A DNA stretch of 64,000 nt, taken from positions 1-64,000 of the forward strand of contig JAFCMP010000206.1 in assembly GCA_017506865.1 (NCBI GenBank), written 5' to 3'. Origin of the DNA: Tribonema minus. Taxonomy: Eukaryota; Sar; Xanthophyceae; Tribonematales; Tribonemataceae. Shown piece after piece: positions 1 to 64,000 of the stretch (the first letter of the stretch is position 1; every line of letters begins with the position of its first letter). Position numbers and translations under genes: made by a program. A model generated the notes under the pieces. That model had not been told where the DNA came from. It did not search any database and saw only the letters and a program-made list of their open reading frames with translations.

Positions 1-135
1 TTACTTCAAGTGCACGTTGGTTCGGCACGCGACTCACTCGGTGGACATGTGACAAGAGGTGCCATGATGGTGGGCGTCGGCGCTGGCAGGTGCGGAGCGG
101 CATGCGCTACGGCGCAGTGCTCAGATGATGGCATG

Positions 136-167
136 CCTAACCCTAACCCTAACCCTAACCCTGACCC
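136..167 (+). repeat. Interstitial telomere-type repeat, CCCTAA units
   Basis: Four consecutive CCTAAC-type units followed by a degenerate CCCTGACCC. This is the longest such tract in the first 10 kb and lies downstream of the last exon I can assign to the BAH gene. Confidence 0.9.
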
Positions 168-538
168 GCGCCGTGCTCGCAGGCTGACGGAACGGGCGCA
201 GGCGTTTCGGAGTAGTTGGGCGCACTCCAGTGAGCTGGAGCATTGTACGGAGCTCGCGTCTGGCGCTAGTTGAACGCGACGCAGGGTGTCTGTGTGATGA
301 ACAGTTGTTCAGGGTCGCGTGTGGCGCTGACCGCAGGCGAAGCAGGGTGTCTGTGTGATGAGCAGGGACCAACTCACGCCGCACAGGCGAGCGACGCCCA
401 AGCATATCAGCAGACTTTTGACGTGAGCATACCAGCAGCCCTATTTAGTTGAATGTGTTCTCAAGAGGGAGTTGCTGACCGCTTGCTCGCAGCAGAACAC
501 CCGCGTGGGGCTTGCGTATGTGTACGGCTGACCCTGAC

Positions 539-3500
539 CTTGAACCCAAACCCTACGCCGCTCGGCCAGGCATGGCGCGGGGGCCAAACCTCAGCCATCG
601 CGAATTCGTCCCAGCGCTGCCACTGCTGAAATGTTGCTGCCGCCGAAACTTCAAGACACACCCTGAGCTTTGCTGCTGTTGAAAAGCCTCATGCCGCATC
701 GCACCAAAACATACACTCATTCACGCAAACCAACACATCAGCACAGACGCCGCACCTGTATGGCCTGGGGCATGAGCGGCGGCGGCGGCGCAGCACCGCC
801 GCCTCCGCGCTGACTCCTGCCGGCGGCGCCCACGCCGCCGCCGCTGCTGCCAGAGCGCTGCTGCTGCTGCTGCTGCTGCGCTGCGCCGTGCATGCCAGGC
901 ATGCCCATGGCGTACATGCCTCCGGCTGCGCCTTCGTACTGGTGCGGCCAAGACTGCAGCGAGCGGTTGTTACTGCTGCCGCTGGTGCCGCCGCCGCCGA
1001 GGGTCTGGCTGTCGAGCAGGGCGTCGAGGCCTGCGCCTGGAGGGGGCGGGCAGTTACAGTGTAACTGACATTTGTAACTGACATGGTCACCGAGCTGGTG
1101 AACGAGGTGGTTGATTCGGTGGAACGGGTGTCTGAGCTTGATGATTGGAGGTTCATGCAGCGACCCACAAATGGCCTTCGCCGCAACAGTGACAGCAGGG
1201 TCTTTGGTCGCGAGCTTCGCTGGCAACTTCGACTTGCCTTACAATCGCGTTTGAAGTACGGCAACAACAGAGCGCCTGTCCGCAAGGCACAACAGCCCGA
1301 CCGCAGCGTCTCTGCTGCATGGAAACGCACGGGGGAACGACATCAATCACGACCAGTTCAGAAGGACAGGTACCACCACCGCACCTTGTCCGCGCGCGCG
1401 CCCCTGAGCGCTGTTGCCGCTGAGCTCGGCGCCACCGCCGCTGCCGCCGCGCCGCCGCGGCGCTGCCGCCGCCTCCGCCGCCGCCGCCCTGAACGTGGGC
1501 GACTCCGGCGGAGCACCGGGCTTGACGCCGCCGCTGCTGCCGCCGCCGCCGCTGCTGCTGCCGCCCAGCGTGTGCTGCTGCCACCGCGTCATGGCGGCGG
1601 CGGCGCCGTCGCCACGTGGCCACTGCGGAGAGTTCCGCCAAGAGTTCTGGGGCGTGGCGCAGGGGGGCGTCGGCAGCGACAGCGCAAACTTACTGGGATG
1701 CTGTTGAATTGTTGCAAAATTGCGGTCATGGGTGTGTGAGAGTGAATGTACGCGCCGCCGCCGCTGCTGCGGCAGGGGCGTGGCGGCGGCGCTGTCTGCA
1801 TGCGCTGCCGCGCAGAGGGCATCTGTGGGGAGGTCTGATGGCATTGATGCGTCGAAAACTCGAAGTTGAACACGAAATCAGTGGCGGCATCCACATTGCT
1901 GAGTGCTGCGAGGACCAGGAGAGAAGAGGTGAGCGTTGCTGCCGTTCTGCGGCGGCAGCGCTGGTGCAGCTCCGGTGTGCATTATAATGCTGGAGATGAT
2001 CATCATCAAGCCATATACACTGAGCAATGTTGCGCTGAAACACCAGGCGGCGGTTTACAGATACGTTAATGGATGTTGAAGCCGCAACCTTGACAAGAAA
2101 AGCAAACTCTCTGGCTTGAAGAACCACTGTGACTTCACCCATGTCCGCAACTGCAGAGCTCATGTGCAGTCTGGAGGTGCATTCTGGAAGCACACTCGAC
2201 AGTGCCCACCTGTTGCGCCGTGCCTGATGGCAACGCTCCGCCTGCGCCGCCCGCAGCTTCCCTGCCAGCGGTCTCGGGCGCTGCTGCCGCTGCCGCTGCG
2301 GCGGACGACTCCATGCCGCTGCCGGCACTGCGCTCAGCACACGGCAGCAATGCAAATGGGAGACTGCATCTGCCGAGGTGAAGACTGCAGCAGGCGAGTC
2401 GTACGGTGCTGTGATGCTGCGTAGGGCAAACAAGCGCGCATTCGCACGCCATCTAGGGGGTCGCCAGGGGGGCAGAGGGATGGCCAATGGCACGTCACTG
2501 CCGCGTCGCGCACACGCAGCGTCGAGTGGGTCGACGGACGGCAGTGCTCCACCTCTTTCCATCAAATGGAATCCCCGCGTCGTTCCATCGACACTCTGCA
2601 ATTTCACACAACAGCGTGCCTGGCATCTGCCGAGCGTTGCTGAGATGGACGCACCAGCGCTCAGCCACATGCGCCCCGCACACCGTCCCGTGCCACCACA
2701 CAGCTCCACTGGCGCCCCCTGCCAAGTCTACGCTGCTAAATATCTGGTCCTAGGTGCCTAACAATGGGGTAGTGGCTATCTCCATTTTCAGCAAGAAATT
2801 GAGCGTCGCATGGATGCTCCTTTTCGAAATGAAGGTCTTGACAGGCCTATGCGAGTCTCTGCCAGCGGATGGGTACCTAAAGGGGTTTCATGTCAGAGCC
2901 GCAGACCTGCCAACTTCTGCAGATGCCTGTGCAAGGCATTGCCATACATACCTGGCGTCCGCGGAGAGGGGGCGCGTGCGGCGCTCCGCCGGGCTGAACG
3001 CCATCTTTTGATTGGCCGGCGGGCTATATGGCGGAGGCATCTGATTGGCCGCGTCAGCATCGTCGATCTCCACGGCCTCCGCGGCGCTGGTGCCGGCGCC
3101 AGCGCGCGCGGAACTGGTCGAGGGGGGGGGGGGGGGGCACAAGGGTCCGCAATGGGGGAGCAGGCCTCAGAATGTGTACTTTTTGCGAAGAGTCCAGGGG
3201 GAGGAAGCAGCATGTGCATCAGTTCTTGACTGGTACCGTCCAGCAAGTGTAGGCACACAGCTGCAGCAGAGTAATAGTATTTGAAGTTGATTGCGGAGTT
3301 CAAGAGCCCCTTTTGTGGTGGCATGCTCGGAATCAAGCAGGTTCACCGCATGCCCCACAATTACGCCCTTTGCGCGGGAGGGGGGCACACCAGTCCGCAG
3401 ACAGACCATGTCTGCAGGCAATGCTCTTGCAAGAGGCGAGTGACCGCTGTAAAGGGGCACACCTCCACATGGGCAGAAGGCCACAGATGTGGTCAATTAA

Positions 3501-6500
3501 GAGGCGCTGCATTGCAGCTCTGGTGGTGCTTGTGACATGTGTAACATTGCGGTAGACACTCCATGCACGGGGCAGTTAAGTGATTGCCTTTGGTGAATGG
3601 TGAACGAGGGGCGGTTGCAGCGCAACCGCTCATCAAGCGGTGTTTTCGCTTGGCAGTGAAGGCCGGCATACCCATGCGCAGTCACCAATGGACTAGCGGT
3701 TTTGCTCAAGACAAGAAAATGTTAATGTCAGCGATTGGCTCATATGCGCATGCAGCGCCGTGCCCAAGACACCAAGCGCTTTTGCGGGTGAGGTCGGGTC
3801 AGATCATCCGGGAAACAAACCGCATGCTTGACCCGGATGCTCATGATGAGTGCTGGTGCCGAATGCCGAATACGCTCGCAGGAGACCTGCACTGCCGGCT
3901 TAGCCCTAGCCCTAACCCCCTCCAAACGTAACGCTACATAAACTTAGCCCTGGTCGATCGCCTGCGCCTTCAAAGCCACCTCTTGGCAACACTCTGAACG
4001 CGCCATGGCTGTCACCGCTGCTGCGCCGTCCACTCCAGATCGCCTCTCGCATCAAAACCTCAAATTCAACAGCACCCCCCCCCCACAACTTCAACTTTGT
4101 CAGCAAGCCACCACGCGCCGCGTGCGGGCAACTTCATCAGTAAGGCAGCAAACGCCGCGCGAGCCGCTTGCGCGCGCCTGAAGTTCATTAGCACCCCCCC
4201 CTCCCCCGCCAACGTCAGCTTCATCAGCAAGTCAGCAGCAGCGCGCCGCGCGCGCCGCCGCCCGCATGCACTGGAAAAACGCCCCCCGCCCACATACCCC
4301 CAACTTCAACTGTGATTTCAACTTTGTCACCCACGCGCACCTGAACGCCCCCCCACACTGCGTCGACGCCTCCGCGGCGTTGATGAGCGTGTCCAGCGCG
4401 CAGCGCTCAGCCTCGGGCACGTCGCCCACACACGCACACCCAACTTCAACTTCAACAGCAAGCAGCGGCACGCCGCACCTGAAAAACGCGCCGCCGCCCT
4501 GCGTCGACGCCTCAGCGGCGTTGATGAGCGTGTCCAGCGCGCAGCGCTCAGCCTCCGGCACGTCGCCCAGGGTCACCTGCGGCGGCGGCGGCGGGGGCGG
4601 CGGCGCGGAGCTCCTGCGGCGCGCGCGCGGCGGCGGCGGCGTGCCGCCGTCCTCGTCGTCGTCGTCTTCGTTGTCGTTGTCGGAGGTCGAGCCGCGGGCG
4701 GAGGCGCGCGCGCGGCCTGCGCAGACGGCACAGCGGCGGGCCGTGATCAGCAGGCAGGATGTGAGACGTGATGGGTGGACCCGCTCGTGAGTGCAGCAGT
4801 GGCAGTGGTACGACGCAGGTCTGCATACTTGTATGACATGTGTGAATTCGTGCGCGAGTCCGGGCAACAGCGGAGCGTGTCGGCGAGGGCGCGTATCGTG
4901 CAGTTGAGCGCTGCTGCTGCTGCTGCCGCGCGTCGCCGCTGCCGCGCCCCGCCGCCTGATGATCCGGGGGGCGTGAACACCGTGCCTGAGGCGCTCATGC
5001 GCGGAGCGGCTCACAGGAGCGTGCGATGCGCGCGTGCGCAGCTTGCAGCAGCGGCTCACCGTGCACCACTGCACCCGCTGTCGAGGGGGCTGGCTTCACA
5101 GCCCACAGCGGCGATCGCTCATGCGTTTGCTGAGTTCTGTGCTGTCACTATTGGAAGTCGCCGCAAGTTGCTCCTAAGCATACAGTATAGTACACCGTTC
5201 CTGCTGCATATGCGCCCTGTAGCTGGCGCCCCCCTAGACTCGCGCGCGTCGCACCCGCGCCCCGCGCGTCACACGCCGAGCACTGTGCGCATGCTGCATC
5301 CTCGAGCCGCAAAGCGCCCTGGAGCAGCGTTTGCATGCACTCAATTGGGACTTGGATGCATGACAGTGGATGAGGAGGCATGCACACCTGCAAATGACAC
5401 TACTTCTCAGCCTTGCTGAGAGCCTAACCACTCTAATGCTTGAAGGTGCGCACGCCGCCTTCGCCGCCGCCGCAATTTCAAAAGGCTTCCGCAACCTGGC
5501 TCAGTACAACATCATGAGAACAATCCCCAGCACCGGCAGGGGGTGCAGCAGCTCTGCCAGACGAACCGCAGAGCGATCCTGCAAGAATCGAGAGACTTCG
5601 CAATGACCACTCTTGCCTGAGCTGCAGCCCACGCCAGCGACCGCTAGAGGGCTTTAGAGTATTTCCGAATACTCTAATTGTGCTCTGGACTAGAGAACGG
5701 CACAACAAAAGCGAGCGTACGAGGACCCGAGACGTTGTTTCTGGACCTCTTCAAATTAGTATGACAAATGACAGTAACGTGCCTGTAGTCTCCGGGGCGT
5801 CGCCATCGCCTTCATCGTCGCCGTGCCCCTTACTGTACACGTCGGCCGGCGTCACGCGCTGGCTGCCGCCGCGGACAGCCGGCCTGGGGGCGCGCGAAGG
5901 GGATTTGGTGGGGGGGGGGGGTTTGGGGGGGGGGGGGGGGGGAGTATGCATGAGATCCCATTGCCGACGTACAACGTAGATGGTTGAGTGCTGATAAAGC
6001 ACAGTTTTGCGGTCGGCTGGCAACAACATGCGTCAGCACACCGGTACCGCGCGCGTCTGCGCCAGCCTGACGCAGCTTGCGGAAGGTGCCGCCGCCGTGC
6101 GCTACATCTTCATTGATGCGCACCCTCCGTCCCTGCCAGCGGGCCGCCACAGCCACGTTTGTCCTTCGGCTTGACCGCGTGACAGCGAAACGCTGCGACT
6201 GCCGACAGATCACGATAAGTCAGTCACCATCACTACCGCACTGCGCGTGCGTCACAACAACACACTGCAACGATGCTTGCACACGAGAGGTAGGCGGACA
6301 TGAGCGCGCGCGCGCGTGCATTTGAGCGCTGCTGCGGATGCCCGCCGCCGTCGGCGCTGCGCGTACCGCCTGCTGAACCACCGCGCGCGCACGCACACGT
6401 GAGCGCGCTTTCCCGGGAGCGTCCATCATTGTCGCCCATGAGGGTGGGTCCGCCATTGATGCCTCTCCATGCGTCACCAACGCCGCTCTCATTCCGCTTG

Positions 6501-9500
6501 CGGCGAGGGTCACGTGGAACGCGCATCAGAGCTCGTGCCGCTGCGCCTCCGCGGCACTGGAGTGCTGGTGCAAGTGACTTGCCGTGACTTCAACTTCCTC
6601 AGGCCGCCGGCACGGCACCACAGCATACACACCTCCATGACTCACTCACTGACTCTCGACTCCCCTGTGCATCGCCGCATCCGGGCCGTCGGGGGCAGCG
6701 GCGCGCGCGCGCCGCGCACACGACCTGCCCGTCTTCACAACCACTCAACTCGCAACTCACTGACTCACCTCTGCGGCGCCGCGTCCGGGCTGCCGGGAGC
6801 CGCGAGCGCGCGGCGTTCGCCACTGGCGGCGGCGGCAGCGCCGCGCTTGCGCTTGACGAGCGCTGACGCGGGTGACTTGCCGCCGTCGCGCGCGCGCACG
6901 TCGCCGCGTTGAGCGCTGCTGCTGCCGGCGCGCTTCCTGGCGGGCGCAGCGGCGGCGATCGCGGCGACGGTGGCGTCGTCGTCGCCCACGGCCGCGGCGT
7001 TCTCGCCGTCGCTGGCGTTTATCGCGCCTGCGTGTTCGCAGCGCGATGATCATAGATGTGCATGGGCGTCAAGTCGCGGGGCCAATCCATACTGCGAAGT
7101 AGTTTACAGCTGAAAGCTGGGGTGCCACAATTGTAGTGGCCATTGGTGCTGCCGCGGCCGCGCTGTTGGCGTCGCTGGCTTTCAACACGCCTGGCCACAA
7201 AAGCGCATGGAGGCGAACATGCGTGAGTGTGCGGCACGCGTTGTGGGGAGTCGTGAGGGCAGCGGGGTCACAGCGAGATGAGCACGTCCCAATCCTAACC
7301 CTAAGGGCATCACCGCGAAGCAGTGGACATCGGTGACAGCAGCTCAGGGTGTGTCGATCTACATAGCGTTCCGTCAGCACGCCGCATGCTCAGCAGCGCT
7401 CAGCAGCGACGCAGTCAGCGTGCACTGCGGGATGCTTGCCACAAGTAGCCTAAGGGTACCTACCCGTGTGTCGCTCACGCAACAACTTCAATGTGGCCAT
7501 GCCTGGATGGGGGTGCCGCAGTGCAGAGACAAGTATGGTGCGCTCACTGGTTGTCCTACGCAGGCGCGCCACTCACTTGCCACGGTGGCCAGCAGCTGGG
7601 CCTTGCTGAGCCGTGCGCGCATGCGCGCGCGCCGCGTGCTGGCGGCGTTCGCCAGGCGCAGCGCGCGCCGTGCGGCCTGCATGCACACAAACGAGGGGAC
7701 GCAGCAAATGGGTCACTGCGGTACATGGGTCACTGCGGTACTTGCGATGGAGGATGACAGCAGGCTTCGGTAAGGTGCCGACGCGGCAGAGGGGAGGGGG
7801 GGAGCGGCGTGCGGGGCTGGTACATGGTTCGCCAGGCGCCGCGCGCGCCGCGCGGAGGCGACGCTGCACAACACCGAGGCATCATGCTTAATTACATGCT
7901 GTTGTCAAGTGTATGAGAATGACTCATCACAGAAGTAGGCTCTGCGGTGCACTTGACCTGGGCTGCGCAGCATGAGTGAGTGCACAACAGGTCAAGGTGG
8001 CGGTACCCCCAGGCTTACTGCAGTACGCGCTGGAGGGAGACAGCAGGGTCCGGCGTGGTACCCCGGCGACAGGGGGAACAGGGGGGGGCAGGGGGGCTGG
8101 TCCATAGATGCAATGTGCGGCTAGCACAGGAGCGTGGGCAGGATGCGCAGCTGGCTGAGGGCGCTGTCAACCACTTCACGCGCGACCTCTCTGATCAGCC
8201 AATGTAGTCGAGACGTTCACGAAGCGCACGCATGTGATTGCAGCAAGCGTATGGAACCGCTCGGCGCATTGCGCGTGTAGCCGGATGCAGACGAAAGTGC
8301 ACTGACGATCGGAGCACTGCGGGCCAAGATTAGGCGCTGATATCCGCGTGAGGGGGTGCGCTGTGGCACGCACCAGTAGAAGATTGACTTTCTTTGATAT
8401 CGCATTGTATTACTGCTCAGTCGCGGTGCGCGTGGATGTGAAAGTGGCGCCTAGCGAGCTGCGGGGTTAGCTGCGTCATCTTACTACGGAAGGTGGGGTG
8501 CGGGGCTGGTACATGGACATGATGGGTGGCTAGCACAGGGGCGTGGATAGCATGCGCAGGTGGCAGCGGGCGCCTCACGCATGCTCGTCTCTGATTGGTT
8601 GATGCATTCGAGGCGCTCACAAAGCGCACTGATGCGCTTGCGGCGATCTTACGGAAACGCCAAGCGCGCCGCATGCGCAGCCGAAATCCATAGAACGCGC
8701 ACTGACGACCGGAGAACTGTCGGCCAAGATTAGGCGCTGGCATCCACGTAAGCAGTGCGCTACGGCACGTCACCCGAAGAATATTGCGGGTGTTTGATAC
8801 CACATGGCTGCTAACCCTAACCCTAAGTCGCGGTGGGCATCGACGTGAAAGTAGCGCCTGGCAAATTGCAAATGCGGATGCATCAGCTCACTATAGAAGA
8901 AGGTCATGTGCGTTTCCTGCGCTGCGGGGGGCGGAGAGCTGGGGGGGCAGAGGGAACGCGACGGACAGCCTGCGAGCCTCCGCATCCTACAAAGGGCAGG
9001 TGTCATTGCTCAACGGCAGACAGTGACTCTTGTCCCTAGGGAGCTGTGATCGTGCGCCCGCTCCGCCAAAGGGGGTGTTCAGCGGATGCAGGCAGGCATG
9101 CATGGCAGCGCATGCCTGAATCCCGACAAGCGAGCTCACAGGGATGGTGAGGATACACACCACACCCCTCACTTTCAAGCTCACAATTCTCGACCTCAAG
9201 CATGCAACTTCAACGCTGCACTCGCACCTGCTCCGTAAGCGCCGCGCGCTCGGCGGGCGCGAAGCGCGCGGAACACGGGCAGCTTGGCGGTGAACGCATA
9301 GCGCACGTGGAAGAGCAATTCATCAACTTCAACTGTGAATCCACCCCTTCAAGCATTCAACTTCAACGCTGCGCGCGCGCACCTGCTCCGTGAGCACTGC
9401 GCACTTGGCGGGCGTGAGCGCGCGGAATACGGGCAGCTTCGCGGTGAACGCGTAGCGCACGCGGGAGAGCAAATCATCAACTTCAGCTGTTAATTTACAG

Positions 9501-12500
9501 CTTCAAGCATTCAACTTCAATGGTGAAGACCCACCTGGTCCGTGAGCACGGCGCGCTCTGCAGGCGTGAGCGCGCAGAAGACGGGCAGCTTCGCGGTGAA
9601 CGTGTAGCGCACGCGGGAGAGCAATTCATCAAATTCAACTGTGAATTGACACAAACTTCAAGTATTTGACTTCAACTGTGTGCGACCCACCTGCTCCGTG
9701 AGCACCGCGCGCTCAGCGGGCGTGAGCGCGCGGAATACGGGCAGCTTGGCGGTGAACGCGTAGCGCACGTGAAAGAGCTGCGCGTTCTGCGACCACGGTA
9801 CGCCCTCCGTTGTCGGCAGCTGCAGCGCTCGGCACGAGGCGGCGTACAGCAGTAGCGCACACACGTCAGGCATAGTGTGGCAACACGCTAGATGGGGCGC
9901 GCGCAGAAGAGGCGCACGCACATGAGACATAGCAACGCGCTAGATGGGGGGTTCGGTGCACAGAACTCGTGCCACTTCGGTCCACAGAATGCGCGCGAGA
10001 CTCTGCGTCCCTCTGGGATTTGCACTGCCTCAGCGCCACACTGGTGATGTACGGTGCAATGCGTTCAGCACGAGCAGACATGCCGGGCTGCATGAAGCCA
10101 GCCTTGCGCTCAGACGAATTGAGAGAACCACAACGAATGTCTTTAGTGCCCTCGCTGTATATGCAACCGCGTGCAGCGAGCGAGATCAAGCGTCTCTTCT
10201 TGTCGTCGCACTTGTGCACGGCCTCATGGGCGCATGATGACTCTGTGGAACGATCAATGCAGCCTGAGGCCGAAGGATGTTGTGCGTCTCGCGGGACACA
10301 AAAGGCGTGGTCAGCACGGTGCTCAAGGCTGACGCCAGACGCATCAGGTTACTCCTTTCGAAATCGCCCGATGCGATCACGCGCTTCGCCGCATACCGCA
10401 TGTTGCTTTGTTGAAAGCGTCGGTAAGGGCATGGGGCACGTATGTGCGGCGTGACTGCAGCAGCAGCTGCAGCGCTCCACAAAATGGGCACTACGCGCAT
10501 CAGGCCGATGCGTCAAGGTATAGACCCACTCCTGGCTCTCAACTGTCAGGTCCAAGGTGCATGTGCGTCTTGGCGCCGTACGCAGTGCGCGCTGACATGC
10601 AGCTGCAGCACGCGGCTCGACAGGTTTGCATTCGTGAGCAGTGCTTGTTCAACACCTAAAAACTTCAATTTCAACTTCACATTGCGCTGACAAGTGCCCG
10701 CATTTGTGCTGATGCTGAATCTCTGTCCACACAACATGCGTGCGCTGTCTGCAACCACGTCGCGATCGGCAATGGCCGACCGGCAATGGCCGAGCGCTGC
10801 CCTCAGTGCGAGGACCCCGCTGAAGAGATACTGACGTCGAAGCGCAGAAGCACAGGCTGACGCGCATGCCACGCTGCAGACGCCCCCTGACAAAGCAGGG
10901 GTATGTTAGCCTGTGTACCCTACCCTACCCTACCTACCTACTACTGAAGTACTTGCTTTCGTGGTCATGCTGCCGTCATCCTGAGGAGTCCGCTGATGAG
11001 TACACTACGCCTCTGACACCGACATCAGAGCGCAGAAGCGCAGGCTGCCGCGCATGCCACGCTGCAGAGGTGCGTGATGAAGCAGGGGTGTGTATAGCCT
11101 GTGCACCCCAACCCAACCTACATGCTTGGAAATACCTGCTTGGGGTCCGCGACCTCCGCGATTATGTCGAGCTTGGCGATGGCCGCAATTGACTCCAGGG
11201 GTATGTATAGCCCGCGCACCCCTACCCTACCTACGTACCTGCTTGGGGTCCGCGTCCTCCGCGACCATGTCGAGCTTGGCGATGGCCGCGAGCGGCTCCA
11301 CCCTGTTGGCGTTGTACACATCGCTCAGGAACATCGACTCCAGGGGTATGTATAGCCTGTGCACCCCTACATACCCTACATGGCTACATACCTGCTTGGG
11401 GTCCGCGTCCTCCGCGACCATGTCGAGCTTGGCGATGGCCGCGATGGACTCCACCCTGCTGGCGCCGTGCACATCGCTCAGGAACATCGACTCCAGGGGT
11501 ATGTGTAGCCTGCGCGCCCCTACCCCCTACATGGCTACATACCTGCTTGGGGTCCGCGTCCTCCGCGACCATGTCGAGCTTGGCGATGGCCGCGATCGAC
11601 TCGACCCTGTTGGCGTCGTGCACATCGCTCAGGAAGAGCTCGTTGGGCAGCGCGGGGCCGTTGGGGAGCGTGCGCAGCATGGCTGTCGGCACGTCCGTGG
11701 GGCGGTAGAACCAGCGGCACTCGATCTTTTTGGCCTGCCGCATGTCCTCCCACATGCGCGCCACCTGCCGATTAAAACAATGGAGATCATAACAACAGGA
11801 TCAGAAACCATGGGAATCATAACATGAGCAGTCTTGCCACCTGCCAAGACTCGGTACTATCGCAACGGTGAAGGATATGGTTATGCCGCATGTCCTCCCA
11901 CATGCACGCCACCTGCCGCATCGACACGGCGCGATAGAAACAGTGGAGATCATGAGGGAGAACAGGCGTATGGAATAGAAGGCACAGTTTTAGTGCGGGG
12001 AGACTCGGGGAGGCAGCAGCGTAGTGCCAGCACTTGTTGACTGCCACGGGCCAACAACACGAGGCACGTGGCTGAAGCAGAGCCCTACTGTAGCTGGTGG
12101 GCAATACAGAAAGCATGTCCAATCATGACCGTGGGGCGGTAGAATTAGCGGCACTCGATCTTCTTGGCCTGCCACATGTCCTCCCACATGCGCGCCACCT
12201 GCCGATAGCAACAGTGCCGGATCACGACAACAGGATCAGTCCCGCCACCTGCCAGGACCCGGCACTATCGCAACGGTGAAGGTCGTGATAATGTCGCATG
12301 TCCTCCCACATGCGCGCCACATGCTGCAACATAGCGCGATCGTTACGATGAAGATCATGGTAAGACCTACTTAGTGTTGGCGAGGGGGCTTAGCCATGGC
12401 TCTCGGGCGCAGGACCTATAAAGATCATGGATAATATTAGTCTCGGTGAGGAGGGTTCAGCCGCGGCTCTCGGGCGCTGATCCTTGTGATCGTTGCGCGC

Positions 12501-14706
12501 AGCAGTTGAAGTTTGCAGTTGTTCCTCTTGGAACACCACTCTGATGCTGTGTGTACACACCAAAGCTCGCTTGTGACACCCGGATTGCTCTGGCGTAGCA
12601 CTTCATGGTGTGAGAGGCCTCTCAGCCTACAGGTGCACATACCTGTATCGTACATGAGTAGGACAGCAGCATCGGCGCATGAGGTGCTTGCCGCAGCTTG
12701 TTAGTGCAGGTAATTATTAAGGTACATGCAATGTAGGTGTGTAGGTTTCAAACTCCGTCAGTTAGGGTTAAGGTTAGGATTTGTTGGTGGCATCGCCAAA
12801 ATCACCGACGCGTGAAAGCCGCACCGCCACTCTTCCGTTGTGCGCGGGGAATGACAACGCCTCATTCATGCCCAGCACTAGACGCAGTTTGAGACCGCCG
12901 CTCCTGAGCACCAATTGCATTGGCAAGCAACGCACCTTCATCAGGACACGATGGCAGCAAAGTAGAGGTGCAGGTGAACTTCAAGTGCACGTGGTGACGC
13001 ACCCTCCAACGCTGTGCCGCAGGGCGGCCCCTCCCAGGCCGACGGCCACACTGGCAGTTGAAACACCGGCCCAGCTGCGGCGCGGCCAAACAGCTCAGAC
13101 AGAGTCCTCGCGAGCAGCGCGAAAGGCGCACTCTCACACGCGCGCACGCACGCACGCACACTCACTCACACATGCTGCGCGCACGATCGCCACCGCACGC
13201 TCACTGATACGGTGCCGCGCACACACACGCGCGTGCGCGCGCGCACGCGAGATCGACTGCTGATGCGCCATCGACAGCTGATGCGCACTTACCAGCGCCA
13301 GGTGCCGCGGCGCGTGGGGGTCGCTCTCGGAGGCCTCATTGAGCAGCTCCACGGCGTCGTTGACGCACACGCGCGCACGCGCACAAGTGCCACCGCATGC
13401 TCACTGAGACGGTGCCACACACACTGTTGCGCGCGTACACACACGCGCGATCGACAGCTGATGCGCAATCCGCAGCTGATGCGCGATCGGCAGCTGATGC
13501 GCACATACCAGCGCTAGGTGGGGCGGCGCGAGGGGGTCGCTCTCGGAGGCCTCGTTGAGCAGCTCCACAGCGTCGTTGACGCGCAGGATGCCCGCGCGGC
13601 CGGGCAGCTGCGGGGGGCGCGCATTAGCGTATAAAGAGGGTTGGTGTTAGGGGGTGGCGTTAAGGGCGCTAATTGGCGAGCCGCAGCCTCGCAAGCAGGT
13701 GTAGCGTACTGGTTTGAAGGGCGCGCGTTCGCGCATGTAGGGTTGGTGTCAAGGGGTGGCATTAAGAGCGCGGATTGCGAGCTGCAGCCTCGCGAGCAGG
13801 TGCAGCTGTTGGTTCGAGATTCATCGTTTGTGATGGAGCCATTGACGTGGGAAGCGACTGCAAGAAGCATTGGAAGGCTCTGGTGTTGTCAAATATTGGC
13901 ATGGGAAACAGACTCAGTCCATGGTCAATAGTGGTGATCCTGTGACCTTTGCGGATCCTTGTTTGGCAGCATATGCGGTCCACGCGCGCCTGACTGCGGT
14001 GCCTACTGCTCATGCCCCTCAAAATCCGAAGGCAGTATCTGAGGGCTACGGCTAGGGGTGAGGTTTGGCGCACAGTCGCCACAGCGTCTCAGGATCGCCG
14101 CTGCGCCACGGGCCGAGGGGCTGTAGCTACCTTCAGCTGCTGCATGCAACATGACTGCCTCGTCGCAGCAGAAGAGCACGCACACGCGCGCGTGCCAACG
14201 CCGCAGCACCCCGCCGCACTCCCCCGCGCCAGCAGGCAAGCAAGTGCCTACACTACCGACTAACGTTTGGCGCTCAAGCCACAACTGCCTTCGGCACGCG
14301 CCGCGCAAGCCGTGCCGCCGCAATCCGCAGCAGTGCTACGCGGCGCAGCGCTCCGCCGCGACGCGCAGCAGCAGTAACAGCAGCAGCAGCGCTCACACTC
14401 CCCGTCGCGCGCACTCACCCGCATGGCGTCGTAGTACATGCGCCGCGCCGACGTCACCGGCCCGGGCACCTGCGCGCCGATCCACTCGTAGCGCGACGTC
14501 GTGGGGGGCGCCGCGGCCCCCCCCCCCTTCCTGCCAGCGCCAGGTTTCCCCCCCCCCACGGAGGCCTTGCCAGCCCTGTCGGGCGCTGTCGCGGCAGCGC
14601 CACTGCCGCTCGGTCGCTTGACCGTGCCGCCGCCGCCGCCGCCGCCAGAGTCCCTGCGTCTGCCGCTGGCGCGCGGGGCGTCCCCGGCGTCTCCTTTGGC
14701 GCTCAT
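539..14706 (-). CDS. BAH-domain nuclear protein, multi-exon gene (3' end not in hand)
   Basis: Likely chromatin reader or adaptor; the nuclear role is inferred. Exons read on the minus strand: 14706-14419, 13607-13509, 11764-11543, 9819-9691, 7676-7577, 7027-6769, 5883-5783, 4716-4479, 3113-2952, 2327-2210, 1700-1385, 1036-756 and possibly 625-539. The first twelve give 771 codons with no stop, and phase matches at every junction, which is the main support. Exons 2-4 form a BAH (bromo-adjacent homology) domain, residues about 97-246: WFYRP, then ELFLSD and VESI, then a closing FHVRYAF strand. The remainder is low complexity: Gly/Ser/Lys-rich N-terminus, a KRKRG basic motif in exon 6, an acidic Asp/Glu run and Pro tract in exon 8, and Gly- and Gln-rich exons 11-12. 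The start ATG at 14706 opens the GC-rich coding part; an in-frame ATG at 14904 lies in AT-rich DNA. Most donors are GT; exon 7 ends at AG/GCACGT. Exons 2, 3, 4 and 8 carry junction duplications. No more specific family recognised. Confidence 0.72.
4341..4716 (-). repeat. BAH-gene exon 8 with one downstream copy of its 3' end
   Basis: Exon 8 ends at 4479 in TTCAG/GTGCGG. A second copy of its last ~80 bases ends at 4341 in TTCAG/GTGCGC, 138 bases further into the intron. Both encode the same GDVPEAERCALDTLIN core. The spacer contains AACTTCAACTTCAA. The copy keeps an open frame and a usable donor. Confidence 0.8.
8092..8885. repeat. ~410-bp direct duplication inside a BAH-gene intron
   Basis: Two diverged copies, about 8092-8475 and 8503-8885, lie head to tail. 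Both contain GGGGCTGGT, GGCTAGCACAGG, CCAAGATTAGGCGCTG and AGTCGCGGTG in the same order. A third fragment starting GGGGCTGGTACATGG lies near 7815. The second copy carries a telomere-like insert absent from the first. No coding potential seen. Confidence 0.75.
8812..8828 (+). repeat. Telomere-type repeat inserted in one duplication copy
   Basis: Two CCCTAA units sit between CTGCT and AGTCGCGGTG. The sister copy at about 8413-8425 reads CTGCTC directly into AGTCGCGGTG, so about 12 bases of telomeric sequence are present in one copy only. Confidence 0.8.
9228..9819 (-). repeat. BAH-gene exon 4 followed by three tandem copies of its 3' half
   Basis: The full exon ends at 9691. Copies of its last ~90 bases end at 9535, 9383 and 9228, a step of 152-156 bases. 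Each retains the HVRYAFTAKLPVF-like sequence (the middle copies start LLSRVRY) and a GTGNG donor. The two nearer copies are open; the farthest has a one-base insertion that shifts the frame. Each copy is preceded by a TGAAGTTGATGA-like stretch instead of an acceptor, so they look like donor-only fragments, not cassette exons. Confidence 0.85.
11136..11543 (-). repeat. BAH-gene exon 3 3'-end tandem copies
   Basis: Downstream of the real donor at 11543, copies of the exon 3 end recur with donors at 11392, 11239 and 11136 (steps 151, 153, 103). The codons for FLSDV, RVESIAAIAKLDMVAE and DADPKQ are kept with conservative changes. The reading frame is open through the first two copies including the intervening intron-like sequence. 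Each is followed by GTATGTANCC-like intron start and a CCTAC-rich spacer. Confidence 0.85.
11764..12330 (-). repeat. BAH-gene exon 3 5'-end copies in the upstream intron
   Basis: The exon 3 acceptor and first codons (GGCAG/GTGGCGCGCATGTGG) recur upstream at about 11912, 12198 and 12320. The 12198 copy is longest and carries a stop (TAA where the real exon has TGG of WFYRP). The 12320 copy has lost the acceptor AG. Together with the 3'-end copies, this exon is bracketed by decayed pieces of both its ends. Confidence 0.8.
13293..13509 (-). repeat. BAH-gene exon 2 with one downstream 3'-end copy
   Basis: Exon 2 ends at 13509 (GCGCTG/GTATGT). A copy of its last ~80 bases ends at 13293 (GCGCTG/GTAAGT), 216 bases away, and still encodes VNDAVELLNEASESDP in an open frame. 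The spacer holds CACGCGCG-type simple sequence and GATCGNCAGCTGATGCGC short repeats. Confidence 0.8.
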
Positions 14707-17118
14707 CGGCGCGCTGCAGCGGCGCGAAGAGGCGGAGCGAAGCGTCGGGACGTGATGCGCAGGTGCGGCGAGTGCTTGGGCCTTCAGCGATAGGGCCGAG
14801 AGCAGCAGGATTTGAGGTATCAGTGGTAATATACTATGCTGATGGCTGATGCGTATAATATTTTGCAAGCCTTGAAGATGGCGGCAGCTGCTGGAGTACC
14901 TCAAACCTGTGCCAACGAAGAAATTGAATTAGAGAGCGATCATCAACTCGAATGATTGTACAGATGTGTCACGAACTCTGAGGTTAGACTCCCAAGCTTT
15001 TGTACAATATTGTTGGCAATGTTCTGCATCATCAGATTCTAAATCTGATGCTCGGTGTATCAAGTGACTCACGTAGTCAAGTCAATGCCACAGCACTCAG
15101 TCTGCATCATGATGCCTCAGAGTCGATTGGTCTTACTAATAGGCTACTAATAGTAGACAAGCTGAGCCTGAATACCTCAACATCTCCATAATTCCCCACT
15201 CTGAGTGACTCAGTCTGGCAGACTTTGAGACTGTCAGTGAGTGAGATGCAAACACATCATGATGCCATTCAGCCTGAGACACAAAGCTGGGTTACTGCAT
15301 ATAAATAAAAAACATTGTACCTTTATATGTCAGCCTCAGCGTTCAAGCACTTCTGGTTGTGTGATGTCATTGACTCAAAATCACTGTAACAGTTGCTCAG
15401 CTGCTGCAGTCATGGACGGTCACCGTTGCAGCTGAGCATATTATCCATGATCATAATGGTCATTGACAAGGCAAAGTTGGTGAAGTTGGTAAAAGTGCAA
15501 CTAGCTAGGAACTGCTGGGCCTGTCGAGTGTGTGACATTTGCATTGTTGATCATACACAGGAGGCACACTACGGGGACTCTAACGAGACTCTGAGTCACT
15601 GCAGGGAGTCCTGCAATACGCACGCGTTAAGCATTGTAGTGAAATTCAATGCCGCACGCTATTAGTCTATAAGACTCTACAATGATGGCTGTATATACTT
15701 AATCAACGATGACAGCACTTCTGCAGCTCAACTCAATGCAACTGGAACAGGCCGCTTTGGCCACTTTTGACCATTGTCAAGATCTGGACTATTCAATGAT
15801 CAGTAAGCCTACTTACTGGGCTTACACGTAACACTAAAGCTCGCCACTGGCACTTCTCAAGGCGCACAACAAATTCATCTGCACCAGTGCGTCACATCAA
15901 GATGCTGAGCACAATCATCAAGATACTGCAGAAAACTTCGTGGAGCAGCCGCTAAATCCGAGCCTCAGGCTAGACGTACAGCTAACTCAATGAGTCATTG
16001 CGCTCATGCTGGCACGGTCATGAAAACCAATGGCGTGCAGCCCAGACCTACTACACAATCAAGAGCTTATCATGCAATCAAATTTGTGAATGCAAGGGTA
16101 TCTGGTAGTACTAGACTAAGTGATCTTCGCACCAACGCCATCGTGCAGCATCACGATAGTACTTGCCCTCCAGGACCGGAAGGTGCTGCATGTCCGCGGA
16201 AAAATGGGTCTGCATTCGGTGGTGGTGTTCACCTGCTGTGCTCGCCTGCCAGACGCACGTGACTGCAGCGATCAGGCCTTCGCCAAGGCGGTGAAGCGCC
16301 GCTGTGCCAAGTGTGTCCAGCCTAAACCAAGCCGCCTCGCACCCTTCTTTATTGCCAGAACAAAGCTTGATTATGCCTTGATGTCGGCCAAGCCGATGTA
16401 GATACGGGCCGTACAGTAAGACGGCGCCCGCGATGTCACCGCTCCACCTCCTCCGGTCAACCTCCAGCAAGCACGCTCGTCTGTGTAATGAAAAGAAAGC
16501 CCCCGAAAAAGGGGAAAGCATTGTGACCTTTCACGCCCCGGAACCTGTTCGACATGTGTAACAGTCTTTCGCTCATTACTCTTTGGCTGGGGCCACTCCA
16601 CGCGCACAGATAGCATCTCACGACGATCTCACGACGACGACTCCTATCGTGACCTTACTTGCCTTTGAGTTATCTGACAAAGGAAAGCGACTGGCCCCGT
16701 GTGGTTGAGCTTCGAACCTGAAGTTCGCCGAAGTCAACGCTGATTTATTTATACCAACGCAACGCCGTAGTTACTAAAAGTAACTTAGAAGTATCGACTG
16801 CCACCAAGCTGTCAAGTATCGACTGTCACCAAGCTGTCAGCTCGCACACACACATGCTGGCAGGCGTGTTGTTTGTGCAACTACTCTCACAAGCACTTAC
16901 TAGTAGTCTAGACTAATAGCGTGCTTCCTCAGGCTCTAGAGCTTGCTCTATTTACAGCACGCGCTCCTACTACTAGTAGGCTTTTACCATGCTCGAACTT
17001 CAACTCCAAGACAGCCTGAGACTGAGTCAGACTTAATATGTTCCCTGACAAGCTTGCACAAATTGAAGCTACTAGTATTACCAGGCTGTCATCAAGTTAC
17101 TGAACGTTAGACACCGAC

Positions 17119-17557
17119 GGTTTGATTTGCGCAAAACGGGGCCTGAAACGGGACCCAGCATAAACTTTGAAACCACTTTCAAATTGGCGAAGTCTGGTTG
17201 AACCCTGCCAGGCTGCGGCTGAGCGTTGAACTTCGCTGCTGAAGTTCAACATGATGTTAAAGTTATTACTAGTAGGTGGAGAGACCAGTGTTGAAGTTGT
17301 AAGGATACCATGATGAGCACTGAGCACAATTAAACTTCAATTTGGAGTTGAACTTCTTAGCCAAACTTCACAATTGAGGTAAAAGTTCAAGTCCAAGTTC
17401 AATATGATGTATCTCAAGATCCCTGACCGTAGAAAAAATTCTTGTTCCAACTATTTCTTGGACCTACATCATCACAATTGAGAGAAGTCCATTAAATTGT
17501 GCAGAGTTCAACGTTGAACTTCACCCCTGTGAGTCCGGGACCCGTTCTGAATACAGA
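17119..17557 (-). mobile_element. Diverged MITE copy, family A, inverted orientation
   Basis: Reverse-complement relative of the elements at 17931-18374 and 19658-20116. It shares GGTTTGA...AAAACGGG ends, the GAAGTCTGGTTGAACCCTGCCA segment in pieces, ATCATGAGC-type centre and TTCACCCCTGTG near the far end. The far terminus is degraded. Non-coding. Confidence 0.6.
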
Positions 17558-17930
17558 CTGAGATCCGCTCGGACTCCCGGACCGGCGGCGCCCATCTGCG
17601 ACGGTCACCCTGAAACGCAAAAAGCAACCGAGCACTTATGCTATAGTGAGGTCAGTCAAGACACTTAAACTGTTGAAGTTGGCTAACAGTAGGTTGTTGG
17701 CCTCACTCAGGCGCACCAGAAGAGCTCTTGGTTGTTGAAGTTGAGGTGGGTGGAGCCGTGCTATTGCACGTTGAGCAGTGATGTGACAGTTGAAGTTAGC
17801 ATGAAGTTGAAGTTTGAATATCACCGCTGAAGTACAGTATCACATCAGGATCAATATCAACTTCAATAAGTGAGTACTACTAGTAGTCAGCAGATGCCCC
17901 TGACATGGGGCTACAGCATGCCATAACCCA

Positions 17931-18374
17931 AGGTTTGAATTGCGAAAAACGGGACCCGAATTCAAAACAGGTCCTGGACCCACAGGGGTGAACTCTGAAA
18001 ATGGACTTCTCTCAGTTGTGATGATATGGGTGAAATAGTCACGCCTAGAACTTGAAGTAAATAAATGGAAGAAAGATTTTTTTTTTGCGCTCAGGATCTT
18101 GAGATGCACCATGTTGAACTTGGACTTGAACTTTAACTTCAGTTGTGAAGTTTGGCTAAGTACGGAAGTTCAACTCCAAATTGAAGTTTGAAAAGTGCTC
18201 AGTGCTCATCATGGTATCCTAACCAGCTTCAACACTGGTACCTCTGCCTAGTAACTTCAACATCATGTTGTAATTCAGCAGAACGCTGGCAGGGTTCAAC
18301 CAGACTTCGCCAAAGTGGTTTGATGCTGGGTCCCGTTTTCCAATTCAGGTCCCGTTTTTTCTCAAGTCAATCCT
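17931..18374 (+). mobile_element. MITE-like element, family A
   Basis: About 444 bp. It starts AGGTTTGAATTGCG followed by AAAAACGGGACC and ends with the inverted counterpart (GGTCCCGTTTTTT then AATCCT). The interior matches 19658-20116 throughout, including a T-run, CTCAGGATCTTGAGAT and TCATCATGGTATCCT. No coding capacity, so it would need a transposase supplied elsewhere. Confidence 0.7.
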
Positions 18375-19555
18375 CCCACTGGCAACTTCAATACCACTGG
18401 CAGTTCTGCCCTGGAGACTTTACTACTGGACGGTTGCTTCTTGGCTTTCAGGGTGAGTCACTGACGGTCGCGGATGGGCGGAGCGGATCCTCGTCTGACT
18501 CACCCCGAGCCTCAGTCACTGTCAGGTCCCGTTTTCCGCCATTCAAACCTGCCAGTGCCACCAGTGGTGGTCCTAATTGAAGAAGAAATTTCTTGTATCA
18601 ACTTAAACTTAAAAACTTTAAGTTTAAAGTTTAACTTCAAGTTTTAACAAGCAATGACAGCACAGCAGCGCTCAACACCATCATGCAGCGCTTCGCCCGC
18701 GCCGCGCGCACCTGAGGCTCAGCGTACGCACCATAATGATACTACTTCTTTAAATCCGATTATGATAATCTCAGACTCTCAATCATTGCTTAAAGTTTGC
18801 AGTGTGACTCCGAGTCGGAGTCTGACTGACTCAGAGTCACTGGTAGTACACAGTTGAAGCAGGCTACCATGTGATGCTGTCATAAATGCGATCTTAGACT
18901 AGCAAGCTGGAAGAGCAAAACATGGAGACAACTTGAACTTGAAGCTCCAGAGATTCTGAACAAGTTGATGTCTGAATGATGCAAACGCAAGGCCTACCGG
19001 GGGATGTCTTATTCAATTGTCGATGCGGAGAGAAGGAGGCTTGGGGCCTGGATATCTTAGTACACTGTGGCACAGCGCTGTTGTCTGCTACATAGTGTGC
19101 ACACAGGCTGGCAGCTTCCGAGTCAGAACCTCTGCTGCAGCAGAGCAGTTAGACTACCAAGTAGTGAACTAGTATACTGATGTGCCCTTTGGCATGTGAC
19201 CTGAGCGACTTCAAGTTGCACTTGATTCAACTGCCAGTAGTATTTCAGGTCTAACTTAAAGATGACCAGCCAGGTCTGACTCTCATAATGACCTGGCCTC
19301 ACTATGAGGTATAACTGGTCCTCAATCTTAGACTACCCCCAAGCCGTATCACAGTGTCAAACTCCTGGACCATAACACCGTGACTGCAGAATCTGATGTA
19401 GATTATGAACTTCGAAAGCCTTAGGTTTTGAATTCCATTTCGCAAATTGAATGCGAAAAAGTTTAACGGGGCCCCCCGGGGCCTGCCAGTGGAATTCAAA
19501 ATTGATCAATTAAATATAGAACCCACAGGGGTAAACAATGATATATATTAATATT

Positions 19556-20545
19556 AGGCCCTGATTGGCGCGAAAACGACCCGGATGCAGAAAAGCGACG
19601 CAAACCTTTGAGGCAAAGAAGCCGACAAGTTCCTTGTGTCATGATATCATATGCATATAGGTTTGAATTGCGAAAAAACGGGACCTGATTTCAAAACGGG
19701 ACCCACAGGCCCTCAGGGCCCCCGGGCCCCTGGGGTGAACTCTGCAAATGGACTTCTCTCAATTGTGATGACGTGGGTGTAATAGTCATGCCTAGAAATA
19801 AATAAATGGAAGAAAGATTTTTTTTGGCACTCAGGATCTTGAGATATACCATGTTGAACTTGAACTTGAACTTGAACTTCAGCTGTGAAGTTTGGTTAAG
19901 TACAGAAGTTCAACTCCATGTTGAAGTTTGAAACGTGCTCAGTGCTCATCATGGTATCCTCACCAACTTCAACACTGGTCCCTCCACCTAATAACTTCAA
20001 GATCATATTGAAATTCAGCAGCGAACGCTGGCAGGGTTCAACCAGACTTCGCCAAAGTGGTTTGATGCTGGGTCCCGTTTTCCAATTCAGGTCCCGTTTT
20101 TTGCAATTCAATCCTATATGCCAATTTAAAATTGTGAACTGCACCTTTGCATTTACAAATTCAAGTTGACTTCCGAAGTCCGAATTGGAAGGTGATTACC
20201 AAGACTTAGGTACCTTCAACAGCTCAACTTCGACTGATGCTCAAAACTTCAACTCTGATTATCTCTTGAACTTCACCACTTTTGGAACTTTTGAAACTTC
20301 AAAAATCAATATGCTTCACCTCAGCAAGCCGACCACCACAGTAAGAGGCTATGGTGACTTCAGTTATTATATCATGATATAATTTAAAATTTTTACATAT
20401 TAAATTATTAATAAGTTAAACTGCATTGTCACTCAATTTGGGCTGATCATTTAATCATTGAATCACATGTCATTTTTGTTGGCTGCAAACCCATGTCGCT
20501 TTCTACTATAGTAGCATCCAAGGTCGCTTTCTTGCCAACTTGACT
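19556..20545. mobile_element. Inverted-repeat element, family B, carrying a nested family A copy
   Basis: Left end AGGCCCTGATTGGCG with GAAAACGACCCGG and AAAAGCGACG. The right end near 20475-20545 is a diverged inverted relative (GTCGCTTTCTA, GCATCCAAGGTCGC). The family A element at 19658-20116 lies inside. Interior sequence 20190-20350 reappears inverted in the neighbour at 20901-21350. Confidence 0.55.
19658..20116 (+). mobile_element. MITE-like element, family A, best-preserved copy
   Basis: About 459 bp with terminal inverted repeats of roughly 48 bases and few mismatches: TAGGTTTGAATTGCG at the left and CAATTCAATCCTA at the right, each followed inward by A-run, CGGGACCTGA and ACGGGACCCA. 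TA flanks both outer ends, consistent with a TA target duplication. Non-coding. Confidence 0.75.
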
Positions 20546-20900
20546 TAAAGAAATTAAAATTAGAAAACAGATTATTGTTTCTCTACACTCTGAGCGGCTG
20601 CATGCCAGTGCCACAGTGCCGGCGGAGATGACATCGGATGACCACCATGACGAACTGCAACAAATGATTGAATGTTGCATTTATTGATTGAATGATTGAA
20701 ATCTGAATTGAGAAATTTCAGGATTATTTTGAACAGGAACTTCTTGAACTTGAAGGGGAGGACTTTTGACTCGCCGAGGCTGGGCCACTGGCTGGCGCAC
20801 TGCCAGTCAGCTCCATCATGATGTCATTATGATTCATTGATTCCGAAGTCAATGGAACAGACTACATTAAATCATAATTAATAATATTGAGGACTAGTAC

Positions 20901-21350
20901 TAGAGGCCTCAATTGGCATGAAAGCGACGCTGGATGCTAGAAAGCGACTTGGGGTTTGCAGCAGCCAACAATAATAATCAGCCCATTGGCAAACAACGCA
21001 GTTGAGGTATCTCTATGATGTTGAAGATACCATAACTTCTGACCGTGGTGGTCGGCTTGCTGAGGTAGAGCATATTGATGTTGAAGTTTCAAAAGTGCAA
21101 AAGGTGTTGAAGTTCAAGAGATAATTGAAGTTGGAATTCTGAGCATCAGTTGAAGTTGGGCTGTTGAAGTTACCTAAGTCCTGATGATCAACTTCAATTT
21201 GAACTTGAACTAGGTCATTCGAATCGTGCATTTCCTGTGAATGCAATGCTGCAGTTCACAATGCCTTATGACACAAGGAAGTCTAGTAGTACTTTGCCTT
21301 GGCGTCGCTTTTTAGCATCCGGGTCGTTTTCACGCCAAGCAGGGCCTCTA
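20901..21350. mobile_element. Inverted-repeat element, family B, compact copy
   Basis: 450 bp with ends TAGAGGCC...GGCCTCTA. Imperfect inverted repeats of about 50 bases contain GAAAGCGACGCTGGATGCTA and its counterpart TAGCATCCGGGTCGTTTTC. The interior is the reverse complement of part of 19556-20545, indicating two copies in opposite orientation. Non-coding. Confidence 0.6.
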
Positions 21351-23843
21351 GGTCATACATATACAAATACAAATACAAGTCCATACGTACAAGTGCTAGG
21401 TGTGGGACGGCCCCTGTTATTAGTAGACTAAGTTTAACTTACTAGTAGGCGATGACAAGCTGAGCCTATTTGCCCCATCACTCACTGTATTACTAAGTTA
21501 CTGAGTGACACGCTAGCCAGCTGGCAGATGGCATCTGATGATCATCATGATGATTCAATTTGGAGACTTCAAAAAATTTAAGATTAAAAAAAATTCTTAG
21601 TCCTTCAGAATCTGATCATTCCGATTCGGAAGGTCGAGCTGCATGTCGCATAGTAACATATACTATGCATTGAGTTGCCCCATTCCGACAGTCTGACTCA
21701 CTGAGTCTGCGACTCGGACTCTCCGAGTCGAGAAAGGTTCTATAATTCAATGCGTACTACTTAGTAAGCATTGAACACCAAGAACTTCAAGTCTTTGATA
21801 CAAAAATTGGACATCATGTCATTGATCTGCTGCAGCAGTGCACCATCATGCTAACAATGCCGGCAGGAGCGACTTGGAGAGCTCCACGCTTGGCCTAACA
21901 GCACCAACTTGAATTGAACCTGAAACACAAAACTCTTTCAAATTGATCTGCCGCGTGCCACGGTCACAGCCTGAGTGGGACCCATTGACATTTAATCAGA
22001 TTCAGCTTCTGAATCATCAAAGAATTTAAACTCTATGCCTACGATTTAATTTACGGTCATGATGATCATGTCATTATTTAAGCCGGTGGGGCACGTAATT
22101 ACAACAGGCGTTTGTATACATCGGACAAGCAAACTGAATCAGTGACACTCAGTCCCTCACGGTGGCACTAGCCAATGGCAAGCCTTAAAGTTTGTATCCA
22201 CAGGCTGAAATCAAGTTGGCCTCCGAGAGTCTTACAATAGTATCAGATGCCCTCAAACACGGTGACCACTGGCACACAACAGGCCCCAAGGATTTCGGCG
22301 TTGAACTTTGTTTTATTGACAAGTTCAAGTCGTTGTTGAGTTTTTGTGTAACCTGGCTCTGCGCACGAACAAGCGGGCTGAGAAGGGCCGCAGAGGTTGC
22401 CAATGGCTGGCAGCCGCTGCCGCAGTGCTGCATCACATATATACTATTCAAGAACTTCAAGGCACTGCACCAGGTCCCGCTGCCACTGGCACCCGCTGCC
22501 ACTGGCACTCGTGCAGTGCAAGAACTTCCGAATCGGTAGAACTCAGTCACAGTGACTGTGACACTGACCGTTGAACAGCCACAGTGAATTTCAGTTCTGA
22601 GTCAGCATGCAGTGCAAGCAGCTCATGCCTCACTGCAAACCTGGGTGTCGGCTTTTAAAGTATTATAGTGTATTCAATTTGAATCCAGCAGCATTTATTC
22701 AATAAGCTGACAATTTGTGTTACCCGGGGCCCACTGGCAGGCTTAAATACCAGTCACTCACTGTGACTAGTAGTCTTTGGGCCAAACCTGTTGTTGTTTG
22801 TTGTTTCAATTAGACTAAGTACTACTATTAGTAATACGTGCCCCGCCGCCTTCAATAGCGCCATCATGGTGACGGTCACCGATCATCGTGCTAACACTCA
22901 CTCATATTGTCATTGACAATAAGCTTTTAGACTTACTAGTAGTCTTTAAGTTAGACTTAGTTACTCTTAGACTAGACTAAGTGGTATTCGCAGTGATCAA
23001 GAGTTCAAATTCAATTTGGTGATCATCATGATGTCAATGAAATTCAACTTGAAGTCACAGCCTCCGGCAGCGCGTTGACAAACTTCAATTGAAGGAGGAA
23101 GCGGTATTAAAGTTTGTGGTGAGAGCGCTAGCAAAAGATGTACTACTGTGACTACTACTGGGCCAGGCTCAGCCTGCCAGTGGCAGTGCCAGCCTGTCTG
23201 TGAGCCTGAGGATATTATTAATCATTGTGATAATTCGGGATGTGGGGCATCGATCATCACTGACAGGCCGCGCAAGTCACGTTCCATTGATCATGAAGCA
23301 GACGCGCTGTGTAAGTTACTACAGTAACTTGAAGTTACTATTATAATAACTTATTGAATTGTAAAAGTTGGTAACTGAAAGCAGCTCGGTCGTCGATGCA
23401 CTTGGCAACTTGTTGAACACGGTGACCGCAGGGAGCCTGAGCCTGAGGTCGACTTCAAGTCACTTGAAGTTGCCGCTTGCACGTCAGACTGAGTCTGTCA
23501 CTGAGTCAGTGTCTGTCTCAGACTCACTGACAGTCTGGCAGGTGGGACCAAAGGCAGCGTCATGTCATTGAGTGCAGCGTCACGGTGCAGCCCACGAGTG
23601 ACAGCCTGAGGCCTGTCAGGAGGCACCGCAGCGGCTGCCGCTGCGGCTCCGTCACGGTGATCACGTCGACGGTCTCGTGGTACTACCGCCCGGCGGGCCG
23701 GCGTACTACCGTTACGGTAACCGCAACGGTAACCGTAACGGTACTTTAGATTAAATTTAGTATCAATGATTATACTATAATAGTACTACCTAGTAGACCA
23801 AGTACTGACTCAGAGTAGACTACTAGGAAGGAAACTACACATA

Positions 23844-24250
23844 GGAGAGAATTTTTTGGAGCAATCCCCGGATACTAAAAGGCACCACAGGACATTAATG
23901 CAATGATCGAGTTGAAGATTGCACAATCATTTGACTGAACAGCAACAGTTCGCTTCAGGATGCTGTGCGGACGGTGATGCAACCGTCAAACTTCAAATTG
24001 AAGATGATGGTCAATACTGAGCGTGACAGTTGATGTTTAACTTCAACTTGAAGTTGTACTTCAATTACAGTAGCGTCTCGAGTCAAGTTTGTCCAATTTG
24101 AAGTTTGAAGATTGCACCATCATCCGCAGAGCGAGCTGAAGCGAACTGTTAATGTTCGGTCAAATGGTTGTGCAATCTTCAACTTGATCATTGCATTAAT
24201 GTCCTGTGGTGCTTTTTAGTATCCAGGGATTGCCCCAAATAATTCTCTAC
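23844..24250. mobile_element. Foldback element with ~160-bp terminal inverted repeats
   Basis: About 407 bp. The left arm, roughly 23844-24008, and the right arm, roughly 24092-24250, are reverse complements at about 85-90 percent by eye. Shared landmarks are AGAGAATT, GGCAATCCC-type, GGATACTAAAA, CACCACAGGACATTAATGCA and ACAGTTCGCTTCAG. The unpaired centre is only about 80 bases. No open reading frame of note. Confidence 0.8.
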
Positions 24251-24439
24251 TACATTGTCATGATGATCCTGGGCCCAGGCTGCCAGACTGAGTGCTGACA
24301 GTGTGCCACAGTGGCGGCCTGGCCCAGCAGCACGCGCCTCGCATTGCTGGATGCTGCCGATGCAGCCTGACAGTGTCACCGTGACTGACAGCCTGAGTGT
24401 TACCACCAGGTCCTTTCAAACGTTTGTCGAGGAGAACAA

Positions 24440-24600
24440 ACAAATGGCTTGAACCGTCACGAAGCCGCTTCAAGCCCAGAATCTGATCCAGCAGTGGGGC
24501 AAATCTGGCTTGAACCGTCACGAAGCCCAGATCCAGCAGTGGAACAAATCTGGCTTGAACCGTCACGAAGCCCAGATCCAGCAGTGGAGCAATAATCTGG
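24440..24600 (+). repeat. 45-bp tandem repeat, three units
   Basis: Three consecutive units of GGCTTGAACCGTCACGAAGC followed by CCAGATCCAGCAGTGG. The first unit has an insertion. One plus-strand frame reads GLNRHEAQIQQWNKS per 15-codon unit without a stop. I see no surrounding gene to attach it to, so it may be a plain minisatellite. Confidence 0.7.
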
Positions 24601-25490
24601 GATTAAACAGCCGCTGCGGCAACTTGAAGGTGGAAAACTTTGAAGGCCTCCAACTTCAAGGCCTCAGGCTGGCAAACATGTATACAGCGCAAAAAAAACT
24701 GTGCACCGCACTATTGAGAACATCTCATCAGGAAAATCTACCTCGGAGGTTACCACCAAAAGCTGGCCGAAGACAGTTTTTACAGCATAATGTCAATGAT
24801 TGTATATATTTGTCCAAACAACACACTGTGACGGCATTTGTCAACTGATTACGCTGTGCGACTGCGACTCTGAATACTGTGCAACATTTGCATAAATGCA
24901 CACACCTCTGTGATCGACGGGGAGCCTCTGATGCAGCGAGGAGAGCGTTGGCGAGCCGATGGATGCTATCAAATAGAGGGCAGAGTGACTACCCCGAGGG
25001 ATTCTTGAAGTTTTGCTTGTTGAAGTTTGAAAGTCGTGCGTTTTGTTTATTTCTGTTGACAAGAAGATTGGAGAGGCCTGTGCGCATGTATTGGCCTCGC
25101 AGATCGTCGTCGCGCCAGGCAAGGTAAGCGCCGCACAGCGTGTGAACAGCACAACAGTGTCTGAGCTGCCTACAGGGGAAACCCAGGGAGGACTTTTGCT
25201 GGTGCACATGTCGTGCTCACTTCATTATTGTTGCAACGTGCGATATTTGCACGCACATCATCAGCACAGACCAGAGGACAACAATCCATGCCATCAGGAC
25301 AGATGCCCATCGTCTAGGCAACCAGGGTCAACATGCTATCATCAGAGAGACCAGTTCTGCATGTGTCAGATCATCTCTGCACTGGCTCTGTCACCTCCTC
25401 AGGTACAAGGTGTGAACATCTGGAGCATCCCGTCACCTGGCCGCACACTGTGCCAATCATCCATACGGCCTGAACCGCAACCTTTTTCGC
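24601..25490. other. Upstream region of the DUF3293 gene
   Basis: Open frames on both strands overlap here (for example plus 25043 onward, ending in a possible AAG/GTAAGC donor), but none shows a recognisable domain. The stretch contains TTGAAGTTT words and may hold the promoter and 5' UTR of the DUF3293 gene. Confidence 0.4.
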
Positions 25491-26198
25491 ATGACATCCG
25501 ACGAGTCGCAGCTGCAGCAGCTGTGGGCACAGTCATATGACTGCTGGCCACTGCCGCGCCGACGACCCCTCTATCTGGCGCCGTCGCCCACTGATGCAAT
25601 AGTGCTGGAGTCACCCATTCCTCCCGACATCATCAATGCCAGCACCGAGATATATGGCCTCACGGCCTGGAATCCGCTGGGACAGACGGCGCCTGATGAA
25701 GAAAACCGATCGCAAAACTCGGAGCTCCAGGCCGCTCTTGACGGTTTGCTGAAGAAAACCGTCGTCAGCTGCGGTGGTGATGCCTGTGACAGCGGTCGCA
25801 GCAGTAGCGGCGCTAGCAATGATGGTGGCAGCGGCACCACCTGCAACGGCATCAGCTCCTTCAGTGGTGGCGGCGGCGACGGCGGCAGCGGCAGCGGTGG
25901 TGGCAACAGCAGCAGCAGCGGCGGCGGCGGCACCGGCATGCTGTGGTGGTGCCACTCATTCGGCTTCTCTGCAGCGTGGCGTGAGGACGGCTTCCTGGTG
26001 GCCTTCCCTCGCGGCAGGGGTGACGCGATCGTGGCCGCGCTCGCGCGCAGGTTTCGTCAGGGCGGCGTGCACAAGTACGCGATGGACGACCAGGGGCGCC
26101 TCATGCGGTACACGGTACCCATTCTGCTGAGCAATGTAGATGCGGCCGTGCAGATGGTGCTTATTGAGCAGCCGCCGTTTGACGTGGCGATGCCATAG
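25491..26198 (+). CDS. DUF3293-domain protein, intronless
   Basis: A 235-residue protein of unknown biochemical function. The family hallmark is ITAWNP/LTAWNP followed by Q and a D-x-E-N pair; here residues about 58-75 read LTAWNPLGQTAPDEEN, followed by a helix rich in Leu/Ala. The C-terminal part (about 160-200) has GFLVAFPRG then an Ala/Leu helix and RRFRQGGVHKY, matching the closing strand and helix of DUF3293. Between these halves lies a Gly/Ser/Asn-rich low-complexity insertion of about 55 residues. The ATG at 25491 opens the first Leu/Gln-rich helix; no upstream exon could be convincingly joined. It is the only intronless host gene in the window, and the family is best known from bacteria, so bacterial origin is possible. 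It converges on CFAP69. Confidence 0.75.
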   Translation: MTSDESQLQQLWAQSYDCWPLPRRRPLYLAPSPTDAIVLESPIPPDIINASTEIYGLTAWNPLGQTAPDEENRSQNSELQAALDGLLKKTVVSCGGDACDSGRSSSGASNDGGSGTTCNGISSFSGGGGDGGSGSGGGNSSSSGGGGTGMLWWCHSFGFSAAWREDGFLVAFPRGRGDAIVAALARRFRQGGVHKYAMDDQGRLMRYTVPILLSNVDAAVQMVLIEQPPFDVAMP

Positions 26199-27212
26199 CG
26201 GCGGCATCGCGGCGGGGTGGCAGCAGCAGCGGCGGAGTGCATGGCTGGGCTAGGTGATGGTCCACCGTGGCCAAAGCTGACAGCTGAGCGATCGGCTGCG
26301 CATTTTGTGGGAGCCACGTTTGGCTGCAATGAATCCTCACAAAATAAGCAGCACATTGTGTGTGCAAGTGATATTTGGTGAGCTGTAGCTGAGCTATGGG
26401 CTAGGCGCTGCGGCACCAACCAGCACAAGTTCCCTGACGTATATGCAGCATAAACACATGAGGAGCGAAACAGCATAGGCTAAGACATCCAGGTGTAAAT
26501 TCTTGCGCGCATTGCGCCATTGGATATAGGTGCAGGCGCATGTCGATGTTCTTCAAACCGCTATGTGGCAGTACAGCAAAGCGAGGCGGGCGCTAGCATA
26601 GTTGGGGGGGGGGGGGGTGTATACTATATAGTACTATAAGAGGTCTTGCATGTTCTTTAGAACATGCAGCAGCACGCCCTTTTTGAGGCGCTCAATGAGC
26701 ACACAGCACCTTATCGCTTGCTGCAACAGGTTCAAGTACGTCACGGGTATGCTGCATGTACCTGCAGCATGCGTTTTCGTTGTATCCGGCTGCCTGACAT
26801 GTCAATCACAATTCGATGCTTTTGGATATGTGAATATCATCTTTAAGCCCGGGCAGGTGGCCAGCTCCTTTGTGCATGCATGTGATGCAGCTGAGACTCG
26901 AGCACTGGCAGCTATTGGATTGTTGACAGCACTACGGCTTTTCACCCCAGGCGGGGATTGGCCAACTTTGTGAAAATGGCGTACAGTCGCTGCTCACTGC
27001 ATCTAGCGCAGTCAATTCTGCTGCGTTGACGCATAGTTTCACTGAATTGCCACTTGATTTTATTGTTTTGATGCAAATGACAAAATGCAAGAGAGTCAAT
27101 GCACATGGGCAGCTGTAGCCAAGGCACCACTTTTTGGCTCATTAGTTTCATTGGTGCCTCTGCGTGCTTGCACAAGCGCCACCTGGCACACTGGCGGCTG
27201 ATGCTGAGCTGT
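26199..27212. other. Convergent 3' intergenic region
   Basis: Lies between the stop of the DUF3293 gene and the stop of CFAP69. It holds a poly-G run at about 26605-26617 followed by a TATACTATATAGTACTATA near-palindrome. No gene recognised. Confidence 0.5.
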
Positions 27213-30200
27213 TTACATTGCGATAGCAGCGACTGGCGCTGCGGCAGCTGCAGCGGTTGCGCGCTTTGCCGCAATCTTGCGCTTGAGTGTGCCCGCTGGG
27301 CTAGTTGCCACCTTGATCACAGCCTGCCGTGCCTGCGGTGCACCAAGCGCGGCAAGGACAGCTGAGTCGGCGCTACATGCTTTGAACTAGTGTCTGGTTG
27401 AGACAGCTCAGCCAATCTGTCAGCACAGTGAACACCGGGTACTGCAGTGACAAAACGGCGACCACCCTCAACGAATACGCCAGCATAGGTGCCACAGTGA
27501 ACATCGCCCACTCTGCACATTGCTGCACGTTCTGCATTGAGTTGATGGCCAGCATGCAGCTGGTTTGGGCACAGACACAGAGAACACTATTAGGTGATGA
27601 AAGCAGAGACGTAGCGACTTTGTCCCTGAAAAAAGAGTCAGGTACCACTCAGGTACCGCCATGTCTGCATGGGCCTTTGCGCCAGTTGGTGTTGTTCGTG
27701 CATTGCCTTGCGAGCCGGAACCACTTGTCCTGACACTCTCTTCTATAATTGTCCTCAAACCCCCTCCCCTCCTGCAGGGGATCAAGTTATGCCGAGCACC
27801 TGTAGCTCTGCTTCGACTTCTCATCCACGCGCATCCACACCTACACCCCACTAATTGATCCACGCGCGCACACACCTCCTGATCCCTCTGGTGCAGGATC
27901 GAGTCGAACAGCTCCTGCTCCTGCCGCCGCGCTTCCTGCAGGCGCAGCTCGTGAAGCTGCAGCTGCTGCCGCCGCACCTCTGCAGCCTGCTCTGCGCACA
28001 CGCCAATGTGCCTCTCCAGCGTCTTTGCGTCTGCCGCAATGGGCTTGACAGCGTCGTCGGCCAGCTCCTGCAGCACCCTGAGCCAGGCGTCGCCAATGCG
28101 GAATCTGTCGGCGAGGGGGGCACAGATGTGAGTGCGTCAGTTGGAGTTGCCAATGGGGGATGGTGACTTTGTCAGTTGCAGGTGGCCAAGGGGTAGCGGT
28201 GGTGAACATGTCAGTTAAATGTGGTGCGGGGGTGGCCAGCGTGTCCTGGACCATTCAACAGCTTGCAGCTGGCACCTGTTGTCATTGATGAATTGCTCGA
28301 GGATCCTTTCCTTCTGTCTGAGGCTTCCCGGTTGTTGTTCATGGATTCGCGGGGTGCCGCTGCCTGCACTTTGGCGGACGATGCTGGCCTGATTGCCTCA
28401 ATGAAACCTTGTGTGGCCACCAACTCAGGCACCTCTGCTGCAAAACAGGAGCGATGGGCATGCCAAGTCTCATGCCTTGCTTCTAATGCCAGCTGCTCAA
28501 TTGTTATGGTACACGCAGGTAAATGCATAAACAGGCTCTCTCACGTCCATGCATGCCCAGTTCAAAACAAGCCCGGAACCAGGCAGCTACATGGTGAATA
28601 ATGCACAGACAGCAGCTTGGTGCCTCTTCAGCCGTGAAAATGTCATCCATATTTGCACCGAGTAGGACATGCAGCAGCAGCCACAACTGCGCTTGCCTGT
28701 GATAGTTGATAGCCATGTGCATGGCTTGCTGCTGCTCTGGCGTCAGCGCTGCCGCCTGCGGCTCCGCAGAGGCAGCCGTGCTGTCTCCGTCGCCGCCTTC
28801 CGGCAGCACCAGCTGAACGATGGTGTGTATCTGTTCGAGACAATGATGGTTTGCGCAATGATGCAAGGGTCAGAGATTATGATACTTCTAAAAATGGTGA
28901 GACGCTGTGGTATGCCATGCGCGCGGTGCAAGCGGGCCGTGTCTCGTGAAACGCGCGTCAGTACTCCCAAAAATGGCGTGCGTTGAATGAAATGCCCCGA
29001 TGCGCGTGATGGGTTTTTGAGCAATGTGGCGTGCCAGTAAATGAGGTTCTGACAGCGACGTGGTGTTTGGCTCAGCGAAAGCAAAAAGCAAGAGTGGTGG
29101 TCTGCGGCACTTGACCAGGATCACACCTACAGACCACGACAGAGAAAGCTAGGCTGGTGAGGTAGGAAAACTAGGTAGCGCTTGAACGGTGGTGATCCAC
29201 CTAAATGGCAACTCGTCGCACTTTTACAATGTCACCAAAGGCAGCACATTATCACCGCAGCGTCATGATATGCGGCGCTTGCGCATGGATACGCTGGCGC
29301 TGACATCCTGCTAGTCGGCTGATGCGCTTCGGAGCAGTGCTGCGCTCTGTTATGCCAGGCAGCTGGTCCGATGAATGGAAGAGTTGAATCATTCTGCATT
29401 GCTAGGAACTACTACTAAGTACTTCTGTGTCCGAAAGCGCGCGAGGGCATATTCGCTACTCGCTAATGCCAAGCACGCTCTTTCTTCTGTTGCACCAGCC
29501 TTGTACTCACCTCAACAAGCGAAATGCAAAAAAAAAACCTTCGTAGCTGACAAGTGCCAATCTACCTTCATACATATTTGAAGTATATTCTACTTTAAAA
29601 AAGGAAGTACGAGATGAGCTGCAACGGTAGTTCACATCTCAAAGCAATCACGCATTGCATCACCGAACTCAATGTTCGCGCTTGCATACCTTGGCTCTGA
29701 GATCTTGCCGGTCTGCGATGCGCTGCAGAGCGCTGCTGCGCGCTGTGGCGGAGAACAGGCTGGCAACGTCGTCCGGGAGCGCATCTGCAGCGGGCGCGCT
29801 GACGTCTGGCGCGGGTTGCTGTCAGAAAAGGATGACGCACAAAAAAACAACCGTACAGCCTTGTCAGTTCATGACACCCCGCATGGTAATGCATTGGTGT
29901 AGGGGTGGGGGGTGGGTAAAGGTGGGAGTTTAATTTAGGGTTAGGCTAGGGATGAGCGATGCCTGATGCATACATTCAATTGAGCGCGCCCTGTCGAGTG
30001 CGGTGCTGCTCACAGTGCCGGCCTTGAAATGAGGGCTAGCCAATGTCACCACATGCTAATGCAGTACACAGCGTGCAAGTGCGCCGAGCAATCAGACGCC
30101 ATGAAACTGTTACTGTAGTCGTGCAATGGAAGCGGCAATAAATATCAAAAACATGACTTTGACAAAACCAGTCCTTGACTTGACGTGAATGAGGTCGTGC

Positions 30201-33200
30201 GACTGAAGGCAGGCTTCTGGAACCACCAGTATGTGGCTCAACATAGCGATGCAGCTGACGCCATTGTCACATATGTTGTCCAATGTGTGTAGCTGCATGG
30301 CAGATTTGCGAGCACTGCATAAAGCCCGCAGCCAAGTCCATCAAAGCGCAGATGTCCAGGCTCTGCATTTGCTCTGCACTTGTGTTGCGCACATTTGCCA
30401 ACCCATCAGGTACCCACCAAACTGCATGCGTGCCGCAAATGAGCAAACTACACTGTGGGCATCAATCGACCCTCTGATGCTCACAAATTGGCCTATTGCA
30501 TCCCTAACCCTCGGCCTAACCCCCACCCCAGCCCTAACCCCGACTCTACCCCTACCACTTACATGCGCTGCAGCAGAGCAGAGCGAAGCACCCAGAGATT
30601 GCTGTCCAGTCTCGTCCGTGCTGCCTGCAGGAAGCTGCTGTTGCTGTGCGCAGTGCTGCTGCTGCTGCTCGGGATGCTGCGGCCCGAGGGGGCGTGCGAG
30701 ATCGTGTATGACGCCCTCTGGCCTGGTCACCCCCAGCCGTTCCTCTTCCTCCATCCACAATTGCATTAATAGCTGCGTGCACGCACGTGACGTGTAAAAA
30801 CTGCGGTGAGCACCACTGTTTGAGCTTTACAGTGTGCAGCCGCACGAGCGGCTAGTAGTTGCACACGTGTATGCGCACAAACTGCAGCAAGCGCTGCCAT
30901 GTGAACATTGAAATGTGAAGCTCGCTGCATCACTTCATCTTGTTGCGAGCGACCATCCTGAAGGATGTGCCTGTAGCGCAGTCGATTCCGGGGTGCCTGG
31001 AGCGCAGATATGTCCAACAAGCTAATACCACAATCAATGGTTGGCATGAAGTCTATGTGAAATGAATCCGCCTGCATATGCCATGTTGCGCGGCAGCAGA
31101 CGCTGCAACAGCAGAGGCTGCTTCGTTGCTGGCAATGGAAATATACTTTGAAATATACTTCAACAAATTATCTAATGAACGGAGCCGGCCCCTTTGCACC
31201 ATAACGTTTTGCAGTTGCGTTTTGCAATTCTGTGTATGCCTAGTGGTCTACCAAAGTCCAATTCGCACCACTTCCTTCTCTGATGCGCAGCTGCAACAGC
31301 AATTTCCATCCTTAGAGGATACTGTAGGTGATGAGATGAATATCTAGTTTCACGGCCGCACACCGACCTGCGCAATGGTGAGCATGCCGCTGTCGCTGCG
31401 CCACGCGCGCGCGTACGCGCGCGCGCGCTTGTTGCCCAGCAGATCCGCCGCCAGCGCCGCCGCCTGGTGGCGCATTGCCGGCGGGCACACCTCCAGCAGG
31501 TCCAGCAGGGCATCCAGTCCCTGCAGCATCAAGTCACAGCAATGCAAACTTCAGTATGTGCTGGTGATGCGCCGCCAAGTCATACCGGCAAGAAGCAGCC
31601 TGGACTTCAGCAACGCGCCGCAAATTGAACTTGTGGTGGGCAGAGTTTCTGACCGGTCCATGCCGCTGCATCTCCAGCCACATGGAAAAAAAAATTGGTG
31701 CGCACTGGTTCACGCCACTCTCATCCGCTTCTGCGTTGTCCCAGCCATAAAATGATTCTTTGGCACATACCTCGTGCTGCAGAAATCTCGCTTCCGTGCG
31801 CCTGTTGCCCACAATCGCCTCGCGTATGCACGTCATGGCCAGCACCACCAGCGGCTCCACCTGCTCTGCGGCACTGGCGCATGCCGCGGCGCCGCCTCCG
31901 CCGCCGCTGTCAACAGCGACGTCGCATGGGCTGCTGCCGCTGCAGATGCTTGCAGTGCTGTGGGCGATGTTGCCCGCGATTGGCTGCGGGAAAGGGGGGG
32001 GGGGCATCAACCAAGTTGGACTTGTTAGCACATGGCAGAGAGTGCTCACGCATATCACACGACCACTGCGCAACAGCAAGTGACGCAAAGTGTCTGGAGC
32101 CTGACTCTGTCTTAACCTAGCTGTAACCCTCCCCCTCACCCTGACTGCTAGAGTCAGCACTCCCAGTGAGTTGTGTACCCAGGTTGATCAAGCCTTGCAA
32201 GGCTGGAGTGACTTGACGGCAATCAACACGTTTTGCAAGCAAGCCAGTGCTGAAACAAAGGCATTTGATAGTGGACAATAAGATCGCAGGGGAGCACAAG
32301 GGTATGTGCATCGGGGCCATCAATGACAGCGGCGACCGGTTGTGACGTAGAACTTAACAAAAGCTGGGGGCTGGTGGATGGGAATCAATGCAAGTTGCAC
32401 AAAGTCGAAGCTGCACGGGCACATAGGGCATCAATACAGCGCAACACGCAACTAAAGACGTGTGTGTCACCGTGGTGGGGAAAACATGTTCCTCGTGAAG
32501 ATTGCATGGCCCTCACTGTGCGCCACACGCACGGAGGGGTGGAAGGACTCGCAGAAATGCAGCAAGCTCCGTCCACGTGAGCCAAGTTGTTGCTGCACAT
32601 CTATGAGAGACTGCTCTCAAACTGTGTGTGATGTGCGCATCCATGCATGTACACATGCATATATTTACCTGCCATACTTCCTTGCGCACTACGCTTTGCG
32701 CGCAAGCAACCTGGATGTGCACGCCGCACATACAGTAACTCTGAAGGGAGGCGGCGCTTGTAAATTCACATCGCTCTCATGTAGACACAGGTGTCCTGCA
32801 GCTGCATTAACGCAGGCGGACTTTTTACTTGTCTGCACTTCTTCGGCCGCCACTACGCTGTTGTCCCAGCCAGTTCAGCATGCGTACATGCATACCTGTC
32901 TGCGCTTGCCGGCAGCCACGGCGCGCCCCTGCCTGTCGCAGTAGTGCCGCAGGTGCGCCGCCAGCACGGAGGCGCCATCGGCCTCGCGGAAAGCATCCTG
33001 CATACAGTTGGCGAAGGGGTACGGTTAGGCTTAGGGTGACGGTTAGGGGTTGAATTACAGAAAGAGCTATGGTGCAGGATACTAAGACACGGTCTGGACC
33101 GTGAACTGCGCAGCGACGTTTTGCCGTGCTTTCAGTGCGGTACGCCTCTAGTGTACCAATGTACATCCAAAATTCAGGTTGCAGTGGTTCCAAGACACAA

Positions 33201-36200
33201 TGGATTCAACACCAAGAGCCAGCGACAGTGCACAGAGAGGTGGGAGTGGTGGCCAATGAAATCGTGCTGAAACGTACAAGACCAGGGCTCCTGTGACCAT
33301 GACAACACCACACACACGCCAGCCAACACTTGAAGTACACATGCTCAACTCATTCGTAAATTTGGCCGTCTGAGCGCGCGCTGTCGGCATTGCGGTGCAA
33401 AGAGCGCTCTGGTGAGGCGATAGGCATCACAGCAAGCTTGGAGTTCTCAGCGAAACCACTAGTGCGCTACCAAATGAGCTAGATGGCGTATGTAACACAG
33501 GTGCTGACACTGGAGACACATCACTGCCAGCGCTAAGCACATGGATGGTACCCGCCCGTGCAAGAGACGGCCGCTAGAATGGAGCAGTGAGCATTGCCAC
33601 TTTTGAGCCCTTCTACACTGAACAGTGCAAATCTGAAGTTCAGCCTAATGCTGGCGATCAGCGCTCTCGCTGAGATGTCTCAAGCGGTACATATTTTGTC
33701 AAGTCACATATAGTGCTATGACGCGCGCTGTTGAAGTCTGCACTGTTCTCGCGTGCGCATGATCGTCATGTGGGTTGAAACAACGAGTCGCCCTGAACAC
33801 CGGTCGTGTGCTCACTGCGTTGTGCTAGCTTGCAAGGGGCAAACACAACACATGGGGCAACTGCAATCCCCGCTTCACAGTCGCCGGGTGCCGCACCTGA
33901 TTGGCCGGCGAACCGCTGCACAGCTTGGTGAGGCACACCAGGCAGGCCATCCGCATGCTGGCACTGGCCTCGGACTCCAGGCGGCGCAGCATGACGTCCA
34001 CCTGCACCGTGGCAATGCTGAGCGTAAGGTGCCGCACTCAGTGACCCAAATAAATATAAACATATTCCTAGCGCTACATCCCCAATGCGCTTGATCAGTT
34101 TGGCCGGGCGACGCATCGGCCGATGCCACTTGCAATCATTCAGCTCAGTGCAAAGCGCCAGGGCGATCAAAACGGGTGTTGAATGCCACTAAATTGCCTG
34201 CTGGCGACAGCAGCTACTATATTCAATGCACCAGGATACGTTACAGTGAATGCCTGTCAGGCTTACTGAATCAGGACACAATGGCAGAAAATACTCTCTT
34301 GCAGTGGCAGTGCTTGTTGCAGAACTGCTTTTGAGTAGTGCGCAAGTAGGGAGGCTCACATGCAAGCTACCCGTTGATCGCCAATGGCGGGGGTGCATGC
34401 TCATGCACAAGTTGAGCTGAAGTCCTCAGGCTGCTGCAAATGGCGACTCCAGCTGCCGCATCGCGACGTCTACGCATGCCACTGACGCGTGCGGCGGCAG
34501 GCGCGCCATGGTCAGCACCATACAATTCATGGGAAAAAAACATATTCATCGTCCATCACATGTATATGAAGGTCCACAGCGCTCACCGCATTGAGTTGTC
34601 CAAGGCCGTCCTGGAGGCCGGGCAGGCCGGCAACTGCCGCCAAGACCATCATGGCGCCCTGCAAGAGGGCGCGCAGGAGGCAGCGGCAACCACGGTCATG
34701 CGGTGGGCAAGCTTCAACTACAAGCGGCACCAGCTCTGAGGTGCAAGTCGTACGACAGCATGCTTTGAAGTGTAAAGTGCACACCAAACATGATACAGCA
34801 TCTCTTATGACACCACAGAAAGTCATGCAATGCCTTCATGTCCCACCAGCACAGTACTCCAATTGCCAGCATGGTACTCTATCTGCAGCTAAGCTCTGCG
34901 TCGCCTTTGTGTCTCCACACCGTTCTCCTTAAAAATGAATTTTTGCGCAAGGGGTGCGGGAAACTTCAGACAATTACCACAACGCCAGGTGCCCCACCTT
35001 TGCCAGGCCACAATTGAAAGCGGTGGCGCTGTCGCTTGCGTCCTTTACTGGAGACGTGCTGAGCCCTAGCCCTACGGTTGCGGTGGCAGCGCTCCGCTCG
35101 AGACACCGCATCAGCACCACGTGACCGCCGAGGGCCGTGAACTGAGCGCTGAGGCGCGGCGCCAGTAACAGCAGCGCGCCCAGGGCCCTCGCCTGCGCTC
35201 AAATAGGGTTAGGGTAGAGGGTCAGTTCAGGGTCAGAGTTGAAATGAGTGTTAGGGTCAGTTCAAGGGAATGAGAATGAGGGTGAATGTCATGTGAGATG
35301 TAGGGGTCAGATGAGGGTTAGGATAAGGGTCAGGGTTTCGGGTTGAAAGTGAGAATTCGGGTTGGGGTTCGGATGATAATCCTTGCCCGCAGGCACAGCG
35401 ACAGCGGTACATGCGAACTCGCCCTAGACTTGGAAGCATGCAAACTTGCCCCAGACCTAGAAGTACATGCTGTGAGGACTCAAACCGCATTGTGGGACGC
35501 ACGACGCACACGCCTATGCTCACGACTGGCGGCGTGGGATGCGTGTGGACAGCCTGGCTGCGGCAACAACTGTCACATGCTTAAATGTCAGTGCAAGGGT
35601 GGCACATGTGCCAGCAGTTTGCCCAGCGCTCGCGCAAGTGGAGGCGCGCAGCGCCGCACGGTGATCGTTCAGGTGTTGCCGCAGGTCAGTGCTCAGCGGC
35701 GCATGACATCATGACGAGCGCTGCCGCCTTGCCCTCGACAACTGTTCTCGACTCATGGTTTGTGCACGCGCAATGGGTGTCACATTCACACTTGTCGCTA
35801 AACAGTACAGTACGCCGTGCTGGACGGTACGTGCCAGGACTCGGAGAATGAAATTTTTCATGGAGCTTCAGAGGATGCAGCGTACTCGTGCTCAGCAGCA
35901 CGTGTGCCATCACGAGCAGTAGCTCGGCTCGTCAGGACCCAGACTTGGGCTTACACTCAGACTCGTCAATGACCCGCCTACAGAGTACATCGTGCTCAGT
36001 GGCACGGGCGCCATGGCAAGCGGCAGCGCGACGTGCCCGGACCCAGGCTCATACTTATATTCAGACTTGTCCATTTGACTTGCCTGTAGGATGCACAGCG
36101 TGCTCAGCGACACGCGCGTCATGGCGAGCGGTTGCGAGGCGCGCTCGGACCCAGACTCACACTTATACTCAGACTTATCCATTTGACTTGTTTGTAGAGT

Positions 36201-39200
36201 ACGCAGCGTGCTCAGCGGCACATTTTTCACGTGCGCCATGGCGAGCGGCAGCGGCGCGTCCAGACCCAGACTCATACTTATACTCAGACTTGTCCGTTTG
36301 ACTTGCCTGTAGAGTTCGCAGGGTGCTCAGCGGCACGTGCGTCATTGCGACCGGCAGCCCGACGCGCCCAGTCGCACACTCAGACTTACACTCAGACTTG
36401 TGTCACCGACTTGCCTGTAGAGTACGCAGCGTGCTCATCGGCACGTGCGCCATGGCAAGCGGCAGCGTGACGCGCCCGGACTCAGACTCCATACTCATAA
36501 ATACTCAGACTTGTCCATTCGACTTGCCTGTAGACTGCGCAGCGTGCTCAGCGGCACGTGCGCCATTGCGAGCGGCAGCGCAGCCCGCCACGACCCGCCA
36601 CACTGATCCCGTGCGCCGCAGTCAGCGCGTGGTGATTGTGTTTCTGTCATGCCCTGCAGTCAGCGCAAGCACGGCAAAATGTTGGAGGCTAGCGGGCTGC
36701 ATCTGAAAGGCTGGCACTGTGGACCATCAGAGCTGATTGAGCGCCGCGCAATGAAAAAAAGAACTTGTTTGACATCGCTTTGATGTCACAACACAAAGCT
36801 GACTTTTATACTTTTAGCTAATATGGCAAAGTCATGCTGAGAAGAGAGCATCCGTGCGGTGGCGCGCTTTCCCCCAATCGTTGGAATGGAGGCTACAGAG
36901 CTTGCATGGTGTACATGCAGGTGCTGCAGCTCACATCAGCTTCAAGACACAGACGTCGCCTTACAAGTGCGCCCACGTGCAGAAATAATGCTTATCTGAT
37001 GCTAGTCACTGCCAGTGTTTGAGGGTATCAGGGAATTCAATAATCATTCAAATCAACCCGCAAAGCACTAGACAACGAGTGTGTGATGCGCCGCAAATGT
37101 ATGGTACCGAGCACTGCATTGCGCTGCGCGACTTGTTTTGAGTTGTTCTTTGACTATGAAAATCCTTGCAATTTACTATCTAATGAAGTAGCATTAAAAT
37201 ATTATTTTCCAATATTTTTAACTGTTGAAAATTGTGGGGGAAAACTCGAAAAATCATATCGTAAACATACCTCTGATGCTGCGGTTTTTTAATTTATTTC
37301 GCAGTTCATGCCTCAACACAGTCTTTCTCTTCCATCAGGATGGTCCGTGTGCTGCAGCTGTTGGGGCTGCGGTGCGAGCAAAGCCGTTGCCACACGCAGC
37401 AGGAGTGCCAGCATGGAGTCACATTGGTGGTGACAATGCGCACAGCCGCTGCGTGGCTGCCTGATCACTCCCCTTGCCCCCTCTTGCCCCCCCCCCCCCC
37501 CCTCTCAGTTCTCTGTCCGGTGCCACGCGCACGCAGCCGCACACTCCGACCTAACCTTCACCTGACCCTAAACCACATGCCGGCCTGCGGATTGGCAGCC
37601 GGCGAACCCACAACGCAGCGATCATGAGCGAGCGCGCACATGCCGTCACCACGTCACCAGCCCCTGAACACCCCTGCCCATCTTTAACCCCAGGTAGCCT
37701 CTAACCCTAGGTCCGACCCTCATTAACACAGCGTACCTCAGTGCTCTGCGCCAGGGTCGCCAGGCCGATGCTCCGGGGCACGTGGGGGCTGGCATACGGC
37801 GGCGGCGACGTCGCCGCTGAGCCCTGCTCTGGGACCATGTCCACATAGGTCAGCAGGACCTCCAGCAGGGGGGACGCTTTGACTGCGGCTGCGCAGTCGG
37901 ACACGGGGGGGGGGGGGGGGGGGGGGAGCTGGTTGGGGTCAGTTGGGGGGGGCATCAAATCTTTTTTGCTTCAAATCTTTCTTTTCTTCAAAGCCTGCAT
38001 GGGGGGGGGGGGGGGGGGGGTAATTATTATTAGCGAGCGCCAGCCGTTGTTCCTTTTCCTTCACCAGAGTCTGCATAAAACCATCCCTTGCCTGTTTCAG
38101 CTGATGCACAACAGGCGGTGCAGCGGCTGAGATCTGCCCGCCCTCCGCACCCTCCCTGTCAATCGCCGAGCTGCGTGACTGCCGGCGGCAACGCAACTGC
38201 CACTTGTATCATACTTTAATGAAAGTCGCCACTCTGCGTCCATTGCAAGATGCGAGATACGGCCCCACTGGTGAGTCACTGATGTGATGTCACCTTCACG
38301 CTGCAAGCGGGCGCCCGCAGGCTGGGGGGCAAAGAAGGGAGTGCGCGCTGGGGGGGGGGGTTAAGGGGTACCAGCTGTCTCGATTACGTGTGGACTTTAA
38401 TGAGTACCTTTGGGTGTCTCAAGTACACCTGAGAAACAGTGCGCGCGAGTTGGGCCACGGCCAGGGCGAGAGTTCAAAAGAGGGCTCATCCAAGGGTTGT
38501 GTTACATACCTACACAGGGCCTCGGCGCCCTCACGCAACTGCTCAACGAGCAGCGACCACAGCAACTCTTCACACTAATGGACTTGTATTCACGAAGGCC
38601 CCAAGGGAGGCCGGTCCTATGCATTCCTATGGTTCATTCCTACGCAAGAGTCTAGCCTGCATTGATACTGCAAGCGAGTACCCCCAAAAAACATCAGCTG
38701 ACATGGTGCTCACCAAGCGCCTCGCTGTCTTCGCGGGACAGGTCAGCGAGCAGCGACCACAGCAGCCCCTTGTACTGCAAATCTTCTTCGTAGGCCCAGC
38801 CGTACTTGCATACTTGGTGGCTGTGATGGGCGCTGCCTTCCTGCGCAAGGCATGGTTCGCGGGTCTCTACGGCGGTGGCAAACCTGCAGGAACCGCACAG
38901 AGTGCACAGTGTACTGTGAGTATTTACATGTAACAAGACGCAATACCGGCTGCAAAGTACGAGTAGGGCCCACCTGCAACAATTGGTTACCATCCCATCG
39001 AAGTACTCACTTTAAACATTGCTGTTCAATTGGAACACGCAGGAGAGCCTCAGGGTTTTAGGGAGTGACAGCGCATGTTGTGTAGACACAATGGTAGATT
39101 TGCACCAGTGTTTAGGGTCAGATTGTGGGCAAGGTGCACTGACACAATGGCTTTGGTCGATGCTGAAGTAGGTCCCCCTGCACATACACATGGTCATCCA

Positions 39201-42200
39201 TGATAAATTCAGAGTGCCAGTAGCGGTCAACACATCACATTGATGAGCACTGAGCACAGGGCAGCTTAATGGCTGCACCTGACGCATCCTTGTCATCGGT
39301 TCGGCGACAGGAACTCAACAAGAATTCCAAAACGGGGGCTTGATGAGGGCAAGTGCAGCTGTGCGTACAGCTCGTGGCACATCACCAGTCTTTGGGCACG
39401 GATAGCTTGCTTTCACTGGGTGTGTCTCACAGTGGCAGCTGCAAAAGCTTGAATAACCCTATCTAAACCTTACACTGACGGTAACCTTCACTGCAGCCTC
39501 AACCCTGATGGTGACCCTATCTACCAGAGCGCCAGGTCTAGCAGCTGCTGCAGCAGCCAGTGGCGGCGTCAGCATGACCCAACGCATGTTGAATCGGATC
39601 AGCAGTGGCCGCATACGTTATGAGTTGTACAGCTGGCCAACGATGCGCGCCATATCAGCAGCAGCGGCGGCATGCTCATATCGCACATGTGCTCTTGACT
39701 ACACCGTCCAGCTACGTCGGACAAAGTAGTCAGCACTAGAAGAGCAGTAGTTGCATACTTTGAAGTACATCATGCACTGTGAAACTGGCCAAAGATGCGT
39801 ACCATATCAGCAGCCGCAGCATGCCCGTATCGCGCAGGTGCTCGTGGCTGCGGCGGCACCTGGCGACGAGCGTCGCGACGATGAGCGCCTCGTTGCGCAG
39901 CGCTCTGTCGTAGCTGCCGCGACCCGCCTGCGTCAGGTGCTCAAGCAACCTGCACCAGGCGCACAATGGCGTGTGCGGGGCGGGTAATAAGGACGCAGTA
40001 CGCGCAGCCTCTCGTGCCTTTGGCGCGCAGATGCGGTGAAGCTGTATACTGTACTATGAAGCGGGTGTTGGTTTTTTTCTTGTTCAAAGGTTGAGGTTAG
40101 ATTTTTGGGGTTGCAGCAGGTTGAGATGAACATCAGTGATCCTGAGCGCGCAATTACAATCACGGCTGCCCCTCTGCAGCAGACCCCTGTGCAGCAGACG
40201 CTCAACCCGCCTGCAGAGCGCACAAAGTCGTGCAGAAGGTCAAAAGCGGGTAGCACAAAATAGGTGTTGCCTTCAGTGCAAAGCCACGCCGGTGATGCGC
40301 ACATGCTCAATGCTGTGGTGAACCCGGGCTTTACCACTGAGCTCAATTGCTTGTGCACACTATAACGGGCAGCCTCCCCCTTCTGAGGTACCGGGACACA
40401 AACACCCCCGCCCCCCATTTTCACAATACCGGACGTTGGGGGCCGCTATTTGCCATGGCTGCTTCCTGCCCTGCTTGGTAACAAAAAATAAAGTTCCGCA
40501 GCGGAGGGTCATCTCAACATGGTGAAGTGCTGTCACTGTTGATGCGCTGGCACTGCGCCAGGCGCTTGACAGGCCTGTGGAGCACACGCTGTTGCAGAGG
40601 TGTCGGCGGAGTATCTACGCACTTCAAGTAAGTGCGTGGCAGCTGCGCACATATACCCTGTGTGCCTTCAGTACCTGCACTTGCTGTGCGTCTCCTGCAT
40701 CTTTTGTGCGAGGCTGCCTGAAGTGTTCACGGCCGACAGTGCGCTTTGTGGCCATTGCACCCCGTAGGTGCCATCAAGGCGGGCAGAACACCTGACGCGT
40801 TTTGCAGCAGGCAAAAATGCCTCTCCAGGCCAGTACGAGCTTCATTGACCAGCAGTGCAAGGCGCACTGCACGTGCAGAACATATGTAACAAACTGGTTC
40901 CATAAACCACACATGAAGAATTCAGCTACACGCATACAACGACCATATTGCAGGGAAGTTAGTGCTCAGCTAGCGGCACCCTAACCCTACCCCGACGTGC
41001 TGTGCTGGCGCATTTTTCGGACATGGCATGCCTGTGTTGTGGTGCCTTTGGCGTGTGCCATGACCCTCCTCTACACCTTCCCCTCACGCCTACCCTGACG
41101 TCAAGCAGCCTAACCCTAACCCTAACCCTAACCCTAACCCTAACCCCAAGACTCACCCTAAGCACACCGGCACAGTACGTCGGCGAAGTACCGTCAGTCC
41201 TAGCGGTTTGGCGACGCCACACAATCGATCGCCGCCGCGAGCTTTGCACTTGCTTGCACCGCCCTTGGCATTTGGAATTTATTAGCTTGATCTAGGGCAG
41301 TTGAGCTTGGCATTAGGGTTAGGGTTATAATCAAGCAGTATTTAGGGTCATCGCGCTTGCCTGCAGAGCGCCTCGACGCTCTCGCGCGACGACAGCGCAA
41401 ACGCGGCGTTGGCCTTGCGCGCCACGAGCAGCAGCTCGCTCCTGCTGCTCGGAGCAGCCGCTGTCTCGATGGCATGCTGCCGACGCGAGTCACAGCAGTG
41501 CACGGATCAGAGTTCAGAGTTCACAGTTCACAGTCCATCAAGTGCAGCGAGCTGCGGTGTTGCGACGTCACGTGAGCTTCTGCTTCGTGAAGGCAACGCG
41601 GCGCAGCAGTTGGCAGTTCAGGGATCAGAGTTCAGCGTGCACAGTTCATCAAGTGAATAGAGTTCAGAGTGCACAGTTCACCAAGTGCAGTGAGCTGCAG
41701 CATGGGAACGTCATATGTCTTGCTTCATGAAGACGACAGAGGCAGCTGTTCGGCGACTGTGTAGCAGTGCAGGCTGAACAGCACACACATTGTTGGTGTG
41801 GGCACAAAACCTGTGAAGCTGGTTTCTGCAGCTCCAACGCATAAATAACATCTACAGCAGACTTAACGGGGCGCCGAATCGAGAACTGCAGCGTTTCTCA
41901 GTGCCAGAAGCGTGTGGGGGCACGCACGCGGTGAATGCATCAGTGCTCAGTGTTATAAAGGCAAGGGGTAGGGTTTGGACCACGTTGTGAGGACTGAAGT
42001 TGAGGATAGGGTCAGAGTGAGGATAAGGGGTAGGGTCAACATGTACATACTCCGCATGCAGGACAGGCGTCATACATCAAAGTATATGTAGACATACCAT
42101 TCTGTTCCTTGGTGAAAATTGGTTTAGGGTTGGGCCACGAGGTTACTTTCAGGCCAGGATATCAAAGTATAGAAGCATATAGGCCGCACCATTCTGCACA

Positions 42201-45200
42201 CGATTACAGTGAGTCAACTTCAGGTGAAATTTAAAGTGTGGGCCACGAGGTTGCATACACGCCAGGCATCGCTGATGTTGGCGCACCTGAGAGTGCTCCA
42301 AGGCATTCCAGAGCGTCTCTATGGCTACTTGCAGCACCCCTCTGCGTAGGTGCGGCCCAGCCTGTTCGGGCGGCGGCGGGAGACAGCGGAGCAAAGTCGT
42401 GACGCGCAAATCAGAGGCTTCGTGAACTTGTTTGCGCGCCTACGCACACGAAAGCGGAAATGCGGCCGCGGTCCACAGGACAAAGGACGGGGCTAAGGGT
42501 TGGGCTCAGGGTGGGGCTTGCAAGGTGCCATACCGCGGCGCTTAGATCAGTAGGGCTAGGGTTAGGGCTACAGTTAGGGTTCGGGTGAGAGTCAGCGGCC
42601 CAACGTCAGCTCAGCACAGACATAAGTTCTGAGCACACCTGCTAACATGGCTACAGCCGTTGTTACAGTGTCTCCCTGCACATGGCCAGGATTGCCAGCA
42701 CCTGGACTCACGCCCGCATGACGACTGGCGCTCCAGACTAGTCCACTGCTATCGGACCTTGCTGCTGACAAGTGATGAGGCACCCTCGAAACATTTCGTG
42801 CGCGTCCATGCTGTGACTGCACGTACGTGCACGGTGTTCCCAACGTGGGTTTCCGCACCTCAAGCGGAAGTTAGTCAAGTACTTTGCAGTCAGCAATACC
42901 TATTTGAGACTATAGGCATAATCCGGCTATTCATGACATTCAAATAACACCTCACAAGGTATTTGAAACGTGACTGTATGTATGTCCTTCTGATTGGGCA
43001 TTGATGGCCATCGGCGCCTGCGCGTGGCCTGCAGCAGTCCGCTCCGTGCATGCGGCCATTGTGCCTTTCTCGCTCTGCGCTGAGCGCGTGCATGTGTCTC
43101 ACGGACGTGCTGCGATTCCTGTGCGCAATATGCTGGTGTGCTTCACTGGCGATGAAACAGGCCGTTGCCCAACAGCTGACTTGCCAATTGCTGTGCACTT
43201 GTGCAAATGGCATCTGTCTGTCCACAGCTATCAGTTGCTCCCAAAAATCCGCAGACTGCGGATGGGCGGACCCATGAACGTTGACATTTTCACGCGCTCT
43301 CAATTATCTGTTGCCCAGTCTGGTCACTGCGTCACGGCGATACTTCAACACTGCAGGCCGCACCTGTAAGCACCGCACGAGGGACGCCACCACGCCCTCC
43401 GTCACCATGCATGCGCACATTGTTGCGTCTGCGGAACAGGCAGCGGCGCAGCGCGCAATGCAGCGGCAGGTGTGAATGTTAGCGTTCTGCTGCCGTGAGT
43501 AGAGGTTAACCCTAACCCTATCTCTGACCAACACAAATGCACCTGGTTGGCTGCATACCGCTACCGCAGCAGATGGGGCGCGCATGAGTGCCTGTGCTGC
43601 AGCATGGATCAAGGCCATCTGCGCATCACGTACACGTGGAGACACGATTCAGGAGCAGCGCATGGGCGCCGAAAGCATGCACACCATTTCTAGCCTAGTT
43701 GGCTAGTGACGTATGCATTCAATACAACATCTCGATACGTAGTGTCAAACAGGTACCGAGATACGATGTATCGCCAACACCTGCTCTCATTGCTCACCCT
43801 TGGACAGCTGCCTGATGAGACGCACGAGGGCCAGCAGCACGCGCGCAACGGGTGCAGCACCAGGACATGTGGCGACGCGATTTTGGCAGCAACGCGTGTG
43901 CGCCGACCGCATACACACCAAATCTAACCTAGTGGTTGCGGAGTCAGCTTAGGAAAAAGCGTGGAGCTTAGGGTCAGAAACAGCTGTCCCACTTGATCGC
44001 GCTGCTCACCCTTGGACAGCTGTCTGATGAGACGTGCAAGGGCCTGCAGCGCGGCCGGGAACGCGCGCGGCGGGTGCAGCACCAGGACATGCGGCGACGC
44101 GATGTCGGTAGCAGCGTGTGTGCGTCATCCGCGTAAACACCAATTTATTCTAACCAAGACGTTGCGGATTAAGCTGCGGCAAAGCGTAAAGGCTAAAAAT
44201 AGAAAAGCTGCCCCACTTGCGCGCGCTGCTCACCCTTGGAGAGCTGCCTGATGAGACGCACGAGGGCGAGCAGCGCGGCGGGGGACGCGCGCGACGGGTG
44301 CAGCACCAGGACGTCCGCCGGCGGCGGCAGAGAACCTTCCTCGGAACACTCGTCGGAACCGTTGCGGTTAACGGGCGATTCCTGCAGAGCAGGCACGCAG
44401 TTGCAGTTGCAGTCGCAGGGGTGAGCTCCCTTAGTGCTCTGATTGCAGGCGGCGGGCCCAACGCTGTTTTCATCCGCTAATGTCAAGACAGAGACCGCAG
44501 AAACAGAGAGGGCACCGAGTTGCTGCTGCCAGCCTTTCTGCTGATTCTACCGGGTGATACTGAGAAGAGTAGTGGAGCAATGCTGCAGCAAAGGCAGGGT
44601 GGTGCGCGGCGGCAGAAAACCCATCGCGGCAGTGCTCAATGGCGCCCTGGCGCGTCGTGCGCGCCGTAAGATGACGGACACCGTTCGCGTGCAGCAGCGG
44701 CGAGGGGCTGTTGGTAGTAGCCAAAGCCAACCTCTCGATCCCGGCAGTAGCTCTGTCCCTGGCCCTTGTGCAGAGCGGAGAGCAGTCGTCCACCGTGCTC
44801 ATGAAATTATTCTGGTGCACGCTTTCGCCAATTCCGCTCCGGGTATGTATGTTCTTGCGCAGCGCATGAGCCCCCGCAAGCTTCACAAGCTGCCGGGCGG
44901 TGCCACGTCTACCTGCACCTCCGTATGCTAAACGGAGGGTTTAGGGTTAGGGTAAGGGTTAGGGTTAGGGTTGGGCACGTGCGCTGCGCTCCTCACAAGC
45001 GACAGATGCTACGAGACACACAACGCGCTTGAAAATGCGATCAACGAAGCCGCGCAACATGTGCCGGCGCTCGCCGCGCAGCGCCCTGCCCCGCAGCACC
45101 CCCTGCCCCCCCCCCCCCCCCCCCCTCACACACACCCTCGTGTAACCTCAAGCGCGTGCACATGTACAGTCGTCATCAGCACCAACAGCAGAGCTTTTTA

Positions 45201-47178
45201 TGTAGGCTTCAAGTTACAGATTGCACGTGATTCAGCGACGACGCACCTCATCCTCGCTCGCGCCGTCGCGCCGCGCGGCCCACAGCACGCGCGTCAGGAC
45301 GTGCTCTGACGCCTCCGCCAACTTCAAGTTACAAACTGCAAGCGATCAGCGGTGACGCACCTCGTCCTCGCTCGCGCCGTCGCGCCGCGCGGCCCACAGC
45401 GCGCGCGTCAGGACGTCCTCCGATGCCTCCGCCAGCTGCGCCACCGCCGCAGACACCGCGCCCGACGCCAGCAGCATGTCGCGCTGCGCCGCGCGCCGCC
45501 GCCCCGCCGCCGCGGCGTCGTCGCATGTGCGCTTTGCTATCGTCCTCAGCGCGCCTGAGATGGAGGTTGCGCGCGGCACATTTGCACGTCAACATCGACG
45601 CTGGTCACGCGTGGTGAGCAGCAGTGCAACAGGGGTGTTCAGGCCTGGGCGGGTGTCAGGGCATGCGTGCGTCGGTATATGTGGAGCTCACTACAAGTTC
45701 ACCAAGACTTCACTGAGAGTCCAATGCACGACATCGTGTGAGTTCGTCGGTACCGACAAGGGCATCTGGCCATCGCATCGCACTCAGCGCACCCAGAACA
45801 ATCTGACAGTTGGTCACGGTGCATCGGGTCCTCACAGCCATTACAACTTGCCAAGCACGCGCTTTGCCGAGGGCAGACTGCACATGTGGACCATGATGTG
45901 GTGTACTGGAACGTGTGTGAGCAACCGCTCAGGAGCAGGCGGGCATTGGGGCCTGAATGCACTCACATGAGGGTGTCGGGGGGGGGGTGATGGATACGGA
46001 CACGTCGCCAACAGTCCCCAAAGATTTTGTCAAGAGTGCACCAAGAGTTCACTGGGAGTCACCAACCAGCTGCGGGCCTGCACGACCCGACATCGATGCT
46101 CGTACGACTCAGCTCCATCATCTAGTTTGTGCAGGCAGCCTGCTGCACTGCAGATGTACTTGACGCGGACTCCAGAGTGTTGCGCTTATCACAAGCGCCC
46201 GTGCTCCAGAGACTGAAGCGAGCATGCGGACGGAACGGCGCTCCACTGGTTCTATACGGTCGAAGGCTGCTGACTATGTAGCATGCTTGCCTTCGCCATG
46301 ACTGTCACATCATCTGTGCAGGAGAGGGGGCATGCTCCACATGTACGCCAACAGCAAGTCTCAGTCACAACCGCCGTCTGACATGAACAGCCGCGGCAGG
46401 CCAAGCGATCGTGTTGCTGTTTACGGCCTGCCGACGCTCAACAGCCTCACAAATTCAACTCAAAAGCTGGTCGAATGGTTCTCGCCTTGCGTCGCTCACC
46501 TGCACACGCCACTTGCACCGCCTCATTCAGATCCAGCATGGCCGCCAGCGACGCATAGATGTCCTGCACCACCGCATCACCGCTGCTCAACCGAGACGCC
46601 TCTGCTGCGTTCTGGCAGAGCGGCGGCTTGGCACACATGCCGATGAGCTGCTGCAGCTGGTGCTCAAAACTCGCCGCTGCTGCATCAGCGAGACCCTGCA
46701 TGAGAAGGGGTCATTGGAAAGCAACGATAACATGTCAGTGCTTTGCGCGGCTGAAGCTAATGGCATGTTGCAGTGATATGCTGGCTTGCAATTAGACTAC
46801 AGGTGCCCACATTTCTGGCTCGTGGTCGGATCTGCTCTCACGCCAACTCTGGTGCAGCATTCTGCGCCAGATACATAAGCCATGCATACAATGACTACTT
46901 CATTCTCGTTTGAGCTGGCAGTTGTTTCTCACCTCTACTCTGTCCCATACCAGAGGCAGCAGCTCCCTCACCCGTGGCAGCTGATTGAGCGGCAGGCCTC
47001 CGGCATCAGCTGCAGCTTTGTTCAAGCGTCGTAGCACCGCCAACTGCCTGTCGTATAACTCTGCCGTATCCTCATGCGTGAATAGCCTGATGATTCTCAT
47101 TATGGCAGGGAATGCGGCTACGGCCGCTGCGGCACGCTCCTGGGCTGACACATCGCCTTGTTGTTTGCCTCTTGCCAT
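27213..47178 (-). CDS. CFAP69: Cilia- and flagella-associated protein 69 homologue, 24 exons
   Basis: Armadillo-type protein of motile cilia; in animals CFAP69 is needed for sperm-flagellum and olfactory-cilium function. Exons: 47178-46933, 46695-46500, 45554-45361, 44797-44682, 44463-44234, 43596-43559, 43489-43364, 42361-42287, 41476-41361, 39949-39803, 38883-38714, 37888-37737, 36602-36528, 35192-35076, 34658-34587, 34001-33897, 32997-32896, 31983-31771, 31520-31368, 30772-30563, 29818-29690, 28830-28697, 28104-27876, 27332-27213. All phases agree, giving about 1154 codons (animal proteins about 940). Matches run collinearly: GLPLNQL in exon 1, ETLWNALE (exon 8), SYDRALRNEALIVATLVA (exon 10), IREAIVGNRRTEARFL (exon 18), LWMEEEERLGV (exon 20), FRIGDAWLRV plus a coiled coil (exon 23), and a basic Ala-rich tail. 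Exons 9, 13 and 22 use GC donors. Least certain are exons 4-6, 13, and whether an exon is missing before the last. Confidence 0.85.
30503..30560 (+). repeat. Degenerate telomere-like tract at a CFAP69 donor
   Basis: CCCTAACCC, GGCCTAACCCCC, AGCCCTAACCCC and CTACCCCTACC in a row, abutting the exon 20 donor at 30563/30562. On the transcribed strand this is a G-rich stretch right after GTAAGT. Confidence 0.7.
35200..35345 (+). repeat. Degenerate telomere-like tract
   Basis: About 145 bases of G/A/T-rich sequence made from TTAGGGT, GGGTCAG, GTTAGGA and similar variants, beginning directly at the acceptor side of CFAP69 exon 14 (exon start 35192). It reads as an old TTAGGG array that has drifted. 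Confidence 0.6.
35880..36602 (-). repeat. CFAP69 exon 13 followed by six or more tandem 3'-end copies
   Basis: Exon 13 ends at 36528 in CTACAG/GCAAGT. The same exon end recurs with junctions at about 36415, 36307, 36192, 36084 and 35978, and a degenerate one near 35890, a step of 106-115 bases. Each copy contains GCGCACGTGCCGCTGAGCAC and then a CTACAG-like junction. Most keep a GC dinucleotide at the donor; the copy at 36192 has lost it (CTACAAAC). Spacers read ACTTATACTCAGACTTGTCC-like. Confidence 0.85.
38510..38714 (-). repeat. CFAP69 exon 11 with one downstream 3'-end copy
   Basis: The exon ends at 38714 (GCGCTTG/GTGAGC). A diverged copy ending at 38510 (TGTAG/GTATGT) encodes ELLWSLLVEQLREGAEAL against GLLWSLLADLSREDSEAL in the exon. 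The step is 204 bases and the copy's donor remains canonical. Confidence 0.75.
39651..39803 (-). repeat. CFAP69 exon 10 with one downstream 3'-end copy
   Basis: Exon 10 ends at 39803 (CTGATATG/GTACGC). A shorter degraded copy ends at 39651 (CTGATATG/GCGCGC), 152 bases away, with the GT changed to GC. The spacer otherwise looks like ordinary intron. Confidence 0.65.
41109..41148 (+). repeat. Interstitial telomere-type repeat, six CCCTAA units
   Basis: The longest perfect CCCTAA tract in the window, inside CFAP69 intron 9. Shorter or degenerate TTAGGG/CCCTAA tracts lie nearby at about 41311-41326, 42551-42590 and 43507-43522. Confidence 0.95.
43798..44463 (-). repeat. CFAP69 exon 5 with two downstream 3'-end copies
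   Basis: Exon 5 ends at 44234 (CCAAGG/GTGAGC). Copies end at 44010 and 43798 (steps 224 and 212) with the same donor. They keep GTCCTGGTGCTGCACCC, CGTCTCATCAG and CAGCTGTCCAAGG. The intron start GTGAGCAGCGCG is copied too. The farther copy lost a few bases and no longer aligns in frame throughout. Confidence 0.85.
44937..44975 (+). repeat. Interstitial telomere-type repeat, TTAGGG orientation
   Basis: About six TTAGGG-like units, one reading TAAGGG, inside CFAP69 intron 3. The opposite orientation to the tract at 41109 shows the repeats were not laid down as a single telomere end. Confidence 0.9.
45247..45554 (-). repeat. CFAP69 exon 3 with one downstream 3'-end copy
   Basis: Exon 3 ends at 45361 (GACGAG/GTGCGTCACC). 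A close copy of its last ~65 bases ends at 45247 (GATGAG/GTGCGTCGTC), 114 bases on, still encoding LWAARRDGASEDE. The spacer contains AACTTCAAGTTAC, and a related CTTCAAGTTAC follows the copy, so the duplicated unit includes intron sequence. Confidence 0.85.
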
Positions 47179-47475
47179 GGCGTGTTTGGGTATACCCTGG
47201 TGCTGCTACTGCAGTGCGGGCTGCATATCAGACGTCAGCATCGAAAAGACGGATTCAGCCGCAGCGAGAGCCATGGTGCTTGCCGTATTTGCACAAGTTC
47301 GAAAGTTCAAGGGCGCGGCGGCGGTTCCATGACTTGTGAGTTGGACTCCAAGTTGGACACACTCGCTGACACAGATGCTGTACAACGTAAACGCAGGAGG
47401 CCTCAGCACGGTAACGAGTGCGCTCCGCCCCCTGTGCTTGACATCTGCCAGTGGCGCCACCTCGCACACAGAGAG
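47179..47475. promoter_or_regulatory. Divergent promoter region, CFAP69 and one-helix plastid protein
   Basis: Only 297 bases separate the two start codons, which point away from each other, so both promoters and 5' UTRs must fit here. No clear TATA box or other element seen. An open frame runs through the interval on the plus strand but gives a worse protein start than the ATG at 47476. Confidence 0.6.
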
Positions 47476-50400
47476 ATGCGCGCAGCTACTGTTGTCTCGG
47501 CCGTGCTGGCGCTGGCTGCGGCCTCAGTTGAAGCTTTCACAGCAGCACCGCTGTCACGAGGCGCAGTAGTCAACAAGGTAGGAGGGCAAGAGAGCAGGAT
47601 CGGCTCACCTACCGCTGAAATTACTGGCTAGCGGAATGGGAGGGCTGGGTATGATGGTGTGCATCAAATCATCTAACTTACTGGTACGACGGCTGCGTTA
47701 TCATGTGTCTATCGGTGTTGCAGGCACAGCTGCACCTGTCACGCCGGTGGAGCGCAGTCGCCCCTGAAGCAGGCGCAGACGCTGGGCCCGATACCGCAGA
47801 TGAGGTGGAAGATGAAGGTGTGTTGCTCTCAGAGCTTGTGCTTGCCGAGGCCGCTTGAGGTACTGTTGCACAGGTTTGACGGCGTTCCTGCTGCCTTTGC
47901 TCGCGGAGTGCAGGTATCATCGCAGACGACAATGTTCCAGGGAAAATAGTGGTCGATGACGCGACTCTGGCACAGCAACAGGTGCGTGCCACGCCCATTA
48001 ATATTTTGCACCTCATGAGCAGCAGGTTCAGACAAGCGTCATCTGCAAGTGTTTGGGTTTCAGCCCTGCATGCGTCGTTAGAGGTTACTGCAGGACTCGT
48101 TGACTGGATCAGCGGTTGGTGTGGCTTTCAGGCCAAGTCTGCATCTCTGCTTCAAACATGTTGTGCTGAGGCTTTCGGATCCACATCAACACCTGAGTGT
48201 CGTCAGTGTCCTTGGTTGAATGGATCGAAGGTATCGTCAGTTACAGTTAGAAAAAGCACGCCCACGATACCCGATCAGCATCTATCATGGGCTTGAGTGG
48301 TACGATCTGGTTCTTGGACGTGTGCTCTGAGCAACGCAGTTCCTCGTTTCGGAAGTCATCTGCCTCCTCAACGGACCTCAATCAGTCTCATCCCCCACTT
48401 GGTTGTCGTGCATGTACAGCACGTGCCTTCACGCATTGAAAACGCAGCCGCTTGTGTAGAGTTTGCTTCAGCCACGATCGACTTCTACGGGCAAGCAGCC
48501 GTACGCCGTCAGGGCCGCTCTCACTGGCATGGTGCCTTGCCATCTTCCCCGCACACACACCCGGTCGAACCCCGCTCTGCGCCGCAGCAGTTGCTCGATC
48601 GTCACTTGTGCCGCTGACACGCACGCTCACAAATCGCTTAGAAGCTGCGCCTCTCCGCATCAGTTGCTCAGCGGTATCCTGCGCCGCTGTAGGCGCCGAC
48701 CAATCAGATTGAACCTCACGCGTGCTGTGTGTTGCCGATGCAGATCGACCTGGAGAAGTATGCGCGCCAGCTACGGAGGCAGCGGCTGGATAGGGAGGCG
48801 GAGGAGGCGCGGCTGCTGGGGTGGACGCCCGCTGCGGAGATCAACAATGGCAGGTCAGTCGCGCGGCAGCGCAATCAGGGTATTTAGACGTCGACAATAC
48901 AGTTGAAATGCACAGGTCGGGGAGGGGAGGGGCGGCGCAGCCGAGATTCTGCAGCGGACCCGTGTCTGGAAGCCGATCGCTTTCTTGTTTGCGGCGATTC
49001 GATTGATCGCCCGCTGCAAAGATCAGTCATGGCAGGCTAGGTAAGAGAAGGCGCATCGCTGCGAGTTGCAGGTCCCAGTTGGTGGCCACCTCCATCCGCT
49101 GGCCACTACCGCCAAGGACCTGCAGGGCACCCTGTGACTGGAGGGCTTCTGACACTCTGCACAAGCTGTTTGCGGAAGCTTGGGCTGGCCGTGACGGCCA
49201 TGGGCACGAGTCAGTTGGCCGGCCGCAGCGACTGGAGCCACTTTGCAGTAATGTCACGTCCGCATGCCATGTAGCTGGCCACATTGCATGCGGCAAGCAT
49301 GCGGCAGCGGTTGCCGAACGGCAGTCGGTGTGCGCCTGCATGTGGCCACAAATTTGCTCACTGGAGGGGGCATCACCTGCGCGCTGTCGCTGGCGAAGTG
49401 GTCGAGCTGGTGTGCGTGACTGCCGCTGTAGTTGAAGTTGGTGCAAAGTTCAACTTGGCAACGAATTGCGCTCTCGCCGCAGGCAAGGCTCACACCACCT
49501 AGTTTCAGGCAGTGTTGTGCGCCCATCACCTGCGGTCACAAGCTGAGTAGCCCCTGCGATTGCTTCAACCGCCCAGCCATGTAGCAATATGGTGGTGTGA
49601 CGGTAGCTATCAACCTGCACTGCTCTGGTAGTGTTGGCACTGGCGGCGCGCTGCCAGTAAGCCTCTACGCGCAGAGCATGGTGGCGATCACGTTCATGAG
49701 CGGCAATGCGCAGGCGCAATGCGGCGATGCGCTCAGAAGTTCCTGCTCTCCGCCACAGCAGTTCACCTGCTTCAGCTAGTAAGTTGAAGTTTACTAAGGT
49801 GGATCGTGGGCTGTTGAAGTATTCTGGGCCCTTTGGCGCAGCAGAGTTCGTCTTGACATTGGGCCCTGGCTAGTGAATGCCATCGTTGCTTTTTTGTAAT
49901 GGTCAGTGTTAGCTAACCCTTCTTATTAGCCAGCCCTGACCATAAATCTACGCGCTCTATGCGGCAGCTCTATGCGGCAGCAAGGATTTGCGTCTGTGAG
50001 CACGGCAGTGTTCGCCTTGGGCTTTGTGTATCTGCCAACACGCGTTTATTGTGGAGCTGGTAACCGCCCCCAGCAAGTATACATATGTATATCCTTCAAG
50101 TATATCCACACATACATTGATTCGCGTATATACAGTAGCCTACCAAGTGAGCAGTACCTGGCTAGGCTTGAGTGCGGTTACAATGGCGGAACGCTGTACA
50201 TCAACGCGCGGCATGCCTCTCCTGAACTTCAGCACCTCACATCTAGGCTCCACTATCGTGGAAGTTCAACAGTCTCGCTCATATATATAAAGTGTAGCCT
50301 GAATACGGAAGTTTTTAAACAATCTCATCAACAGATTATTTGGGAGTGTCACCGGAACACTCATGCACGTGAACATGCCCAAAGCAAGTTCTCATGCTCT

Positions 50401-51197
50401 GGCAAATTAATGCTCCTGCGGCAGTGACATCTACATGTGCCACTTGGTTTGCCATCCACCAGTCACTGCACCACCATCAGTGCCTCAAAGTACTGGAACG
50501 GTGACAGCACCGTCTGTGCCAGTGATGCAGCCGTTCCTTGTGGCGCCTGGTCAGGCAAGGCCAGTTGCTGTTGAAGAAGTATCACGCGGTGTTACGATGA
50601 GCAGCACCTTCACGTTACCCACCACCTAAATACAGAGCAGTTTTCACTTGCCATGGTACATCAGCCATTCAGTTTCATGTGCTGCAGTGTGCCTGTGCAG
50701 CATTCAGAATTGCGCAGACTGTGCTTGCATGCTTACCATGAGGCATCTGTCTCTGTGAGCACGCCTGTGCTACTTGCATGATTCGGCATGAATGAGTCGA
50801 CAAAGGTTAATCTGTACTGTAGCCTTGCATACTAACAGAGTCCAAAGTTCACAAAGACTTCATTTCACCTGTGCTATGTTACCCGTACGACATTCAGGCA
50901 ACTCTTAACGAGGCGCGTCGCATCGACAACACCTGGACGCACACTGCTGCAGCAGTGCCATCACATTGTTCATTTGTCACCCAAGTAAATCACACGTTGA
51001 AATGCGTGGACGCCGATGACGATCACTCACGCACGTACTGTGTGTACTCGCCGCGCGCCCGCTGCAGGGCGGCCATGTTCTTCATCGTCGTGGGCATTCT
51101 GACGGAGTACTGGACGGGCCAGAGCATGCCCCAGCAGGTGGAGACCATGGCCTCCGTCATGGGGCTGCTCCCGCTGGACTACGAGTCCATGTTCTGA
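47476..51197 (+). CDS. One-helix LHC-superfamily protein (HLIP/OHP type) with plastid presequence, 5 exons
   Basis: Probable thylakoid chlorophyll-binding protein in photoprotection or pigment-protein assembly. Exons 47476-47577, 47724-47817, 47914-47981, 48744-48853 and 51068-51197 join in phase to 167 residues; all donors are GT and all acceptors CAG. Residues 1-20 are a signal peptide (hydrophobic VVSAVLALAAA) ending in VEA/FTAAP, an Ala-Phe site like the ASAFAP motif of complex red plastids. A middle acidic, then charged helical part follows. The last ~55 residues hold the LHC signature: E-I-N-N-G-R, with Arg built across the exon 4/5 junction, A-A-M, a single hydrophobic helix FFIVVGILTEYW and T-G-Q. 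One helix only, so it is not a three-helix antenna protein. The final intron is 2.2 kb. A member of the OHP2 or RedCAP-like branches cannot be excluded. Confidence 0.85.
48854..51067 (+). other. Intron 4 of the one-helix protein gene
   Basis: Begins GTCAGTCG and ends CGCTGCAG. It contains an open frame of 151 codons on the plus strand (49972-50427) with TATATA-rich sequence but no recognisable domain. Otherwise no feature found. Confidence 0.6.
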
Positions 51198-54100
51198 GTC
51201 CATTTTTGAAGCGACACACTCTGCCGCAACCCAGGGGCGCACACGTGCCGGGGGGGTTGGTGGCGGGGGGGGGGGGGGGGGGGGGGCACCGCCGCTGCGC
51301 TTTCAAGCCTGGACGTCACACCGCCGCACGCACCATCTGGGGGCAAGTGTGCGCGGGGCGCGGGGGGGTAAGGGGGTTGGGGGGCACCGCCGCTGCACTT
51401 TTGGGTCTGGAAGTAGCACGTTCTGCGCCAGACCGCCTGCGCACCGGCGCTGCTTGTCATGATCACTCGAGCTAGGTAGTTTGTCTGCCGTTGTGTTTGT
51501 GGGCGCGCTCCGTGCCCGCCAATAAATAGAAGGGACTGAAGAGAGGTGGTGCAGAGGGTGCTATACAAGTCCTAATTTCACAATCTTTAGTGAGCCATGT
51601 TTGCTTTACCTTGAAATGTATGCGTGTGTTCTCCTGCCCTTCTGCATGATCTTGTGCGCTATGCGGTATTGTTGGCGGAATCGCTACATCACTGTCTTGT
51701 TGTTCAGCCACATATGCCATTTTTTGAAAGTTACACGTGTGTTTTCCTGCCCTTTCTGGAAGGGTTGTTAATTACGGCACATCGGGGTAGTTACTTACGC
51801 GTAATTACATCCGTCACTCGGTAAGACTAACTTGCGGCATTTACGGCTACGGCCGATTGTAGTTGAAGTTCAACTTCAACGCCTTGTCAACTTCAAGGGT
51901 TTGAAACTTCAACTTGTGTTTTTATCGTGTGTTCCTCGCACAGCGCGCCCTCGCTGCACTAGTGTGTCTGCCGATAGGAATAAACTCAGTATCTGGCATG
52001 CGTACACCGTGACTGTAGCTGCTGCTGGCGTGGAGAAGTGGTGGGGACGAAGTTCTGTGCAAGCACTCTCTCCGCAAGGTGGGCTGTGCACCTCGCTGAG
52101 GTGGCTTGCAGATATGCTTCATATGTACTTGCAGAAAGCATTCAATATGCTTTCAAGATCTGCAACAATGATGATGCTCTTGCTGCAGAGGTTGCACAGA
52201 GCTCCTGCGTGACCAAGCGCGAACGCATCATTGCACAGTTACTACGCACAATTACAGCAACTGTTAAGCGCATTCAGTTGTATACAAAGGCATTGTGCAT
52301 GCAGTGTCACTTTTCATCTTATAGTAATGCTTCCACCAGAGCATCAACATAATACGTGGTGTTGAAGTACGAAGCTCACTTGAAGTCTGCCGTCATTTGC
52401 GTACTATTGAATTTGCAGTACTTACTTACTTACTTACTCTGACGTAAGTTGGCGTTATTACGTCACTAACAACCCTGCTTTCTGCATGATGTTGTGCGCT
52501 ATGCGGCCTTCATGGCTGTTGATGCCTGAATATGGTGAGGGGGGGATTGCTATATGACTGTCTTGTTGCAGGTCAGGTCCTGCTCTTGCAGACTGCGGCC
52601 AGTTGGCACTGGATGCAACATTTCTATACCAAACAGAAGGTAGTAGGAGACTTGAACTACTGAGGGCTTTCATACTTCAGAGTTGAACTTGGGCATGCCA
52701 ACCGGTGCTGTACAAGCGCATGTGCACCACCTGCTGCTCTCATTGTTGTATGGTGTCTCCTGTGCACATTCTCGCGCGGAGAGTGTAGACATTGCGCTTT
52801 CTATGAATTGTATTTGTGAACACGGCATGAACACTGTTCATCTTGTCAACTGGACCGCTGTTCAATGTTTACAAGCCATTGTAAACTTGTCTTCAGAAGG
52901 CCGATGCTGAGGGCACCCTCAGGGTGCCAGACCCCAGGCCTCAATACATCAACCGGCTGCTTCCTCCCCCCTAGGCAGGATCAAAGTGCTTGGGTGGCGG
53001 GAATTGAGTTACACAGAGCAAAAAACCTTTGTAGTGGGATTCTGCTACATAATGCAAGCTTAATCTCACAATGAAGGACAGACCCAAGCTGTAGATGGAG
53101 CAAATGTTCAGGTTTGACCCCAGCAAAAGAAGCACAAAGCTTTCGCCAAGAACGCTGTTGTGGCAAGAGCTCTAAGTGACGCAATGACTGTCTATCACCA
53201 GCTCGCACCGCACGCCCAGCAGCAGTACACCTGCACCCCCGGCCAGCAGTCCATCACCTCCAAAGGCTGACGTTGGAACCCGCGTCGATTCTGCGCGGTG
53301 CGCGTTGTGATCGCCAAACGCTGCGGCGGCGTAGCAGCTCCTCGAAGAGCATGCGTGCCTGCTGCCTTGCAGCGTGTTCTTCGCCACCTGCAAGAATAAA
53401 CGGCTGGTGGCGGCTGTGGCTGGTGCTGGTGGTTCGGGTAGTGCGCCTGGACCACCACTACAACAACGAGCGCGCGATGTGTTGTCGGACAAGCAGCGAG
53501 AGATGCCCTTCAGGAACGAGCCTTGCAGGGAGTGGTGCCGTGCGGCGTGGATGGTTTCCAAAAGTGGCCGCGTAGAGGAACGTTGGCGCACCGAATTGCG
53601 GACATCAGATTCGAGGCTGCCTGTGCGTCAACCCGTGCGCAAATCTTCCTTGCCACTGCTCACTTGCAGCGAGGGACCATGCATGCAGTGGACTGTCGAC
53701 CGCACCGCTAGTTGGACGAACTACTTACACTACAGTGACAACGGAGTTGCAATTCAAAGGGTCACGCTTTAAAAGCAACCACCCGGCCGCGCCGCCAAGG
53801 CTTACTTTGGCCGCCCTTCGCCGCCCTGTGCCGCGCTTCCGCCGCCCTCCTCGGCCGCGCGCTTCGCCAGCAATGCGACTGCCGCCCGAGGCTGCTCGGC
53901 TTGCAAGGTCTCGTGTCATGGTTGAAGATCACGCTGAGAGCTGCAGCGTTGTGCCAGACATGTCGTTGGCATGCCTAGGACGACAACGCTGTCTCAAGGT
54001 TGGCGTTCATGCCGGTAAGCAAGTTGGTGTTCAGCGCTGTGACACCGCGGCGTGCTGCTGTGCAGCATGGCGGTGGTGAATTGACAAGCAAGTATCTTTT

Positions 54101-55550
54101 CAGCAAATCACAATTCATGTGGACAAATTCATGGACGCGCGCTGATTCAGGTGTGTTTCGAGCACGTGATGTGATGCGAAAGCGACTGCAGCAAAGTAGC
54201 AGCTACGCGCACTCTCTACACGGGGCTACGGGGCTCTCGACCCTGTGTTAGCAGGGCCATGGTACTCTTTGGTTAGGGTGTGTTTGCCCCTAGCAAAAGC
54301 AACTACCTTATTGATTTACTTGCGCTTGAGGGTGAAAACCCTATAAGTTGTGCAAGACATCCAGCCCTTGGCTATTGCGATGCGTGTGCGCACAGCGCAT
54401 TTGCAAGCTCAGATGAATGTCAGCGGTACATGCGCTCAGCCAGGCCAGCTATAGATGGGCCTTCAGGAGGACTTCGCCCGCCACGCCCCTAGATCTAGAT
54501 AGATCCCCCCGCCACTGTTTGCGGCGCAGACGTATACACCATGACTCGCTGCAATAACCCACCTGCAGCGCAGCGGAAGGCGTAGCCGTAATTCCAGCAA
54601 CTACTATCCCTTGAGCGCCCTTCAGCCGGCCCAAAGCAAAAACACCTATATGTACAGTACGCGGGAACGACACCAAGAGTCACTGGACCGGTCTTAGCGC
54701 ATGGCGTGTCAGCTAAGCGTTTTGCCACCCCACCACCCTCTCCTGTAGCTACCATCACTACTGCAGCTACCACCACTACCAGCGGCATCCCAGGTGGCAC
54801 AGAATGCTCTAGCGCTGCTCACCATCATAACGTCAACAATTGTGCTTGAAAGTCACGCAGCATTCTGCTTTTGCAGTCTTTCAAAACAATCTGGTAATGC
54901 AAGTGAGTATCAAGTAAAGAAAAGGTAATTTACAATTTTAGTACGTGGGATTCATCAAGCAGGTGCAGGCGCGCATGTGCGATGAAGGCATCCTTGGTCA
55001 TTTTGTCAACACCAATGCGTTGAGCATCATCACAATGCTCATGATGCCTGTAGCAGCGTCACTTGCTGTGATGAGGGTCATCACAATGGGAACCTGCAGC
55101 AGCGACGCTTCTCGTGTCCCAGCAGTGGGCGTGACAGCAGCCACCACAGCGCAACAAGCGCATTTGCGAGTGCATTGAGCATGCGTCGAAACACTTTAAA
55201 AGAGGTCAGCTGCATAGCGCATGCATGCAGGCAGAACGTGGCTGAGTACACCCTCAGCGAATACGCCAATGCATGTGGGCAAAAGCTGCAAGAGGCTGCC
55301 TGTTGGATTGCGCAACATGCAAATGAAAGGTGCACGCAGAGTCAAATTCAACATCAGCTTGCCATGTGGTATGAAACCATGAACTGCCCTGACCCCACTA
55401 TAAAGAATTATAACAACTGCTTGTGCAAGCTGCGCTTGTCTTGCACACGAGGACACAAAGATAATGCGTCTTCAAAGGTCACAGGGCCATGTACTCATTG
55501 GGCATGTTTTCATGAAGGGCCCCAAGGGGGCCACTGTGTTCCTGAAAAAT
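51198..55550. other. Region between the one-helix gene and the hAT element; possible minus-strand exons
   Basis: A G-run with T-free flanks lies at about 51268-51287 and TTACTTAC repeats at about 52422-52436. Two minus-strand stretches look exonic. One is 53387-53258 (acceptor TTGCAG, donor AG/GTGATG), encoding an Arg/Glu-rich helix with ARMLFEELLRRRSVW. The other is 53909-53806 (donor AA/GTAAGC), encoding RAAVALLAKRAAEEGG. Their phases do not join directly, so a gene is possible but not established. Confidence 0.35.
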
Positions 55551-55558
55551 ACATCTTA

Positions 55559-55879
55559 TAGGGTTGGGTCCCGGTCCCCCTGTTCGGTATCGGGATGATG
55601 GTGTTCGGGAATGCACCGGTATCGGGATGCAATACTGGTATACCGGTTAGGCTGCGTGGCATGGACCGGAATGGACCGGGATTGACCGGAATGACCGGTA
55701 ATGCCGGCTTCCGACCGGTATTTATCCGCTCTTACGGTTACACAGCAACGGTTCCTCGCGCACAGCAGCAACAACAGCAGAACGACAGCAGCAAGTGACA
55801 AGCACCCATCTTGAAGGCTCAGTAAAGAGATCCAACCTTCATTTGTGCGCACCAAAACGTACCAACAGCAGGGGCCTCT

Positions 55880-55912
<33 letters not shown>

Positions 55913-56871
55913 AAGCAACATGGCGCCACTGCAAAAAAAAACGCTAGCTCATGCTGCCGCCCGCTGCTTCTGCTTCTTGCACCAATCATCGACTGTGTCC
56001 CAAGCGTTCTTAAGCCACACCAGTAGGGTGACTGCCTCGCCAACAAGGCGATTGCGGTGCTTAGTCGCAGTCAAGCCAGCCGCAGAAAACAGCCGCTCAG
56101 AGGGAGCTGAAGTGGCAGGGACACAAAGCACACGGTGTGCGAGCTTAGACAGGTGCGGAAACTGCACCATGTGGTCGCGCCACCAATGCAGAGGGTTTGA
56201 AAGCTTCTCCCCCTCGTACATGGCCAGAATGGGGAGGAAAGAGGCTGGCTCTTAAACTGCTGCACGGTGTCCTTGCACGCCCCACAGACAACGTACTCGA
56301 CCATGTCGGCATCAGCATAGTTGTAGAACGTGAGCCCCACGTTCCACACCGCCGACATGGTCTTCGTTGTAGTCTTCTTTAGCAGCGCCCAAGTAGTCAG
56401 ACGCTGCCACTTGGCCTCCATGTCTTCCTTTGCCTTGGCTTTGCCTGCTGCTGACCGTTTTTTGGACCTCGCTTGAGGCTGGCGAGCCTCGTCCTCATGA
56501 TCAGAAGACACCAGGTCGACCGCTCCCACCTCAGCGTTACTCGCATCGTCAGCCATACTACCAGGCTGCACACTACAGCGATCTCACAAGCCAAACCCAA
56601 GCCACAGGCGGGCTTTTTCAAAAATGGACCCCAAGGTGACCGTTTAAGTAACCCTGTGACGTGATGTGTGGTGTTTGAGGGTGCAAAGCGATCATAAATG
56701 CTGTGGAGACATGAAAGAGTAGTGCTGAAGTGACAACAAGTCACTAGGGGGTAGTTTGAGGCTGTTTATCACCAAATCCCGGTTCAGCCACCTCCCTCGA
56801 CCGGTATCGGGATCGGGATGACCGGATTTCCGGTCTGCGACCGGAAATCCCGGTTCCGGGACCCAACCCTA
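55559..56871 (-). mobile_element. Internally deleted hAT transposon
   Basis: 1313 bp, bounded by perfect 16-bp inverted repeats TAGGGTTGGGTCCCGG at 55559-55574 and 56856-56871. Both subterminal zones (about 55580-55730 and 56780-56855) are packed with ACCGGAAT, CCGGTATCGGG and similar words, the usual transposase-binding layout of hAT elements. The minus strand keeps only the two ends of a transposase: an N-terminal part and the C-terminal dimerisation domain. The RNase H-like catalytic core is absent, so it can only move if supplied with transposase in trans. A (CAG)n run lies at about 55886-55912. Confidence 0.93.
55949..56571 (-). pseudogene. hAT transposase remnant (N-terminal piece joined out of frame to dimerisation domain)
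   Basis: From 56571 one frame encodes an acidic then Lys-rich leader and SAVWNVG...CGAC, the first half of a BED zinc finger; the expected His residues are missing. Near 56235 the sequence passes, with a frame change, into ILAMYEGEKLSNPLHWW, then PATSAPSERLFSAAG and LVWLKNAW, the hAT C-terminal dimerisation signature with its invariant S-E-R-x-F-S. A full hAT transposase is usually 600 or more residues; about two thirds is deleted between these parts. The deletion junction lies in the QFKSQPLSS region. Confidence 0.88.
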
Positions 56872-57074
56872 ACATCTTACGTAGCACCTTACTCTCTGGC
56901 TGTGCTCAGAGGGGGGGGGGGGGTGCATGCATTGCGGCCTGCCAGCCTGTTTGTTGTCCTTAATATGTTGACATGTCCCGGGCGCAACAGGTTGCAGAGC
57001 GCCACACGGCACACATGCTATAAAAAATTGCGCGTGCGTGCTAGCACGTCACACCGTGCCAAGTACCAGTGCAT

Positions 57075-60000
57075 ACAGTTAACAGTAGTACAGTATGCAC
57101 GAGATGCGGATAGGTATGTAGCTGTAGCATTGTAGCATGTAGCACCATGGCGTAGCAGAGATCATGAAAAGAATATCATGGCGGCGGCGGGAGGCCCGTA
57201 TTGCCAACTCTGAATCAGCGCAGAAATGCAAGGAATCCGATCTAGCGTGCGCACAAGCGCAGGATATTAGCACCAGTGCTGCAGATGGCAATGGCGCTTG
57301 TCAACAGGACGATGGCACGAGTGGCAGCAGCAGAGCAAGTGGAGACGGACGCGCAGCGCACAAACGCAAGAGGGTACAGAATGACGGTTGGTCAATTTCC
57401 GATCAAACAGGCGAAGGGGAGCACACGGGCGGGCAAAGTGCAGTCAAGCGCTCTAGAACAGGTCATAACAGTCTGGAACAGCAACGTCTGATGCTAGACG
57501 ACGAAGCTGGAGGTGGAGGCAGTGCGGACCCGGAGTACAAGTGCAACTTATGCGACCTCGTGGTGAAGAAGGGCATGTCGCTGCTCTCGTTACAGCAGAG
57601 GTTAAACGCCCACATCGCGGCGAAGCACCAGCGCGAACACCGCAGTGGGACAGCAACAACGTTCCTGGAGCGCTCCGACCTCAGCACCTCGCACTTGCAA
57701 ACCATCTACACCGAGTGTGCCTTGTGCAAAAACCTGTTTCATGCCAACAAGACATTCAGAGTGGACAGCAGCGATGCCAGCGCGGGCAAGCACTGCCGCA
57801 ACTGCAGGCCTATCACTTCACCCGCTGCAGTGGCGGCAACATTGTCAACAACAGCATCAGCAGCACCGCTAGCACCTGATGCATCGACGGCAACAGCTAC
57901 CACGTCGCTGCCACAGCAGCAACCGGCGTGCACACCCATCGGCAACCCCTACGCAAAGGGACCAGCGCACGCGCAGCAGGCACCTGCTGCTCAGGCTGGT
58001 GGCAGCAGCTCCTCCAGCAGCTCAAAGAGGCCGGAACGCGGGGGCAGCAGTGCTACACGAGGGGGTCGGGGTCGCAGTGGAGGGCGCGGACGTGGCAATG
58101 GAGGACGCGTTCGCAGCGGCAGCAATGATGCAGACATCAGCAGTAGCAGAGCGACTAGCGGCAGCAGAACCGGAGGCGGCAGCAGCAGTGGTGCCGGCGG
58201 CGGCAGTGCAGCCGGTACTAAGGACAGCGGCGCTGGCAATGGCCGCAGCAGTGATGCCAGCAGCCGCAGCGGCGGTGCTAGCAACAGCGGCAGTGGCGCG
58301 CGAACTCAAAACGGCCACGGTGGCCGTGGCAGCGGTCGCAGCAGCGACAGCGGCGGACGAGGCTGTGGTCGTGGCGGCCGCGGCGGCGGCGGAGGGGGCC
58401 CCACAGCGGCAGGTGCGGCGACAGCAGCGGCAGCGCCAGGCCCTGCAGGCGCAGCAGGTGGGGCAGGTGGGCTTTTCACGTGGACCATCTCAACCCCCGC
58501 AGTCGCAGCAGTGCTTGACAGCATCAGCCTCGATGAGCTGTGCAAGCTGCAGTTCGCGACAACTAGAAGCCTTGCTAGACCACGCAATCGTCGCTATGTG
58601 GGAGCTGCACTGGAGAACGCAGCAACACATCTGTTGGCACACACAATGACGATGTTCGTCAATGCGGCGCGGGAGCCAGATTCCGCAGGGCGGGTGCAGC
58701 GACTGCAAAGATCCACGATTCTACACCACCTCATGCCATCACTCGTCACCTCCACCGATGGCGCACCTGGCATCACTCACTCAGACAGAATCAGAATGTT
58801 GGCACGCGGTGAGCTTGACCGGTTGGTGCCAGCGCTCCTCGCACACGCGCGTGCGCACCGGCGCTGGCGCGCGCGCCAGCAAACGGAGGCAGCGATCAAC
58901 GCCTACGTCCTACAGTGCATGGGCACACGGGGGAGGCTACAGCAGGCAGCGCGTTTCCTTCAGCCCAAAACGGTGGCGATACCTGATGATGACTGCTTTG
59001 CCGCCATGCAGTCCAAACACCCCCCCGCTGCGCCAGGGGAACAACTCCATGAGCTATCCGGCATGGTTGATCAGCTTGTGGCGAAAGCAGCCGACATGCC
59101 AGCAGAACTCAGCCTGTTACAGGGGGAGGGAATTGAGCCAGAGACGGTTGCCAAGCTCATCCAGCGAGCAAGCCCTTACAGTGGAGCAGGCCCATCGGGG
59201 CTGCGCTACAGCCACCTGCAGGATGCGCTACGCACAAGCTGGGGACGGCATGAGTTTGCTGCTGTCCTCACACGGTGGCTTCAGACCGTTATGCGGGAGG
59301 CTGCGCGGCTGCCGGATGCCTTCTGGCAGTTGCATGGCGCGGGGCGCCTGACGCCACTTGCAGAACAACAGGAAGATGGTACAGCTAAGCAGCGGCCCAT
59401 TGTTTGCGGCGAGGTGCTGCAGCGACTATGCACTTCGGTGTACGTGGCAGACCGCAAAGACTTCCTGGCGGAGCTCCTTGAGCCAGACGGGCAGTATGGG
59501 GTAGCCGTCTCAGCAGGAGCGGAGAAAGCGGCCATGGCCGGCAAACTCGCGTATGAGCTCGGTCACTGGCAGTTCATGCTGGACCTCAAGAATGCCTTCA
59601 ACATGGCGTTCGTCCTGGCGGCAGCGGAATGCCATTGGGTAGCAGCACAGCTGCCGGACTTCCTCGACTACTTCATCGGCACATACGTTCGCACTCGGCC
59701 ACGCCTGCTGTTCCAGCACGTCGACGGCTCCATGCGCATCATCATGTCTCAGCGCGGGTTTAAGCAGGGGGACCCCGCGGCACCGATGCTCTTCTGCGGC
59801 GCCATTGCTCAGTGCTTGAGACGGTTCAATGAGGCGGCGGCCGCGCAGCGCGCGCGGAGGCGGAGGCGGATGGGCGCCTACATGGACGATGCCAACGTCC
59901 GAACAGGCGCTTGCACGCTGACTCAGGATGACATACAGGCAGTGGCGCAGCTCAAACAACACTTTGCGGAGGTGGGGCTGGAGCTAAACCTCACCAAGTC

Positions 60001-62622
60001 ACGCGCGCTGCCTGGCAGGGGGCATGTGGTGACAGACCACGAGCGGCAACTGCTGCAGCAGCTGGGCGTTCAGCTAGTGGGGGATACGGATGAAAATCAG
60101 AATCGTGGAGCTGTGTTGCTGGGGGTGCCGGTGGGCCACAGCAGCTTTGTGGACGCATGGCTGCGCAGGGAAGCGGGTGCAGGCGGGGCAGGGGCTCGAT
60201 TTGCAGAGCGATGCGCGCGCCTGACATCTCCGAGGGCTATGTTCAGGTTACTGCGCTACTGCGTGGTGCCTCGCATGACGTACTGCCTGCGCACCATTCC
60301 CACTACGCAGACAGCGCCAGCCGCCAAGGAGTGGGGCCGGGTCACGCAGTGGGTGCTTGAGCACTCAATGGGCCTGCAGCCACCAGGCCAGACCTGGCGC
60401 CAGTTTGAGCAAAGTGGGGCCCACTTCCATCTGGCAGCGCACGGCCCAGCCTTACAGCAAGCGCGACTCCCAACACGGCATGGCGGCCTTGGCATTACCA
60501 GCGCCTGCGACATCGCTGATGCTGCGTATGTGGCGGGCACGTTGCAAGCGCTGCAACCAGCACTCTCTGGATGGGCGGGGGTGCTGCAGCAGGCGGCTCC
60601 TCAAGCGGCTGCAGACAACGCTGCTGAGGATGCGGCAACACAAGCGGCACCGGCAGCAGCGGCAGCAGCACCCGCATCAGCAGCATCAGCAGCGGCAACT
60701 GTTACAGCGGCAGCGGCGGTTGCCAGTGGAGGCGCAACCGCTCCGGCAGCGGCAACTGCATCAGCGGCTGGCCGCGCTTATGGCGCAGCCATTCTGGCAA
60801 CACACGACGCAGCTGCCGCTGGATCAGGGGCCGCGGCGGCAGCACAGGCGGCACCAGCGGCAGCAGCAGCAGCGGCGGCGCACGGCGCAACTACTCCGGC
60901 GGCAGCAGCAGCGGCGGCAGCAGCAGCTGCTCCAGCATCAGAGGCTGCTGCAGCAGCGGCAGCACATGTTGCACCTCAAGTGGCCTCGGCGGCATCACTA
61001 ACTGCAGCATCAACAGCAGCGGCTGCGGGCATAGGCAACACAGCTGCTACAGGCCCTACTAGCCTAAGGGCTGCTGCAGCACCTGCAACAGGAGCAGCGT
61101 CGGCAGGCGGCGCCGCAACCGTGCCGGCTGCGACAGCGGCAGTGGCGGTGGCAGCGGCCAATGCGGCAGGTGCTGCACCAACACCTGCGGCAGCAGCAAC
61201 ACCACTGGCAGCAGCAGCAACGGCAGGCGGCGCAGCTGCAGCACCAGCGCACGCAGCAGCGGCAGCCGTCAATGCAGGCGCTGCGCGTTCCACACCAGCA
61301 ATGCTACAAGGCGCAGCAGCAGCAGAGGTGGCGCGCCTGCCCCTCATGCGGACGATCGCCACAGCTGCCACATCTCTACGTGCAGCAACAGGTGACAAGC
61401 TGGAACATATACTGCCACCAGCGCTAACGCCACTGCAGCAGCAACCACCTACGCAGCAGCCGCCGCTGCGGCCGACAGCAGGTGGTGGCACTGGTGCGGA
61501 TGCTGCTTGCGTACTTGACGCCAGTGCTCTGCAGTTGCAGTGTAGCCTGAAGCGCCCCAATCAGAGTGCGCTTGCAGATGCCGTCGCTACCGAGCTTGCA
61601 GATAAGGTGGAGGCGGACCTGCAACAGCTGCCGCAGGGCACGCAACGCACGCAGGCACTTGCTCGACTCCGGTCGCAGCGCCACATGCACTCGATCGGCA
61701 TGGCATTCCTCAACGAGCCCATGTACTCCACAACGGCTTCGTTCGATGGCCTATCCTGGCAGCTGGCCGTCAAACGCGCCATCGGAGTAGAGGAGCAGAC
61801 GGCAGGCTGCAAGCTGTGCGGGAAGTCGCCGGGCGGCACCCTGCATGCACGGCTGTGTCAAGCGCCACGCGTCAAGGCGCACGACACCATCGTCCACAAT
61901 AGCGTCAAGAGGGCCACGCAGCGCATCCTGCGGCAATACCTCAAAACGGGACTGGTGGACGAGGACTACACGCCGTTTCTGGGGTCCGCCGGGCCGCCGG
62001 GGAGTCACAGGATGGACATCGTGCTGCCTGCCGACGCCTTCCCGGTGACCGGCTACGACGACCCGACACGCCACCTACCGCTCATGGTGGACGTTACCTG
62101 CTTCGAGGCACAGGTGGCGTCGCGGGCGGCGAAGACTGCAGCAGACCCCGAGCGATGCTGCCGCGACCAAGAGGCCGCCGAGACTACCCACTATTCTGGT
62201 CATTATGATCAGAATTGCTACAAACTTGCCACTTTGGCAATAGGGTCATTTGGCAGCATCGGGGAGCAGGGGCGGAAGCTGCTGGAGGCTGTGGCGACGG
62301 AGTATGCCAGCAGGATGTCAGTGCCCGGAGGAGCGCGCCCTAAAGCTCTCAAGGGCATCGCCCTGGCGCGCTTACGCTCGGCACTGTCGGCAGCGCTCCA
62401 CATGGCGTACTCTGGCCGTGTCATGACACACATGGCAGAATCCAGGGGGGGGGGGCACATGGAGGAGGACGTAGGGGAGGACCCCGAGATGCCATTTGGC
62501 GGCGGCGGCGTTTGAGTGGTTGTCGTTGCGACACTTTCAGACTGTCATACGACATGTAGATTCCTTACAGCTAGATGCCAATCATCTGGGCTTTTTCGCG
62601 CCCTGAGCGAGAATTAATAAAA
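57075..62622 (+). mobile_element. Full-length non-LTR retrotransposon with restriction-like endonuclease
   Basis: 5548 bp between the 14-bp duplications: an 89-base 5' UTR, one uninterrupted open frame and a ~107-base 3' UTR ending AATTAATAAAA, an A-rich tail. No LTRs. The architecture (N-terminal zinc fingers, central RT, C-terminal CCHC and restriction-like endonuclease) places it among the early-branching R2/NeSL/CRE-like groups, not the APE-type LINEs. The insertion site is not rDNA. The complete frame and identical flanks suggest recent insertion. Confidence 0.92.
57164..62515 (+). CDS. Retrotransposon polyprotein: zinc fingers, reverse transcriptase, restriction-like endonuclease
   Basis: 1783 residues. 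Basic motifs HKRKR and VKRSR lie near residues 65-95. A C2H2 finger is at about 127-155 (CNLC...HIAAKH), then CALC...HCRNC at about 185-217. A Gly/Ser/Arg-rich linker covers about 275-430. The reverse transcriptase spans about 650-960: GPSGLRYSHL, RPIVCGEVLQRL, MLDLKNAFNM, GFKQGDPAAP and catalytic YMDDAN (about 905). A long Ala-dominated tract covers about 1130-1395. A CCHC motif starts CKLCGKS (about 1548). The endonuclease shows R-M-D-I-V (about 1618) and MVDVT (about 1643), then YKLATLAIGSFGSIGEQG. All catalytic landmarks are present and no frame is broken, so it may be active. The ATG at 57164 is the first in the frame after the 5' duplication. Confidence 0.93.
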   Translation: MKRISWRRREARIANSESAQKCKESDLACAQAQDISTSAADGNGACQQDDGTSGSSRASGDGRAAHKRKRVQNDGWSISDQTGEGEHTGGQSAVKRSRTGHNSLEQQRLMLDDEAGGGGSADPEYKCNLCDLVVKKGMSLLSLQQRLNAHIAAKHQREHRSGTATTFLERSDLSTSHLQTIYTECALCKNLFHANKTFRVDSSDASAGKHCRNCRPITSPAAVAATLSTTASAAPLAPDASTATATTSLPQQQPACTPIGNPYAKGPAHAQQAPAAQAGGSSSSSSSKRPERGGSSATRGGRGRSGGRGRGNGGRVRSGSNDADISSSRATSGSRTGGGSSSGAGGGSAAGTKDSGAGNGRSSDASSRSGGASNSGSGARTQNGHGGRGSGRSSDSGGRGCGRGGRGGGGGGPTAAGAATAAAAPGPAGAAGGAGGLFTWTISTPAVAAVLDSISLDELCKLQFATTRSLARPRNRRYVGAALENAATHLLAHTMTMFVNAAREPDSAGRVQRLQRSTILHHLMPSLVTSTDGAPGITHSDRIRMLARGELDRLVPALLAHARAHRRWRARQQTEAAINAYVLQCMGTRGRLQQAARFLQPKTVAIPDDDCFAAMQSKHPPAAPGEQLHELSGMVDQLVAKAADMPAELSLLQGEGIEPETVAKLIQRASPYSGAGPSGLRYSHLQDALRTSWGRHEFAAVLTRWLQTVMREAARLPDAFWQLHGAGRLTPLAEQQEDGTAKQRPIVCGEVLQRLCTSVYVADRKDFLAELLEPDGQYGVAVSAGAEKAAMAGKLAYELGHWQFMLDLKNAFNMAFVLAAAECHWVAAQLPDFLDYFIGTYVRTRPRLLFQHVDGSMRIIMSQRGFKQGDPAAPMLFCGAIAQCLRRFNEAAAAQRARRRRRMGAYMDDANVRTGACTLTQDDIQAVAQLKQHFAEVGLELNLTKSRALPGRGHVVTDHERQLLQQLGVQLVGDTDENQNRGAVLLGVPVGHSSFVDAWLRREAGAGGAGARFAERCARLTSPRAMFRLLRYCVVPRMTYCLRTIPTTQTAPAAKEWGRVTQWVLEHSMGLQPPGQTWRQFEQSGAHFHLAAHGPALQQARLPTRHGGLGITSACDIADAAYVAGTLQALQPALSGWAGVLQQAAPQAAADNAAEDAATQAAPAAAAAAPASAASAAATVTAAAAVASGGATAPAAATASAAGRAYGAAILATHDAAAAGSGAAAAAQAAPAAAAAAAAHGATTPAAAAAAAAAAAPASEAAAAAAAHVAPQVASAASLTAASTAAAAGIGNTAATGPTSLRAAAAPATGAASAGGAATVPAATAAVAVAAANAAGAAPTPAAAATPLAAAATAGGAAAAPAHAAAAAVNAGAARSTPAMLQGAAAAEVARLPLMRTIATAATSLRAATGDKLEHILPPALTPLQQQPPTQQPPLRPTAGGGTGADAACVLDASALQLQCSLKRPNQSALADAVATELADKVEADLQQLPQGTQRTQALARLRSQRHMHSIGMAFLNEPMYSTTASFDGLSWQLAVKRAIGVEEQTAGCKLCGKSPGGTLHARLCQAPRVKAHDTIVHNSVKRATQRILRQYLKTGLVDEDYTPFLGSAGPPGSHRMDIVLPADAFPVTGYDDPTRHLPLMVDVTCFEAQVASRAAKTAADPERCCRDQEAAETTHYSGHYDQNCYKLATLAIGSFGSIGEQGRKLLEAVATEYASRMSVPGGARPKALKGIALARLRSALSAALHMAYSGRVMTHMAESRGGGHMEEDVGEDPEMPFGGGGV

Positions 62623-63599
62623 AGTACCAGTGCATGGGCAACGGCAGCCACAATGGTGACGCACACACTTCGTGGTGACACCAGAAAGGAAGGAGATGAA
62701 GAAAGGTGAAGGAAGTGATGTGCAGCAAACCTGCACATTACAGCTCAGGATTGCTGCTCTCGAACAAAACTGCAACTTCAGCAACAACCTCAACTAGTGT
62801 ACGTCACCTTCAATGCGCGCAACAGCGTATACATCACACACCCAGTCAACAGCTTCACGTGAGCTTGACTGAAAAACTGTGCGCTGAATGCCTACTCTCA
62901 CTTGGTAACCTCAATGCTTGTTCATCTATAGACAAGTAGAGTTTTCACTACATGCAGCCAGCAAACTCTTCCTACCCCTGTCTTCAACACATGCAAAAGG
63001 CGCGACATCGTTGGGACTCAACTGGTACTGAGCTGTGCTTTATGGCACAGCCCTCATGTAGCATGCGTTATGACAGCATGTACCCATCATGATGATCAAT
63101 CAAGGCAGCCAGCCGGCTTGTGGTAGTGGAGTAGGTGCTTGATGTGCGCAAGGCAAAACACTTCCTGTACGACATCTTGATGCATCCACAATGCTCGACG
63201 CTGTTAAGTGAGCAGCAGCTTGCCACTTGCATGTGGAAGTTCGAAGGGTCGACATTGGGGGGGCTGTTCGAGGTCGAGGTCGCGGTAAAGATGACAGAAT
63301 CAGGATGTGCAGATGACAGGCAGCAGGCACTTCAACATGCGCCAAGGTGGTCGACGCAGGTGCACAAGTCCAGTCCGCATCACCAGCGCGCAGCAGAAAC
63401 AGCAGCGTGTTGTGTACAGCAAAATCAGCGCCGAGCGACCACGGAGCAGCGAGCAAGAGAGAGAGGGGGAGGGAGGGTACTGCATATGCACGAGCTTACA
63501 AAACACGCCGTCGCACACGTTGAAAAAACACACACAACAAAGCGCCTCCGCTGCCGCAAAGGCAGGCTCCGCCGTCACGGCCGTCCAAGGACGACGTAC
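62623..63599. other. Region downstream of the retrotransposon
   Basis: Plain sequence after the second target duplication, with no supported gene. A minus-strand frame near 63230-63290 (TSTSNSPPNVDPSNFHMQ) could be exonic but lacks a clear acceptor. Confidence 0.35.
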
Positions 63600-63793
63600 A
63601 CGAATCTATCGGGGTGCCGCAGCAGGCGCCACACGCGCGCAACGGGCTCGTCCAAAAGAGGGGTCGCGTCGACGCCCTGAATGGTGACGCGCTCGCACGA
63701 AAGCGCGTCGCCGGAGCCGTCGCGGCACGACAGGCGCACGCTGTCGCGCAGCGTAGTGGGCGCGCCGCCGTCCAGCGTCGCCGGTATCGGCAT
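63600..63793 (-). CDS. Exon of an unidentified minus-strand gene
   Basis: Acceptor GCCGCCGCAG at 63794, then an open frame beginning MPIPATLDGG and including LRDSVRLSC, ERVTIQGVDATPLL and VWRLLRHPDRF. A GTACGT donor follows at 63599. The frame would otherwise end at a TGA near 63575, so this could instead be the last exon. High-GC third positions match the other genes here. No domain recognised; the gene continues beyond the window's right edge. Confidence 0.5.
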
Positions 63794-63950
63794 CTGCGGC
63801 GGCGGCGGCGCATGAGGCATATGCTTAAGACGCTGGCTGCGATCATTGCTTGCAATCATCGTCGCGGCAACGCGGAGGCTGCGAGAGCCGCACGCTGTCA
63901 CGCAGCGTCGTCGGCGCGCCGCCATCGAGCGTCGCGGGTATCGGCATCTG
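63793..63950 (-). repeat. Upstream copy of the 5' end of the 63.7-kb exon
   Basis: The acceptor and first ~70 bases (CCGCAG/ATGCCGATACC...) recur with the acceptor at 63948, exon-like sequence from 63947 to about 63875, a step of 154 bases. The copy keeps MPIPATLDGGAPTTLRDSVRL and then diverges. Here the duplicated end is the 5' side. Confidence 0.8.
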
Positions 63951-64000
63951 CGGCGGCAGCGTGCGCGCGTGACGCATGGTTGTGACACTGGCTGTGATTG

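Follow-up and report, generated by a model that had tools for sequence, protein, structure and literature searches.

Tandem duplications in sampled DNA of the xanthophyte Tribonema minus preferentially span a single predicted exon-intron junction

Tribonema minus belongs to the Xanthophyceae, a group of the PX clade of Ochrophyta. The window analysed here is a stretch of 64,000 bases (positions 1-64000 of contig C206, which has 68,939 bases) of its genome (158.18 Mb, 554 contigs). An initial annotation of this DNA described blocks that hold one exon end together with adjoining intron and are repeated in tandem inside the introns of a BAH gene, of CFAP69 and of a gene with an exon at 63.7 kb. 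Is the position of such arrays tied to splice junctions, or were they noticed there because the reading began with the exons? The CFAP69 gene of the window was confirmed by a match to PF21049, and the CFAP69 and BAH genes match the deposited T. minus entries JKP88DRAFT_290358 and JKP88DRAFT_255790. The protein deposited for the BAH gene (P0009) has a precomputed assignment to PF01426, which we take to be the BAH domain.

The census was begun with repeats, detected by self-comparison, and not with exons. It covered the window, two stretches of 100 kb and one of 50 kb, 314 kb in total, all cut at round coordinates; the additional 250 kb belong to contigs known only through earlier matches. An array was kept if its step was 50-500 bases, and arrays with a step below 50 or above 500 or with fewer than 50 aligned nt were excluded. 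Most of the sampled DNA is without annotation, and the exon map was therefore produced by a small ab initio gene model trained on the T. minus genome itself, with tubulin, kinesin and CFAP69 exons as seeds and without the use of RNA. The model recovers most of the seed exons, with zero exons at one kinesin locus (L035), and it also labels many copies as exons. In stricter tests, predicted exons lying wholly within arrays were counted as copies, and some tests leave out predicted exons shorter than 20-40 nt. Junction mapping was applied to 80 arrays, namely 78 in which one edge but not the other falls within a predicted exon (one-junction arrays) and two with both edges in exons; eight of the 80, in which no copy junction was mappable, were left out of the counts.

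In the window, TRF, repeat finding and self-BLAST recovered the arrays at the places and with the steps that had been described. There are 16 local tandem arrays with a step of 50-500 bases, of which five touch no exon and 11 are one-junction arrays, nine of the donor type and two of the acceptor type (Table 1). The array at 4.3 kb, which is counted among the 11, is ambiguous. Its junction-like boundaries at 4340 and 4478 are 138 nt apart, which equals 46 codons, the frame is open across both copies, and the exon model as well as P0009 read through them. It may therefore be an in-exon repeat that is read through as coding. The acceptor side of the third BAH exon (11543-11764) and of the 63.7-kb exon was also said to be copied, and mapped copies were found at both. 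In the case of CFAP69, five one-junction arrays were obtained, one of them weak, and the exon numbers given earlier could not be matched one to one. The CFAP69 exon with a GC donor at 36527 has a matching segment, LPLTSIQQLQ, in the homologue P0008 (compared by eye), and this exon is missing from the deposited CFAP69 model P0007. P0007 has an additional ALARLIRQLSK segment at the 43632-44323 array, and P0009 includes copies of the 10827-11635 array as exons; segments of these two models match copies at the 43.6-45.4 kb and 11.1-11.6 kb arrays.

Table 1. One-junction tandem arrays of the window, with the adjoining predicted exon and the mapped junction copies.
Positions	Strand	Array	Step (bases)	Exon and its junction	Copies at	Method
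4332..4569	-	two copies of BAH-gene exon end and adjoining DNA (ambiguous)	137-141			repeat finding, self-BLAST, exon model
9193..9778	-	donor-type array	152-156	9691-9819, donor 9690	9534, 9382, 9227	TRF, self-BLAST, exon model
10827..11635	-	donor-type array	103-153	BAH, 11543-11764	11391, 11238, 11135	TRF, self-BLAST
11695..12359	-	acceptor-type pair	434	other end of BAH exon 11543-11764, acceptor 11764	12198	self-BLAST
13178..13585	-	donor-type pair	200-216	13509-13607	13292	self-BLAST, exon model
29281..29746	-	weak donor-type pair, 70 aligned nt	397	CFAP69, 29690-29784		self-BLAST
35878..36596	-	donor-type array	103-117	CFAP69, 36528-36653, GC donor 36527	36414, 36306, 36191, 36083, 35977 (five mapped; TRF copy number 6.4)	TRF, self-BLAST
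39633..39849	-	donor-type pair	152	CFAP69, 39803-39949	39650	self-BLAST, exon model
43632..44323	-	donor-type array	212-224	CFAP69, 44234-44381	44009, 43797	TRF, self-BLAST
45207..45437	-	donor-type pair, 89% identical	114-115	CFAP69, 45361-45554	45246	TRF, self-BLAST
63728..63998	-	acceptor-type pair near window end	154	63575-63793	63947	self-BLAST, exon model

The window contains other features as well. A long open frame at 57143-62515 (5370 nt) is nearly equal in length to one at 30710-36067 of the C522 sample (L022-L023, 5358 nt). Their codon-position GC is identical and the window frame has a reverse transcriptase domain (PF00078), so that the two probably represent one retroelement family. 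A predicted nuclear gene at 47476-51197, which matches JKP88DRAFT_238520, codes for a small plastid-type protein with relatives in Phaeothamnion and Chrysoparadoxa. This protein is presumably light-harvesting-like, with a signal peptide that seems to end in the A-F motif of secondary red plastids. An AT-richer stretch at 17119-21347 carries inverted and direct repeats of ~90-470 nt with 70-86% identity, which are perhaps a transposable element.

The arrays extend beyond the window. In the 314 kb, the census gave 126 arrays, among them 78 one-junction arrays (43 donor-type and 35 acceptor-type) and 34 touching no exon; the remaining ones lie within one exon (7), enclose an exon (5) or have both edges in exons (2). 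Given the exon map, the sampled DNA is thus rich in local tandem duplications, and most of the detectable ones contain exactly one splice junction. Random placement had been set beforehand as the refuting test of a junction bias. Local shifts of 1-4 kb gave 23-27 one-junction arrays against the 78 observed, with a maximum of 41 over 500 rounds at each of six settings. With GC-matched placement 28 were expected, and GC content was rejected as the cause. Arrays that enclose a whole predicted exon number 5 of 126, compared with 28-33 expected. It could be argued that tandem duplications are ubiquitous and that the bias was created by a reader who began at exons. Arrays are indeed frequent, but the excess persists in a census that starts from repeats, which contradicts this explanation and makes it highly improbable. 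An assembly artefact was rejected for the great majority of arrays because the copies differ by several to 35% and each carries private differences; one array, at 38040-39283 of the C522 sample (step 413), is 100% identical between copies. A motif shared by the arrays was also considered. The density of TTGAAGTT/AACTTCAA in arrays (0.73 per kb) is hardly above that in non-exon DNA (0.59), and this candidate was discarded, while GGTTAGGG/CCCTAACC is moderately enriched in arrays (0.65 vs 0.28 per kb). As an observation in its own right, TTGAAGTT/AACTTCAA in non-exon DNA exceeds the 0.03 per kb derived from composition about twentyfold, with no special tie to arrays.

Genes identified by homology gave a view of the arrays beside better-supported exons. 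On comparison with solved structures, fragments of predicted proteins matched glycyl-tRNA synthetase, D-lactate dehydrogenase, an ABCG transporter and a UPF1-like helicase. Exons covered by alignments with structure homologues are adjoined by 21 one-junction arrays, and a junction array is present at 15 of 36 homology-supported functional exons. When intervals were set by hand around five genes (these four and CFAP69), 32 of 47 arrays were one-junction arrays, compared with 8.7 expected and a maximum of 18 in 1000 placements. The claim that the coding exon remains single was borne out in glycyl-tRNA synthetase, where the extra segments either duplicate residues of the solved homologue or are absent from it. 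In the comparison with 4qei, which we take to be the human enzyme, two pairs of segments each cover one stretch of residues twice (43-64 and 487-507), and 70 further residues (query 140-209) have no counterpart. Self-BLAST of nine tubulin/FtsZ or kinesin loci revealed repeats at four of them (L007, L008, L034 and L036) and none at the other five (L003-L006 and L035). At L036, acceptor copies precede two motor exons and a donor copy follows another.

The units of the arrays have a characteristic geometry. The step to the nearest copy is 97-224 bp in 61 of 72 mapped junction arrays (median 155, quartiles 130-185), and the copies, 2-11 per mapped array including the functional one, stand head to tail. 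Spacing varies by a median of 6% within an array (34 arrays) and by 39% between arrays; such regular, array-specific spacing is found in ordinary minisatellite arrays too. The broad range of steps fits, without demanding, a process on the nucleosome scale. The exon part of the unit has a median of 58 nt (10th-90th percentile 35-103 nt, 72 arrays), compared with 65-72 nt (26-157 nt) in the simulation described below, and the intron part has a median of ~100 nt. The exon break lies beyond 60% of the exon at only 9 of 75 ends, where simple placement predicts 33% (p 4e-5) and the simulation 22-25%; the skew is therefore clear against the former null and weaker against the latter. Twelve exons have copies of both ends, and in each of them a core of 8-93 nt is present only once. 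If breaks were independent and uniform, the product probability of this would be 5e-6, but that null shares the weakness of simple placement. Eight two-copy units (8 of 13 young, near-complete units) have a junction overlap of -7 to 12 bp. Among nearest pairs, significant similarity extends into the intron part in 26 of 39 donor and 31 of 32 acceptor cases, so tandem duplication fits most of them. Consequently, insertion of a junction without its intron part was rejected, the exceptions being 13 donor pairs and 1 acceptor pair.

Do the copies have a function of their own? They could serve as alternative exons or as decoy splice sites under selection to regulate splicing. Most of them retain the dinucleotides of a splice site (GT/GC in 71 of 75 donor copies, AG in 56 of 76 acceptor copies), and in this formal sense the decoy sites of the initial annotation exist; deposited gene models even include some copies as exons. 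Identity profiles were computed from alignments reaching at least 25 nt on each side of the junction, with ascertainment equalised. In 48 pairs of functional and copied donors, identity is 0.85-0.93 on the exon side, 0.95 at +1/+2, 0.89 at +3/+6 and 0.73-0.77 from +7 onward. For 43 acceptor pairs the exon side reaches 0.85-0.89, the AG 0.87 and the sequence beyond the AG 0.70-0.79. The intron side is thus about twice as divergent (~0.25) as the exon side (~0.12), and the step comes right after donor +6. This two-fold step is expected of dead copies. Pairs of copies (5 and 10 alignments) have no step, with wide noise and with alignments from the same array that are not independent. The profile corresponds to a constrained original and an unconstrained copy, and evolution of the copies looks like that of dead sequence. 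Two earlier profiles, in which ascertainment was not equalised, gave higher exon-side similarity between donor copies; the selection on copies that they suggested was not upheld after equalisation.

Other measures of coding constraint were compared as well. The copies contain 6 stops in 1419 codons, a count limited to copies at least 70% identical and set beside functional exons that are stop-free by model construction. Of 287 differences between paired donor copies, 127 fall at third codon positions, more than at either other position, as functional copies would lead one to expect, but this excess can be derived from silent changes of the exon between copying events and is proof neither way. 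The step to the nearest copy modulo 3 is distributed 22:29:21, which speaks against functional copies, as do the extra segments without a counterpart in the solved glycyl-tRNA synthetase. Taken together with the profiles, these data make function of the copies improbable. Read on the predicted exon map, function stays with the copy that continues into the remaining exon; the others are seemingly intronic and diverge like unselected DNA. Two further parts of the initial annotation were narrowed. Donor copying predominates in the window (9:2), but outside it donors and acceptors are almost level (34:33), with 43:35 overall. The decay of copies with distance from the exon is a trend only: mean identity of the exon part by rank is 0.81, 0.83, 0.79 and 0.67, and the nearest copy is more alike than the farthest in 20 arrays, with the reverse in 12 and 2 ties (p 0.22). 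The junction bias stands, while donor predominance and decay are not general.

Exons change slowly, and a pair of exon and copy therefore stays recognisable longer than a pair of intron sequences. When the functional exons were masked, an end at most 10 nt from an exon remained in 38 of 85 arrays, and in 31 of these the distance was at most 3 nt; the ratio of 38:47 is about 4-fold above the 0.17-0.20 from uniform placement. We also ran a forward simulation with uniform duplication, a selective filter, neutral substitutions and indels, silent exon change and an identical BLAST census. The simulated ratio of one-junction arrays to arrays touching no exon is 0.16-0.19 and the observed one ~2 (78:34, or 78:39 without inner copies), an excess of about 10-fold. 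The size of the excess is test-dependent. It follows from both tests that selection and detection alone are insufficient, unless introns had ~150-400 nt when the copies arose. In simulations with introns capped at 150 nt the ratio is 3.78, and with a cap at 400 nt it is 0.68, so a strong placement bias is unneeded if introns grew recently from such lengths. The data therefore require either a placement bias or introns that were short and grew recently. In all comparisons (shifts, GC matching, homology intervals and simulation) array position depends on gene structure, unlike that of ordinary minisatellites.

The second of these options supposes that short duplications arise uniformly and that selection leaves the intronic and one-junction ones, in introns that were at that time too short for a tolerated unit to avoid a junction and that have since grown by these duplications. 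The observed ratio lies between the two capped simulations, and arrays with whole exons are depleted as the filter predicts. However, detectable arrays occupy 16% of the non-exon sequence, and removing them from the simulation gives a ratio of 0.26; exon breakpoints are non-uniform too, less clearly so against the simulated null. We regard this explanation as rather unlikely. The best explanation, to which we assign a probability of about 0.6, combines junction-spanning tandem duplication and a tolerance filter with preferential occurrence at exon edges. Template switching with little homology during replication or repair would generate short duplications, and selection would purge any that hit a whole exon, the interior of an exon or two exons. 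One-junction copies would be tolerated because splicing by exon definition pairs the two nearest sites across the exon and ignores copies outside it. Mammal-like exonic splice enhancers are mentioned in passages on the related brown alga Ectocarpus (PMC12477816), whose tandem repeats are said there to be spread rather evenly. Beyond the filter, duplication itself would fall preferentially at exon edges; as a possible cause we favour a proneness of outer exon regions to breakage or template switching, linked to exon-placed nucleosomes or to transcription-linked R-loops. That a mutational process of this lineage favours donor and acceptor edges several to ten times over other parts of genes, and that introns lengthen by dead junction copies, is a tentative proposal, to which we would give slightly less than even odds.

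Several known systems resemble the arrays. Introner elements are one dispersed family altering many introns of one genome, and in T. minus many introns are likewise altered by repeated DNA. Judged on the 35.9-kb array alone, one family at many unrelated loci is not seen here: a genome search in which very common words were skipped returned only the array itself and one weak 83-nt match. In tandem exon duplication, the source of mutually exclusive exons, a whole exon with both splice sites is repeated beside itself, whereas T. minus copies one exon end and seldom the whole exon. The closest case in the literature consulted is a potato gene (PMC4974935), in which a tandem duplication also crosses an intron-exon boundary and carries the splice signals along. 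There, RNA reads show that a single event created a new intron together with an inserted segment of exon; in T. minus many genes have arrays, and the extra copies, read from DNA, appear to stay inside a longer intron. The crossing of a boundary by which intron gain through tandem duplication is recognised was found in 78 of 126 arrays, on predicted exons. In the Rogers AGGT model, as outlined in PMC4974935 with a test in ATP2A2, an exonic segment holding AGGT is duplicated; local tandem duplication interacts with splice sites there as well, but arrays within one exon are only 7 of 126 here. In a search of open-access literature, which did not take in the T. minus genome paper, we recognised no report of junction-spanning tandem arrays as a genome feature.

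For gene annotation the arrays matter directly, as both deposited multi-exon T. minus models examined (P0007 and P0009) carry copy-matching segments. They would also let one study, as a natural experiment, how the splicing machinery selects among near-identical sites roughly a hundred bases from each other, and they would exemplify both a transposon-free route to intron lengthening and mutation linked to gene structure.
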